Part shown: one piece after another, positions 1-64,000 of the stretch
Position numbering within the stretch: position 1 is the first letter of the stretch
Layout of the letters: the number at the start of each line of letters is the position of its first letter
Source of the DNA: Perkinsus marinus ATCC 50983
Lineage: Eukaryota; Perkinsozoa; Perkinsida; Perkinsidae
DNA: 64,000 nt
NCBI RefSeq assembly: GCF_000006405.1
Contig: NW_003208655.1
Coordinates: 631,715 to 695,714 of the forward strand
Direction of reading: 5' to 3'
Position numbers and translations under genes: made by a program
The notes under the pieces: model-generated
What the model was told of the DNA's origin: nothing
Database searches by the model: none
Seen by the model: the letters and a program-made list of their open reading frames with translations, nothing else

Positions 1-278
1 CCCTCCTTCGTATCGTATGCGTTGCCCTACACAACCCATAACAATCTCTACTAGCCCCACGCTGCTAGCAACATCTGGGCGACAGTCGACGAACCCCTCA
101 TGACTCAGGAGTGTAGTTGTACACTCAGTGTTACCTACCGCAATAGCACAATCTTACACTGATGCGTCTAGAGTGTGCAATACACACGTGTGAGAGACTA
201 TTGAGAACCCAAGAACTATGAGGAGAGAACAAAGCTAAACACTCAAGTATTCCAGTGTATTGTAGTCGTCGCCTGTCA

Positions 279-1762
279 TCAAGTACGATGCAAGGCCAGC
301 TTGGACATTATAGCCGCTACAAGGGGAAGGAATAGGAGTAAAGTACTACTCCACAGAGAAGACCGAGGCACGGGCGTGCCTAGGCTGAAGGCAGTGTCTT
401 GAGAGTAGGGCTTGCCAGCCATCCCCGCTACAATCTCCTTCTTGAACAACTCCCTGGTTTCCGCTTGTATCTGACGTGGCACGTCTCTCCACAGAATAGT
501 GAAGTATGGAAACAGCAAGTAACCAAACGGGCGAATACCGGAACTCGGACTATTACCTCGGTCACGTCCTTGGTAGCGTCCACCTTGACAGGGTCGCCAA
601 ACCTGACAGTCACCTTAGCACCAGGAATAGGGAAGAGGCTTCCCGGGGGCCACGCGGCGTTGGCACCGAAGAGTGTCTGAAAGGAATAAGGAGTCCACAC
701 TAAAAGAAGGGGAGAGCATACAGCTGGGAGGAAGGTCTTGCTTTTTATCTGCCTGACCATATGGAACGGTCCCTTCTTGAACGGCTTCAGCTGATCTGGT
801 CCCCAAGAAGGTGCTGAGATGACGAGCTATCAAGTCTTTCGAGATGAGCATACAACTATTACTCCTCCTTCTGGTGCCTTCGGGCGACACTCCAACGACA
901 TAACCGCTGTCGATATGGGAGACTGCCGAGTCGAGCTGGCTGATCGCCTGACTGTGCTTCGCCCCTGAGTGGATGAGAATCCCGACAGAGTAGCGATAGA
1001 AACGATACTCACTATCAATAGCCACGACTCCAGTCAGTCGGAATAGAGTGCCGAGAATGGGTATTTTGAACAAGCTTTTCTTGGCAACAACACCGAGAGG
1101 AAGCTGCTCCTGAGAAAAGGGGGAAGATGTAAGTGGTCGATGGTGGTGGAGTTGCGGATGACCTTTGAGAGTATATCAAAGCATGCACTGATAGCGAAAC
1201 CATCGAGGTTGCTGCCGTGGGTGAAGAGCATGAGCACACCGTTTTCATCCATAGCAGGGAGCTTGGACAAGGCCTGAAAGACTGCGAGTTGACATGCTTG
1301 TGGAAACAGCAACTACCTCACGGTTCTGAACAGACAGTTGGACGCCGCTAGCGGCCATGAACATGCGGCCTACACCGACGCAGCAGTAGGTACGGACTTG
1401 CTTCTTGAGATGACTCTTCTCGGGCAGGAAGTAAACCTGATGGATAATTCACGACGAGCCGAAAATGGTACTGATTGGGCATGTTTGGCATATTTCATGG
1501 CCAACCTAGTATCTTTCCGTTTGACAAGATACCCCACCCTCCCTGGTACTACCAAAGCCAACAGCGCGAGAAAACATGGTGCCGAGGTGATGAGGAGCAC
1601 CAACAAGACCACAGCCCGCACTAACTGCTCGACCTTCTGGTACAGTGTAATGTGCAAGATTTTATTAGTCGTGCGGCCACCACTAGGTTCGTGGCATCCT
1701 TCCTCAGAGCTGCCTTCATCCGAAGACGACCCCTTACGCTTACTGCTGGCTGATGTTGCCAT
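279..1762 (-). CDS. 1-acyl-glycerol-3-phosphate acyltransferase-like protein (PlsC/LPAAT family), 8 exons
   Basis: This enzyme is predicted to transfer a fatty acyl group onto lysophosphatidic acid or a similar lysophospholipid at a membrane. Eight exons join in frame to 369 residues: 1472-1762, 1322-1436, 1163-1281, 1013-1109, 863-964, 722-795, 557-676 and 279-470. Their introns are about 35, 40, 53, 48, 67, 45 and 86 nt. The start is the ATG at 1762, opening a Ser/Lys-rich head followed by a hydrophobic helix near residues 40-65. The catalytic HX4D motif is present as HGSNLD, followed by the expected K...IPILG block and then the EGTR substrate-binding motif, continued by KPFKKGPF. The phase of every junction agrees, which supports the model. 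The last 25 residues are hydrophobic and basic and could include an unrecognised intron. The family call is firm; the substrate is not. Confidence 0.85.
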
Positions 1763-1821
1763 ATTACAATTCAAATGGTACTGATGGAAGGACAATAGCG
1801 TCGTTCTAGTCATCAGATGGT

Positions 1822-1852
1822 CCCTGGTTCGATCCCGGATTGCGGTTAATAC
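1822..1852 (+). other. tRNA T-arm-like sequence upstream of the acyltransferase
   Basis: The segment contains CTGGTTCGATCCCGG, which fits a tRNA T-arm and the pol III B-box consensus. Upstream sequence only weakly resembles an A-box and no acceptor stem can be closed, so this is a fragment rather than a functional tRNA gene. Confidence 0.4.
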
Positions 1853-3300
1853 TGCGACATAATCCCTCGCCCGCCAGTACAATAACGTAACGTAATGGCA
1901 AGTACCTGTTGTCAGCGCTTCCTATTTAGGCGCAATACTATTGGTGCAATCATCAGACGCCTTGCAGTATCCGTCATCTTCTCGCACCATACAGCTCCGT
2001 ATTAGTGAATACAGTCCCTTCCGAACATTATTGAAATGGACTCTCTCTGTTGCCCTTGCTTTGTGCATAATCCATTCTAATACGATAAAGCAGCTAACCT
2101 GTAACCCGCACCATCCATAAAACTCATCAAAACTCACCTCGTGTTGTGTATTTCTCTTGAAAGTTGATCGCGCGCCATAGCGGAGCGAAACAATTAATAT
2201 CACACAAGTTTCTAGCGCAGGTTACTCGTCGGCCTAGCATCATTCAATTCCCTCGTAGATTTAAGCTGACCCAACAGATCGCGTCCTCAGATGACCGCAT
2301 CGTCGCAGTACTCGAAACCGTCTTCTCGGCTAGCCGGAGTACCCAGCAAATTAATGAGGCCCTACCCGGTGTTTTCTAATCGCTACTTCAACCAACTGTT
2401 AATATGGCAATTCCAAATCGTGTGGAAGATTATAACAACCATATTGACGATTCTTAGTGCAGTAATATACTTCTTCGACTCGTCAGCGCGGCATTTTTCG
2501 GCTTTGTTCAGATTTTTACTTCACGAGTTCGACAAGAGCCTGTGCCAGCGAAAGAGAGCTTGCGAGGAGGATGTAAAATTAAGGCCAAATTGTAAGTGTC
2601 AGCGCTCTGCTTTCATAGTGTATCTTTTCTGTCTTGGGGATTCTCGACAATAATTTTGGTTGAGAATTGCGAGGCACGATGTGACAGCTCGAATTATGCC
2701 GATATTTCGTGGAACTTTGGATGTGGGATATACGTGCATATGTTTCTGGGAGGAAAATGGTTTTGCTTGAAAATGATTTCGAAAGGTTTTGAAATTTCCA
2801 GATAATCAGTTACGAACGATGTAGCTTGGGGAATTTGATTGACAGGAACGACTCATTACTTTTTGAGTATTCTGTATGGTGAAGAGAGATTCACAAGATT
2901 CATATCATGACCCGCCGCTTCAATTCATCGCGCTTGCTCCATCGCTGGGCTTTCACATTGGGCTTCAAATTGCTCACGTGTGAAGTCGATAGCGATGCTG
3001 GGCATAGAGCTTTTGCGCTCGTATCGATAGATCGTATTGTTATGAGCTACAATCTAATCACCTAGCTGAGGGTGGCATAGACTCGATGCACTTCGACCGG
3101 TGGTATATCTCATCCTGCTGAAGCCGCGTGGTTAGCGTTCGTTGTTAGCGTTCGTAGTTATGTTTACGGATTGCGCAACGCGCGATGCGCAACACTACTA
3201 CTGGTATCACTGATGTGATCGCTCTTACTATTTAAGGGTTGAAGATGGGAAGAGTCGATGCGAGTCGCGTCATGCGAGGTTGATAGAAGATTTACGGCTG

Positions 3301-3355
3301 AGTATAGTTCACGTCAATACTTTCCAGCTTGGAAGATTTTGACGTGATTTATACT
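3301..3355. repeat. Imperfect 55-nt hairpin
   Basis: Three nested pairs of arms can be read: AGTATA with TATACT, CACGTCAA with TTGACGTG, and TTCCA with TGGAA, separated by short internal loops. A further CACGTCAA lies at about 3365. It may be a transposon end or a structured RNA; nothing adjacent decides this. Confidence 0.5.
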
Positions 3356-4363
3356 AACAAGCTCCACGTCAAATGCATGATCGGCCACTGCTCCAAGGAG
3401 GATAGAAGAGAAAGTTTGTCTGACATGCGACTCGTGTGGGGTGAGCACTGGTGCCACCTGGTCGCAGGCGCCTTGCTTTCAGAACAAAGCATTTGATCAC
3501 CAGGTATTGTATTGTCGCATCGTTTTGTGGGTGCACCCAATTTGGGAGTGTCGCTGTGGTGACGGGCTTGGTCACTGGGTGCAGTGGACAATATACTCGC
3601 TTTGTACCGAAAGCCGCACAGATATACCAGTGGCTGGTAGACGGCAGAATCGTTGCGTCTTATGTCAGTGGTACACACTGACAACAAACTGCACAACAAC
3701 AGTCGCCCAAAATGATTTTGGCAAAATGTATCCTTTGCACACACGGACAATCTCATTGTGTCCGTACTGCTGGCTTTTACTTGGCCAACTGAGCAGCACC
3801 ATTGGCAAGCTGGTGGTCCACTAGACAGTTCTAAACTCAATGGGATGATTGATTCGTTACATATGAGTGTACTGTAGAGAACCTACCGATGCTTGTTTCG
3901 ATCGCCAGCGTCTATGTGTTCACAACACAGTGTTTTGCCTTGAAGAAATTCTTTAATATCGTAATGTATCTCCATTTCTCTCGTGAATATGTTTCATGAG
4001 ATAGACGAGCTCGCATTCGGGGTTTTAATCGAGAATGCCGCTGATTTGTGAACTCGTGCTCTATCAGGTGCCATGACTTCTCCAAAGATGAGCAACCTAT
4101 GCCCGAGACTGCATTTGCTGTTACCCCTCCCAACAAGATTGATGTCTCCCACGAGGGATGCAGTCCGTTGAGACTAATGCAGAGTGCTAAGGTAGTATTT
4201 AGTGACACTCTTGTTCATCATGATAGTCGAATTCCATCATTGAGAAATATGCGATCGACGCTGGCATGCCATAGGATTCATCATCTGAATGATCGTCCGG
4301 AGCCGGTAGTTTTCTAGGTTTCTATTGGCCTATTATTGGCTAGCGGTATACGGCGTATCCCAG

Positions 4364-7300
4364 GGATAGGCCTGGGGATAGCCTCAGGAAAGGATACCAA
4401 CGCTCTGTTAGAAGTGACAGTGTCTCGTAATGCTATGGAGTCTGTCAAGGTTATGCTGACCAAGCCAGTGGCGCTTTATGATATAAAGTAGGTCCTCTTG
4501 AATCCTGTAGCTCTATCACATGCCCATCATTCAGACGAGCTTTGCGCAATTACAACGATATTGCCGCAAGACCTCAGCGGAGATCCTTTCGTGGTCGCGT
4601 GCTGAGTTTAGCTACCTGGGGCTTCGAAATCATGGAGCGCCTCGGTATTGTGATTTGTCTATCTTCAGCGCGGTCTCTCCCTTCTTTGAGTACTCACGGT
4701 GCACTTCGACTCAGCTTTAGCGGCTTCGTGTCGTTTGCTGGCGGTCTCATAAGATTACCCTTCCGCAACATTGTTGTACCAGAGGAGATCATACCGTTGC
4801 CGCTGGCTCGACTCGATCTTGTGGGCTACTTCGCGACGGCCGCGGGTAATCATATGTGTGTTCAAAGCAATCACAGTAAGGTCAAAATGGAAGAGGAGCC
4901 AGATGAGTTTGTGCGCATGTTGTCCGATCTCGTGGTGGAGGCGAAGTTTTCGGCGGTCTCGAGATTTCTGGTTCCTGAAGTGGAGATTGCGACGATTATG
5001 GGAGATCTTTCCGTGATAACGACGAAAATCTTCCAGAAGGCTGGCGAGTCGAAAGTGCTGTACATGCGTGCTGCAGCGACGTATCATTCCGATTGTGGAG
5101 ATGGCGGAATGAGTATCTCCTTGGACGAACTGAAGTTGAGGGAAGATTCAGCGTCGATTCTGAAAGCTCGCTGGACTGGCAGCAAGGTTGATCGTCTTAG
5201 AAAAGATGCTCCTTTGATGGGAAAACTCTCGGTGGAAATGTCCGGTGTGTCGATGCTTTCTCAGTCAGCAGAAATGGTGGTAGAGTATTGTAATCCTGTT
5301 GTTAAAGGTTGCGTACACTGTCCAATAGAGATATCCAATCTGGCGATTTCCGGAACGACTGAGCTCAGGGTCGAAGCTTCATCGATCGCTAAGTTATTGG
5401 ATGATATCACGGAGAATGTCAAGATCGAGCCGGACGTTCATCTGGAATACAGCTCTACTCTTTCCCTGTCTAAGGGCCTTATTGACGACGGTCTGGCGAA
5501 GGTGTATGGGAGTGCTAGAAACTTTGAAATATGCGGCCGAATCGAAGCCGATGAGAAGACCCTTGAGACTTCGGAGTGGGTAGTGATATCTGCTGTTGCG
5601 AGAACGGATAACGCCTTCCCCTTTGCGGTGTCGACTGTGGTGCCTCTGCCGGTTTTCCCGGAGCTGAACATGTCGAGTAGCGATAAGGTTACCATTGCTG
5701 GTTCGGCTAGGCTGACGGCGAGCGGAGCTTTCAGAGTCTCTAAGAAGGGCGTTACTTGTGACGACTCTGTTGTTGATGTGGAGGTATCCAATCCTGTTCG
5801 AGCGAAGTTTTTGAGGAGGGAAGTGGTGTTGCCGTCGAGAACTCATCTTAAGGCGCTTATAAGGATGCTGCATGTGGGTTATGACGGGTTGGCTCAAACG
5901 GATATGGTGCTTGTCTTGGACGAGACTTATCTCCACTTCTCGGGGTGTGATGGTGACGGGACTGCGGCACTGCGGTTGAGGCCAGTCACTCTACCAATCA
6001 GCATCAGGTAGGAACTGTGTGGGGGAAATATGTACATTGTCAACTACATGTGTTGCTGACAATATGATGATGTTGTGGAAATTTTGGGAGGTTCTTGTTG
6101 GTTTCTTTGCACTTCTACCCAAGTTCGAATGTATACTTGTATGATTAGTGAGAAAACTCCTGAGCTTAGCTGAGGAAAGCGAAAAAATATTTTTCAAAAA
6201 ATAATATAGTTATTTAAAGTTACGTCTGCCAACCTGATCTGTATCTTGTCTTCTGATATTTGTGGTTGCTTGGAATAATTTTTTCCTTGCAGTCCTGTTG
6301 GCGGTCTCGACTGCGGCGAGACCATCATTGGCGCGCTACTGAGGCCTGACATAAGAGGCGCTGTATTTTTGAATACCATGGAGAAAGTTCGAGCAGGACA
6401 GGAAGATGAGTTCTTGAGAGGCCTTCGTGATGACCTGGACGGTGTAAGTCGGATAGGATCGTATGAGTGTGAAGCGGAGTAATTGTAGGTTATCAAAGTA
6501 TTGGTGCCTTCACTACACTCCTTTATATGGCGAATCGTTGACGAAGTTAAACGTGCTAAGCGTGTGTTGGAGGAGGAAAAGGTAGGAGGAATTCTGGGAG
6601 TGACCATTTTCTTCATACTTGAGATGATCGTGCGTATAGCGTCTGTTCGTAACGCACATTGTGAGAGGGGGCACTTCACTAGGGTGTTGTTGCCATAGGA
6701 GGGTTGGGCCAGTTTTGACACTAGAAGATGCAGTTGTCTATTGCGGCTATTGAAAATATTCAGCGTACATGCCAGTTCTCTTCTCCAGGAAGTCACGTCT
6801 CATTTTTCGAAACATTGAGAAAGTCCATGTTCCTGAACTACCATCTAGTGTGAACTGCAGAGAATAAGAAATGCCTCTTTGGTGACACGCTGTAGATTGG
6901 TCGCGCCTTCATGATATACCAGTTTGGAATCTTCAATATCTATTGCTACTAGAAGGTTTGCCTTTTTTTGCATTATTTTGTCGTAGGTCACAGCTCCTCT
7001 GGATGTTATACCCAACAGCAAGTTGGGTCGGCTGGTCAGCCTTATACTATTCAAAGACGACTCGAGAACACAGAGAATCAGCAGTATCGTCCAACAGGTA
7101 ATTTTGTGAGAATTTTGTGGCGCGCGGTCATGATGTGGTGCTTGATGAGGTAACGGAGGGTGACGGCTTGGACAAGACAGCGTGTAGGGAGTTGATCGAG
7201 GAGTGGAAGAAAATGTTTTTACCATTGAAGATAACGGCCGGGTGTGAGGCGGAGGAGGGCAGTAGTAATAGTGAAGATTCGACCGATGGTGGAGAGATGG

Positions 7301-10300
7301 AGGCGAATCCTCTGTGGCAACGATATGAACTGGACCCGACCGAGTTCATCTTGTTCGTGTTGGGAAAGGTAACTGAGGGCGGTGTGGTTGTGGGGGATGG
7401 GAAAATTATGGTTAGGGTAGTATTTAGGAGATTAACCATCGTGACGATGCAGCATTTAGAGTACATGTATTTGTGCATGTAGGTGTGGTTGCATTCACCG
7501 CACTGGGTGAGTGTGGCTTAAGTACGTTTCGTGTGGGGCTACTGTATATGTGGTATAGGGTATTTTCAATAATGGCAGAGTAGGGTAGAACTCCATGATG
7601 AACGGGATGATAATATGAATGACTTGCATTGATCTTCGGTGGTTGAGAAATTTACTCTTGTTTTCGTCTTTAGTCTTTCATTTTTGCGGTTTTTGTATCA
7701 GATTTTGGCGCCGACTGAGCCCATAGAGGCTCCTGGATTAAAGCCTCCGAAGTGGCAAGATCCTGTCTCTACTGATCCCTCTATCCGAGTTGAAGGGCTG
7801 GATAGGCTGCCGAGTGCTAGCGACCTCTACAAGTGAGGTACGTCAGTCGTGGCAGCGATAATATGTTTTGTATTCTTCAGTGGGGACCGTCGAGCTGCTG
7901 ACGTTGCGACGTATCTTCGTACGGCGCAGGTGGCTTGGCTGTTGGAGCACGCGGATGAGTTTGGTTACTCACATGAGGAGAAGAGGAAACTAGAGTGAGT
8001 AGTGGTTGAGAGAGAGATCTTCATTTGAGTGAGAGTTGGGTATTCGCGCAGTATGAAGAATTTAAGATACGCTTTATGGTATCATTTATTTCTTGAATTT
8101 TACGGGGTGCTTCTCAATACCTCGTCCGTTTTGAAATCTTCGCTGTGCGGAGGAATCTTGTTGATTCGTTGGCTTGGGGGTGACGTTTCTTACTTGTGAT
8201 GGAGTTCCCAGTTGCTGAAGGACTTGCTGTCAGATACGTTTTATCACTTAAACACTTTGCATTTAGTATTTTTGAGAACTACGGGGGCCTGGCCTTCGTC
8301 CCGCAGTCTCGTGTGGTTGGTCTGTTCCTAGCCGACGTGGCTCGGGTTGAGCAGGAGTTGGCTAAGCGACAGGGGTTTGATTCGATGAAGGCCGCTTTGG
8401 AGTGGCAGCAGTTGAGGGAGGAGGCGGCCTCGGAAAGGGAGAGGTCTACGAGTGCAGATATAGGTCGGTGAGGTTGTTGTAAATTTTGGTATTGATTTTT
8501 TCCTCGTGAGAAGTGATTCTGCATTGGAAACGCAACTAGTACTACTACCCTCGTGCTATGTTAGAGTAGTGATGAGTGGAAACATAGATGTCTTGCTCGA
8601 TGACATGTAAAATTGGTCGAGTCGGAGTCACTGTGAAGTACTATTCATGAGATGTGGAAAGACTATGAGATGGCAAATTTGAATTGGTTTAGTAGAAGAA
8701 TGAATTCGCGGGGCGAGCGCTTTTTACAATAATCAGGTAGAAGTAGTAGTGGTGATACGTTGGAGTTGAGGTCGGCAAGGTCGGGCAGTGTATCGGATGG
8801 GTACAGCACTTGCAGTAGTGGGGAGGGGGAGGACTCGACGATGGAGGAAGAACCACAGTTTACTGAGGGAGGGTTTATACCCCAGGGCTTCCTGCATCGA
8901 ATGACGCTACAGATGAAACCGGTGGATCACGAGGTAGCAACCGGAAGGTCCCCGGATCGATTCCTGGGAGAGGCATTTTCCTTCTCAGGCGCTCTTACGC
9001 GGTAGTTTACGTAGTAGTGCCCAGTCCGTCCCTGTACCATCCAAGGGGGCTTCCTTATCGAAGTCGACCTTGCCTGATGTGGCCGCTTGCCGATGGTTGG
9101 GCATGCCGTTTACGCTGCTAGGTGAGCGGTTCGGAAGAGATGAAATCTTCTAGGGTTTGATAACAATAAGAAAAATGTTGTTCCCAAAGTGACATTTACA
9201 TGGGAAGCTGATTGAAAAATGTGGAAAAATCTAAACGGGCCCTTCCCTCGAGAGCATTATAGGTTTCTGGATGGTTGTTTGCTAAAGATGATGATAGTTG
9301 TTGGTCAGGACCTGGCGATGTGGCTTCGATGTTGGCCTCTTGCTTGGCAGCTCCGTGGGCAGGCGCGGTAGTGCAGAGTAATACGAGGATGTTACTGGAA
9401 GTGCTGTTACAAAAGCAACAACCTAGGGAGTAGGGTTTTGGGCATGTTTTGCATCTTAGGAAGAGAGTGTATCTTTTGGTAGATATGTTATTGCAGTACT
9501 GTGCGAGTCGTCACAGAATGGTTCGGCTCGGGCTCTGACGAACATTCTAATGAGGCTGTTGGAAATACCCCAGGACAGGACTATCCAGCGCATGGATGTA
9601 GCTGCACTGTTGGAGGAGAAACTAGGGTGAGGCGGACGGGTACGGGGAGGAGTGTCCAGAGGCGTCTCGACAGATATAGTGTGAAGTAAATAGTTATGCA
9701 TATCTAGATCTTTGAGATGGCTTTTATCAATTCGAGAGTAATACGACTATAGCCTACGAAACGCTTCTAAAATGTTGGTGTCAATCGATTTACATTTTTA
9801 TTATGTTGACATTACTCAAGGTGCTGAAAATATTACTTTGCACAACGGTAGTTCAAACATGTTTCTATGTAGACTCGTGATGTGATGGAACAACAGCTGA
9901 GCATTCGACAGCTCTTGCTGCTACTGTGGGGTGCCCTTTTTTCCAATGTTTTGGTTCTGTGATTAGGTACTCTGTCCCTCGAAGAACTGACTATATGGCG
10001 GGTGGGAAGAAGCCGCGGGATAGCTACTACCACGCTTGCAACGTTCTGGCGTCGAAAATACTCAAAGAGAATATGGACCAGTACCTCGCGGTGAAGAACA
10101 GGCTTACTGTGTGCTATAGGTGAGGTCCTCTGGGGAGGATGTAGCCGTGTTGGGGGAATATATGTTCGCTCTCCTTAGTGCCTTCATTGATTGTAGAAGT
10201 TTACGTACCAATTTGGGTAGAAGTGTAGAGAAACCAATGAGAATTTCCTCGGAATTTCCACGAACTGAAGAAGAGATTAACATATTTTCATCCTCCGGGA

Positions 10301-13142
10301 TACACTTGGGCGCACAGGTGAGTTGTTATTCAGAGTGCAAGCAACGGCACCTTTCACAGAGGAGACGAGAGGGCTGGAGGAAGCGGCGATCGCTGCGATA
10401 GCAGTGACCAGGAGACCTGAAGCGACGAGAGACGATTTTGGTGAGTTGAGTTTTATTAAGAATTGTTGATTATGTGTGGTTGCAGAGGAGGCTTTCGAGG
10501 CGTGCCGGATGGCGATCGGATCGGACCGGCGAATAGTGGATCGAGATTGGTGCAAGGAGTTTATGCTGAGGAGCTATGAAACCTTTATGGTGATGATGTC
10601 TTGTTGTGGGCTTAGCGGAGCGAAGCGATTATTGTTTGTGTGTTTTAGGTATTGTCGATTTACGATGAGGTGGTGGGAGATGTGGAGCAGTCGAGAGGCT
10701 GGCTGATGGTGTTGGCGGGCACGGAGGAGCTTCCTGAGGATCCGGTGGCTCTAGTGGAAGTCATTGTGAAGTAGTAGACTTAGAGTATCTTTAGGTTGAC
10801 TTGGCAAGATACGGAATAGGTCCGTTCTGTGATCGGGATATATTTAACTTGATCAGATCGGTGTATCGTTATGAAGAGGACAGGGAACGTATCTTGAATG
10901 ATCCGTTGACGAAGTTGATGTTGAGGAATCCTAAGGGTGAGCAAGATTAGCAAGATTTACGCATCGGACCGAATGTTCAGGTCATGTCAAGCTGGCGTTG
11001 GTCTCTGCTATGGGGGTTATCTCCGAGGGGGCTGAGGGAACTGAACTTGCCGAGACTTTCCATCGCATGCATGAGAAAAGAGGCTTGCAGGTCGTCAGGT
11101 AGCGGGGGGCGGGGGGAATTCTGATTAAAAAAAGGGAAAATCGAACTGAGACTGGAGTTTCACCTGTGATGTGAGAAAACACTAGCGAAATGCAAGTTTC
11201 ACAAAGTGTGGTCGGTCGCGGGGAATATAAATTTAAAACATAAAAGGAATATTATGTTGATAGTATCCTATATTTTTAGATATAAATTACTTATTATTTC
11301 TATATTATAGTTTAAACTTAGTACCATTACTATTTATTTATTAAATCAACCGTTAACATAAATACATCAACGTATGAAACTATATTGTTCCTTGTTATCA
11401 TTAGAGCCGATACGGGAACAGGTCGATCACTAGAGTACAACGCTAGGAGGGTCATAGAGGCGATCAGGAAAATCGATGGTGACACGGAGTGGGGATGGCT
11501 GGGCTATTCACAGGGATGTGCCAATGCGTTGCGAGCTGAGACCACCATACAGACTGGTAAGGAAAAGTTGGAGTTTTCCGACAACTTGGTGATTAATTGT
11601 GAAGTGCTAGAGTTGATATTTTCGACAGCTGATGCAGGAGTTTACCTCTAATGTAAATAATGAGGTTGGAGGTGGAGGTTATCTCTCCCTTTTGGTACTG
11701 AAAATTTGTCATCCTCATGTAGAGTTTCGTAGTAGCCGCGACCGAGGGTCGAACTCGGGATCTCTCAGGTACTCCTGAGGAATACGAGCTGATCCAGGAT
11801 AGACTGATCGGGCGTATGTTGATATTCAGCGCATTCAATGGTTCGGTGCATGGCCAACTTGGTGACGATAAGGTGCAAGCTGTCATCATGGACCTTGAAT
11901 ACTTTATGAAGCTATTACAGGTAGGAAAGATACTTGTTGGAGAATCTTCGCTGTGCGCATGTACTTGTTGTGTTTAGGCCCATTTTTCGTCGCAGTTGGC
12001 GGGCTCGGCGTTGAATCTGTTGACATCTGCTTTGGCGTCTCGTTTGGTAACGGATTTGCTCGTTGGTAGGTAGCCATCATCATTCACGATATAGGGCGCC
12101 CTAAATGAAATGGGGTATTGTCTGTAACTTTAGAATTCAACGAATATCCTCACTAGGAAGATCTTGGCGAGTGGTTTTCAATGGTATTTTTGAAATCTGC
12201 AAGTTACAGACAATACCACATTTTATTTGGGGTATGCTGTAGTTGTTGAAATATATGGATGTTGACCATAGACGAATATTCATGGTTTGATGATAGTATA
12301 TAAAACATACTATCATTGATCTACTATCAGCAAAGCACTTATAGTTTTATACTAATATCGACTTGAAATTCATGTCCTTCGTGGTGTAGGTGTTCAGTCG
12401 TTGACACACGAAGGGGTGTTTACGTTGTGGAGAGACGGGCAGTTTAAACAGAGTACTCCGACGGTGGCGATGAGAGGGGCGGTGCAGAGCAATGTAAAGA
12501 TTCATGTTGCGCACAGCGAAGATTTTTGGGGAATGGTATCTTTGTTATGGTAGGTAACGTTGCCGGAGGTATTGGAAATGTTGAGTAATATGCTCACTAA
12601 GCAGACGATTAATCATGAGCATCACGACACGCAGGTGGGCGGAGGTCTCGGGTTCGATCCCGGCACATGTCGTTTTTTACAGGTTACGATACACGAATGT
12701 GTTTCGCGATCAATCCATGTTCGTAATTCTCATACGGACGTCTTTGCGCGGTCAGGCGTCGATGCGGCTGTGCAGAGGACCCACCATTGGAGCCCTTTAC
12801 TGAAAGTAAGTTGTCTTATATTTTTATCTCAATCTTCTGTCCGTGGACTTGGAATATTTCCGGAGCTTTCTGAGTAGAGTGATTTTTTAATTCTTGAACT
12901 GAATTTTGCAGAATTGAATCGTTTATGAATTTCGCAGTTGTTTTAGTGAATAAGTATTAATGTGGTGGTGAGTGAATTTTGTGACTCGCGACGCAGTTGA
13001 TGATTTTTAGGAGTCGGCCTTCGTGACCACCGAGCGTGACCGTGAAAGACACGTATACGATACCGCCAAAGACCGACACGTCGAGCCGTGGCTCGAGAAC
13101 TTGATCCGTTTCGGCCTGGTGCCATTCGCGGCTGAAGAATGA
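4364..13142 (+). CDS. Large multi-exon protein with C-terminal alpha/beta-hydrolase (lipase-like) domain; 5' end unresolved
   Basis: At least 24 exons can be followed with GT/AG borders. The first clear one is 4364-4487, followed by a large exon of about 1.5 kb ending at 6009. The chain then runs through short exons to 13012-13142, where the TGA lies. The N-terminal two thirds are unfamiliar: beta-rich in the large exon, then helical, with a Ser/Glu/Asp-rich linker near 8760-8850. The C-terminal third, from about 10980, reads as a hydrolase. It has GYSQG (GxSxG nucleophile elbow) at about 11500, THHWSP as a candidate catalytic His near 12785, and a family-like tail at the end. The 7152-7369, 8989-9120 and 11769-11923 exons join in phase. 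It could be two adjacent genes, since I found no stop or start separating them but cannot prove splicing. The true start codon lies upstream of 4364 or was missed. Confidence 0.6.
6019..6200 (+). repeat. Family B repeat (description of the family)
   Basis: Family B is about 165-180 bp. In plus orientation it reads GGTCAACTACATGTGTTGGTG early, a GAAATTTTGGGAAATT-type middle, CACTTCTACCCGAATTCG, then CTGAGCTTAGCTGAGGAAAG and ends near TATATTCCTCCAACACT. No ORF is present. This copy fills most of a hydrolase-gene intron. Confidence 0.75.
8934..8988 (+). other. 55-nt intron built on a sense tRNA-3'-half-like sequence
   Basis: The intron starts GTAGCAACC and ends TTCTCAG, and joins the flanking exons in phase 0. 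Its body contains CCCCGGATCGATTCCTGGG, a T-arm/B-box-like stem and loop, followed by a TTTT run that would fit a pol III terminator. It closely resembles the intron at 42265-42321 in WDR19, sharing GCAACCG, AGGT, CCCGG and the TCGAT loop. Confidence 0.6.
9688..9812 (+). repeat. Dispersed repeat copy 1 (partner 30822-30941)
   Basis: About 120 bp, including ATGCATATCTAGATCTT, GAGATGGCTTTTATCAA and AAACGCTTCTAAAATG, are shared in the same order with 30822-30941 at roughly 90 percent identity by eye. It lies in an intron of the hydrolase gene. Confidence 0.8.
10148..10305 (-). repeat. Family B copy
   Basis: Hydrolase-gene intron; the AGCTGAG palindromic block is mutated. Confidence 0.6.
11150..11205 (-). 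repeat. Family A, truncated end
   Basis: Only the TGGAGTTTCACC end and the first part of the body remain, in an intron of the hydrolase gene. Confidence 0.5.
11715..11768 (-). other. Antisense tRNA-3'-half-like sequence ending at an intron acceptor
   Basis: Read on the minus strand, this has an anticodon-type stem (CTCAG/CTGAG, seven-base loop, partly in the exon) followed by a perfect five-pair T-arm, CCGAG TTCGACC CTCGG. The acceptor AG at 11767-11768 falls inside the anticodon stem, so the exon starting at 11769 supplies part of the tRNA-like fold. No matching 5' acceptor strand was found. Confidence 0.55.
12099..12232. repeat. Inverted repeat with 32-bp arms inside an intron
   Basis: The arms 12099-12130 and 12201-12232 are reverse complements with about three mismatches; the shared core is GGTATTGTCTGTAACTT. 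The 134-nt unit resembles a short non-autonomous transposon and is unlike families A and B. A second small hairpin, TGATAGTAT/ATACTATCA, sits at about 12290-12316. Confidence 0.6.
12634..12682 (+). other. 49-nt intron built on a sense tRNA-3'-half-like sequence
   Basis: The intron runs from GTGGGC to TTTTTTACAG and separates two exons of the hydrolase domain in phase 0. It contains CGGGTTCGATCCCG, matching a tRNA T-arm, and a six-T run like a pol III terminator just before the acceptor. Confidence 0.6.
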
Positions 13143-13953
13143 GTTGTTGCGATTTCTGATGAAAATACTGTCATTCGAGTGAGTGAGTTTTGCCAGGATG
13201 GAGTTGAGTTCTCACGTGGTTGTCACTTTCGGTGCTGTACTACTTTTCCAATAAAATTTTGCTGAATGCAATTGTAGTGATCGCCCGACTGAGCTTAGCG
13301 TAGTAAGTTGTCTAGTTTTTGCAGATGCAACAGATTGGCATATGTCATCACATCATGCAAATTCTTCTCTAAGTTTTCTCCGACCGAGTGGTCATAATCT
13401 CATCTTGACAGTATATAAATGCATCGCTCGCCCGAACTCGGTAACAATTCGTGACCGATGATGATTATATATATTAATGTATTTCGAAATGGTCGGGGTT
13501 TCAGATTCCCAATGGTCAAATTAGCTAAGTTATAACATATTTTCGTTTTGCACTATTGAAAGTTAACACACTGTAGTTGGTGATGTGCTGATTTATCTGC
13601 GATTTGATGGCTTCTTTATTGCTCTCGCTGAACCGAGACTTTTGTGAGGATGTGAGCCTCCTCCCGGGCGTAACAATACGGGTGGGCCGAAGACCGCCCC
13701 CGGTGCGTGCTGAGACCTGTCATGATGTAGCAGTGATGTTAAGGTGGTTGATTTTGAGAAGTTATGATAGGTGACGATTGAATCTCCATATGTTGCACGA
13801 TTTCAATTCGAATTATCATCGAATACCAATGGTGAGTAATTTTGTTTTTCTTGTGTTTGTTATATTTTTCAGAAAGTTGGCGGCTGACGAGCCGAAGCTG
13901 GGGAGGCACTTTGGTGTGTCCGAGATTCTCCTGCATGCGAAAAGTCAATCGAG
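13143..13953. other. Intergenic region, no gene recognised
   Basis: Both strands carry frequent stops and no exon-like segment was found. A short acceptor-like TTTTTCAG at about 13864 precedes an open stretch leading to the RING gene and may be its 5' UTR exon. Confidence 0.4.
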
Positions 13954-14737
13954 ATGAGTCAACAGATCTGTCCCAAGGAGACACAGTTTACATTTCTAGT
14001 AGGAGCCGATTTACGGTTTTTCAATCAGAAACTTTTCTCAGCTTCTCCCCAAATTGGCTTTGTCTTTCATACGCCTGAGGCTGCGGTCCCGGAAGCCGTC
14101 AAAACTGATGATAGGCTTGAAGATGAACTCGCTGATGACTTGTGCTGCGCAATCTGCCTGGTAGGTGGAACAACTCCGAGGCAGTATTAACATGTATGCT
14201 GGTTTCCCTCAGCTGAGCTCACTGGTTCTGTAGAATTTCGTTATAAGTGTACAGAAACCAATAAGAATTTTCTCAAATTTCCTCAGAATTTTCACATGCA
14301 GTTGACCGTGTGCATTTTCCCCTCTCCCACACTGGTCTTTGTCGATGTCTATATAGGATACGATGAGCGACCCCGTTACAGTTGAAGGCTGCCAGCATTC
14401 CTTCTGTGGGGAGTGTCTCAATGCTTGGCTTCAGAAGAGCGATCGATGCCCTATTTGTTGTTCTCTGGTCACTACAACATCATGTGAGAACCTTGCACTC
14501 GCATTTGAGGGTTGCTGTTGATTTTTGATTTCTTTTCAGAATTACCAAGCATGCTCAGAGATCAGAAATAGTCTCATCTGTGCTGCAACAGTCTTATTTC
14601 TCTTCGTGAGTTATTGCGTTATGATAGTTGTTTGTGCGGGAGTATCGGCAGGATGCTCTCCAATATTAGAAAGAGTTGATTTGCATGAGAAAAGACATGA
14701 CGTTGATACTGACACGCACGATCGGAGCGCAAACTGA
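13954..14737 (+). CDS. RING-finger protein with C-terminal transmembrane helix, 3 exons
   Basis: The exons 13954-14160, 14357-14483 and 14550-14737 join to 173 residues. The RING follows residue 65: CCAIC, then CQHSFCGEC, then CPICC, which matches the C3HC4 zinc-binding pattern of E3 ubiquitin ligases. The third exon encodes a long hydrophobic helix (LFLFVSYCVMIVVCAG) and a charged tail, so the protein is probably membrane-anchored. The third exon needs the AAG acceptor at 14549. Using the stronger-looking TTTTCAG at 14540 instead creates an immediate stop and a soluble protein of about 112 residues, so alternative splicing could switch membrane anchoring. The intron 14161-14356 contains a family B repeat. 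Substrate unknown. Confidence 0.75.
14190..14335 (-). repeat. Family B copy
   Basis: Occupies most of the first RING-gene intron. Confidence 0.75.
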
Positions 14738-15533
14738 CGATGATGAAATCGGGGGTTGTTCTCTATGTACTTGTGAAAACTGATAAGGGATTTCTGTGAC
14801 AAATCGCAATGAATTGTTATAATACTGGTATTCATGCACTGCCAATACCCGAGTGCTGTTGCTGGTGGTACCGTTCTCTCGTTCACGAGCTCATACACTG
14901 AAGTAGACACAAAAGGAAAACGTCGAGGACTCGGTTTTGAGAGTAGGAAAGGAGAAAATATATATCCTCTTTTAGACGCTAGTATATCTTCGCGAAGGTG
15001 GTCATGAACTATCCGAGTTGAATAATAGGGAGTCATCAGATCACGATCACGGAGAAGGGAGTGTCAATGTATGATGTGTGAATCTCATAGGGTGACCGCA
15101 TGTTTTTAATGCCACGAAAATGAAGGATCTATCACGTTCACGAGGGTGAGATGTTCGAACGCGAAATCGAAAGTCGTTATTTTGCGATAAATGAGGTTTT
15201 TGAGAGGAACCGAAAGTTGTTCACGGATTAGGTGTGTTAGTTTCACAACTTCGCACATCGCCATTTGTTTGGTGGTTTTATTCCTGGATTAAATATTAAG
15301 TGGTGTAGAAAATTCAGCAATGGAAGGAAGAAATGCTCACATGTTTTCTCATCGAAAAACACCGAAGAATCTAAGGCTCTGATGCTTACATCTAAGCTGT
15401 CACTACGAGAAGTCCAATCACTAGACTAACCGAGGCCGTAATAGATATGCTACGAATTGCTCCCCATGGTTCACTGATCTACCCCGACGAGCACAACTTC
15501 AGTAGCAGACAAGAACAGAGATGATATCACACG

Positions 15534-15764
15534 TTAGTCATGTCGATCGAAAGTAATCATCTCGAATCTCTCAATCCGCCGTCTCAAACTGCGAACTGAT
15601 TCCGCAGCAGCATGCAGCTCTCGATCAATGCTCGCCCCATGCGTCCACAGTAGGGGCTCATTCTCTATATGCAACTCGGCTCGCAATCTTCGTTCCAAGA
15701 GGAGCTCCTGGAATGGATATTCAACACTCCTCAACTCCATCAATGAGAAATGCATAATTGTCAT
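15534..15764 (-). CDS. Small hypothetical ORF, charged and helical
   Basis: A 76-residue open frame rich in Arg, Glu and Leu that looks like an amphipathic helix. No motif is recognised. It may be an isolated small gene, one exon of a larger gene, or chance. Confidence 0.25.
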   Translation of the reverse strand: MTIMHFSLMELRSVEYPFQELLLERRLRAELHIENEPLLWTHGASIDRELHAAAESVRSLRRRIERFEMITFDRHD

Positions 15765-15811
15765 GCACTCGAGAGTAATCAGAAATACATCACAAGAGTT
15801 CTGAAAACGCG

Positions 15812-16099
15812 ATGATGCACCAGAATTCTTCTAACACGACCTTATCGGTGTGCATGCTCAAGCGAACGCAGGGAAGCAATGAACCATACGATTCCTCATG
15901 TTTGGAAGTAGCCTCAACACGCCGAGAGAGTAACAGAATGACCCACGAGAGATCGGCCAGTTTGGCTTTCGATGTGGTCAGCCGAGCCGTCCACCATGTC
16001 CTCGAGGAGCACTACCTGACGCAAAAGCCCCGCCGTTTACTCATTGCCAGTGTGAGCTTACAAGGGCTTGGAGTTTCTCTATTCTATGGCGAAGCGTGA
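15812..16099 (+). CDS. Hypothetical ORF
   Basis: A 95-residue open frame. The second half (from MTHERSAS onward) has protein-like composition and meets a GTGAGC donor-like site near 16050. The short hydrophobic frame at 16096-16317 follows it directly. No family recognised, and the model may be spurious. Confidence 0.22.
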   Translation: MMHQNSSNTTLSVCMLKRTQGSNEPYDSSCLEVASTRRESNRMTHERSASLAFDVVSRAVHHVLEEHYLTQKPRRLLIASVSLQGLGVSLFYGEA

Positions 16100-16317
16100 C
16101 AAGAGCTCGTTGTTGTCTATACGATATTGCTCGGGCTCTCTCGATTCTGGTCATAACCTACTACATGTGGCTGAATGCACCAGTGGTTGAATGCTGTGAT
16201 CACTACGCTCAGTGCGGACTACTCTTAGTTACACTTGGTGCACTTGTAGTATTACTACAGTGTACAGCACTACAGTGTGTAGTACACGGTAACGCTTCTT
16301 GTTATGAGAGCGTGTAG

Positions 16318-17649
16318 GCTAGTTTCTTTCATAGAACTTCTATAGCGTTGAACCAACAATATGGGAGTTCGATAAAATTATGGTGGAATGCTTAGAGCTT
16401 CATCGTAGTGAATATCTTACGGACCATTGTGAGTCTTCTATCCTACGAAATACTTACACTGGATGAGCCCGAATCTTTCAACCGCCACAGAGGGACGAAA
16501 TCGATAGAGTTCGATGAGGTTTCGGACATTTCCAGATGGGCTACTGTGGTGTACTGTAAAGATGCTCGGCTCGTGTGGTAACTTTTCGTGCAAGCTTTTC
16601 ATACCGCTCGTTCGCCAACACGCCTCGACGAAACTTGACTCAACTCAACCCTCGCAGAGATGAGAAAGGAAATGTTCTGAGTTCATGCGAAACCATCTCA
16701 CAAGTCATGATCTAGAGAAGAGCATTGAAAAATCACCGCTCTTTTTATGTGGAAGGGAGAAGTCCAATCATAAAAAAAGAGTGCTCATACAACCGTAGAG
16801 AATCGGACGGCACCCCTGTTGAGGGTAATTAAAAGAAGCACCTAGGTACATAAATGACTAGCAGCGAGCAGAATAGCAATCTCAGCTAGAGCTCCCCTGC
16901 GGACGTATAATCATCCAAAGAGCACCTCTGGTGAACACCTTAATTTTCTTGGACAAAGCATCACAGCATAAAACTGCTACAGATGGTAGCAACAAACACG
17001 GAAAGCAACCCGGTAACAATCCGATTTGAACTTCGTCTTTTCATGTTCCATACCAGATTTTCGTCAATTCGCGATTGGGTAGCTACCACTAATGCCCTTC
17101 TGAGGGCACCCCGGGAGATCCGCAGGGGCTCTTATTTACCTTTTCTGAATCATCATCCCCGAATCATCGCTACTCCGGTCGATTACGGTGAGACACAGAT
17201 CTATTTAGGTTCTCAAAGGTATGCCAGCGAGTGGGCATCCAGGTGGGCCCAACTTCCTCCCTAAACCCGATATGCACGGATGGAAAGAAAAGACAGTTTC
17301 GTGCTGGGAATGCATTCACACACGAGCAGAGGCGCTTACAATGCTGCTCTAGGACCGATGATTCTCCGGGCAAGGCAGTAAGGACTACTCGTAAGGCGAT
17401 CGGAACACCTCCCCAAGCCGTACTAGCAGGTGTAAGGGTTCTCAAGAACCTCACAGGTATGCTGTCATCAGCGACACCAATCGCTGCGGCAAAGGGAATC
17501 CGGCCGGACCTATGCTGCATCTTGTCAAAGTCAACCTAAGATACCCTTCACTGCGAATAAATGAAGCGTTGAGGAAGTGCAAGTAAGTGCAAGATAGGCA
17601 AGATGTCTATCGAAAATTCATATTCCATCATCGTGCTACTGTTGTTGCC
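16318..17649. other. Intergenic region, no gene recognised
   Basis: Open stretches exist on both strands between about 16980 and 17540, but neither reading resembles a known domain and the two strands are equally open, so no gene is called. Confidence 0.35.
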
Positions 17650-20600
17650 ATGGTAACGTTTCAAGGCCTTTCGAAAACAGATTTGTCAACAGAGGGAGAG
17701 GACTCAGATAGTGCTGTGGGTGAGAAACCCCGATCTCGGATTAAATTACCCCCATTGGGGGAGTACAAATACGGTCGAGTGAAGCCTTCTTTGCTCGGCT
17801 TTCGAACAGCCTCGGGATTCACTGGTGGGATCGTCGGGCATAAGATGTCCGAGGCCCTCACCAAAGTGGTTGAGTCCGATCCACGCTTTATGGAAACTGT
17901 CGTTGTATTCACACAAAAGTTAATAGCATGTAAGTGTCGGGGGAGAAGGGGGGTGGGGGAACTCACTTGAAATCAGGTTCGAGTTTCCAACGAGGTGCGC
18001 CCAAAGCTGAGCGCACGAAGAACCTTACATTGAATCTACTCACGGACATGTTGTGGGCGGTGCTGGTCTGCGTATGGGACAGCGAGTCGATCGATTGGCG
18101 GCGACGGGAAGCCGCCGGTCCTAACGAGGGTCATAAAAGGGCAATGCATGTGTCGGAGTCCGCGCCCTTTCTACCTACAATGCCAGTGGAGGGAGAAAGT
18201 GTGGAGGAGAGAGCAAAGCCGACGAGGAGCTACGCGTATGTGCCTGAGGAGCCTTCTGGTCAACAAGGAGGAAGTGTGAGGAAGGATCTAGGCAAGGCCC
18301 CACGGGGGGACGCTGGTGGCCAAGGTAGCGGGATGAGGAGGAGTGTTTCCTTCGCGAAAAAAACCGGTGTTGTGGAGACTCGATCGACGCCGTCGGCGGC
18401 CAAAGCCACCGCAGCATCAGATGCCCCTATAGCCCCGAGAAGGAGCATCTCCTATGCCTCTGCACTACCAGCGGAGTTTATGGACTCTAGTGGAGGTTTG
18501 AAAATGGGATCCCAAGCTAACGAGGCTTCAATCGAGAAGCAATTGACGGCTAAGATGGTGAGCTGGCCTCAGTACAACCATCCGATGCCGCCTCTTCTTC
18601 ATTCCTCCCAAGGACTATTATATTCAGCGATCGTTCTTTCCTTGGCTTGGGCGTTAATGTTATCAACAGAATGACGTTTACTTTTACAAGTGTTGTGGTA
18701 ACATATCCCCTCTTGCTACACTAGGTAGCTCCGAGAACTGTTTGACCCGACGAGTCTCTATATTGGTATTAGATTGAGAATGAGCTCTGATGTCGATACT
18801 ATGCTCAGTAGTCGCTCTTCCCCTTTATAAATCGGCGTTGTTATCATATGTGTAGCTTCATTCGGTCATTCGTAGATATATTTGAGAAATCAGTACTGGA
18901 CGGAGATAACGGAGTTGCGAGACAAGATGAGGAATATGGCGCCTTACATGATGGATGCAGTGAATGAATGCTTGTTCAACGAGGAGCCTAGATACACGGT
19001 AATAAACACCCACCGTGGGGCTCGAACCCACGACCACAAGGTTAAGAGCCTTGCGCTCTACCGACTGAGCTAGACGGGCTTGTTGGTGAATATAGCATGG
19101 TGTATTTTAGTTCGAACCAGACGAGTTCATGGCGGAGCACCAGTTGGAATACGTCGAAGCTGTGATTCGCGAGAAGACAAAGTTGGTGGCCACAAAATGT
19201 TCCGCTGCGGCAAAGCTCCAAATCGACAAGACGGTGAAGCTCCTGCAAGAGGCTCGAGCCAACTTGATTCGAGTTCAAAAGAAGGTGGCGGATCTCGAGG
19301 CCACCAACGAGGCTTTGGAGAAGAAGGTCGATATTCTAAGGAATCAACTTAAGCAGAGTAAACCTCTTTGCTGCTGGATTTGTAGAGCATTACTCACAGG
19401 TCAGCGGCAGACGGGCACGTCGAGAGGCGGCGGGTCTTCATCGGGGACGGGAGGGGGTACGTCGTCGTCGTCCACGGAAGAGAAGGAAGAGATGGATATG
19501 GGAGAGAGGCTGATTGAGGCTGAGGACCGGATAGCGGAGCTTCAGTTGATGATTAATCGACTAGAGCAGGAGAGGTTCTTGGCAGAGGGAGATGCGGAGG
19601 CGCTGATGATGGCGAAGAGTGGTATGGATGCCATGGGAGCTCAGGTAAAACAAGTCGAGTTGGGCTGGGTTACGATAGAAACACACTCTTACTATATATG
19701 ATTGAAAACATTGGAGTTTCACCCGTGACAGGGAAAAGCATATTTTACAAACTACTGCATATCACCGCGAATATCAGGTTTTTCACACATAGTACTACGG
19801 CACTTCTCGTAAAACGGGTGAACTTCCATTGTTGCAAATAGCATATAATGGAAAAACAATATAGCAAATATATCAAATAGCTTATTATAAGTAATATACG
19901 TTATTTACTAGTGATTACTAGTGACATGAATAGTATTAGGAATGATATTACACACTTTGAAGTATGAGGATAGGAACATATCCGTTGAAATAGCAGTGTG
20001 GTAATACCTAGTGTAGAGCGATTTGATCGATTGTTATGATAGTAAGAATGCTTATCAGGAGGAAACGGCCAGAGTTGCGCGACTCGAGGAGGAGTTGGAA
20101 GAAGCTCGAGCGGAGGCAGCTAGGTGGAAGCAGGCGTTCGAAACGAGTGATTTCAAGCTGAATGTTGCTACGCAGGATTTAGGTGAGTTGAAATGCCCTG
20201 ACTGGGGATCGAACCTGCGTGATGGCAGATGCTCTGCAGAGGAAGTTCGATACTGGTGTGGGTGGGCTGGAAGGTCATTGTAAAGATCTTGAAAGTGAGC
20301 TGGCTGCGACTAGACGAGCTCTTGAGGAGGTAGCCTGGGTGGGAAATACAGATTAGGTCTACTGAGATTCAACTGCGTCCTCTTCATGATCACTGGTTGT
20401 CAGGCTAATGAGGCTTCGGCGAAACGAATAGAAGCGGCCATGAAGTCGTTGCAAGCCGCCAATGGTGAGCTCCAAAGGCAACTAGCTGAAACCAAGAAGG
20501 AGAAGGAGATATGGGAGAGGAAGGCTGAGGTGGCCGAGAGAGAGGCGGAGGCTGCTAGGGAGGCGGCGCTAGAGAATAGGGCGAGAGAGTAATAATGGAG

Positions 20601-21968
20601 GAGGGCGGGATCGAACTTGGGATCTTCTTCATAGAAGTCGGCAGCTCCCCCATTAAGCCGGAATTGTTGCTTTAATTGAGGAGGGGCTCTTTCGTCGTTG
20701 TGAAGTGTAGAATTCAAACTCTCAGATTAGAATGTTCAATTGAAACCTCATACTTCGTTCGGTCAAGCAGCCGAAGAAAAGCCACCATTTTTCCCATCGT
20801 TGGGTTATTTCCAGGCCATCTGCTGTTCCGATCGCCGAGTCTGCTGGGGGAGGCGGGAGGGAGGCTGAGAAGATCAAACAGCTCGAGAGGGAGTTAGCAG
20901 TAATGGTGTTAGTATGGCGTTGGAAATATTGTGTATTCCAGCGGTCTGTGGAGAAGTTGAAGACAGTTCAAGAAAAGCAGGGGGAAGGAGAGTCGGTGAG
21001 TATTAGGGAAGAATGCGAGGAGTGGAGGGAACGTGCGGAACGGGCTGAGGCAGAGTTGGAGAAATTACGGTCAGTTTTGGCGGAAAACGAAGTCGAGATG
21101 GGTGAAGCAAGGGAAGCGGCGTTGAGGAAATCCAAAGGGAGCGCAAGATGAGCAAGATTTGCATCAGATTGGTAGAGAGATTTTACCCGAGGGGNNNNNN
21201 NNNNNNNNNNNNNNNNNNNNNNNNNNNNNNNNNNNNNNNNNNNNNNNNNNNNNNNNNNNNNNNNNNNNNNNNNNNNNNNNNNNNNNNNNNNNNNTGAGAG
21301 CACGAGTTAGGACTTTGCGAGAACGGGAGTTCTTGGCTGTGTATTACGCTAGGGCGGGGTATGAGGCGTTCACTGGCTTTGAAGTGGGGTGGAGTGGTAA
21401 GCTGAGAATAGGGGGGAGGAGGGATGGTGATGAGGAGACAAGGAGAGGTAGTGTTGGTGGTGGACCTGTTTTGAATCTTAGTCGGGGGAACCTAAGATAT
21501 TCTGAGGTTGTTTTTTTTTCAGAGTCGCGTTTGAAGAGCCTGGATGAGACAACTCGAAGACGGCAGATGGTACGCGTACTGTTATAATTATTATATATAT
21601 TATATTTAATATTTTCATTATTGGAGTTTCACCATCCGTTTTACGTGAAGTGGCGTAGTAATACTCTGTGAAAACCTGATAGTCGCGGTGATATGCAGTA
21701 GTCGTGAAATATATTTTTTACTAGTGTTTTTCATATCACTAGGATGGTGACACTCCATTGATATTAATACTTGGGCAACTCCGCTCCATCTGCCACCTCC
21801 CTGTCGTAGGTTGGATATTCGAGCACACCTCAACTTCATAATGTTGCTGGATTTTATGCAACCGTTCCTACTCAGAGGACTCCGAATCGATCAGGCTTCC
21901 TTCGGTGAGTTGGTGTTGTTGTTGGTTGATAAGTGTTATTTCATTTTATTGTTTCAGCACACCCCTGA
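17650..21968 (+). CDS. Long coiled-coil protein (structural/cytoskeletal type), interrupted by an assembly gap
   Basis: The start is the ATG at 17650. The first exon ends at the GTAAGT at about 17931 and is followed by a long exon to about 18556 with Ser/Pro/Arg-rich low-complexity sequence. Further exons include 18884-18998, 19111-19360, 19400-19645, 20041-20182, 20229-20330, 20400-20587, 20815-20896, 20939-21140, 21295-21411 and 21814-21907. From about 19110 the protein is dominated by heptad-like sequence, for example [14 protein letters not shown] and [16 protein letters not shown], typical of rod-forming cytoskeletal or centrosomal proteins. The exon 20229 joins in phase when the acceptor at 20228 is used. 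The last exon closes quickly at the TGA 21966-21968. The 100-N gap at 21195-21294 probably removes coding or intron sequence. No specific family is recognised. Confidence 0.6.
18999..19110 (+). other. 112-nt intron that houses a complete antisense tRNA gene
   Basis: The donor GTAATA follows the exon ending PRYT and the acceptor TTTTAG precedes the exon starting FEPDEF, in phase 0. The 73-nt tRNA-Lys occupies about two thirds of the intron on the opposite strand. Confidence 0.7.
19007..19079 (-). tRNA. tRNA-Lys (anticodon CTT)
   Basis: Read on the minus strand, the 73-nt sequence folds into a full cloverleaf. The acceptor GCCCGTC pairs with GGTGGGT using three G-U pairs. The D-arm is GCTCAGTCGGTAGAGC, the anticodon loop is CTCTTAA with anticodon CTT, and the T-arm is GTGGG TTCGAGC CCCAC. 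The A-box TAGCTCAGTCGG and the B-box GGTTCGAGCC are both intact. It lies antisense inside an intron of the coiled-coil gene. Only a short T-run follows the 3' end, so termination is not obvious. Confidence 0.9.
19711..19831 (-). repeat. Family A MITE-like element (description of the family)
   Basis: Family A is about 125-130 bp with ends TGGAGTTTCACC and GGTGAAACTCCA. One half holds GTTTTACG..GTGGCGTAAAAC, itself an inverted repeat. The centre is CGCGATATTCGCGGTGATA. The other half has the palindrome CACTAGTG and CATATCACTAGG. There is no ORF. Plus orientation is defined with the GTTTTACG half first. This copy lies in a coiled-coil gene intron. Confidence 0.8.
20183..20228 (-). other. 46-nt intron built on an antisense tRNA-3'-half-like sequence
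   Basis: On the minus strand it contains GCAGGTTCGATCCCC, a T-arm-like/B-box sequence. On the plus strand the intron runs GTGAGT to GGCAG and joins two coiled-coil exons in phase 1. The stem pairing is poor, so it is a decayed fragment. Confidence 0.55.
20588..20814 (-). other. Intron containing an antisense tRNA-like sequence with A- and B-box resemblance
   Basis: About 20597-20670, read on the minus strand, has GGCTTAATGGGGGAGC (A-box and D-arm-like), a weak anticodon arm with a GAA-like loop, and AAGTTCGATCCCG (B-box). The acceptor stem does not pair. It is the longest of the intronic tRNA-like pieces apart from the intact tRNA-Lys, and probably a tRNA pseudogene. Confidence 0.45.
21195..21294. 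other. Assembly gap (100 N)
   Basis: Exactly 100 undetermined bases lie within the coiled-coil gene, which is the conventional size for a gap of unknown length. Confidence 0.99.
21621..21759 (+). repeat. Family A copy
   Basis: Full-length copy in the intron before the last coiled-coil exon; the right end is changed to GTGACACTCCA. Confidence 0.8.
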
Positions 21969-22348
21969 GGAGATCGACGGCGATTTCTGCAGCTGAACAT
22001 CAGCACATGTATGAATTGTCGTTTTCGGTGGATAAGAGCTATCTATTGACGGGCTCAACTGTGAATACACTGCCTAGGTTGGGCGCATTTACCAGTGGGA
22101 AGAATTCTTCTTGAGATTATCCATGTTAAGCACGGTGTTCACTTCGTCGGGTTTTGCGTTGGGAGTTGAATTTGTATTTTACGCTTTTGGCGACTCGAGC
22201 TCTTTCCTCAATGGTTGCGGACGAGAGTGTGGAATTTTAGTGCTTGATACAAAATCCAAGGGAGTCCGCTGCTGCGTGGATCAGCTTGTAGAGTGCGCCG
22301 AAGTCGTGTGAAAACGTGTCGTATATAATATATTTCTATAGCATATAC

Positions 22349-22482
22349 TTAGAGTTTCACCAGTGATATGAAAAACATATTTCGCAATTCACCCGTTATC
22401 GGCGGTCGCGGAAACATAAACGTTTTATAATTTACATGAAGTATTACTCTACTTCTAAACCGGGTCATCGTGAAACACCAAT
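22349..22482 (-). repeat. Family A copy, diverged
   Basis: Lies downstream of the coiled-coil gene. The ends are AGAGTTTCACC and GTGAAACACCA and the centre is degenerate. Confidence 0.65.
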
Positions 22483-22867
22483 GTCACACAATGCCAACTA
22501 TATATCTTATATGATAGTAATAGTTGGCATATATTTATGATGGTAATTTGGAAAAACCCATGTTGACAATATTTAGTAATATGGATTTCAGCTCCTTATT
22601 ACAGGCCTCGAATTCACCAGAAATTATCTACAGCATCTATTATAGTATAGTCCTACGGGCCGGTCGAAACCACACGAATTCGTTATTCGAAAAAAAAATT
22701 CCACCGAAGCGTGTTGAGTATTTTTGTTAGAAACGTATCCTTCATAGTGAGTAACGTGAATATGTCAACAACAACAACAGGGGAGAAATGCCTGCTGAGA
22801 TATGTGTGTCGAAGTATAGAGTTCCTCACGTTCTTGACCGAGGTAGTAGTGGTATTATGATGTGAAA

Positions 22868-25800
22868 ATGCGTCGCTCCGCTCAGGAGGATTTCGGAAGG
22901 CTCATGCAAGTGTGTCGGTCATGTCGACTTGAAGACGGCTCGGTTGAGGAAAAGTGGTTTAGGGCTTTCCACGTGCAGAGGAGGCTATTTGGCATGAAGA
23001 ATACAACTATGGTGAGTGGGATGAATATGATGATTACCATCGTGTAAGTGTGTGAGTTTGAAGTCCAACATCAACGACAACACGGCTTAGTCGTATCGAC
23101 GTACGTTAGCTCACGCGAGATTGGTTTTAGTCTACTAAATTGACTTTCATCAAGAGTGAGAGAACTCTCCTCTTTATACCGTAACATTGCATGTTAAGTC
23201 GACAAGAGATGTGAAGGGAAATATCTGGCCACATGTAGCAAACTGATGAAGTCTCTAGTGCAGTTAGTGTAAAATGAGATTAAATTTCGGATGTGTAAAT
23301 GCTCGCTTTCCTCAGCAGCTGAGCTAAGGTATTTTCACAATAATTATAAAAGTTTGCATACAACTTGCGATAGAAGTGTTTTAAAACCAATATGAAATTC
23401 CCAAAATTTTGGTATTATCACCGACATATTTGTTTGACCATGTTCATCTACACTGTATGTAGATGGAATAATTCATTTAAAAATATATGAATGGGAAATA
23501 GCAAATGAGTGTTTTCTATTCCGGGACTAATGATAGTAAACAAGTTGCTGCTATCATAGTCTCGAAAGGCTACTTTTATCACATCACTTGTTCATAGCAA
23601 TGTTAACACTATTTATACGATATAGTTTTAAATTGATTCTCACTAATTTCGCAAAATTTTCATATCAACACACTGTATTGGAGTTTCACCACCCGTTTTA
23701 CGCGAAGTGGCGTAAAACTAGGTGAAAAACGCGATATTCGCGGTGATAGTCTTGAAATATGTTTTGCACCAGTGTTTTTCATATCACTAGGGTGATGAAA
23801 CTCGATTGTTGTATCTTGCAATCTTGCATTTCCTCAACGCCTTAGGTAATACAACCTCCACCCGGCCTCACTCTCAAGGAGCTCTCCATTATAGCGACTA
23901 AGTTGCCCTTATCGTTTGATGCGAAACGTCAAGCACGACGAGGTGGCGAGGACGTTGATTTCACCGAGGATGGTATGTTGAGGTCTCCTGCTGAGAATAG
24001 TGATGTTGCTAGTCGTGAAATCTTACCCTCCCTCGGGCGTAGATGTTGTAGATTTGAAATAATAAACTCTGTAATTGTTAGTGAATCTGGCGTGGAAAAA
24101 AGGCATCATAGTTTCGAAGGCATACAGTTTACAACACCCTCGGATGAGAATAATGATGTTGTTATGGTTAAATGATGATGGTAATTATATATTGTAACAC
24201 CCTAACACCAAATAGAATATAAATATGATCGGTTGATGTAGTATAAATATAAGAATAGGCAATACATTTATTACTAATAATATTACCGTTATTGTCTAGA
24301 TCGAGTGGTGAGGTGTTTGCGTGTCGGTGGTGACCGTTGTGTTACAGCTGATGCCCCGCTAGCAACACCACTACAGCCACAGTTGAGGGATGGGGTAAGG
24401 GGGGATCTTTATGGGAGAAAATTACCTTTCTGAAAAACTGTACTTTTCGGATTTTCTTCCCGATTAGTTCGGGACGATTTTTTTTATTTCGTTTTTACAT
24501 ATTCCCGGCCTTACTATGTGAAATGTGGATTGCAAATTTGACGAGTTATGGAAGCTGTTGAGTGAATAAAGCCGTTCTATTTCATGAAATGAGAATCACT
24601 TCGCTCCGCTCATTGAGCTTGCGTACGAATGTAGTTAAGTTTTCACAAGAATCTATAAGGCTTTCATGTTGGGAGGAATATTCGTTTTGGAATTCACTCG
24701 ACAATGTGAAAGTAAAATTGATTCGATATGCTATGGACTTTGTTTTCAAAATTAATTGAAATTTTTCCTCAAATTGAACACGCTGTATTCGAACGATATA
24801 ACTAGGTTAGTAGTGTTCATGAACAAATTCTGATACCGATATCAGTTGGAATTGGGGAGTTGAGTCGATCATGTGTTACCCTTCCTCTTCGTTGGGAGAA
24901 TTCGATGATTTCGGGGTCTTCTGCGTGTTCTCATCGGTTATAAAGCTTACACTCAATGAGATGAAGCGCAGTTGGTAACAATTTGACAATACATTATCAT
25001 TTTTGGTGGTTTACAAGCATGTTGTTGTTGTTGTTGTCGCTGAACCTTTCTTACCATTATTCAAGTACGACGTATAACTATGTGACGCAAGAGTTAAGTT
25101 TTCATATAAGGAAAGTAACCACCGATTCACCTTGTGTATGAGCCAACCAACCAAACACATTGAACTCCTGCCCTCATACGTAGGTTCTGGTGGTATCCCC
25201 AGTATCATATTATGAAGTAACGATACGCCCATCTGAGCGACCACGTTGGACTAACGCATCTGTGAAGCAATGTGTTAGTGTTGGTGTATGTTTGAGAAGC
25301 TGGAAGCAGCGTTCAGGAGGGCAGCAAGCTGGCTGGTGCAGGTGGGCTTAGGGGGAAGAGGTGGCTTGCCAAAACGCCATTTGAAGTAGAACATGAAGTT
25401 TGTAGCAGCAGGCTCGAAGCGATCGCCGTCGTGGTTCGAGTGTTAGCTTAAAATTGATTGTGAAAGTAGAATTTATATTTCCCCAACTAGATGATATAGA
25501 TTCTAAGTTGAAGTAGCCGCTCAAAGAGCAGCCGCCGAATTTTCCTTGAGAAGATCTCTGTGAATAGTGGTTCGATGGCCGATAGTGGGCATCGAAGTAA
25601 TAATACTATTAACGAAAAAAAGTTTTTATGTGATCGAGAAACTAAAGCATTAACATCGCAACACAGAGAAGGAGCATCGTCGATTGATATTACTCTGAGT
25701 CCACTTGCAATATGCTAAGTTGCTATCACCTCGATGGGTAAATGGAAAGGGAATAATTACTATATATAATCTGAATATTGATGGAGTTTCACCCGTTTTA

Positions 25801-27000
25801 CGTGAAGTGGCGTAATACCCGGTGAAAAACGCGATATTCGCACTATGTAGTAGTCGTAGAATATATTTTCCACTAGTGTTTTTCATATCACTAGGGTGAA
25901 ACTCCAATGATAAAGTATTATAACCTTATTCATATGCACTGCCCTGTTTCGGGAGGGGGGGGGGGGAATATGTTGCAACAACAGTCCTCCGGCACGGGCG
26001 TTTTTGTAGTAATCGAGTAAAGCCTGTGTATGTGTTACAGAAGTGTCACTATTTTTACTAGATACAGCTGGGGTCTTCATGGTGATGATGGTAACCTCTT
26101 TCACGGTAGTGGCATGCATCATGCTGGTGACGCATTCAGTCGGCCCTTTGGGGCTGGTGACACTATTGGTGAGTGAACACTCGACCCCTTCCTAATGCTA
26201 CTGTCGTTGTTGTAGGATGTGGAGTGGACTACCGTAACAATACCATTTTCTATACCCTCAACGGGCAACTACTTGGTGATGCATTCTCCTTGCATAGTGT
26301 CCCGTTCAGGAGGAGGATGATTCCGATGGTCGGGTTGGATACGGAGTGGTATGTGGAAATCAATCTAGGACAGGAAAACTTCATGTATCGTGGGTTGCCT
26401 ACTTCTACTGCAACGACACTAGCTGAGCTTGCTGATTATGCGATTAATAAGGGGTGGGTGAGAACGTCTCCGCCGGTGAGGGGTGATGAAAGAATTACTA
26501 TACGGGGAAGCATCATACGCCGACTGATGCGTGTCACTGGGAGGGAAGATAAAGCGGTCGCATGCACGTTGCAACCGTTGACATCGCAGTTCAGCTCGGA
26601 TGGCAACGAGAGCGAGAGTTGGTCGGAAGTTATAGAAATGCGTGATGACATTTTTGAGGATGATGTTACTAGTGATGATGATTTATTAAACGATTCTGAT
26701 TTTGTGGTTGAAGGAATTGATGACGAGTTTGACGACATAGATGAGTTGGAGTACTTTGATATTAATCCTGAGGAGAATCTCGTTGAAACTGTACTTGACA
26801 CAGACTTGGTGGATTTCGAATTGATACATAACACCCAGTGGGAAGACACGAATATGGTATATGAGAATGCCTCTGTAGATGAGGAACCTCTTGTCATCGA
26901 AGATAGCGATTCAGATTACTATGATATTGTGCGCTCTTTTAGAGAGGGAGGGTCTGGGGACTTTTATGGGTCTCGAGCGCTACCTGCCGATTCTGAATGA
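22868..27000 (+). CDS. SPRY-domain protein (RanBPM-like SPRY) with long acidic C-terminus
   Basis: The exons 22868-23011, 23846-23972 and 24348-24394 join in phase from the ATG at 22868; a possible exon lies near 25296-25340; then come 26041-26168 and 26216-27000. The last two encode a SPRY domain: YSWGLHGDDGNLFH, then GCGVDY..NTIFYTLNG and a VGLD..W.VEINLGQ block. This closely follows the RanBP9/RanBPM SPRY order. SPRY domains bind protein partners and have no catalysis. After the domain the protein becomes extremely rich in Asp and Glu (about residues 150-250 of the last exon). The link between the first three exons and the SPRY exons is inferred from phase and position only. Family A repeats sit in two of its introns. 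No LisH or CTLH part was recognised. Confidence 0.6.
23678..23808 (+). repeat. Family A copy
   Basis: In the intron before the second SPRY-gene exon, about 40 nt from the acceptor. Confidence 0.8.
25779..25908 (+). repeat. Family A copy
   Basis: Well-preserved copy upstream of the first SPRY exon; AT-rich flanks on both sides. Confidence 0.85.
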
Positions 27001-27800
27001 GGATCTTTATGCAACTTTTACGTGTACTATTGAATTGTCGATGAAGCATTGAAGTGATTAATATTTTGAGAGTGAAAAAGTTGCATATTTCTGTTGAAGA
27101 TTTAACACACGTCGTCTTTACTTCAAATCGTTTCCAACGTCTTTTCCAAGCCTTGGGAGTAGCGTTTAGAAATTTAATAGAATTCTTCTATGCAATGCAA
27201 CTAGAAAAATACATGGTGAAAGTGAAGTAGAGATATACGATATTCTGCTGGCGGTTTGCCCAGTGTTGGAGGAATATATATTCGCTTCCTCAGCTGAGCT
27301 CAGGAGTTTCCTCACCAATTAGGAGAAGTTTACACTCGAATTTGGATAGAAACCGACAAGAATTTCTGAAAGTTTTCTCAGAGTTTTCCTTATCGTCACC
27401 ATCACATGTTTGTCGACTGTGTTCGTATTTTCCCATAGTGATCAACATTGTATAATACCGCAGTTTCTCGACAAAGTTTGGTTTCGAAGCTGCTTTCCTT
27501 TCTTTGCAACCTGGGTATGCTATATCGAACCTAGTTAGAATGACAATGATTATATGCTCTTGAATGGTAGTTGAAAAAATGCAATTTTATTTTCCAATTT
27601 TTCCTTATATTTGGTACCGAAAATATGTAAACGTAGACCGGCAAGTCAATACTCAATAACGCTACCGCTTCCTCCTCATGATTTTCCTCAATGGGAATTT
27701 CCCAGAAATGATGGTATGATGAAAACGATAATCATCAACCCTGCTCTTGGATTATTCCACCACTCCAACATCACCACAACCATCTCGTCGTCGTCGTCGT
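27001..27800. other. Intergenic region with one repeat
   Basis: Apart from the family B repeat at 27262-27440 no gene is seen. A GTC trinucleotide run occurs at about 27787-27800. Confidence 0.4.
27262..27440 (-). repeat. Family B copy
   Basis: Between the SPRY gene and the hypothetical exon; includes the complete CAGTGTTGGAGGAATATATATTC end. Confidence 0.78.
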
Positions 27801-27811
27801 CCAAAATAAAA

Positions 27812-28070
27812 CCTAGTGAGGAGCTAGTGCTGGTGCTGCTGCTAGCCTTGCTAGTGCCTCAGGCCTTGAGGACTCGATACGGGTAGCAATCCCCGACCAG
27901 GGTGGTATAGCCCAGCAAATGTGTCTGGATTTCCTCTATGGAGCAGAGAATACTCCGGCAGAGTCTCATCGAGGCCCCTATGTTGTTGGTCGGCTGAGGG
28001 GTGGTATGAGTCGTCAAGATGCTGGTATGGCAATGAGGGGGACGGTCGTTGAATCTGTTGTGAAATATCA
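27812..28070 (+). CDS. Single hypothetical exon
   Basis: A continuous frame begins with Ala/Ser-rich sequence and continues as IRVAIPDQGGIAQQMC and GRLRGGMSRQDAGMAM, ending at a GTTAGT donor-like site near 28070. The composition is protein-like but no family is recognised and no partner exon was found. It may belong to the upstream SPRY gene or be the relic of a gene. Confidence 0.35.
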
Positions 28071-28073
28071 GTT

Positions 28074-28296
28074 AGTGGGATAGGACGGGAGATATCCTGG
28101 CTTTGATCCAGAAGGTCAGTTATTGTATGAATACGCCATGTTATGGTATGAATATTATTGGTTTTCGTCGTGTACAGCAGCGATCTTTACTCCCAATACA
28201 CAATCATTAGTAATATTTATATGCTCTTGCCTCATGTATTGCTATCAACTCATTGGTATATAATTATCCGTTGAGAAGAACACTGCAGTAGTTGCT
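28074..28296 (+). pseudogene. Copied fragment of WDR19 exon 2 and intron 2
   Basis: This stretch matches 41707-41930 almost base for base, with scattered mismatches. It covers the last 41 nt of WDR19 exon 2, including the WDRTGDILALIQK coding piece, its donor site, and about 183 nt of the following intron. Since splicing would have removed the intron part, the copy was made at DNA level. Confidence 0.85.
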
Positions 28297-28552
28297 TGTT
28301 GGTATTGGACAACTCAGTCGTTAACAAGTGGTCTTCAACTATACAGTAATTATGGAGCATATGTTAGGCTAGTGATGGTATCATAGGAATAAGGACATAC
28401 ACTTCCTCCCACAGGTACCGGTGCCTTCCCAGACCACCTTCAGAGAGGCAACCTGGTCATGGATTCTAATAGGAGTTGGCAAGTGAGATGCTGCCGAAAT
28501 AGAAACACATGCTTGTCGTTGTTGTTTCTGCGCTTTTCGAACTGGAGCACAA

Positions 28553-28725
28553 TTTGGGAAAATATGCTCATGGTCAACTATATGTGTTGGTGACAATATG
28601 GAAATTCTAGGAGGAAATTTTGGGAAATTCTTTATGTTTTCCGTACCCGGAATTGTGAATTAGTGAGGAAGCTCTTGAGCTTAGCTGAGGAAAGCGAATA
28701 TATATTCCTACTCCAACACCAGTCT
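28553..28725 (+). repeat. Family B copy
   Basis: Ends about 25 nt before the transporter start codon, so it probably forms part of its 5' region. Confidence 0.8.
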
Positions 28726-28751
28726 AGTAGGTCAGCCTTCGTTGGTGGTTG

Positions 28752-31700
28752 ATGATGTATACCACCTTCACAGAAGGCCTTGAGGAAGGCCTACAGCTCA
28801 ACGTGACCCCAGCATCAGCAGTGACGTTATCACTATACCACTACTGTCAGGTGGTTTACTACATGAAAGAAGATTTGCTGCTGAGCCCGGCGACGTCGGC
28901 TCTCGTATGGGGTATTAGTCGAATTCCCTGGATATTGAAACCGATATTAGCGTCAGTAAACTCGTGATTTTATTGCAGCATAAAATAAGCATAAATATTG
29001 TGTCGTATAGTGAGAAGTCCTCACCTAGAAAAGCAAGTGGATGAACAATTTGTAGAGTATATAGTCATTTAGTGACATACAGGAGAAGATGAGGATAATA
29101 GCAGCCCGGATTGGAATATGGTTGTTGCGATGCGAATCACATTGAATGACAATACGAGTGAACCATACCTAAGAGGAGCCTTATATGCTCTATGACTAGC
29201 ATCTGACGAATATGAGGAGTCTAGGTTTTTAATGCTACCAGATTTATATCATCTGTTCATGTGGATTCCTATATCGCTATAATGATAGCTCCAATTCTCG
29301 TTGGAATGGCCATCAATTATTGCACGAGTTGTAAGTCTTTGAAAATTTCAATTTAATGTTAGACGTTTCAGACTTTAGCAGTACGTAGTCGTGTCCGTGA
29401 TGAAATGTATTATCACGGGTAGCATCTTGGTCAAATGAGGTGTTCACTTTTTTAATGCTACCAGGTTTAGATCATTCCATTCTGTGGAGTTAACTGTCTC
29501 ACCTATGTATATATTAGTTTTATATATTCTTTCATCGATAGATGCCACCCATTGCTCTTGCAATCTCGTGCTGCATCTAGGTGTATTAGTTGTCTCTCCT
29601 CATTTATATTCAATCAATACATATACATAATATTACGATTACCATTATAACAATATCATACTCTATATGGTGAAATTGATATATGAATACCCCCTGTCCC
29701 TAGTCCTCCGGGCATTCTCGAAACAGGTTCACATCCGATTCTATTCCGATCCTGGGGTACCGTCGCAAGCCATATCTCATCGGCTCGGCAGCTGTCCACG
29801 TTTGTAAGGGGTTGAGCAACTTCGAATGAGTATTGCCCTCGTCAGTGTCGCTCGCCCTGCTGAGCGCCTGCCACACTCCTCATAGTATTCTATTACCACT
29901 ACTTTGTTTGAGTATAAGATCGACAGTACGGGCCTGGACAGCTGCTATCAGCCAGGCGATTTTGGTGATGTTCTGGCGTGCAGTGATGTAGTTAATCAAC
30001 TTGCAGGTTGAAGACCACCAGGGGAGTGGGAGAGAAGCTATCAATAACATCGTCGCGGACTTCTTCTGGGTTCGCGCTGTTGGTATAGTTATATCGAGTT
30101 ATGGCACAGGCCTTTTACTGGAAATATTCCGACCACACGTGTGAGACTGTATTGCAATGTGATTGTCTCTATTTTGTATATTGTGATGAGCTCTCTATGA
30201 ATCATCCAAATGCCGAGTCTTGGTGATAGAAACATATCATTAGTAACAATATTATGAGTGCAAGTTGATAAGCTGAGAACAATGGAGTTTCACCCATTTT
30301 ACGTGAAGTGGCGTAAAACTGGGTGAAAAACGCGATATTTGCGGTGATATGCAGCAGTCGTGCAATATATTTCCCACTAGTGTTTTTCATATCAGTAGGG
30401 TGAAAGTCTAATATTATCAATGCATCGGTCATTTCATCATCACTACTCATATCTTGGCATGGCATAGTAGCTAGGCTAGAGCTCAGTACAGCTGTAAGAA
30501 AGGACGGTTGTCGGTGGAAAAGGAGGATCTAAACATTGGAGTTCCAAAAACCCTAGTGATATGATAAACACTAGTGAAAAACATATTTTATGACAACTGC
30601 ATATCAACGCGAATATCGCCACTCCACGTAAAACGGGTGAAACTCCATTGTTTAGTAAGCATAGGGCAATACACTCATGAAACCACACGGCGTGCAAATC
30701 CGAAGTCATTCTTTCTCTTGCCAGAGTCTTCGTACTGTTCTCCATCTTTCCCGCTACGACCTGCGTCACCACCTGGTTGATGCATGAGGATCGGGTCCAC
30801 GTCGGGACGGCAGGTGATCTTAAATAGTTATGCATATCTAGATCTTCGAGATGGCTTTTATCAATTTGCGAGTAATACGACTATCGACTAAGAAACGCTT
30901 CTAAAATGTTGGTGTCAATCGATTCACATTTTTATTATGTATTTTGCATATCGGTTTGGTTTACATTGTATATTCTCTCAATTTGAAAAGGTGTGGAAAG
31001 AGGTCAAGCACTGGGGACGGAAGACACCCCGTCGCTTGGCTATCATTTAAGGAAGCAATACAACGAGATAACAGCTGCTCTGGTGAGCTTCTCATACCAC
31101 AATTTTATCAAATCATGGTCCGAAATATTCAGGGAACCAACAGTACACTTACTGCAAGTCTCGTGTACTTCTTTTTTTACATATCCGGCCCGAATTACGA
31201 CCAAGCCCTCTACTATTACTATATTGATAAACTCGGCTTCACCCCAGAGGTCATGGGGCAGGTCCAAGTGTTCAAGGGCACGGCTCGGCTCACGGGTTAG
31301 GGACACGTTCGGGCTCATTTCGACGGACTGGTCTCTGCCAGGTCCGTTGCTTTATAAATTTTTCCTCTCTCGCGTGGCCTTCAAAACTTTGGTGCAAAAC
31401 TTGACAATAGTCAGCTTGCCGCTGTAAGTGGGGGACGCGCTTAGTATTACCGATACGGTATGCGACGCCGTATGTTAAAAACCTCTGAAACCCGTCGGAG
31501 ATCACCCGCCCGCATAAAACGCGGAATTTTTGTGGGGCTGGTTTCGACTTGAACTACCTCTAGTTTCGAAGTGATGTAAGATACCGAGGATATCTAAATA
31601 ATAATTAACCTATTTCAGCCTATTGTCCAGTAGTACCTTCTGTGTGCGTTATTCATATCTTTCATTGTATCCTTCGCTCGCCATTGGATACTTGTAACCG

Positions 31701-34700
31701 CCACGAAGCATGCTGGACAATCCCAAGATAGATTTGGGAGTATTATACTCATCATTCCCTAATCGACTGGTATTGAGTTGGTCTACTTCGACACCGGTGA
31801 ATCTAACATGGTAACAGCTGTAGAACTGAACTCCTCCATCAACGCCGCCTCTACTCGAGAAGATCTTTCCCGGCTACGGTCAACGGCACGTCGTCTTCGG
31901 ACCAACAATTGTAAAAAGCGCACCGAAATTCAGGAGCGTTTGGCTGACAACGACATTGATGACAACAAGTTGGCGCTATTGGAGACTGAGGAAGCTACGT
32001 TAGAAGCAGAGATCATCGCACTCTCTGGCGCCGCTGACAATGCTTCCAGCAAGATCAATGCGTTAATGCGAGAGACCTGCATGGTGAACTCGGCCACTCT
32101 ATCAGCGGACGACTCCAACAACAACGCCACCGCAACGCCAACCTCTGCTGAGTCAGTTTCTGGTCTAGTCAGAGCCCTATCTTCGGCACTCAGTCGTCGG
32201 CCTTACGACTCAAGAACCAAACGAGCCGATATTAATCGTCTCCCTATGCAGGGTCGAAGTCTTATCGATCCCTACCAGCTTCCAGCCCACTTCAGACGAT
32301 TGGAGAAATGGTTTGCCAGCAACGAGTTTGGTACTTTTGACGACTCGACTAAGGCCTTCGTTGCCGATAAGGAGGTGGAAGCTCAGTTGGTTGAGAAGGC
32401 TATAGAGAGTCTCTCCTCTCATCGTAATGTCGCCTCTGAGGCGAACACTTTGGTTGATACCTATGGTGCTACTTGGAACCATCTCAAGAACACGCTCATC
32501 GACAAGTTTGCAAAGCCCGAAGACATCCGTCGTGAGCTCAACCGTAAGATATCCCAGCTCACATACAAGGGCCACTCTAATGTCGATGGGTTCATTTCTG
32601 AGTTGCGTCAGATCCACACATTGGCGTCTACCGTCAACTCCTCGCCTGAGGACAGTGTTTACTTCATCGACGACATTCTTCGGTGTCTCCCACCTAATGT
32701 CCACTCACAACTAGTTCAAGAAATTAATCAAACGGCCAGGATATGTCGACACAACAGCTCCTCGACTTCGAGTCCTACCACTAAACCATGGCAGCTCAAG
32801 CTACCCCTAGATGCTCCGTCCGATCAGCACTCTATTTTTGGTATTCTCTCGGACGTGGCACAGTCCCTCTTGGCGTCGACTGACTTTCGAAAGGTGCCAC
32901 CTGAATCTAACCGTGGCTCTCGTCGAGAGGACATGGGAGACAAGATCTCCAAAGTTAGCGACTCTACTACCAACAGTACCAGAGCACCACCTAGTGCGAT
33001 AACTGAAGCTCGTCGCCAACACAAGGAGGCCAATGACTGGGCGCGGAAACAGAATTTTGTCATCATCGTCATGGGGAAGGCTCTACGTTCATCCACTCCT
33101 ACCGACCCAGGTTTCAACAACGCCTCTGACGTGCGATTTCTGGTTTCCCGCCAAGGGAAGCGGTACGGCCTGGTCGCGTTTGACTCCAAAGCGGACGCTG
33201 AGAAAGTCATAGCCGAATACTTTTCGAACAAGGACTCATTCACTCTGGTCAAGCCATATGACCCTGACTTCAAGTCAAAAAACGACTCCGGGCGTCGCAG
33301 TCAGTAGGCGACTGTCGATTGCCCGTATTATCTATGCCTACTTCTACTGCTCCCTCAGCTAACGCTGTGGGAGCAAACTCTTCCGACCATCTATCACACG
33401 ATTTGATCGACGACTATGTTGCTGCCGTCGACGAAGGTCGTCATCATCCTGAGATATCTTTCGGCTTATCGCTCTCTCAACCTCACCGTTCAGAGACCAA
33501 CCATACTTCTGAACTTTTCGAGTTTCGAGGCTCGATCTCGAATCGATTCGGTCCCAGAGGTTATACAATCGATTGGTCCAATATCGATACCGGTAACCGA
33601 GAATCGATCTCGAATCGATTCTTTCGATTTAGGGGCGCCGGTTCGATCCAAGGCTCCGGCATTTTTATGTATTTTCTATTTCGAAAAGTTGCGCACAATG
33701 GAACCACTGAAACCCGGCACCTGCTCATCCGCGCCCCTAGATTCGTCGCCCCTAAGGTACTCAATCCGCCCCTAAATTGCCCAATCCGCCCCTAAATGAC
33801 TCGTACCGGCCCCTAACTTTTCAAGCTACCCGAGCGTCCCTGAAGCTTCACTGCAAGCATGTCACGTGGCTTTGTTGACTGCCATGACATCTTGAGGAAA
33901 ACTCATGTGCATCACGCTTGACCCTGGCCGTCTGAAAGATACATGTTCGAACTTGACCAGCCACTGGCTTGAACGTTTCGAAACCTTGGCCGACGCAATG
34001 ATCAATCTAGTTTCGCATCGTTGTGTTGAGCCGTGCTATCTACTGATCTTGGCCGGCGGCCAATGGCCGCCCTGAACACGTACTGAGCGTACTGAACTCC
34101 ACCACGTAACTACATTTATTAGCTAAGCACACTGGTATGGGTCACTGAGACAGAAACTGTGCCATGTATGTCAGTCTCAGAGAAGCTGTAACGATAGCGG
34201 ATGACTCATCCAACTTTAGAACGCATGTGGCATATTTAGGGGCGGATTGAGTAATTTAGGGGCGGGGCGAAGAATCCGGATTTTTGAACCTATGCTATAT
34301 GCGATAACTATTAGAGTTATTAGGCTACTTAGTAGCCGCTACTAGGGATATTGAATTTGCGGTGTGGATTATGCTCAGAAATAGTATTTGGATAATCTTC
34401 TTCTGAATTACCGAAGAACAATCTCGAGGGTTCGTCGAGGCTCGAGGCAAACGCGCAATCTGACCGAACCCGGGGAATACCATCCTTCCGACCCGGGGAA
34501 TCGGCATCTGCAGAATATCTGGCTGTCGCCGCAATTGGCAGCGTGCCACAGCAAAGCGATTCGCCTCGGGCGAACAGCAAGGTCGTGCGCGGATATTCAG
34601 TATCTCGCTGATGGAGTCTATCCGAGTCAGATAATCAGACAGCCTCCCAGTGCCTGTGGCTATCAACTGAGCGGTCTAGCCTCGACCCTTACTTTTTCTT

Positions 34701-37700
34701 CTCGTGGAAGTGCTTTGCTAAAGGCATCCTGAATTGTTGCAATAATATGACAGGTGCTGTAGACCCTATAAGTAACCCTCAATGCTGACGTAGAAGAGCA
34801 TTTCAATGAATTTCGAGTTTCGAGGTGGATCGATTCCTCGAATCGAATCGATTCGTCTGCCCGCCGCAGCATCCTCGATTGATTAGCACCGAACAATCGA
34901 TCGATTTTCGATATCTCGATCCAATCGAGCCTCGGTCCGATGTATGAGACCAACGCTGACCTACGAATCCGAGGAGTGCTCGATACCGGTGCTACCAGCT
35001 CGTATATCGTGGTGCCAGAGTCGTTCATACTGGCATTTCAGACAGATCCTCTCCATCAGCCAGTTGCAGTGACCCTAGCTAACGGAAGTCAGGTCAACAT
35101 CAACACAAGTATTCCCTGCTCAATCATGGTTCGGGATATACGCTCTGGTGAGTACTTCAATGCTGGCCATCATACTCTCCGTGTGTTAAACTGCCGTGAG
35201 CGACTTCATCGGCCCTATTGTCTCATTGGTAGAGATTTGATCAAGGCTTGGTGTCTCGTATGCGTTGGCCTCGACTCCGTTACCCTGTCTGGTCGTTTGG
35301 TATATGAGGCTACTCCTGTATCGACACAACTACCGGCTGCGCCCTCCCTCGCTACCATCTATCTGGTGGACGACACTGACCCGAAGTCATTGGTATCGCT
35401 ACCCCCGGTGGTAGCTCCCCCTGATCCTCCTACTCAACTATGTAATCAAGACAAAAAACTCGCTCTCGATATTCTCCAAGCACTGGTTGCCAAAGGATGG
35501 CGTGATCTTCCTCTGTCGAGGGGTTATCGCTGTCGTATCCGAGAACTGTGCCCGGTCGAGCACCTAGACTCTCCACATCAAACACATGTTGGTGAACTGT
35601 TTTTACCCGCGTCAACTCTATCGACAAGGCCATCACTCAGGAACTTCGCCACTCCTCTCTTCAAGCGACTGTCTCCTGACCTCAAGGTCGCCTATAACTC
35701 GATGATAGAAGACTACGTCACCAAGAAGTGGTGGGTATCGGCTCCAGCGACTACGACTGTCAGCCCCACCCCAGCTGCCAATGTTTTCCTGATCAATGGT
35801 TCCAAGCGACCAAGGCTCGTTTGTGATTTGCGAGCTTGCAATGCTGCTCTACCTCGCGCTAGCTCGCGCAACCCGGACTTGTGGAAAGTACTGTCTATCA
35901 TCCGCTTGACTGGTCCATCAATAATCGTTGGCGCCGACATATCTTCGGCGTTCTACGCCATCAGAATCAGTGCGGAGTCTGGCACTACCCACTTCGTGCT
36001 GCACACAGCGCTTGGCACCTTTTGGTCTACAAGGTCATTGTTTGGAACAAGTATAGGTCCCAGCTCTCTGAGTGGCACACTAGGATCGAGTGTCGAGGCT
36101 GTCAAGAACTGCTCATCTGTTTTGCAGTCACCGTCAGTGGTTTCGGTGGTCTCGAATCATAGCGATCATGGAGATACGCACACTCGTTACCCTGTCGACC
36201 TCACCTCCAACCTCCAGTATTTTGCTGATGATATCGTCTGCTCCGGCTTCATCTGCACAATTATCCTCCACCTCATGGCTATCTTATTACAGGTCTTGGT
36301 CTTTCTGGCGTTTAACTGCCAGCCCAAGAAGTGTGCCATTTTGACGACTGAGGACAATCGTCAGGAGGCCGAGAAGACATGTAAGCAGTTTGGCCTACTC
36401 TTCCCTATAGCTGAAGTTATTGGAGTGCTGGGCGTGGTCTTCTCCTATACAGCAATCTGTGGTGGTCTTCCAGCACGACTATGTATGAGCTGTGATGCGG
36501 CTTCTCGCATGGCGAAAGCTATGGACTTCCTGAAGAAAGATCCGGTGTTGGCTCAGCGACCTAGTAAGATCGATATTTTCGCGGTCGGTGGTAAGCTTAG
36601 CTTCGACCAGGGACGGGTCCATGGAGAACGAAGGCTCATCAGTGATCTCTTGAAGGTCATTATTGCTAGGAATTTCCCTAGCTCTCCTTGGCACCAGCAC
36701 TGTGACTTGACGACTATGCCTTCGACCGAGCAACAGGCCTACGAAGCGGTGGTGCTGTGGGCAAGGGAGGTCTGTGAATCGTCTTCGTCATGTCGTCATC
36801 TATCCCCTCTTCGTTCTAAGGGGCAATCTGAGGTCACCATTATCGTTGAGACCGATGCTTCGCTCTATGGCGGCGCTACGGTGGTAAGGATAGACGACGA
36901 CATTATCCTTCAAGATGTGTATCGTTTCTCGGCTCGGCAAATCTCCTATTCATCGAATAGGAGAGAGCTACTGATGTGCTTACAAGGCATTCGTAGAGCG
37001 GCTGAGTTGATATCCTACCATCGTACCACTCTCACAGCCCTCACGAAATGCTCACACCTCTTCTTTAATGTCGACTTCCTTACCGACAACAAGTCTAGTT
37101 GTAGCTGGCTGTCCAATGATGAGGCTGTACTGAAGCTACAGAGCTCGAAGATTCTTGAGCGACGCGCCATCATACGACTCATTGACTCTATCTCAGAGGA
37201 GCTTAAGGTCATCAGGCAGTATGGTCGGTTGTCGCTATCACACTTGGCGGGTGCTACTAACCACTATGCTGACTCAGCCAGCCGGTTGTTGGACCGGCCT
37301 GTCAAGACGGGCACGACAACCACTAGATTGGGTGAGCTTTTGGCTGCCTATAAGAAGTCTGATAACCTCAAGCCATCACAGTTGATGGGGTCCGACAAAG
37401 GCGAGTGTGCCGGAGAGCATTGCTGCTGGGCGGGGTCTATCTCTCACGATGAAATACGGCTCATGGTCAACGCCGCGTCTGCACCAGCTATGTCCCTTCG
37501 AGAGGATCTCCCAAGCATCTCCCACGAAGACCTGGAAGAGCAAGAGAGGGACTTAGAAGGTGACTTTGACTCCTGCTGCTGTCTGATAGAAGATGATGAC
37601 CCTACCGGAGGTATAGCAGCTTATGATCGTCAACCATTCTCTATGATAGCGTCTATAACCTCCGGCTCAGATGACTTTTGTGAGGATGTTTGTCGTGCCG

Positions 37701-40700
37701 TTGATTGCGTCCTTGCAATCCGTGATGACCTCGGTCAGAACCCCCCAGCGCCTCACCCAACGGCAGAGCCATTGATCGAAGCAATTGCCCGTGATTCATG
37801 GGATGTCGACTCCGTACTAGACCGAGTCCATATACTGCGATTGGTTCTCTCTGTCCTGCGGTCTAATGCTCAAGCTCCTAATGCCACTGTCCTGGAGTGC
37901 GAATGGAACCAAGCTTGGAATCAAGAGGATGTCTTATGCGCTGCTCACTCAGCACAGTTCAACTTGGTTAACGGTAAATCTCTACACGATATCAAGACCA
38001 ACAAAGGATGCTCCTGGGATGTTATCGACCCAACTGCCCTCTCCAAAGTCTTAGCCTACCGATGTGGACTGCCGACCGGAGAGGTGGTGCTGCAACCGTG
38101 GATCCCATCGGCGAACGTCCACTTCATCAAGAAGGTTGTTCTTTCGGCCCATCGTAGCTGCCGTCATGGGTGTCTCCCTACGACTTCATCCAGGGTGAAG
38201 CTCTTCCATGTGCAGTCTCTGATACGCACAGTCAAATCGGTGATAAACGACTGTGTAACATGCAAGATACTACACTCTTCTAGGACTTGGTCAGTTCCCT
38301 GTGGTATGGGCGACACATCTGCCGAGGACATGTTTAAGTTGGCGCCTTACAGCTATGCAACGTGTGATGTCCTATCGTTGGGAGATCATTCCAAACTGCT
38401 CACGGTACAGTGTAGAGCAACTCGGCATATCTGCTGGAAACATCTCGACGACGATGGTGAGAACATCGACAACATCATCAGAGCACTTAAGAGGGTGAAG
38501 CGATGCGTGGGAGGTCTCCGTTATCTATATACTGATCAAGCGGGATACTTCAGATCGGACAAATTCCGTGTGCGACTTCTACAAGAACTTCGATGTGAAC
38601 TCCGACTACTACCTCGCTATTCCCCATGGGCGGGGTCTAATGAGCGCCACCATCGGACCGCTCTTAATATGCTACGGGCTCTACTCAGACACGACGGTGG
38701 CCGCGTGGGTAACTTGACCCCTAGCCAACGCCAGGACATTTACGACGAGGTCACTCTGCTACATAACTCACTCCCCATCGGTGTCTACACCCTTCAAGGA
38801 GCTAGAGAGATTCCACTAACGAGTGACATGCTCGCTTTTGGTCACACTCGAGCTGATTCCTTCACGGATGTCAGCACCTTGAGAACGATGGCACCATGGA
38901 TTCCCTATAAGGTTGCCCGCCGGGCTCGTAACATCTACCTCAGCCACATGTGGTCTATCGTTAAGAAGCGCAACTCCGAGCTGAGGCCGGTCAACAAGCG
39001 TCTTGGGGCCAATCACGACAACGACCCCTTTTCCGTTGCATCGCCAGTACTGGTCTACACTGGAGTACCGCGTAAGCTGGCACCGGCATTCACACTAGGG
39101 CATGTGAAGGAGAGAGTGAGCACTAACCGTGTCCGTATCATTCACCCCAACGGTACTACAAGTATCGAAAACCTTCGCAACGTGGTCCCTATGATTCAGT
39201 ATGATCGCGATCCTCCCCAACAAGATGATTTGCCTGATGAGTGAGGTCTATTTTTTTCAGTGGCCAGTCGTCCTGGCTGAGGTGGCTCGTCTCTGCGATG
39301 CTTCGCATCGAGAGGGGGGCGTGTAAGATACCGAGGATATCTAAATAATAATTAACCTATTTCAGCCTATTGTCCAGTAGTACCTTCTGTGTGCGTTATT
39401 CATATCTTTCATTGTATCCTTCGCTCGCCATTGGATACTTGTAACCGCCACGAAGCATGCTGGACAATCCCAAGATAGATTTGGGAGTATTATACTCATC
39501 ATTCCCTAATCGACTGGTATTGAGTTGGTCTACTTCGACACCGGTGAATCTAACATGATTACTTATCTAAACATTAACACTTAAATTCAAGTCGCGTATT
39601 TCAAAATGTAGAAAAATTTTTTATCGCTCTGCACGCGTGGCATCTACTGCAACATCACACGGGATTTAGTAATGCCTAAATATACTCAATTGATGTAGAC
39701 TATATTCACCCTAAGCTTAGCTGATGGGTCTCTTAACCCGAGGGAGTCACAATGTGCTACGGGCAGCAGTGTTGGAGTAGGAATATATGTTCGCTGTCTA
39801 ATTTTTTCTGTCGAATTTCCTCGCTAGTTATAGGAATTCGGGTAGAAGTGTTCAAAAGTCAGTAAGAATTTACCGAAATTCCGTCAGAATTTTCAAATTG
39901 ACACCAACACATGTGGTTGACGACCATGCACATATTTTCTCACATTGCCTGTGGTGGATCGGGACAGCGATGATGATGATGTACCAGCATCTTCGAATGT
40001 GAGCTTAGGTATATGCTGCCAGCGCTACTAACAACTGGTCTTAGTCGCCAGTTGGGAATTCCCGACGCGGCGTTTGCTATTTCCGGCGAATACGTACGCG
40101 AGGCTGTTTTGTGAGTTGCTGTTGAAACTCTTCTATCGATACTTCCTAATAGGAATATTCAAGTACTACCTCCGATCTCTTTGGCTACCAAATTGGCACC
40201 GCCCGGGCTAGAGGGGACTTTATTCTCGCTGTTTACTACAGTGCAGAACCTCTCTGCAGGTGCCTCTAGGCTGACCTCATGTGAGTAACCATCAGTCTTT
40301 AGATTAGTGTTAGTGGTCGGCTTGTTAGCGGCCGCTATTGCTATGTTTGGTGTGAACTCCCCTCACTTCAACGGCATCACGGCGTTGATATTTTTCTGTG
40401 GTATGGGCCTTCTGGCACCTCTACCGGTGAGTATTGGAAAATATGCACATGGTCAACTAGGTGTGTTGGTGACAATATGAAAACTATGAAATAATTATTG
40501 GTTTCTCTACACTTCTACCCAAATGAGCTCAGACGAGGAAACTAAACGTATAGTCTAACTCTGATGAACTAAGTTCGTATCGTTCCGAGCGAACTCTAGA
40601 GCTTGGGCGCGGGCATACCTCTCGGAAAAATTCGGAAAAATTTATATTTTTTGTTTGCTATCAGAGATATTTCTAAGTATAAGTTTTTGAACGTCTTTTT

Positions 40701-40850
40701 GAACAGATTCTTTCGTCGATATCTGAGGAGGGAGAGGAAGCCACTGATGGTGAGGATAGATACCGTGTGGTGGAAATAGAAGACCATCAGCAAACTGGAC
40801 AGTTGGGGGTTTTGATGCTACTAGTGTTGGTGTTTTTGTTTTTTTCGTAG
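28752..40850 (+). CDS. Folate/biopterin transporter, BT1 family (MFS-type membrane transporter)
   Basis: Members of this family import folates or pterins across a membrane by about 12 helices. Exons that join in phase are 28752-28951, 29727-29803, 30007 to about 30138, 31133-31295, 31342-31423, 40009-40110, 40153-40280, 40308-40426 and 40707-40850 (TAG). One or two small exons remain unplaced near 29830-29960 and 31000-31080. The family pattern is clear. YYMKEDLLLSPAT is followed by WGISRIPWILKP, then SDSIPILGYRRKPYL and SSYGTGLLLEI. Next come YDQALYYYYIDKLGFTPEVMG, LGIPDAAFAISGEYV and LATKLAPPGLEGTLFSL. The last exon ends in a hydrophobic helix. The 8,585-nt intron 31424-40008 holds a complete LTR retrotransposon; without it the intron would be about 600 nt. 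Confidence 0.87.
30281..30412 (+). repeat. Family A copy
   Basis: In a transporter intron, about 120 bp from a second copy in the opposite orientation. Confidence 0.82.
30534..30652 (-). repeat. Family A copy, internally deleted
   Basis: The centre is shortened: CGCGAATATCG runs directly into CCACTCCACGTAAAAC. It forms an inverted pair with the copy at 30281. Confidence 0.75.
30822..30941 (+). repeat. Dispersed repeat copy 2 (partner 9688-9812)
   Basis: Second copy, in a transporter intron, same orientation. It has no terminal repeats or ORF. Confidence 0.8.
31575..31808 (+). repeat. 5' LTR (234 bp)
   Basis: It starts TGTAAGATACC and ends GAATCTAACA, giving the standard TG...CA ends. The two bases after it also match downstream of the 3' LTR, which I attribute to the PBS and chance. 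Confidence 0.92.
31808..33307 (+). CDS. gag: Gag-like polyprotein
   Basis: The ATG at 31808 gives 499 residues. An N-terminal coiled-coil region (about residues 10-100) is followed by a capsid-like helical core around residues 160-300. There a W..LK..LIDKF stretch and ISQLTYKGHSNVDGFISELR match the retrotransposon gag pattern. No CCHC zinc knuckle is visible in the C-terminal part, which is Ser/Lys-rich. The A of the start codon is the last base of the LTR, so the initiation codon spans the LTR-PBS junction. Confidence 0.85.
   Translation: MVTAVELNSSINAASTREDLSRLRSTARRLRTNNCKKRTEIQERLADNDIDDNKLALLETEEATLEAEIIALSGAADNASSKINALMRETCMVNSATLSADDSNNNATATPTSAESVSGLVRALSSALSRRPYDSRTKRADINRLPMQGRSLIDPYQLPAHFRRLEKWFASNEFGTFDDSTKAFVADKEVEAQLVEKAIESLSSHRNVASEANTLVDTYGATWNHLKNTLIDKFAKPEDIRRELNRKISQLTYKGHSNVDGFISELRQIHTLASTVNSSPEDSVYFIDDILRCLPPNVHSQLVQEINQTARICRHNSSSTSSPTTKPWQLKLPLDAPSDQHSIFGILSDVAQSLLASTDFRKVPPESNRGSRREDMGDKISKVSDSTTNSTRAPPSAITEARRQHKEANDWARKQNFVIIVMGKALRSSTPTDPGFNNASDVRFLVSRQGKRYGLVAFDSKADAEKVIAEYFSNKDSFTLVKPYDPDFKSKNDSGRRSQ
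31809..31826 (+). other. Primer-binding site (PBS)
   Basis: TGGTAACAGCTGTAGAAC follows the LTR immediately and begins with the TGG expected to pair with the CCA end of a tRNA. The priming tRNA was not identified. Confidence 0.6.
33308..34939. other. Gag-pol spacer disrupted by nested repeats
   Basis: About 1.6 kb separates gag from pol and contains no coherent ORF. It holds direct repeats of TTCGAGTTTCGAGG at 33517-33530 and 34812-34825, several AATCGATTCG repeats, and an inverted-repeat element. A tRNA-B-box-like CCGGTTCGATC occurs at about 33640. Confidence 0.6.
33731..34280. mobile_element. Nested inverted-repeat element inside the retrotransposon
   Basis: The left side carries TACTCAATCCGCCCCTAAAT and further CCGCCCCTAAAT copies. 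The right side carries the reverse complement (ATTTAGGGGCGG..GAG) at about 34235-34275. The unit of about 550 bp has no ORF and looks like a non-autonomous DNA element inserted between gag and pol. Confidence 0.55.
34940..39244 (+). CDS. pol: Pol polyprotein: protease, reverse transcriptase, RNase H, integrase
   Basis: The uninterrupted 1,434-residue frame starts at an ATG at 34940. LDTGATSSY at residue 14 is the aspartic protease site. The reverse transcriptase contains YFADD near residue 426, an FADD variant of the usual YxDD. RNase H shows VETDAS near residue 636, NRREL, FLTDN and HYADSASR. Integrase has an HHCC-type zinc domain (HRSCRH ... CVTC) near residue 1067. A DDE core follows: CDVLS, YTDQAG at about 1197, and NERHH, with exactly 35 residues between the last two acidic residues. 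With identical LTRs and an intact frame, the element looks recently active. Confidence 0.93.
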   Translation: MYETNADLRIRGVLDTGATSSYIVVPESFILAFQTDPLHQPVAVTLANGSQVNINTSIPCSIMVRDIRSGEYFNAGHHTLRVLNCRERLHRPYCLIGRDLIKAWCLVCVGLDSVTLSGRLVYEATPVSTQLPAAPSLATIYLVDDTDPKSLVSLPPVVAPPDPPTQLCNQDKKLALDILQALVAKGWRDLPLSRGYRCRIRELCPVEHLDSPHQTHVGELFLPASTLSTRPSLRNFATPLFKRLSPDLKVAYNSMIEDYVTKKWWVSAPATTTVSPTPAANVFLINGSKRPRLVCDLRACNAALPRASSRNPDLWKVLSIIRLTGPSIIVGADISSAFYAIRISAESGTTHFVLHTALGTFWSTRSLFGTSIGPSSLSGTLGSSVEAVKNCSSVLQSPSVVSVVSNHSDHGDTHTRYPVDLTSNLQYFADDIVCSGFICTIILHLMAILLQVLVFLAFNCQPKKCAILTTEDNRQEAEKTCKQFGLLFPIAEVIGVLGVVFSYTAICGGLPARLCMSCDAASRMAKAMDFLKKDPVLAQRPSKIDIFAVGGKLSFDQGRVHGERRLISDLLKVIIARNFPSSPWHQHCDLTTMPSTEQQAYEAVVLWAREVCESSSSCRHLSPLRSKGQSEVTIIVETDASLYGGATVVRIDDDIILQDVYRFSARQISYSSNRRELLMCLQGIRRAAELISYHRTTLTALTKCSHLFFNVDFLTDNKSSCSWLSNDEAVLKLQSSKILERRAIIRLIDSISEELKVIRQYGRLSLSHLAGATNHYADSASRLLDRPVKTGTTTTRLGELLAAYKKSDNLKPSQLMGSDKGECAGEHCCWAGSISHDEIRLMVNAASAPAMSLREDLPSISHEDLEEQERDLEGDFDSCCCLIEDDDPTGGIAAYDRQPFSMIASITSGSDDFCEDVCRAVDCVLAIRDDLGQNPPAPHPTAEPLIEAIARDSWDVDSVLDRVHILRLVLSVLRSNAQAPNATVLECEWNQAWNQEDVLCAAHSAQFNLVNGKSLHDIKTNKGCSWDVIDPTALSKVLAYRCGLPTGEVVLQPWIPSANVHFIKKVVLSAHRSCRHGCLPTTSSRVKLFHVQSLIRTVKSVINDCVTCKILHSSRTWSVPCGMGDTSAEDMFKLAPYSYATCDVLSLGDHSKLLTVQCRATRHICWKHLDDDGENIDNIIRALKRVKRCVGGLRYLYTDQAGYFRSDKFRVRLLQELRCELRLLPRYSPWAGSNERHHRTALNMLRALLRHDGGRVGNLTPSQRQDIYDEVTLLHNSLPIGVYTLQGAREIPLTSDMLAFGHTRADSFTDVSTLRTMAPWIPYKVARRARNIYLSHMWSIVKKRNSELRPVNKRLGANHDNDPFSVASPVLVYTGVPRKLAPAFTLGHVKERVSTNRVRIIHPNGTTSIENLRNVVPMIQYDRDPPQQDDLPDE
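39310..39321 (+). other. Polypurine tract
   Basis: GAGAGGGGGGCG directly precedes the 3' LTR and fits the plus-strand priming site of reverse transcription. Confidence 0.7.
39322..39555 (+). repeat. 3' LTR (234 bp)
   Basis: Identical by eye to 31575-31808 over its full length. Confidence 0.92.
39768..39950 (-). repeat. Family B copy
   Basis: In the transporter intron between the retrotransposon and exon 40009. Confidence 0.75.
40435..40530 (+). repeat. Family B copy, 3' truncated
   Basis: Starts 8 nt after a transporter donor site. Confidence 0.65.
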
Positions 40851-41461
40851 GAGTACCACAACTCCTCCAACACTCGTTATGGGAGATACCTCTGATGAGG
40901 CCACCAACCCGGTGAGAGGTCCCGAGTTCTATCCGATGTCATCATGTATTATAGGATCATACGATGAATGAGTTGACACCTCTTGGCCGAGGAAGGCGCC
41001 TCAGTGTCGATGACTGACCCAACATGACCGTGTGACCATAGAATTTGATAGAACGACTTTGGTTGCTAGTTGGCAGCGTTTTCAATTGGTACTAGCAAAC
41101 GGCCGATCGTATCACATCTTGAAATATTTGTTTATATTATGAATTGCTGGCGTGATCGAAGTGTCCATCTCAAAAGGCATTGAGAACGTCGGGGTGAGAT
41201 GGTATTACATTTCTTACTGTATGTCGTCAGAATAGACCGAGACTGTTGTTGATGATGATAATTCTCCCGATCTGTTGTGCTCTGCTTAGACATGCGCTAT
41301 GAAAAGAAACAAATTCCCTCCGTAACAGAGGCTCCGCTAAGGCTTTGTGTCGTTCTCATGCAACTTCCCGTTAGTCAACTACTTTTAAAATCGGAGAAAA
41401 CAACAACTACGACATGCGTTGAATGACGAATGCCCAGCGTTAGTAGTTCCAAATCACTTCG
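40851..41461. other. Intergenic region between the transporter and WDR19
   Basis: No ORF or repeat of note. The spacing of about 610 nt between genes in the same direction leaves room for a promoter, but no element can be named. Confidence 0.4.
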
Positions 41462-44400
41462 ATGGTACTTCGTCCTCTCCTCACCTTGAAGGAAGAGTAT
41501 TTCGGTTCGACTAGAGTGATGTTCCGATGGGACCCCTCGGCCTCGCGTTTGGCATGCATCCCTGCTGCTAGACCTAGCAACCTGTTTGTATTCACCTCGA
41601 GTGGTGAAATTGAAAGAGTGAGATATTTCTACTGCGCAGTTGGTCAATATTGCTTTTATTAAGGACGTTATGCTTGAAGAAAGAGACAGTCCAGTGAGCT
41701 CATTTGAGTGGGATAGGACGGGAGATATCCTGGCCTTGATACAGAAGGTCAGTTATTGTATGAATTCGCCATGTTATGGTATGAATATTATTGGTTTTCG
41801 TCGTGTACAGCAACAATCTTTACTCCCAATACACAATCATTAGTATCAGCTATATGCTCTTGCCTCATGTATTGCTATCAACTCATTCGTATATAATCAT
41901 CCCGTTGAGGAGGACACTGCAGTAGTTGCTGAAACAGTGGTGGGAAAATGCACTTAGTCAATTGAGTGCGTAGGTGACGATATGAAAATTCTGAGGAAAT
42001 TATAGTTGGTTTCTGTATTAGTATACATATTTTCGTACTGAAGTTTAAGGGGACTTCTGAGTTTAGCTAAGGGAAATAAGTATATATTCCAACACTGGGC
42101 TTGAGCGTTGTTCGGTCGTAGGGCACGGCAAAGGTCACGATTTACCACTATAACGAAGATAGATTGGAGATTGTTGATTGCTCGGGAGAAGATCCTTCTT
42201 TTATCGCATGGAATAGGATTGGACCACAACTGGCCATTGGAATGTCCAAAGGGAATATCAGCATGTGAGCAACCGAGAGGTTCCCGGTTCGATCCCTGGT
42301 GAGGGTATTATTATTATATAGATACAACTCAAAGAGCATGGAAAGGCAGTTGATAGCAGGCAAGCATGGTCGTATGATAACCTGTGGTGCATGGACCCTT
42401 CGGGGCCTCCTCATGCTCGGCAGTGAAGACAGGATCATCTCCCTGAGTAAGGCATAGGAGTTTTATTCGTTTTACGTGAAGTGGCGTCGTAATACTCTGA
42501 TAAACTTGATATTTGTGATGATATGCAGTAGTTGTGAAATATATTTTTTCACTAGTGTTTTTCATATTACGGGTATCTTGTGGAATGCGAAGCTGATGAA
42601 TATCTGCGAAAAAATGCACATGGACAACATGAAAATTGTGAGGAAATTTTGGGAAACATTCCTTGGTTTTTATACAGTTTTTTTAGCGAATTTTCATGAT
42701 GTTGTGACGCAAATTCTGAGGTCAGCTGATGAAATTAATAACATAGCTTAACACTGTTGGAAGAAATTGTTACATGCAGATGTTAATTGCTCACTTTATG
42801 AGATGAGATATTCCCAATATAATTTAGGTGATTCTGAAGGAGAAACGCTACGTCAGACAATGCTACGCTCCGCCCCGACTAGCATGAAAATCTCCGATGA
42901 TATTCTGTATGGCAATGAGAGTGATAACAGCATGTTTATCTCTATGACGGCACTCATCCATTAGGCAAAAGTGTATTTGAAAAGGGCAATTCAGTGACCA
43001 AATGCTGTGTGCGCACGGCGAAGGATACGCTTACTGTGTTGGAGATCGATGGTATGACGGTATTAGCAACTATAAAGTTGACTCAGAAGTAAGAGAGTGA
43101 TCCGATGGGTGAGGGGATGAACGGTCACAGGTACAGGTCTATAGTTGACTTTGGTTGGTTCGGTGATGAACAGCTTTGTATAGGATATGTGGGTGAGTCG
43201 GGGAGAGATGCTCTGTTGCATATTGTTTACTATCGTATTTGCTATTAATTCTACGAGTGTATTTTTCTGCTCGAGTAGCATTTTTTTCCAGCATAGGAGT
43301 TTGGCATCTCAGAAATGAGCGGTCAAGACTTCTGACGGGAAAAAATTCACATGGATAGTATAGGTATAGATTCGGCCGGAGTATATGGTAGTGGTTAATA
43401 GTAGTTGATGGCGTAATTCGTGTAGTATTATTATAACAAGTGTGTTATTAATTATTTCGATTGTTGCATATCCGGACCTATTGTGTATCTTTTGTGAGGG
43501 GACCTTGGATACTAGGTGGACACATTGTCGTGACGTCGAGCCGAGGTGATGAGGCTGGTCAGGAGTTGTTCCAAATGAAACCACTATCAAGCTTGGATGC
43601 TCTGGCTCTCTGTACGTGTTTTATTACCTATACCACACTTCGATCACTTTCCAGCAGGTTCCGTACCCTCGAAAACGGGAGGCTTCTCAGCCCTGTCGGC
43701 AGCTGTCGCGGGTGACGGTTGTGTTAAATTGATAGATTTAATACAGCGGAGCGAAGAATCGGATAAAACGATTACTGTTGATGACGATGAGGAGAAGGGG
43801 GGCATTGTGTCTGATTTGGTCTTTTCGAGAGCCGGGCAAACTATCACTTTCAGTGAGTCGTAGTGAATTTACTGCTTTTCTCGCACACTGGTTTTATATA
43901 GCAAATGCCAACGTAGAAGTAAATGTCGTCGATAAGGTATCATGTAAATGTGTATAAATGTCGCAAGGAATTTACGCATGAAAATTCACAAAACGAACTC
44001 AATAAGCTGATTTCAATCTCAGCGTAGACCGCTGTGATCACCACATCGCGGTCGCTGTTTCGGTCAGGTCTCTCGACCGGATGCATACGTTCTTATCTGC
44101 TGCGACTTCCATCGATCATCACAGCTAGAGGCTCTACTGTGGCTTGGATGAGCAGCCTGAGGGAAATTACTTTCATTGATGTTAATGTTGATAATGGGAA
44201 AGATAGTAAGTGGAGTATGCTTGTGGTTTTTACATGATGAATCTTGAGTAGTATCTTGAGGTTGCCTATTGGAAGATACGGAATAGGTCGGATTTGATAC
44301 CATCATTATTTTCAGTGGGGGAGAATATGCATGTGGTCAACTACATGTGTTGGTGACAATATGTAAATTCTGAGTTGATCTTTATACACTTCTACCCGAA

Positions 44401-47400
44401 TTCGTATGTGAGCTCCTCTAATAAGTGAGAAAACTCATGATTTTTGCTGAGGAAAGCGAATATATATTTCTCCAACACTGACCATTTTTGAGTAAAACGA
44501 AAGGCAACATGGCGTGGTTCATCGAGAAATCTGGTGCTCAGAAAAAGCAGTCCAGTGCGAGGAAGAACCGCGCCTGCTAGGAGTCGGTCCTGACCACATA
44601 GCCGCTGGTGAGGAGGTCTCCAAGGGTGATGGGAAGCTGCATTCGTCGCTTGTGTTCGCAGCATGTGGTCGGCGTATCTTCTATTACTCTCGATTGGATA
44701 CGGATGAGGTCCGGAAAGAGTACCCTGATGAAGTTACAGGAGTGGAAATGTCAGCTACTTATGCTGCAGTGTTGGTTGACAGAAAAATGTTGGTATAGTT
44801 TGGAACTAGAGGTGGCCTTACTGTGAGTGTAGATATGTGCATCGAATAGGGAGAGGTGAGATGAGGATCCTACCCGAGGAAGGAATTCTGTCGTTTCGGT
44901 TGACGCTGCAAAATATGCTGATGTGAGCACGGATGAGATCTTTGGGAGTAGCTGAGGTCGGTATAGAGAATGATGGAAGTTGGCTGGTATTGAAAACTCC
45001 TGATGAGCGAAATTTACTGATAGTGATGGTGGGGATTCTATAGGAGCTTTGTGAGAGTAGGGAATATCATATTCCCGAGAGTTGGTCAGTACATTGCTTG
45101 TGACAGTCTACAATGGAGTTCCGCCACTCTGGTGATATGAAAAAACACTAGTGAGAAACTGCGAATATCGCGTTTTTCACCGAGTTTTACGCCACTTCAT
45201 GTAAAACGGGTGGTGAAACTCCATTGTTATGGTTCGATCGTTTTGAGCTACTTACAGGTTTTATTTTCAATTGTTGTGGTTATTTTCACAGTCATTCAGT
45301 CATGATGTGTTTATACAGTGGAGTTTCACCCTAGTGATATGGAAAACACTAGTGAAAAACATATCTCACGACTACTACAGGCCGCGAATATCGCGTTTCT
45401 CACCGAGTTTTACGCCACTTCGCGTTAAACGCGTGAAACTCCGTTATAGGAATTTGCTATTTCATCAATATCATTGGTATCGTTCTGTGTGGCCTGCCAG
45501 ATACTCAACGACCGAGAAGGAGCTCATTCATTATGATGTGGGTGGTCGTTGGTGAGGAGAAGGATGACATGATGGAGCTCAGGTTGAGGAAGATTGCCGA
45601 GTGAACGAGTACAGGCATACTGATAATATCATAGCTGTATATCCTAACAACCTTGGAGGAGTTTATACAGCATTCATTGACATTAGAGGGGTGCTGCATG
45701 TGTATAATGCAGTCACCGAGGTGAGGGTGGCGATGGTCTTGGGTGGGGATCTTATACTTTGAGCTTGTTGGTGAGCTGTGGAAACAGGTGTTGGGATATG
45801 CATGTATGTTTATTATGTTGATAAGTATATGTGCACATTGTGTATTGGAGTTTCACCAGTTTTACGCGAAGTGGCGTAGAATTCTGTGAAAAACGCGATA
45901 TTCGCGCTATGCAGTAGTCGTGAAATATGTTTTTCACTAGTGTTTTCTTTCATATCACTAGGGTTTTTGAAACTCTATTATATGCGTGTCCGTATATGTG
46001 AATATACATGTATACAGGGACATGTATGTCCGCTTTCCTTAGCTCAGCTCAGGCGTTTCCTCAACTACTATAGAAATTGACGTATGAATTCGAACGTGGA
46101 ACCACCAAGAATTTCCTCAGAATTTTCACGTGTATTTGATAATGTACATATTTTTCTCACTGACGGAAATTATCAGAATAATCAGACGCAATTTTTTGGC
46201 AATTTTCCGAATAATTTTTCGACTAAGTTATATACGGAAATATATTGTGGTTAGGTTTGCATGATACCGATCAAGCCCGAGAAGGTGGGGAAGATAAAAG
46301 GAGTTGTGTGGGATTTGGCAGACCCTATGGTTTTCGTCGTTGTTGCTGATGATATTCGGGGAACTGCTGAACTTGGATTGCACACATGTGTGGTTTTTGA
46401 TGTAAGCTACTGAGAGTAGGGGATGCGATGTGGCGATGGAGTGGTATGGGTTGGAATGATAAAGGGAAGAGGGGAGTTTATAGCTACTATATTTAGCATA
46501 CTACATCTTAGATAGCAGCCAATCTGTGGCCATCAGAGGTTGATATCAGTGGTGTCAATATCAGTCTACACTGAATCAATACCGCACTCTCCGCTAAACT
46601 GTTGAGCAACGGACTTCGATCAATGTTCATTGGCCACAGTCGAAGACAAAAAAACGCTCGCCCTTGTTGTTGTCTAAGTTCTAGCAGTAGTACTGATGTA
46701 ATTCAGTGGACCTCATCTGTATCTTCCACGGTTGAACCTCGGATTCTCCATTTTGTGTTAGTATTCTCTATCGGGTCCAAGGGTGGTGGCAGTCGGTGGT
46801 AGCATGAGACGAGATGGAGACTTGATAGATGCGGATTCTGGTTGGGAAGATCCGACCACGGTGAGGAGTCAAGAGGTAGCCCTTGTGGTTTACAACGGGT
46901 GAGTGCAGCTGAATCGGGGTGCTTTAGCGGTGAAAAAATTACATATTTTTGAGTATGTTGTCATTCCATTTGATGGCCGATATTATTAATATTTTAATAT
47001 CAGTTATTATAATCATCCAATATTATCATTTTCATCATGGTTGTTATCACTGATGATTTTGGAAGATGTCGACTTTTACACACAACTTCATTATTGCTAA
47101 GTTTATCAACGGACTATTCTCTCATCACCGCTCAGGAAAGTGGTTGTTCAAGGTCAGCAGCCCGGGGATTTCAGAGTAACGGAGTTGGTTTCCCATTCGG
47201 GAATCTCAGCGTCCCCTGCTCTCCAGCATATGGACGGTGAGTGCAGCATTACTATTATGATGTAATCATGAGTTCGTAGCAGTATGGGAATATATGCTTG
47301 GTTTCCTCACCTGAGCTCGTAAGTTTTCTCACTATATTATGGAAAATCGCTCGATTTTGGGTATCAGTAAACAAAAATCAACGATAATTTCTCAAAATTT

Positions 47401-50400
47401 CCATATTCCTAGCAACACATGTAGTTGACCATGTGCATATATTGCCGCCGCACTGGTTCGTAGATACCGAGGATGGAGTCGTTATGGACGATGACGAGAA
47501 GGAAATGGTGGTGGTGCGGTTAGCAGCACTTGGGAAATTGGGTAGGTTTTGTAGCTTGTGTGAGAGCTATTTTCTCTTGTATGAGAGTTAACTGCGAGAC
47601 GGTCATATATCTTGTATTTTGTGTATACATTATAATCAGTTCTCTACAGAATTTGTGAGCGCACGAGACTGATATAGCAAAGCAAATACTTTGAGGAAAA
47701 TCATATGGGCAACTTTACCATCCGAGTGTTTGGCTGTGTATAGTGCATAGTGTCGAGTAGAGTTGTGAGAATTTTCGTAACTTCGGGGAAGGGATGGTTA
47801 CATTGTGGCAAAGTATGCACATGGTCAACCACATGTGTTGGTGATGACAATATCACGAGGAAAGTTTATCTGCACGGTCCGTATATATTCTCCCAATTCG
47901 TATATACACTCTAGTGAGGAAACTTTCGAGCTCAGCTGTGGAAAGCGATTACATATTTTGTAGCACACGATGTATCAACAGTTGTTTGCTACGGTGGTGA
48001 CATAACGGGAGATATTGATTTCGTATTAGATCTGGCTTATCGAATGTGTATGTCGATGAATGACGACTTAGAGAAGAGGGAGATGCTCCTGAGGACTATT
48101 GGAAGGCAAGCAGTAGAGATACTTGAGATTAAGTGAGACGTGTTGTTGGTTGTTATTGAGATGGATGATGGTTTTTTAATCAGAATCGCAGTATTAGCTT
48201 ATAGGGCATGCGGTGACGGTGATAGGGTATCTTTTCTGGAGCGAATTGTTCAGCTGGAGGAGGTGCCGATGTTGCAGGGATATTTGAAAGTCTTCCTTGG
48301 ACAAAAACAAGTGAGATGAATATAAGGAGTATGTGTTTTTCCGGAAAAAAATCGGAAAATTGAATTTTTTCGTCAAGTTTTCAAGTCATTATTGAGCTCA
48401 AACGTTGATGGATTGTTTAGATCTACTAGCCGGTTTGGCTTTAGAGTATTTAGATTCCATTCAGATCTATTTGAAATCGTAGTGAAAACTTGAATGATTT
48501 TTTGATGAAGTGATAAGTTATCATATGATGAAATGAATCGGTCATCGCCACGGCTACTGATATGTGGAGATGAGCGAAATCATGACATCCCCTGGGGCTT
48601 CCGACGTAGTTCACTTGCGCTGAGACAATTGCGACCGGTTTGAAAGGAAATATTCACCTAAGTGTTAGTAAATTGTCCGACATATATGCTTATGAAGCTC
48701 GGGTCGATCATCTGCATGGAAATAGTAGTTGGTTGGATTTGCATCATTTTGGAAGAGTTGAAGTACTGTGTTGTTTTCAGGCTGCCATAGAGACTTTTAT
48801 AAAGGCTGGAGTGCCTCGAGAAGCACTTGAGATTATGTGTGATGCCCAGATGTGGGGATCTGCGAAGGGCTTGGCCATCACCATCGATAGGAGTAGACTG
48901 CCGTTAATATATCGTCAAGTTGGAACGGTAGGCTGAAGTGGAGTACTCACTTACAATGGAGTTTCACGACCCTAGTGATATGAAAAGCACTAGTGAAAAA
49001 TATATTTCACGACTACTGCAAATCCCCGCGAATATTGGGGTTTTCACAGAGTATTACTACGCCACTTCACGTAAAACGGGTGTCGAAACTCTAATGTATG
49101 GGTGAGGGTTTGAGTATGCGTACTGGTCTGAAATGTGAGAAAGGCAATTTCGATTCAAAATTGCCGCTTTCACAGCTCTGAAAATAGGAGTATTTTTTTC
49201 CAGAAAAAAATTTCCATTTTAGACTTGAGATGAAATATCGCTTGTATGTTGTGGATGTTGAAAGTGATCGATTATTAGATGCTTGAGGACAAGGGCGACT
49301 ATAAAGGAGCTGTGGTGAATTATAGGGAGGCGGTCAGAGAGGTGGAAGGAAGGGCTGATGATTTCCACATGGGTGATGATGATCATGAAGAAGAATGTAT
49401 ACAGGCTTGTTATGGTGGCATGGCTCGGTGAGTGGGACGAGACGTGTCACCATTGATAGTGTCACCATGGAATAAGTCCTGTATCGCATTAACAAGGATC
49501 GTTCCTTTGTGGTGCATTCAGCTATGGTTATGAAATTGGATATCATCATAGAGTTTCACCCGCGATATAAAAAACACTAGTAAAAATCGCGTTTTCGGCG
49601 GCTTTCACTTTCGAGAAAAACGCCAGTTCTACGTGTTGTGAAACTCCAATACGTGTTGGTATTTATGCGCTGTGGGCAGCTGTTGTGAAGGTGCCTGTGT
49701 TATTGTGGTGATTACGATGAAGCTGCAAAGATATGTGAGGACCTAGAGGAGGAGGATGTGCTTATGGAATGCGCTGTTATTATGGAGCGTATGAAGCAAT
49801 ACTCTCATGCTGGGAGGTGAGGGGAAAAATGACAGGTGCAGGGATCGAACCTGGGTGGTGGCGGTGTTGTTTTAGAATACATGAGCGTTTGGGTAATGTG
49901 GAGAGAGCATGTGGACTGTATATTCAGGATATGGACTTTGATGCTGCCAAGCCTATGATGGAGGAAGTAATTCACGGGGCCGATCTGTTGTGATATAGTG
50001 GAGTTGCACCTGTGATATGAAAAACATATTTTACATTTCACGAGAAGAAGCATGCGAGCAGTGATTAACACGTGAAAAGGAGCGAAATTCGCGAACTGTT
50101 ATTAATTGATTTCATATCGCGAATGTCGCGCTTCGCGCAGGGTGTATTACGCCACTCCACGTAAAACGGGTGAAACAGCTGAGGAAACCGAAATGACTAT
50201 ACGATAAAGAATTTTCCATAATTTCAGAATATGCGATTATCACTGGGATGGTAGCCTGAAAATTAGTTTAACTCTGATTCACTGAAGCAGCCATGTATAT
50301 CGGGAGTTGGGTCCCTAGCTCGGGCATTTTTCGGTTGATTTTCGCGATGGAGTTATTCGCGTTCTTAGCAGAAACACAAGCTTTCTATTGGCGTGCAAAG

Positions 50401-53400
50401 TAGTTGAAAATTTAAGTGAGCTTATAGGCTCCGCGTGATCGGCGACTCGGTAGACTTGAATACTACTTTAGATTTCAACGCCGAAATTGCACCTGCTGTA
50501 TGCAAAGGCGAAAGAAACCCGAGGATTTTATAAGGAAGCTGAAAGGAGCTACGAGAAGGGAGGGGATATGGATTCGATCGTCCGAATGTTGCTAAATGAG
50601 AATCAGCTTAACGAGCCAAGGAAGGCAATGGAGATGATCAGGAGAGGTGGGTGAGGTTGGTATGAGAGTTTTTGGAAATGTTTCTCGGCAATAAATAATA
50701 AACTGTTGCGGTCGTTTATCACGAAAATATATTTCTGTGTTGGTTCTGGCCGTTTTTGTGTAGGTAACCAAATTTTTCTTTTTTTGGTTTTTTTTCGTTT
50801 TTTCCCTTTTTTCGTTCTTCCTTTTTTTCCTTTTTTTCGTTTTTTTCGTTTTTTTCCGTTTTTTTCCGTTTTTTTCCGTTTTTTCTTTTTTTTTTCGTTT
50901 TTTCCGTTTTTTCCGTTTTTTTGTGTAGGATTGGCGCCTTCGATGGTAGCAGCAGAGATGGTTGCGGACTACTGTAGACGAGTTGGTGATATCTGTGGTT
51001 CGATTGAGTTCTTGACAAGAGCACACTTGTATGATATGGCTTTTGAAATTGCAATGCGGCATGACAAGATGGCTGTATTCGAGAAGGCCTTGGCTAGGGT
51101 GAGAAAGTGCGGGATGATATTGTTAAGATGAGCGGAGCGAAATTCAGGGGGGTATAAAAAATACTGATTTTTTCTGTGCAAGTTTGAGATGGATGTCAGT
51201 GTCACATCCATGCTGGTGATAATACGTGTTCATGTTGGGCTTGAAGAAATATCGGGTGACAAATTGACAATAATAGATTATCATTCTTGGATGCGACGCT
51301 GACATAATGGCATCCGCATTTATCAAACTTGCACGTGTAGTAGTATCGGTAAAAGAGGTCACATTGAAAGCAAGCATGAAAACATGGGGAAGAGCACGCA
51401 ACTAAATGTTGGATCTCAAATATGGCATTCTCCCTATCAACGTAGATGCGAAGTTGCAGGGGCAATTGATAGGTGTGCGCTAGTGAAAATGGAGTATACG
51501 TAAAGACCAGTATATGTGAATACAAGTATAGTGTATAAGAACCATATGTGTATGATTGTGATATATGTTGAATTGAAGATTTCCTATTGGATAGAAATAT
51601 TGGAGTTTCACCCTGGTGATATGAGAAACACTAGTGAAAAGTATATTTCACGACTACTGCATATCAACGAGAATATCGCCGTTTTTCACGTAAAATGCTG
51701 GTGAAACTCCATTATGATGATATGACTATCTATAGATTAATTTTTATATATGTTTCGATGCAGAGAAGAGAGCGACAGTATAGGGAGTAGATGAGCAAAA
51801 CTGATGGGGTGTGACTTTGATTTCACTCGTCAATGATCTCGAAAATCTTCTAGAGATGGCTTGGGTGTTTCCAGAGCTTTGCTGCGGCATGGCGAGGCGA
51901 AGCGAAGCGAATTATTCATTTTTCTATTGAAATTAGCTTTTTGAAAACGCGAGGATGTCGTTGTAACGAAAGAATTTAGTGACAAATCTGTAAGAGTACT
52001 ATGGTCAGTTTTAACACCATCTTCAGAGAGTGATCATTTTCTCTCAGAGTCGCGAGTCGACCGAAATGGTACAGAAACAGTATAATAATATTGCTGGTTA
52101 TTATAGAGAAAGAAATCTACCACTTGAAGCGGCGAAGAATTATGTTTTGTGTGAAGAGTAAGGAGAGTGTTGGAGGAATATGTGTTCACCCGTTTTACGA
52201 ATGATAAATGTATGACGCTCATCGGGAGAACATCAGCAGCAGATGGCGAGTGTTGCAATATATATTCGTTTTTCTCAGCTGAGCTTAGCATAGGAGCTCA
52301 CATACGAATTCGGGTAGAAGTGTACATAAGTTAACGAGAATTTCTCAAGATTCTCTCCCAGAATTTTCATTTTCTCACCGACACATGTAGTTGACCATGT
52401 GCATGTTTTATCATACTTAGTGAGGTGGGCTACTACAGTGGGAGGGGGGCGTAGATACAGAAATTTTTCGATTTGTGTGACGGCTGAGCGTAAACTCGTA
52501 ATTCGACACTTTACGGTATTGTTTATCCGCATTTTTTCACGGTGAAATACTATATTGGTTTTAACTATGTATCGGTTTGGTCGAGAAATTACAGAAAATG
52601 ATAATAGTGTTGTTGTAGAAGTCGTATCACTCGATGGTGGTGCCAGGTATGAGCTCGCATTGGATCTATGTCTATCGTTGGAGCGCAGGAGCAGTATTGG
52701 TGGTGAGGAGGAAGAGTTGTGGGAGTTGCCGGCTCATATGGAGCTCGCTATTGATATTGCTGGGTAGGCTTCACAGTGTGGGATTACATGCACATGTTAT
52801 AGTATGAAAATTCGGGGAGAAAATCTCGGGGAATTTTCAGTGGTTTCTGCACACTTCTACCCGAATTCATGTGTGAACTTCATGATATTCGGGGAAACTC
52901 TCGAGCTCGGCTGAGGAAAGCGAGCATATATTACAACACCCACTTGCTGGCGTATATTGTTCGTTACGCTCGATTGCCCTGTAATACGTTACTCTCACTA
53001 TTTGTACAATCTTCATTGCGATTCACTCGTATACAGGGTAATGTGGTTTGTTTGTTTTTTCTGATTTGTTTATCAAACCTGAGTGTACTGTAGTAGTACT
53101 ATTAATGTTGGGTCGATATTCTCCACAGCTTGTATGGTTATTATATTGTTATTGCCCATTCAGGAGTAGGTTGATTTATATAGGGTTGCTGTTTGCTATA
53201 CTGTGTATATCAGATGATAAATTTAATGCAACTATCACGATGACAATTATTTTCACAGTATCAGCCTAGAATATTCTGAAGACATTTGCGATCTCGAAAG
53301 GGATGTAGAATGTGGCGTTCAGGCGCTGTCGTGATGAAGCTTTGGTCAATCGTCTGGTGGACCATTTACTACGGGCGAGCGCAGATGTTGAAGACCACCA

Positions 53401-55883
53401 ACTTGGGCAACAACAGGTGAGGGCTGTGATGGAATAAATGGTCGCTATCCTCGTCTGAGTTGAGAGAAGTTTGGTAACTGATTATAGGAGTTTATATATG
53501 AATTCGGGTAGAAGTGTAAGAAAACTGGTGAGAATTTCTCGAAATTTTCTCTCACAAGTTTCATATTTTCATGAGAGTTGAGGAGTTTCTACGTTTACAT
53601 GTGAATTCGAGTAGAAGTGCACTGAAACTGACGATTATTTCTTACTTTTTTCTCGAAAATTTTATGTTGCGATCAACACACGTAGTTCACGATGTGCATA
53701 TTTTCCTATACTGAAATATGGTATGGCTGCTGCTGTAGTAACAAGGCTCTATCAATAGGAATTCGCAAAGAGAAAATGTTCCCGAGAAATAACCACCTCG
53801 TGAATGATTAAGCATTACGGTTGAAACAACATCGTTGGTAAAAAAATCCGATTTCGGTTTTAATTTCTCAGGCGAAATGTATCTATAAGTTGCATGAAGT
53901 ATTAGGCAACTATGAGGAGGCAACAAAAGTAGCAATGCTCATAGCAGGGCGCGAACAAGGTGAAGGGCGATATAAATCTGCCCGCGCGCTCCTCTTGAAG
54001 ACGTATAAGGTGCCTTGCATACGTTGTAAATGTGGGAGGATACATTTTAGGATTTGGAACGTGTTGAGATGAGTGTGCCTACAGAGTTGTGGAGGAAATT
54101 GATGCTACTGCAAAGCTATATTTTGGTGAGGCCATTGGCAGAAATGGGAGAACACGTGAATGCTGCACTTCTATTGAGGCGAATCTGTGAAGGTGAGCAT
54201 GGAAAAAAGAATCGAAAATATGTTGTTAGCAATTGAGGTCGATAGTGTTGAAAGTTGGCAGGCCTTCATTATCTTCAAGTGAGGTAACGCTACAACAAGA
54301 AGAACTTATTTATCAACTTGACGTTTGCAATGCGATACGAATTCAAGGAGACAACCTACACAGAAATAAACACAGTCCTTCATCGTAGGCCGCAATCAAA
54401 CCCCCTAATATCAATGGAGTTTCACGGCCACCCTAGTGATGTGAAAAACAGTAGTTAAAAATATATTGCACGACTACTGCATATCACCGCGAATATTTCC
54501 CAGAGTAGTACGACGCCACTTCACGTAAAACTCCACTATAGTGAATATTCGATGTGAATATGAAATGTAGTTTGATGTTGTAGGTGACGTCGTCATGCAG
54601 TTGTTCCGTAAACACAGTGCCCAAACTCTTGCATCGGCTGTTATTGAGTGTATGAAGTGTGGTATGAAGATGGAGGCACACCAATACGCATGTGACCTTA
54701 TGAGGGATGCTCACTTGAGGAATCAGGTAGGGAGGAGGATACTGGACTGCTTATGGTTGTTTATTATTGTTGTTTATTATTGTTGTTTATTATTATTGTT
54801 TATTATTGTTGTTTATTGTTGTTGTTTATTATTGTTGTTTATTGTTGTTGTTTATTATTGTTGTTTATTGTTGTTGTTTATTATTGTTGTTTATTATTGT
54901 TGTTTATTATTGTTGTTTATTACTGTTGTTTATTATTGTTGTTTATTATTGTTACTTTTTGCCATTGTTTATTATTGTTGTTTATTATTGTTACTTTTTG
55001 TCATTGTTTATCACTGTTGTTCATTATCATTGTTTATCATTGTTGCTTGTTTTCCCATTATTTTCTGCTAATATTCGAATGACATCCATAATTTCTCGTT
55101 CCTCGTCGAAGCAAGAGAGAATGCGACGGTCGTCGGGGAATCCTCGATTGGTGTTAAATAAAATGAAATCAGATATACGACGAAGGCGACCAAAGTTCAT
55201 ATCTCAGCGTTATCAGATATCAGAGCAGTTGCGTAAAAAGATCGAATTAGTCGTACGTAAGCCTCCCAAGAGTGATCAACAACAGCAGCAATATGAAGAG
55301 CCTCTCACCCCGTGCCCTTATTGCTCGACGCTGCTACCAGAAACGTCCCTTAGCTGTGGTAATTGCCAGAATATTGTACCATTCTGTATAGCCACTGGTC
55401 TACACGCTCTATTGGAGGACTGGGCCTGTCCTTGTCGTAAATGCATGCTACCGGCGAGGCACACTATGTTGGAGAAAATGCTGGTGAGTCAGTCGAAAAG
55501 AATTTTGAATATCATCTGAGGTTATCCACGAATGTACAAGGGTGTCTGTGTGGGGAAATATGCATATGTGTTGGCGACTAGGTGGAAATTTTGGGAAATT
55601 TTTGATGGTTTTTTTCATACATTTTCATCCGAATTTGCATATACTTGCGAGTATAATTATCAAAATATGTATAAATATGAACATGAGAAATTATGTTTTG
55701 TAATTTTCTTAAAATCTGGCGTATCGAGTGATGCAGGCGCGTACGGGCTCTTTACGGTGCCCTATGTGTGAGGAGGAACTGCCGACTTCTGCTGTGGTGA
55801 AATTAAGCCCCGATGAGGCTCGTCAACAGGCAGACGATTTTAAGAGGAAATTTAACCGGATGATGGATATACATGATCAGTGA
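41462..55883 (+). CDS. WDR19: Intraflagellar transport protein 144 / WDR19 (IFT-A subunit)
   Basis: IFT144 is part of the IFT-A complex that drives retrograde transport in cilia and flagella. Exons 1-9 (41462-41617, 41664-41747, 42122-42264, 42322-42446, 42828-42920, 42965-43088, 43131-43192, 43516-43611, 43658-43852) join in phase and align with the N-terminal WD40 propeller of the family. Later exons cover the second propeller, for example 46265-46401. The helical TPR-like region follows, for example 48788-48929, 49284-49428, 49876-49990 and 50490-50645. The last two exons give the zinc-binding end, with PCPYCSTLLP, CGNCQNIVPFCIATG and CPMCEEEL, and stop at TGA 55881-55883. The exon order follows the whole vertebrate protein. 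Introns contain most repeats in the window. The exons around 44000-45600 and 46900-48100 are less certain. Confidence 0.9.
41937..42105 (+). repeat. Family B copy
   Basis: WDR19 intron 2, just after the segment that was copied to 28074-28296; the copy at 28 kb stops where this repeat begins. Confidence 0.75.
42265..42321 (+). other. 57-nt WDR19 intron built on a sense tRNA-3'-half-like sequence
   Basis: The intron starts GTGAGCAACCG and ends TTATATAG, splitting an Ile codon. It contains AGGTTCCCGGTTCGATCCC, a near-perfect B-box and T-arm. Nothing upstream in the exon completes a tRNA. Confidence 0.65.
42456..42577 (+). repeat. Family A copy, right end missing
   Basis: In WDR19 intron 4, next to a family B piece; the GGTGAAACTCCA end has been lost. 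Confidence 0.65.
42606..42760 (+). repeat. Family B copy, decayed
   Basis: WDR19 intron 4; recognisable from ATGCACATGGACAACATG and the AAATTTTGGGAAA middle. Confidence 0.5.
44318..44488 (+). repeat. Family B copy
   Basis: WDR19 intron; well preserved, ending CTCCAACACTG. Confidence 0.78.
45111..45228 (-). repeat. Family A copy
   Basis: WDR19 intron; flanked by TA on each side of CAATGG..CCATTG, a possible TA target site. Confidence 0.8.
45318..45446 (-). repeat. Family A copy
   Basis: Second copy in tandem orientation, 90 bp after the previous one; the centre reads GGCCGCGAATATCGCG. Confidence 0.82.
45844..45977 (+). repeat. Family A copy
   Basis: WDR19 intron, opposite orientation to the two preceding copies; immediately followed by a family B copy. 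Confidence 0.8.
46020..46165 (-). repeat. Family B copy
   Basis: WDR19 intron; adjoins the family A copy ending at 45977. Confidence 0.7.
47285..47452 (-). repeat. Family B copy
   Basis: WDR19 intron; ends close to the acceptor of the exon at about 47467. Confidence 0.72.
47810..47970 (+). repeat. Family B copy
   Basis: WDR19 intron; opposite orientation to the copy at 47285. Confidence 0.75.
48953..49097 (-). repeat. Family A copy
   Basis: WDR19 intron, starting about 25 nt after the donor of the exon ending YRQVGT. Confidence 0.78.
49550..49650 (-). repeat. Family A copy, shortened
   Basis: WDR19 intron; the body is reduced to about 100 bp and the CACTAGTG palindrome is mutated. Confidence 0.65.
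49817..49875 (-). other. 59-nt WDR19 intron built on an antisense tRNA-3'-half-like sequence
   Basis: On the minus strand the T-arm is CAGG TTCGATC CCTG with four perfect pairs, followed by CACCTGTC and a five-T run resembling a pol III terminator. On the plus strand it is an ordinary GTGAGG...TTTTAG intron splitting an Arg codon. Confidence 0.6.
49998..50177 (-). repeat. Family A copy with internal insertion
   Basis: About 50 extra bases interrupt the centre; the end has become GGTGAAACAGC. Confidence 0.6.
50770..50925 (+). repeat. Pyrimidine-rich T-run repeat in a WDR19 intron
   Basis: Tandem units of TTTTTTCG and TTTTTTCCG make up the 3' part of the intron before the GTGTAG acceptor. It acts as an exaggerated polypyrimidine tract. 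Confidence 0.85.
51598..51713 (-). repeat. Family A copy
   Basis: WDR19 intron; part of the GTGGCGTAAAAC half is deleted but both ends are intact. Confidence 0.72.
52245..52412 (-). repeat. Family B copy
   Basis: WDR19 intron; preceded by GTTCACCCGTTTTACG, a scrap of family A. Confidence 0.75.
52772..52945 (+). repeat. Family B copy
   Basis: WDR19 intron, directly after the donor of the exon ending AIDIAG. Confidence 0.75.
53440..53710 (-). repeat. Family B copy with internal duplication
   Basis: The GAATTCGGGTAGAAGTG segment occurs twice (about 53500 and 53606), so one copy is partly duplicated or nested in another. Confidence 0.68.
54412..54538 (-). repeat. Family A copy
   Basis: WDR19 intron, about 45 nt before the acceptor; the right end lacks GGTG. 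Confidence 0.72.
54756..55045 (+). repeat. TTATTGTTG-type microsatellite/minisatellite in a WDR19 intron
   Basis: Nine-base units of TTTATTATTGTTG type repeat for about 290 bp, decaying at the 3' side into TTACTTTTTGCCATTG variants. The long hydrophobic ORFs across it are artefacts of the repeat. Confidence 0.9.
55545..55660 (+). repeat. Family B copy, 3' truncated
   Basis: Last WDR19 intron; only the first two thirds remain. Confidence 0.6.
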
Positions 55884-56758
55884 TTGTTAGCTGCTCGGTT
55901 GGGGCGTGTTGGGTTTATATTCTAGGAGGGATCTAATACGGTGGAATAGGATTGAGAACATGCTGATGATATTTCGAGATGATTGTGATGTATTATTAAT
56001 CAACAATCTTGGTGAAGACTCTTTGGTGGTTGTTCGTAGAAACTAGAGAAACATCAAAACGATTAACGATGGAGTAAGAGGTCAGATTTCTAAGCGTAAA
56101 AGGGAAAAGGAAGAAGATTGTCGTAATAGTTGTGGTATTATTTGAAATTGAATTCTAGTACAGCTCATATGAGGCTTTGTCTCTTCTGGAGTAGTTTTTT
56201 GTGATGATAAAAAAGTCCTCATCCGTTGGTATTAGAATTCCCTTATGGGTGAGGTTACTGTTATGTATTGGAATGGGATTAATCATTATACTATCTCGAG
56301 TGAGGCTGGTCAGCTTCCCGCAGGATGACGAGAGCATTCACAGCGCGCCACTGGTAGGGTTTGATCTCAAGTAGTAGTGGGGGGGGGGGAGAATTGGAGG
56401 AATATATGTTCGCTTTCTCCAGGTGAATTCGGGAGTTTTCTTACTATGGAAATTTATATACGAATTCGGGTAGAAATGTACAGAGAGAAATGAGAATTTT
56501 CAGCACATGTGGTTGACTATGTGCATATTTCCTCACAGTGATTGTTATAATAGAAACGAATGATAATCGCGACTAAGGAAAACTCCATGGATGATTTCTT
56601 CCCAACCGTGCTTGACGTTTTTCTCTTACTTGAAGAGCATTTGATGGTATTTTCGTGGAGTTTTCTCGCAAATTTTCAAAAAATTTCCCTATGTTGAAAA
56701 AATGTATGTAATAAATGCTCAAGTAATATGTAACTTTCACAAAGTCCGGTATTTTCAG
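55884..56758. other. Intergenic region between WDR19 and the glucosidase
   Basis: No gene is seen except that the first exon of the glucosidase must lie here or just upstream of 56759. A family B copy sits at 56392-56540. Confidence 0.4.
56392..56540 (-). repeat. Family B copy
   Basis: Between WDR19 and the glucosidase, preceded by a G-run. Confidence 0.72.
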
Positions 56759-59700
56759 TTCGCTGTTCACGGAGAAGTATCTCCTGAGGAGAGCGTGGGG
56801 TACGTATATACCTCAGCTGTTCTTCGCGTTGACGCCAGCCCAGAGTCAATGGCAAGGAGAGGACCCTCGGGGAGCCCCGGTGGTGGGTGTTATGTGGAGT
56901 GATGCTAATGCTAAGCATATCCGATATGAATGTGATGTTCCTGGTAATTTGGGAGGGGCGCGGTAGGGACTGGCATATATTTTGTCATTTATTTATTATC
57001 AATCATTGTAATTTTTTTTGATAATTTTGTAAGAAAATGTGGAGTATGTGAAAATGTTATGTATTTTCACAGACTCAGAAAATTGTCGAGCGCAGATCTG
57101 AGTTGGTTGTCAGTAGTATAGCACAAGAATTTTGAAAATCATCGTTTCATCATCAGCGGTTCTCCTTCAAAATTAGCTTTCCTCAGAGATCAGGACTATC
57201 AAATTCGTTGTTATACTCGACCGATCGCTGTTGGTGACCGACAGTTTTTCTGTATGTATTGAATCTAGATAGTACTGGTAATGGTTATCATAAAACGGCT
57301 ATGTCATACGAGGCTCAACTGTTATTATATGTAACTTCTCCAAGAATTTTGAAATTGTCGAAGTCGTGTGGAGCGGGTGGTTGCGGTTGGGGAATTTTCA
57401 ATCGATTTGAAATTCTCCAATCTCCAATTGTATATGAATCTGATGGATAATCGCGAATTCCCTCACGACTTCATGCGTGTGAGTGTATTCCTCTTTAGAG
57501 AAATCTGGAGTAACCTTTCGGTACGCTGAGCATACACCCAGTCGTGGAAAGTTCCTCGCCGAAGACCGCAAACTTCGGGCGTCCATTTTCATTGACTGGA
57601 GAATTCAAAACGGTGCCATTGACATCAACACGCATGTTGTTAACCGATTCGCAAACAAAACCATGAAAATTTATTTTTATGTTGATGACGTTGGAGGAAG
57701 CCTCGGTGACTATCATCTCACTGGTGTCCCGGAGGGATCTTATCATCGTTTGGAGTGGCCAACCGTGGATGAGTTTAATGTGGCTGAGTTGGTACAGTTG
57801 AGGAAACGTAAGAAACGTAAGAATGGCAAGATTTTGCCGGGATTTGATCTCGTGGATGGAGGAGCGGCGTGTGAGGGGCGGCGGCTGTGTGTGGGCCTTT
57901 GGGTGGTTGAAGTTGCTGAGAACGCCACGTTGGGGGTCCGGGTGGAATCGAAGGGAATTGTGGGGCTGGATGGCGAGGAGGAGGAGTATGGGGTGGCAGT
58001 GGGGAGGAGGTGGCCGGATTTGAAGAAGGAGATGTATCACACGGTGGCTAGTGTAGTTGGTGGAGTGGCGGATACGAGAGGAGGATTGGTGATGAAAGTA
58101 AGGGGTTGGGCTCGCATTGATAAGGTCGTCGGATCGAATCCCTAGTTGGACATCGAGTTTTCCCTTCTCACTCGAATCTGAGAAGTGAGGGATTTATGGT
58201 ATCAGGATGGCCTCCCTGTGAACCACAGCCTCATTTCGATGGTGCCGAGCCGGTCCTTTTTCCCGAGAGGATTCCTCTGGGACGAGGGTTTCCATTTATT
58301 GCTTATGAAGGAGTGGGACTCGACCAGAGCCCTACAGGTTGGCATGAATATTCCCCCTCTTTTCCTCATGGTGAAGTAGATACTGCTTTCATGGTTGGGT
58401 ATGCAAGACTACTCGAGTGGCTGGATACCCAGGGAGGCCGCTATTGGTCCACGACAACAGTCGAGGGTCCCTCCACAGTTCCTTCCTCAAGACCGCGCCA
58501 TTGCTAACCCGCCGGCTCTGCTGTTCATCATAAGGAGCCTCCTGGCTGGCGGCTCGGATGATGGGAAATTCGAGACGGTGGAGTCGGTCGAAACGATTAT
58601 GCGATTACTCGTGGCCCCGCATTTGGACGCCTGGTGGGAGATCTGAAATATTTTTGGGTGATAAGTTTACATCAGGTACGACTTTCTGGTCACCACCCAA
58701 GTATCGCCATTCTCGACCCCTTCCGTGAGGTGCCCTCGGTGGAAGGGCCGTACTGCTGCCCATAACCTCGCTAGTGGGCTGGATGATTACCCTCGAGGAG
58801 TTCTCGTTGGTAGGCCCCCCTCTCTAGTGGGAGGAGCACGAGTTGTTGCTATTCTCAGACGAAGGTTTGGAGTGCCATGTTGACCTGACGTCTTGGATGA
58901 TCCTTTTCGCTGATACCATGCTGAGGATGAACAGCACTGCCGTTGGTGTTAGGTGGGGTCAGGCTAGGTGAAGGAAAGGAGGAATTGTTGCAGACCTGCG
59001 AGGTTCTGGTTGAGTGAGAAGGCACGTCTGCAGTCACTGTTGAGGACTGTGATGGTCGATGCTAAGGGGCGTTTCTCAGACCTCATAGGGAGGCAAATAG
59101 TAGAGAAAAGCAAAGGGTAGGTGCTTGGTCGAAGTCGTTGTAGCTGGATGGTCTCGTATTCAGTTCGATCCTATCTCGACCCCCGTGGGTGAGTCGTCAT
59201 AGTGGGCAGTGTTCACCCATGGACGGTATAGAGTGTGACCCCTACAGTGATGCCCCGTGCTGCAGTCCCTCTGGTTGGTGTGGGGGTAGCCGTGACCATT
59301 GTGAGTGTGAAGGTTGCATAAAGTAGTCGCGCTCCTCTCTCCCCCTCCTCCTCACTGTGGAGTCGTCGTTCAGATACGTTCCCTTGGAGGAGAGGATGAA
59401 ATACGACAAGGCATTCGCTCGGAAGTACACCGTTACTACTAAGCCAGTTCATTCACCTCATGTCGGTTACGTTACCATCTTTCCGCTAATTCTTGGCCTC
59501 CTCGACCCCATCAAGGACCGTCAACTTATCTTAAACTCCGTGGATGTGATCAGCAATGACATCCTAACGCCCTACGGTATTTCTTCTCTATCTAAGTCGG
59601 ACCCCCTCTTCCGTATGGGGGAAGATTATTGGCGAGGGAAGATATGGGGTAACATAAATCTGCTGGCCATAGGAGCTCTTCGTCACTACGCCACAGTCAT

Positions 59701-59968
59701 GGAAGCTTCTAATCTCTTTGAAACTGCTGAGAAGATTCGCGACAGATTCACGAGGGTTGTTGAGGAGGGTTTCAGGAAGAAAAAGAGTATCTATGAGAAC
59801 TACGCCCCCGACACGGGGAAGCCTTCCGGGGCCGCGCCCTTCACTGGATGGACGGCTGTGGCCTACGTGTTGGCAAGTGAAGAGGATAACCGTTGGTGGG
59901 AAGAGGCCGTGGGTGGTATGAGTGTTGTTGATGTTAATCTTGCGGAACATATGAACGACGAATTGTAG
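56759..59968 (+). CDS. Mannosyl-oligosaccharide glucosidase (ER glucosidase I, GH63); first exon not resolved
   Basis: Glucosidase I removes the outermost glucose from N-glycan precursors in the ER. The exon 56759-56942 reads [14 protein letters not shown] and VVGVMWSD, matching the family N-terminal domain, and is followed by 57500-58097. Later exons carry [16 protein letters not shown] (about 58240), [10 protein letters not shown] and SGLDDYPRG. The final exon, from about 59372, has [33 protein letters not shown] and [11 protein letters not shown], typical of the (alpha/alpha)6 catalytic domain. The start codon and any signal anchor lie upstream of 56759. The protein ends MNDEL, a KDEL-like ER-retention tail. 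Some middle exon borders, notably the intron starting at 58098, are not settled. Confidence 0.88.
58098..58182 (+). other. Glucosidase intron with a tRNA-3'-half-like sequence
   Basis: After the GTAAGG donor the sequence reads TTGATAAGG, like the anticodon loop of an Ile tRNA (GAT), then GGTCGTCGGATCGAATCCC (variable and T-arm-like), then a TTTT run. The acceptor could not be placed in phase, so the intron end is approximate. A similar but weaker match (CAGTTCGATCC) lies in another intron of this gene near 59160. Confidence 0.45.
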
Positions 59969-60273
59969 TGGTTTCTTCGAGATGATTCAAAATGTTGAAT
60001 TGATAGTAGGGACAGTTGCTATGCGTTATCGCATGGGTGATTGTACTACAGCGTGAACATCGCGCCACAGTGTGGCAAATGCTTCCTCACATCCCCTTTT
60101 CGCTCTATTTACATTGGCAGTGTGAGGTACTTCGTTTCGAATGGATAGTATCAAATCATTCTCCCTCACTCCCAACAATAATGTATACGCAACATATATG
60201 AGAATGCAGCGAAACAATCAAATTCCGCAGAGAATTAATAACATAACAATAATATGGTCCAAGCTCGTCCTCT

Positions 60274-60877
60274 TCACTTTTGGACTTTCCTCTTAATCTC
60301 CTCGAATAGCAGGTCGCCCTCATCATTGCATTGAATCTCTTGATAAACACCGTCCAGAGGTTTACGAATTGCGTCTTTAGAAGAAGCGAATCTAACAGGA
60401 AAAAGCTGTAACGCTACGGCAACGACGACAATGCTGACAGCATCTTCCTTTTAACGGGAGCGGTGTCGGGTGACCAAAAAATGAACAAGACCTTCTCTTG
60501 CTTCTGAAAATACAAAACATATTAAAGAATCGCATGCTAGACACTTACCGCTCCAGACTCGTCGTGTTCGAATTCAAAGTCTACCACAGCATAACGCGGC
60601 TCGTGACTGGCCAGAAGAGCCTGGTAATGCGGGGAATAGACGAAGGAGAATGATGGGAGGCCACACCCGTTTAAAGTCATCATAAGTCTTGTCTTTGGTA
60701 CCCTCGGACTCGATGACGATCCGCTTGTTGTCCGGAGTGAACGCGTAGATGATATATCTGAGCATGCAATCTCGAGAGGGAAGCGGTTATCGGTGGTTAC
60801 CTTTTGTCGTGCTTCAACTTGAGATTGTTGTAGCTGACTATGCAGTCACCATCAGCAACAACACCCGAACAGGCCAT
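60274..60877 (-). CDS. ADF/cofilin family actin-binding protein, 5 exons
   Basis: ADF/cofilin binds and severs or recycles actin. The exons 60801-60877, 60667-60757, 60549-60620, 60439-60503 and 60274-60391 join in phase to 140 residues, with introns of 43-47 nt. The frame begins MACSGV and continues with YAFTPDNKRIVIES, PRYAVVDFEFE, KVLFIFWSPDTAPVK and KMLFASSKDAIRKPLDG. This is the standard ADF-H order: the beta-sheet core, the long actin-binding helix starting KMLFASSKD, then the C-terminal helix. The length matches the usual 120-145. The gene converges with the glucosidase, leaving about 300 nt between the two stops. Confidence 0.92.
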
Positions 60878-62562
60878 TGGAGACGACGGATCAATAACAA
60901 ATTGAACTCAATGCAACCACATCGTCACTCGTCTCACCGATCTTGTAATCAAAATATATCACGAAAGGAAAAAATTGACTTTCGATAACAGGACGTCTAG
61001 TAAATGAGTAAAGAGAGTCACCGCCAACGTGAGGCGATAATAAAGGGTTAGTGTTACACCGATTCGGTGTGCCCAAACCTAAGTAACACTGCTAGAGCAC
61101 TCACCCACTCTGAGGACTGCATCAGTGTAGGTGGGAACCTCGTGCGTAACGCAGAGGATCACGAGATACGGAATTCGGCGGGAGTGGTAGGAGCGCCGGT
61201 TACATTTAGGCGTGCGCGTAATTGCATCCTACCGCGCCCGCCCCTGGCGATGCGCAGATCTCGTAGGCGAATGATAGTCTTGAAGGTTTTAGATCTGGTT
61301 AGTGACAAGGGGTTCTTTCAAGAGATTATTGAATCTCGAGGAGCCCTTCTTTGAAGAGATTATTGAAATAGGCCTTTAAGGACTGTCAGAGAATCACTCT
61401 CATACCGGACAGCGAAATACGACTCTTTTGAGAATTCCCTTTGATGACCCCCTAAGGCCTCTGCGTGCCACAGCGATGTAGAGTGACATTCCAGTGGACG
61501 TCACCATAGCTGTGGCATCACTAGTCAGTCGGGCTTACCACTTTGTTCAATCATGTCGATGATATCCGTCGATAAAGAACTCACCCAGATATGAGACGGT
61601 TTATTATAAAAACACATTCATCATTATTGAATTGGACCCCTCTTTATGCCTGATTATGAATCCAACGGTCTGCATTGATAAACCCGTTACAATAGTGCTC
61701 CAAAGGCGTCTCAAAAATTAAGAGCGGCTCTGATCCTGGTAGTGTATCCTACTAGTCATAATCTCTCTGCCCATAGAAGAGTGGTTGCGGATTTTCTCTT
61801 GATATTGCGCGGTCGCCAGGGGTGCCAGGAGATGACGGAGTAGAGTAGAAGAGTAGTAGAGAGCTGGATCAAAGCTGTCAAAGCGTGGGACCAGACGTAG
61901 GGACTTCTACTCGATCCGAAGGTACCCCTGCTAAACCGCGGGTTGGCTCAGCCGGAATCCTCACCACGTAGTGTTCTCACTAACGTAGGAACCCAACATC
62001 ACAATTAGATCTAATGGATTTGCTACTCAATCGCACTAGTGAGACCACTACATATAGACCAAGTGCTAGTCAAGCGAGATTACAACGTAAGAGCAACTGC
62101 TCCCAGTCGTAAACGACGCACGTTCACAGTCAAAGAGAGAACACGTAGCCACAGTAAGCTACGGTTGTCTAGTATCAATCTAGAACTCTAACTCTCAGAT
62201 AGAACAGAGGTGTGCAATCAATCTCATCATCTTCAACGTGAGTGAAACGTCCAGCCGTTTCAACACCAAGATACGTTGCGAAGATACGCCATCATCTTGA
62301 GCACTTAAGTCGTCTTGGTATTCCTTTGCGCTTGCCTCGCGGCTCCGCGCATTGGCCACGGGAGACGTTGGCTTAAGTGGATCCCATCGTAATTGACGTA
62401 TACACCCAACGTTCATAAGCTACAATGACGATCCCAAAAAGTAAAAAATGAACTAGTCTAATAGTCGTCATCTATCATCATCAACTACCATAGTCGTCTA
62501 CATAATTCTTCTAGTCGTCTAAGTCGTTATACCATAGAACCTTGAAGTCGTCTACCAAAAAG
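60878..62562. other. Region between ADF and the second retroelement
   Basis: The first part is the ADF upstream region. Short stem-loops such as CTCGTG/CACGAG (about 61139-61165) are visible. From roughly 61900 the sequence probably belongs to the 3' part of the retroelement on the minus strand; one frame at 62195-62416 contains TSPVANAR. Repeated TAGTCGTC words occur at 62455-62545. No LTR boundary can be set because only one copy is present. Confidence 0.4.
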
Positions 62563-64000
62563 CTAGTTGGTGTCGTTCTCGATCATAACGTAGTCACGAT
62601 AGTAGACACGTTGCTCGGCCTGTCTTAGAGAGTCGAGACGTGCCTCTGCATCCACACTGTCGACGCTCAGTAGCTGAATAGCGTGTTCGTACTTGGCAAA
62701 GACGTCAGCCATAGACTCCCCTAGGTTCTGGTGCAAGTCGTGAACCACGTTAGTACAGTTGTTGGACTTAGCGTGATCGGACAACGTAGACAGAAACGTA
62801 CCCTTATAGAGGCCAAGTAGACGTAGATACGTATAGTGAATACTCATAGGTATACGTTGACACCTACGGGCCCTCAGGTTAGCGTCGTGGGGTAGTGTAG
62901 GGACTCCGAGTACGTGACCAGTAGTACTAACGTCCCAACAACGTAGAGAAAAGCTGACCAGCCTATGCATCTTCTTACAGTAAAACCGACGTTGTAGTAG
63001 ATGGCATACCCGTCGTGATCCCAAGTGCATGTACTTATAGTGATAGATAGTCGATAGGATCCTTATGAGGGCTGACGTATACTTGCTGTTACCAAGATAG
63101 ATCACACCGTCGTCATCTTCTTCAGCATGGCGAAGTCGCTCCGGGCTAGGGTGACGTCTGACTATACCATGTTGGTCAACGTAACAAATACGAGCCAACC
63201 TTCTTAGTTTACCACCCTTCATGCCGAGTTCCTTGTAGGTGACCTTCTCAAGGAGAAGATTCTTGAAGTCCTTCAAGTCGTCGTCCAATTCTTGCGCACG
63301 TATTACGCAAGCACTGACACGGTCCTCGTAGTTACCATCCTGTAGTAGCTCTGGGTCGATCTCTTCCACGGGCTTGGCATAACGTGTGAGTTCACGTAGT
63401 TCTTCTTGTTGTTCAGTAGTAAAGGAGCCGTAGTTGGGTAGGTCAATACCGTCACAATTGAGAGTCATCACTAGAGCACCGACAGTTGAAGAGTTGGTTG
63501 TGGCGTTAGCCACGGGAGAAGTAGTAACCTCTTCTATCAGTTTAGCACCAGTGGTTGTTGTTGACGTATTCGTGGCGTTAGCCACGGGAGAAGTAGGAAT
63601 ACATTGGGTGTCCCTGCCGTTGGTGGTTGCAGTTGTTGGTTCCGTGGCGTTAGCCACGGGAGAAGTGGTGTATTGTGAGCAGGGTTCTTCATCGTTGGTC
63701 TCGACTATATTCTCAGCCATCTCGTCATCCGTAATCTCCCTATAGTCAAAAGCCACTTCGCTGACAGACATCGCCTTGCAGACGTGGGTACCGTCAATGA
63801 CCTTGTCGTTGATCTTAGCTCGTGATATCGAGTCGGCATAGTTCAACTCAGAGGGTATGTGCTTGACGATAACGTCTAACTGGCGGCACATCTCTCTAAT
63901 CTCCTTCAGTCTTCGTCGTTCAACGACAGGTAGCTTCTTGTCCCTACTGGGACGTCGTAACCGATATACCGTGATCTCACTGTCACATAGGAGAACGACT
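62563..64000 (-). CDS. Partial pol of a second LTR-type retroelement (RNase H end and integrase start), truncated
   Basis: The frame is open to the right edge of the window. It begins with the last part of RNase H (LLCDSE, then HIPSELNYADSISR). After a linker with three TSPVANAT repeats comes an HHCC-like integrase zinc region (YHYKYMHLGSRRVCHL ... LRCWDV) in which the second Cys of the CC pair is missing. The frame stops soon after SDHA, before a complete DDE catalytic core. It is related to but distinct from the complete element at 31575-39555 and is probably inactive. Confidence 0.75.
   Translation of the reverse strand, partial: VVLLCDSEITVYRLRRPSRDKKLPVVERRRLKEIREMCRQLDVIVKHIPSELNYADSISRAKINDKVIDGTHVCKAMSVSEVAFDYREITDDEMAENIVETNDEEPCSQYTTSPVANATEPTTATTNGRDTQCIPTSPVANATNTSTTTTGAKLIEEVTTSPVANATTNSSTVGALVMTLNCDGIDLPNYGSFTTEQQEELRELTRYAKPVEEIDPELLQDGNYEDRVSACVIRAQELDDDLKDFKNLLLEKVTYKELGMKGGKLRRLARICYVDQHGIVRRHPSPERLRHAEEDDDGVIYLGNSKYTSALIRILSTIYHYKYMHLGSRRVCHLLQRRFYCKKMHRLVSFSLRCWDVSTTGHVLGVPTLPHDANLRARRCQRIPMSIHYTYLRLLGLYKGTFLSTLSDHAKSNNCTNVVHDLHQNLGESMADVFAKYEHAIQLLSVDSVDAEARLDSLRQAEQRVYYRDYVMIENDTN
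63503..63666 (-). repeat. Three 20-nt direct repeats coding TSPVANAT
   Basis: GCGTTAGCCACGGGAGAAGT occurs exactly at 63503-63522, 63575-63594 and 63647-63666, spaced 72 nt apart. A diverged copy lies at about 62346-62362. The linkers between copies are Thr-rich. Confidence 0.9.

What the first reader, a model, noticed from the sequence alone, without database searches (positions are those of the whole stretch)
8934..58182. Short spliceosomal introns made from tRNA 3' halves
Five introns of 46-59 nt or similar size, in three or four unrelated genes (8934-8988, 12634-12682, 20183-20228, 42265-42321, 49817-49875), carry a T-arm/B-box core (GGTTCGATCC type). Several end in a T-run like a pol III terminator, and they occur in both orientations. 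Further examples sit in longer introns (11715-11768, 20597-20670, 58098-58182). The two at 8934 and 42265 are close relatives of each other despite lying in different genes. The tRNA 5' half is missing each time. This suggests intron gain by insertion of tRNA halves or tRNA-derived elements, or a structured cassette kept for splicing. I know of tRNA-derived SINEs and of introners in dinoflagellates, but not of this arrangement.
Basis: partly seen in the sequence, partly recalled or inferred. Interest (0 to 1): 0.85.

Follow-up and report, generated by a model that had tools for sequence, protein, structure and literature searches.

The report
Tiny tRNA-end-like elements forming introns
In the oyster parasite Perkinsus marinus, a dispersed stretch of about 36 letters that looks like the tail end of a tRNA gene makes up nearly the whole of many very short introns, which points to a mobile element that creates new introns, although its movement has not yet been seen.

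Summary
The window is Perkinsus marinus. All five short introns were examined: three are fixed by sister-species proteins, one (12635-12682, start off by one) is missing from both orthologs but in frame, one (20183-20228) is ab initio only. Four further element introns in fetched loci lie inside conserved enzymes.

Genome-wide, GGTTCGATCC occurs 1,199 times against 48 for the reversed pattern. Around 95 copies, none in a tRNA gene, the shared part is sharply bounded to about 36 nt: tRNA nt 44-73 plus a T-run, no CCA. No A-box excess, 5' acceptor strand or T-stem covariation was found, so this is neither a kept T-arm fold nor a fresh tRNA copy. Copies are depleted from predicted exons (10 of 75; 40% of bases) and enriched in short introns (12 of 75; 6.1%). 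Strong splice pairs flank 27 of 93, against 8.3% of control positions.

Best reading: an introner-like element forming a complete ~50-nt intron, in either orientation, when it lands in an exon. Mobility is inferred: no empty site was found and target duplications are inconclusive.

The parts
8934..8988 (+). 55-nt intron consisting almost wholly of a sense element (matrix hit 8946-8981)
   Evidence: exact ab initio call; contiguous in P. olseni and P. chesapeaki proteins; matrix 29.5 bits
12635..12682 (+). 48-nt intron (possibly an in-frame insertion) made of a sense element (12643-12678)
   Evidence: missing from both sister-species orthologs; matrix 36.1 bits; ab initio models used the donor but not this acceptor
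20183..20228 (+). 46-nt intron made of an antisense element (20188-20223 on -)
   Evidence: ab initio exact; 57 nt with the element masked; matrix 34.0 bits; no homology support
42265..42321 (+). 57-nt intron of the IFT144/WDR19 gene, sense element (42278-42313)
   Evidence: 57 nt with in-frame stop missing from the P. chesapeaki protein; matrix 33.9 bits; missed by the ab initio models
49817..49875 (+). 59-nt intron of the IFT144/WDR19 gene, antisense element (49824-49859 on -)
   Evidence: exact ab initio; contiguous in Perkinsus orthologs and in solved IFT144 chains; matrix 37.9 bits
11557..11768 (+). 212-nt intron whose last 41 nt hold an antisense element (11728-11763 on -) next to the acceptor
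   Evidence: matrix 19.0 bits; the masked model mis-called this end as exon
20589..20814 (+). 226-nt intron with an antisense element (20590-20625 on -) at its 5' end
   Evidence: frame check favours 20814 over 20634; matrix 25.9 bits
1818..1853 (+). further element copy outside predicted genes
   Evidence: matrix 21.4 bits; intergenic
33632..33667 (+). further element copy inside a repeat with other genomic copies (L084, L085)
   Evidence: matrix 31.8 bits; same surroundings printed for the window and for L084; L084 and L085 flanks align
50297..50332 (+). further element copy inside a long intron
   Evidence: matrix 22.3 bits; predicted intron 49967-50534; homology places an exon at 50472-50648, so the true intron ends earlier

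Best explanation
A dispersed short element of about 36 nt, resembling the 3' end of a tRNA gene (variable loop, B-box-containing T arm, 3' acceptor strand, discriminator base, T-run, no CCA), has spread through the P. marinus genome (roughly 3,500-7,800 copies by extrapolation) and acts as an introner. Landing in an exon, it becomes, together with a few flanking letters, a complete GT-AG intron of about 46-62 nt and is spliced out in either orientation. In sense, the T-run serves as polypyrimidine tract before the acceptor; in antisense, its complement lies just after the donor. Copies in long introns and between genes are the same element where no new intron was needed. Shown: the element, its boundaries, its copy excess, and eight introns made of it with protein support (one of them, 12635-12682, could instead be an in-frame insertion). 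Inferred: that the introns arose by insertion. Guessed: that copies spread as short Pol III-type transcripts ending in U-runs through a reverse transcriptase of another element, with upstream sequence not carried along.
For: Copy excess. Sharp 36-nt boundary with no shared flank. Matrix hits 29 against 0. Exact ab initio introns. Protein support for window introns and for introns of L066 GTP cyclohydrolase I, L061 AAA ATPase, L042 cystathionine beta-synthase and L021 MetRS. 8 of 164 short introns carry the element, against 0 in shuffled and reversed interiors (some of these copies helped to build the matrix). With element centres masked, 12 of 75 copies lie in short introns against 6.1% of bases (p 0.002) and 10 of 75 in exons against 40% (p 4e-7). 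Strong splice pair around the element in 27 of 93 against 8.3% of 1,509 control positions. GTRAG at the right places close by: 8 of 95 against 2.9 and 11 of 95 against 4.9. Intron length equals that of other short introns. AACCGRRAGGTCSC, an extended 5' form, has 17 matches against 1. Columns are linked, 18 of 325 pairs against 1.1 expected.
Against: No empty site: of 14 junctions, three have second copies in the genome, and by span all three keep the intron (the search sees only close DNA copies). Target-site duplications are not significant overall: direct repeats of 8 or more 3 of 95 against 1.0 shuffled, nearby repeats of 5 or more 16 against 8.2 +- 2.9. The coding-flank intron score gave little excess: 10 of 56 at 15 or more against 15.2% of controls, 4 of 56 at 20 or more against 3.6%, a control inflated by exons. 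The splice-pair excess depends on the threshold (at 4 or more 70 of 93 against 71.9%), and the GTRAG excess fades in the widest window (10 and 15 of 95 against 9.4 and 11.4). The masked model puts only 12 of 75 copies in short introns and 36 in long ones; cores within 40 nt of the ends of long introns are 11 of 27 against 8.3 (p 0.12). An element in a 104-nt intron (L006) fits insertion into an older intron. No carrier was identified. The scant linkage across the core is unusual for simple descent.
Confidence: 0.6

Rival explanations
1. The element is a functional DNA motif, for example an extra TFIIIC (B-box) site used in chromatin organisation, that arose many times and happens to be tolerated in introns.
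For: B-box core with no stem covariation, as expected for a protein-DNA site; copies between genes and in long introns.
Against: A binding site does not explain the fixed discriminator-base-plus-T-run, nor why it makes up complete introns of normal short length in unrelated genes. A simple site would not be expected to show short linked blocks such as +3/+4.
Confidence: 0.15
2. Fragments of tRNA pseudogenes or SINEs inserted into introns that already existed; nothing to do with intron gain.
For: About half of the copies lie in predicted long introns (36 of 75); the 104-nt intron of L006; tRNA resemblance.
Against: The 14 element introns are 46-62 nt, not a short intron plus 36 nt, although the candidate search stopped at 80 nt. 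The tRNA covariance model finds only the true tRNA in the window and nothing in 20 element loci. T-stem pairing is lost.
Confidence: 0.15
3. Footprints or one-ended events of Dada-type DNA transposons, which in P. marinus insert into tRNA genes and could leave or join tRNA 3' parts elsewhere.
For: Passages of PMC3706591: five tRNA-targeting Dada families in P. marinus, and one-ended junctions joining different tRNA genes in zebrafish. The strongest column links here lie within one side of the core, and stem positions across it are unlinked, as if halves had been re-joined at the core.
Against: Flanks of different copies are unrelated apart from a few longer repeats, so no transposon end is shared beside the elements. 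A few weaker links do cross the core (-5/+11, -1/+4, -5/+2, -4/+10). Not tested against the Dada sequences themselves.
Confidence: 0.08
4. A structured T-arm cassette retained because its fold helps splicing of tiny introns.
For: Consensus T-arm letters and a position close to splice sites.
Against: No covariation in the variable stem pairs (50-64 comes nearest, 64 of 92 against 60.1, p 0.07); only 8 of 164 short introns carry it.
Confidence: 0.02

Closest known systems
Introners / introner elements (PMC9860276; Amoebophrya, PMC7789003)
   Same: Introns of unrelated genes made of copies of one dispersed element; reported in aquatic protists including the dinoflagellate Amoebophrya.
   Different: Much shorter shared part (about 36 nt), tRNA-3'-end-like instead of transposon-like. 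No inverted-repeat excess or clear target duplications here. Passages of PMC9860276 describe most introners as consistent with DNA transposition, and the words Perkinsus, tRNA and SINE occur 0 times in its main text.
tRNA-derived SINEs (family knowledge recalled)
   Same: B-box-containing tRNA-like sequence, dispersed, no CCA.
   Different: No A-box excess or tRNA 5' part, no tRNA-unrelated body or tail shared between copies, and it is nearly the whole intron.
Dada transposons of P. marinus (PMC3706591, passages)
   Same: Same species; tied to tRNA genes.
   Different: Several-kb DNA transposons inserted inside tRNA genes; the present element is about 36 nt, and none of 95 copies lies in a tRNA gene.
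Extra TFIIIC (ETC/COC) sites of yeasts (recalled)
   Same: B-box core without a tRNA gene.
   Different: Fixed downstream acceptor-like part and T-run; forms introns.

Membership tests
Introner | Same sequence family found in many introns of non-homologous genes | tested here: met
   window introns; L021, L042, L061, L066 with protein support; L001, L031, L033, L053, L068 as candidates; 8 of 164 short introns against 0 in controls
Introner | Element makes up the intron, nearly end to end | tested here: met
   36 of 46-62 nt in 14 introns
Introner | Recent insertion: site empty in a relative, strain or paralog | tested here: inconclusive
   14 junctions joined and searched in the own genome; 3 second copies, all with an intron-sized gap; no relative's DNA was available
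Introner | Target-site duplications or terminal inverted repeats (many, not all, families) | tested here: inconclusive
   weak excess of nearby direct repeats, no inverted excess
Introner | Splicing shown by RNA | not testable with these tools
   no RNA reads; protein contiguity used instead
tRNA-derived SINE | A box and tRNA 5' part | tested here: not met
   A-box 7 of 8 or better in 22 of 95 against 16.0 shuffled, 8 of 8 in 2 against 0.9; no RF00005 match other than the true tRNA in the window and none in 20 element loci, where three sub-threshold tmRNA matches appeared, two of them over the core
tRNA-derived SINE | Shared tRNA-unrelated body and 3' tail | tested here: not met
   no clear information beyond -8 and +18; only a few copies share longer flanks
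tRNA gene or direct tRNA copy | Paired T stem and acceptor stem | tested here: not met
   49-65 pair in 45 of 92 against 42.2 expected; 5' acceptor strand 44 of 95 against 41.9 shuffled
Extra TFIIIC site | TFIIIC bound in cells | not testable with these tools
   no binding data

The most novel reading that the evidence does not exclude
P. marinus carries a very small introner: a roughly 36-nt unit shaped like the 3' end of a tRNA gene with its Pol III terminator, which inserts in either orientation and has built on the order of a thousand introns of about 50 nt, the two sides of its B-box core being re-assorted between copies. Intron creation from tRNA 3' ends would then be an ongoing or recent process in this parasite.
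Probability: 0.45. Interest if true: 0.87.

Novelty: new variant of a known kind. Interest (0 to 1): 0.74.

Why it matters
Where new spliceosomal introns come from is an old question. Introners answer it in some lineages, mostly as DNA transposons (PMC9860276, passages). A tRNA-3'-end-like unit hardly shorter than the intron it makes would add a different source, show how little sequence is needed to make a splicable intron in both orientations, and give a testable system, since proteins of two sister species are already public.

Tried and rejected
Rejected: conserved T-arm fold. Rejected: full tRNA pseudogenes. Not found: an A-box excess upstream. Led nowhere: a shared upstream region, seen only in small groups such as L004/L054/L057/L083. 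Led nowhere: GTAGGGAGGTCSC as a fixed 5' end (5 matches against 5). Inconclusive: target duplications, which include two striking 9-nt repeats around L045 and L097. Inconclusive: empty sites. Rejected: 20589-20634 as a separate 46-nt intron. The coding-flank score was a poor test because its control counts exons. The gene model is home-made from 264 kb and later all loci over 900 bases (L009-L017 left out); it missed or shifted known introns (42265, 12635) and called some element sites exonic against homology (11746), so its counts are approximate. Left-side type against orientation gave p 0.03 only after a threshold was chosen and is not used. Family scans of the 3.4-13.1 kb protein found nothing. 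Dropped before counts: sites with the same 20 letters on both sides as an earlier one and loci L009-L017, 3 of 95 near-identical copies, 2 of 95 too near an end, two true tRNAs.

Literature: nine of ten searches used. I saw no paper on tRNA-derived introns in Perkinsus in their listings; the library holds only openly licensed papers and listings were capped, so this is no proof of absence. Read as passages: PMC3706591, PMC7789003, PMC9860276, PMC11453091, PMC3101222. All others were seen as listings only.
Full report
WHAT WAS GIVEN.

ORGANISM. The long reading frame 34883-39244 is 100% identical, over 72% of its length, to a predicted P. marinus ATCC 50983 protein, with P. chesapeaki and P. 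olseni relatives at 33-34%. The window is C201:631715-695714 of a 54.46-Mb assembly of 347 contigs.

THE ELEMENT IS REAL AND GENOME-WIDE. The exact core occurs 545 + 654 times, against 21 + 27 for the pattern read backwards. The tRNA family search listed 63 matches (63 of 4,410 first-look candidates were scored, so a lower bound), and one paper reports more than 500 copies of five tRNA types in P. marinus (PMC3706591, passages). True tRNAs can hardly explain the excess, however: of 95 core sites read in fetched DNA and the window, none overlaps an ARAGORN tRNA. Information is confined to positions -8 to +18 around the core: AGGTC[CG]C[AG]-GGTTCGATCC-C[CT]G[GC]AN..[GA]C-A-TTTTT. This matches tRNA nucleotides 44 to 73 followed by a T-run, without CCA. 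Outside it, single positions reach at most 0.14 bit.

It is not a folded T-arm. In 92 copies the stem pairs 49-65, 50-64 and 51-63 are formed in 45, 64 and 39, against 42.2, 60.1 and 36.6 expected from column composition (p 0.30, 0.07, 0.30). In the 42 matches that one search listed with letters, 49-65 is paired in 24 and unpaired in 18 (Fisher p 0.35; these partly overlap the fetched set). The 5' acceptor strand is not found upstream (44 of 95 against 41.9 shuffled), nor an A-box excess (22 of 95 against 16.0). Permissive Rfam scans give no RF00005 match except the true tRNA in the window and none in 20 element loci (20 of 117 loci). In those 20 loci there were three tmRNA matches far below the gathering score (best L061, 15.8 bits against 47), two of them over the core, as expected for any T-arm-like sequence.

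Mutual information shows linked columns, 18 of 325 pairs at p of 1/300 or less against 1.1 expected. The strongest (+3/+4, -7/-6, -7/-5, -6/-5) lie within one side of the core; a few weaker ones cross it (-5/+11, -1/+4, -5/+2, -4/+10).

ABUNDANCE. A 36-column weight matrix finds 29 hits of 14 bits or more in 264 kb (window plus L018-L037, all from contig C201), against 0 in reversed sequence. Leaving out two true tRNAs and one reverse reading gives 26, or about 5,400 per genome with a Poisson range of 3,500 to 7,800. The matrix was built partly from copies in this sample, and one contig may not be typical.

INTRONS, WITHOUT KNOWLEDGE OF THE ELEMENT. A self-trained gene model finds 347 introns in the 264 kb with a mode at 40-60 nt, in line with published P. 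marinus introns of 39-1622 bp, most under 100 bp, from cDNA mapping (PMC3101222, passages). It returns 8934-8988, 20183-20228 and 49817-49875 exactly, plus three in the sample (L021, L031, L033). Of 164 short introns, 8 carry the element at 14 bits or more, against 0 for shuffled and reversed interiors.

INTRONS, BY PROTEIN HOMOLOGY. Sister-species proteins aligned to the window run contiguously across 8934-8988 and 49817-49875 and lack exactly the 57 nt of 42265-42321 (in-frame stop) and the 48 nt of 12635-12682 (in frame, no stop, so strictly an intron or an in-frame insert). The 49817 junction is also contiguous with solved IFT144 chains. In fetched loci, four element introns fall inside conserved enzymes: L066 GTP cyclohydrolase I (62 nt); L061 AAA ATPase (51 nt, with a two-residue gap beside the junction); L042 cystathionine beta-synthase (49 nt; the query used a longer predicted intron, but the 49-nt joining reads on like the chain shown there); L021 methionyl-tRNA synthetase (56 nt; a one-residue gap a few residues on). 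L001 (54 nt) joins an adenylate-kinase-like motif recognised from memory. These are 4 of the 15 sites translated, chosen because the gene was recognisable; the other 11 were not tested by homology search.

WHERE THE COPIES LIE. With element centres masked so that they give the model no information, 75 copies (77 minus two true tRNAs; 26 from the unbiased sample, 49 from loci picked for the exact core) fall 12 in short introns, 36 in long introns, 10 in exons and 17 between genes, against base shares of the unbiased sample of 6.1, 31.2, 40.0 and 22.7%. Exons are depleted (p 4e-7) and short introns enriched (p 0.002). The masked model is conservative: four copies it places in long introns (12651, 42286, L001, L042) have short-intron support from homology or motif. 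A test by splice-site strength only finds a strong GT-AG pair 40-75 nt apart around the core in 27 of 93 copies, against 8.3% of 1,509 control positions (score 9 or more, p 5e-9); at a score of 4 or more there is no excess (70 of 93 against 71.9%). A count of GTRAG within about 30 nt agrees: upstream in sense 8 of 95 against 2.9 for permuted words, downstream in antisense 11 against 4.9, no excess in the wrong places, and little excess in the widest window. A score that used coding flanks gave little excess. If 20-30% of 3,500-7,800 copies are whole introns, about a thousand or more introns come from this element; this is an extrapolation.

WHY INSERTION. The 14 element introns are 46-62 nt, like other short introns (327 of 415 are 42-52 nt), although the element alone is about 36 nt; a copy inserted into an existing short intron would give 80 nt or more. 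That search stopped at 80 nt, and L006 shows an element in a 104-nt intron, so insertion into older introns may happen too. Copies sit in unrelated genes in both orientations, and flanks of different copies are mostly unrelated.

WHAT SPEAKS AGAINST, OR IS MISSING. No empty site: 14 joined junctions searched in the own genome found three second copies, each with an intron-sized gap. Direct repeats beside the element are only weakly in excess, though L045 and L097 show 9-nt repeats. Near-splice placement in long introns is not significant (11 of 27 against 8.3). No carrier was found.

MECHANISM. Most likely the element inserted in exons and was at once, or soon, spliced out by nearby GT and AG, the T-run helping as polypyrimidine tract in sense. 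Its resemblance to the Pol III B box and terminator suggests that the mobile form was a short Pol III-type RNA; this step is a guess. The weak linkage across the core could reflect template switching or the joining of halves; P. marinus has DNA transposons that insert into tRNA genes (Dada; PMC3706591, passages), which makes the second thought testable.

COMPARISON. It works like an introner. Defining features met: same family in many introns, element is the intron. Not shown: recent insertion. It is not a standard tRNA-SINE (no A box, no 5' part, no body). The large introner survey mentions neither Perkinsus nor tRNA nor SINE in its main text. I therefore file it as a new variant of a known kind.

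Noticed in passing
window 43612-43657; L025 4920-4971 and 5874-5922; L033 4595-4639, 7627-7676: A second short-intron motif: TGATACCACAC has 177 genome matches against 25 reversed, and ATACCACA or its complement occurs in 11 predicted short introns listed. Possibly another introner-like family.
   Followed up: partly
window 10590-10648, 22843-22885, 51099-51147; L031 1639-1683; L033 2334-2383; L023 9839-9904: A CGGAGCGA motif recurs in six predicted short introns.
   Followed up: no
window about 41970-42016 and 42623-42677; L047, L050, L051, L052, L053, L055, L061 flanks: A dispersed AT-rich repeat of about 70 nt (around TTTCCTCAGAATTTTCATATTGTCACC) in the flanks of several elements.
   Followed up: partly
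window 3425-13142: Gene with 25 predicted exons, 78-80% identical to sister species; the other 11 of 13 hits listed are at 32-38%, two of them named as MAGs of Deltaproteobacteria or Proteobacteria and the rest without an organism name. No Pfam or NCBIfam match for the two proteins scanned. A candidate for transfer from bacteria, in which all introns would be gains.
   Followed up: partly
window 31808-39326: Retroelement-like long frames, one relative named as reverse transcriptase, lying upstream of the IFT144 gene (start near 41462); an element copy at 33632 lies between the two frames.
   Followed up: no
C281:332047-332215, C243:81226-81395, C324:260018-260185: Second copies of the L042, L053 and L068 junctions in the assembly, each with the intron still present by span.
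   Followed up: partly
L045 at 496; L097 at 96: Nine-nucleotide direct repeats (CGCCCCAGC; CAGCAAAGG) flank these two copies, as a target duplication would.
   Followed up: partly
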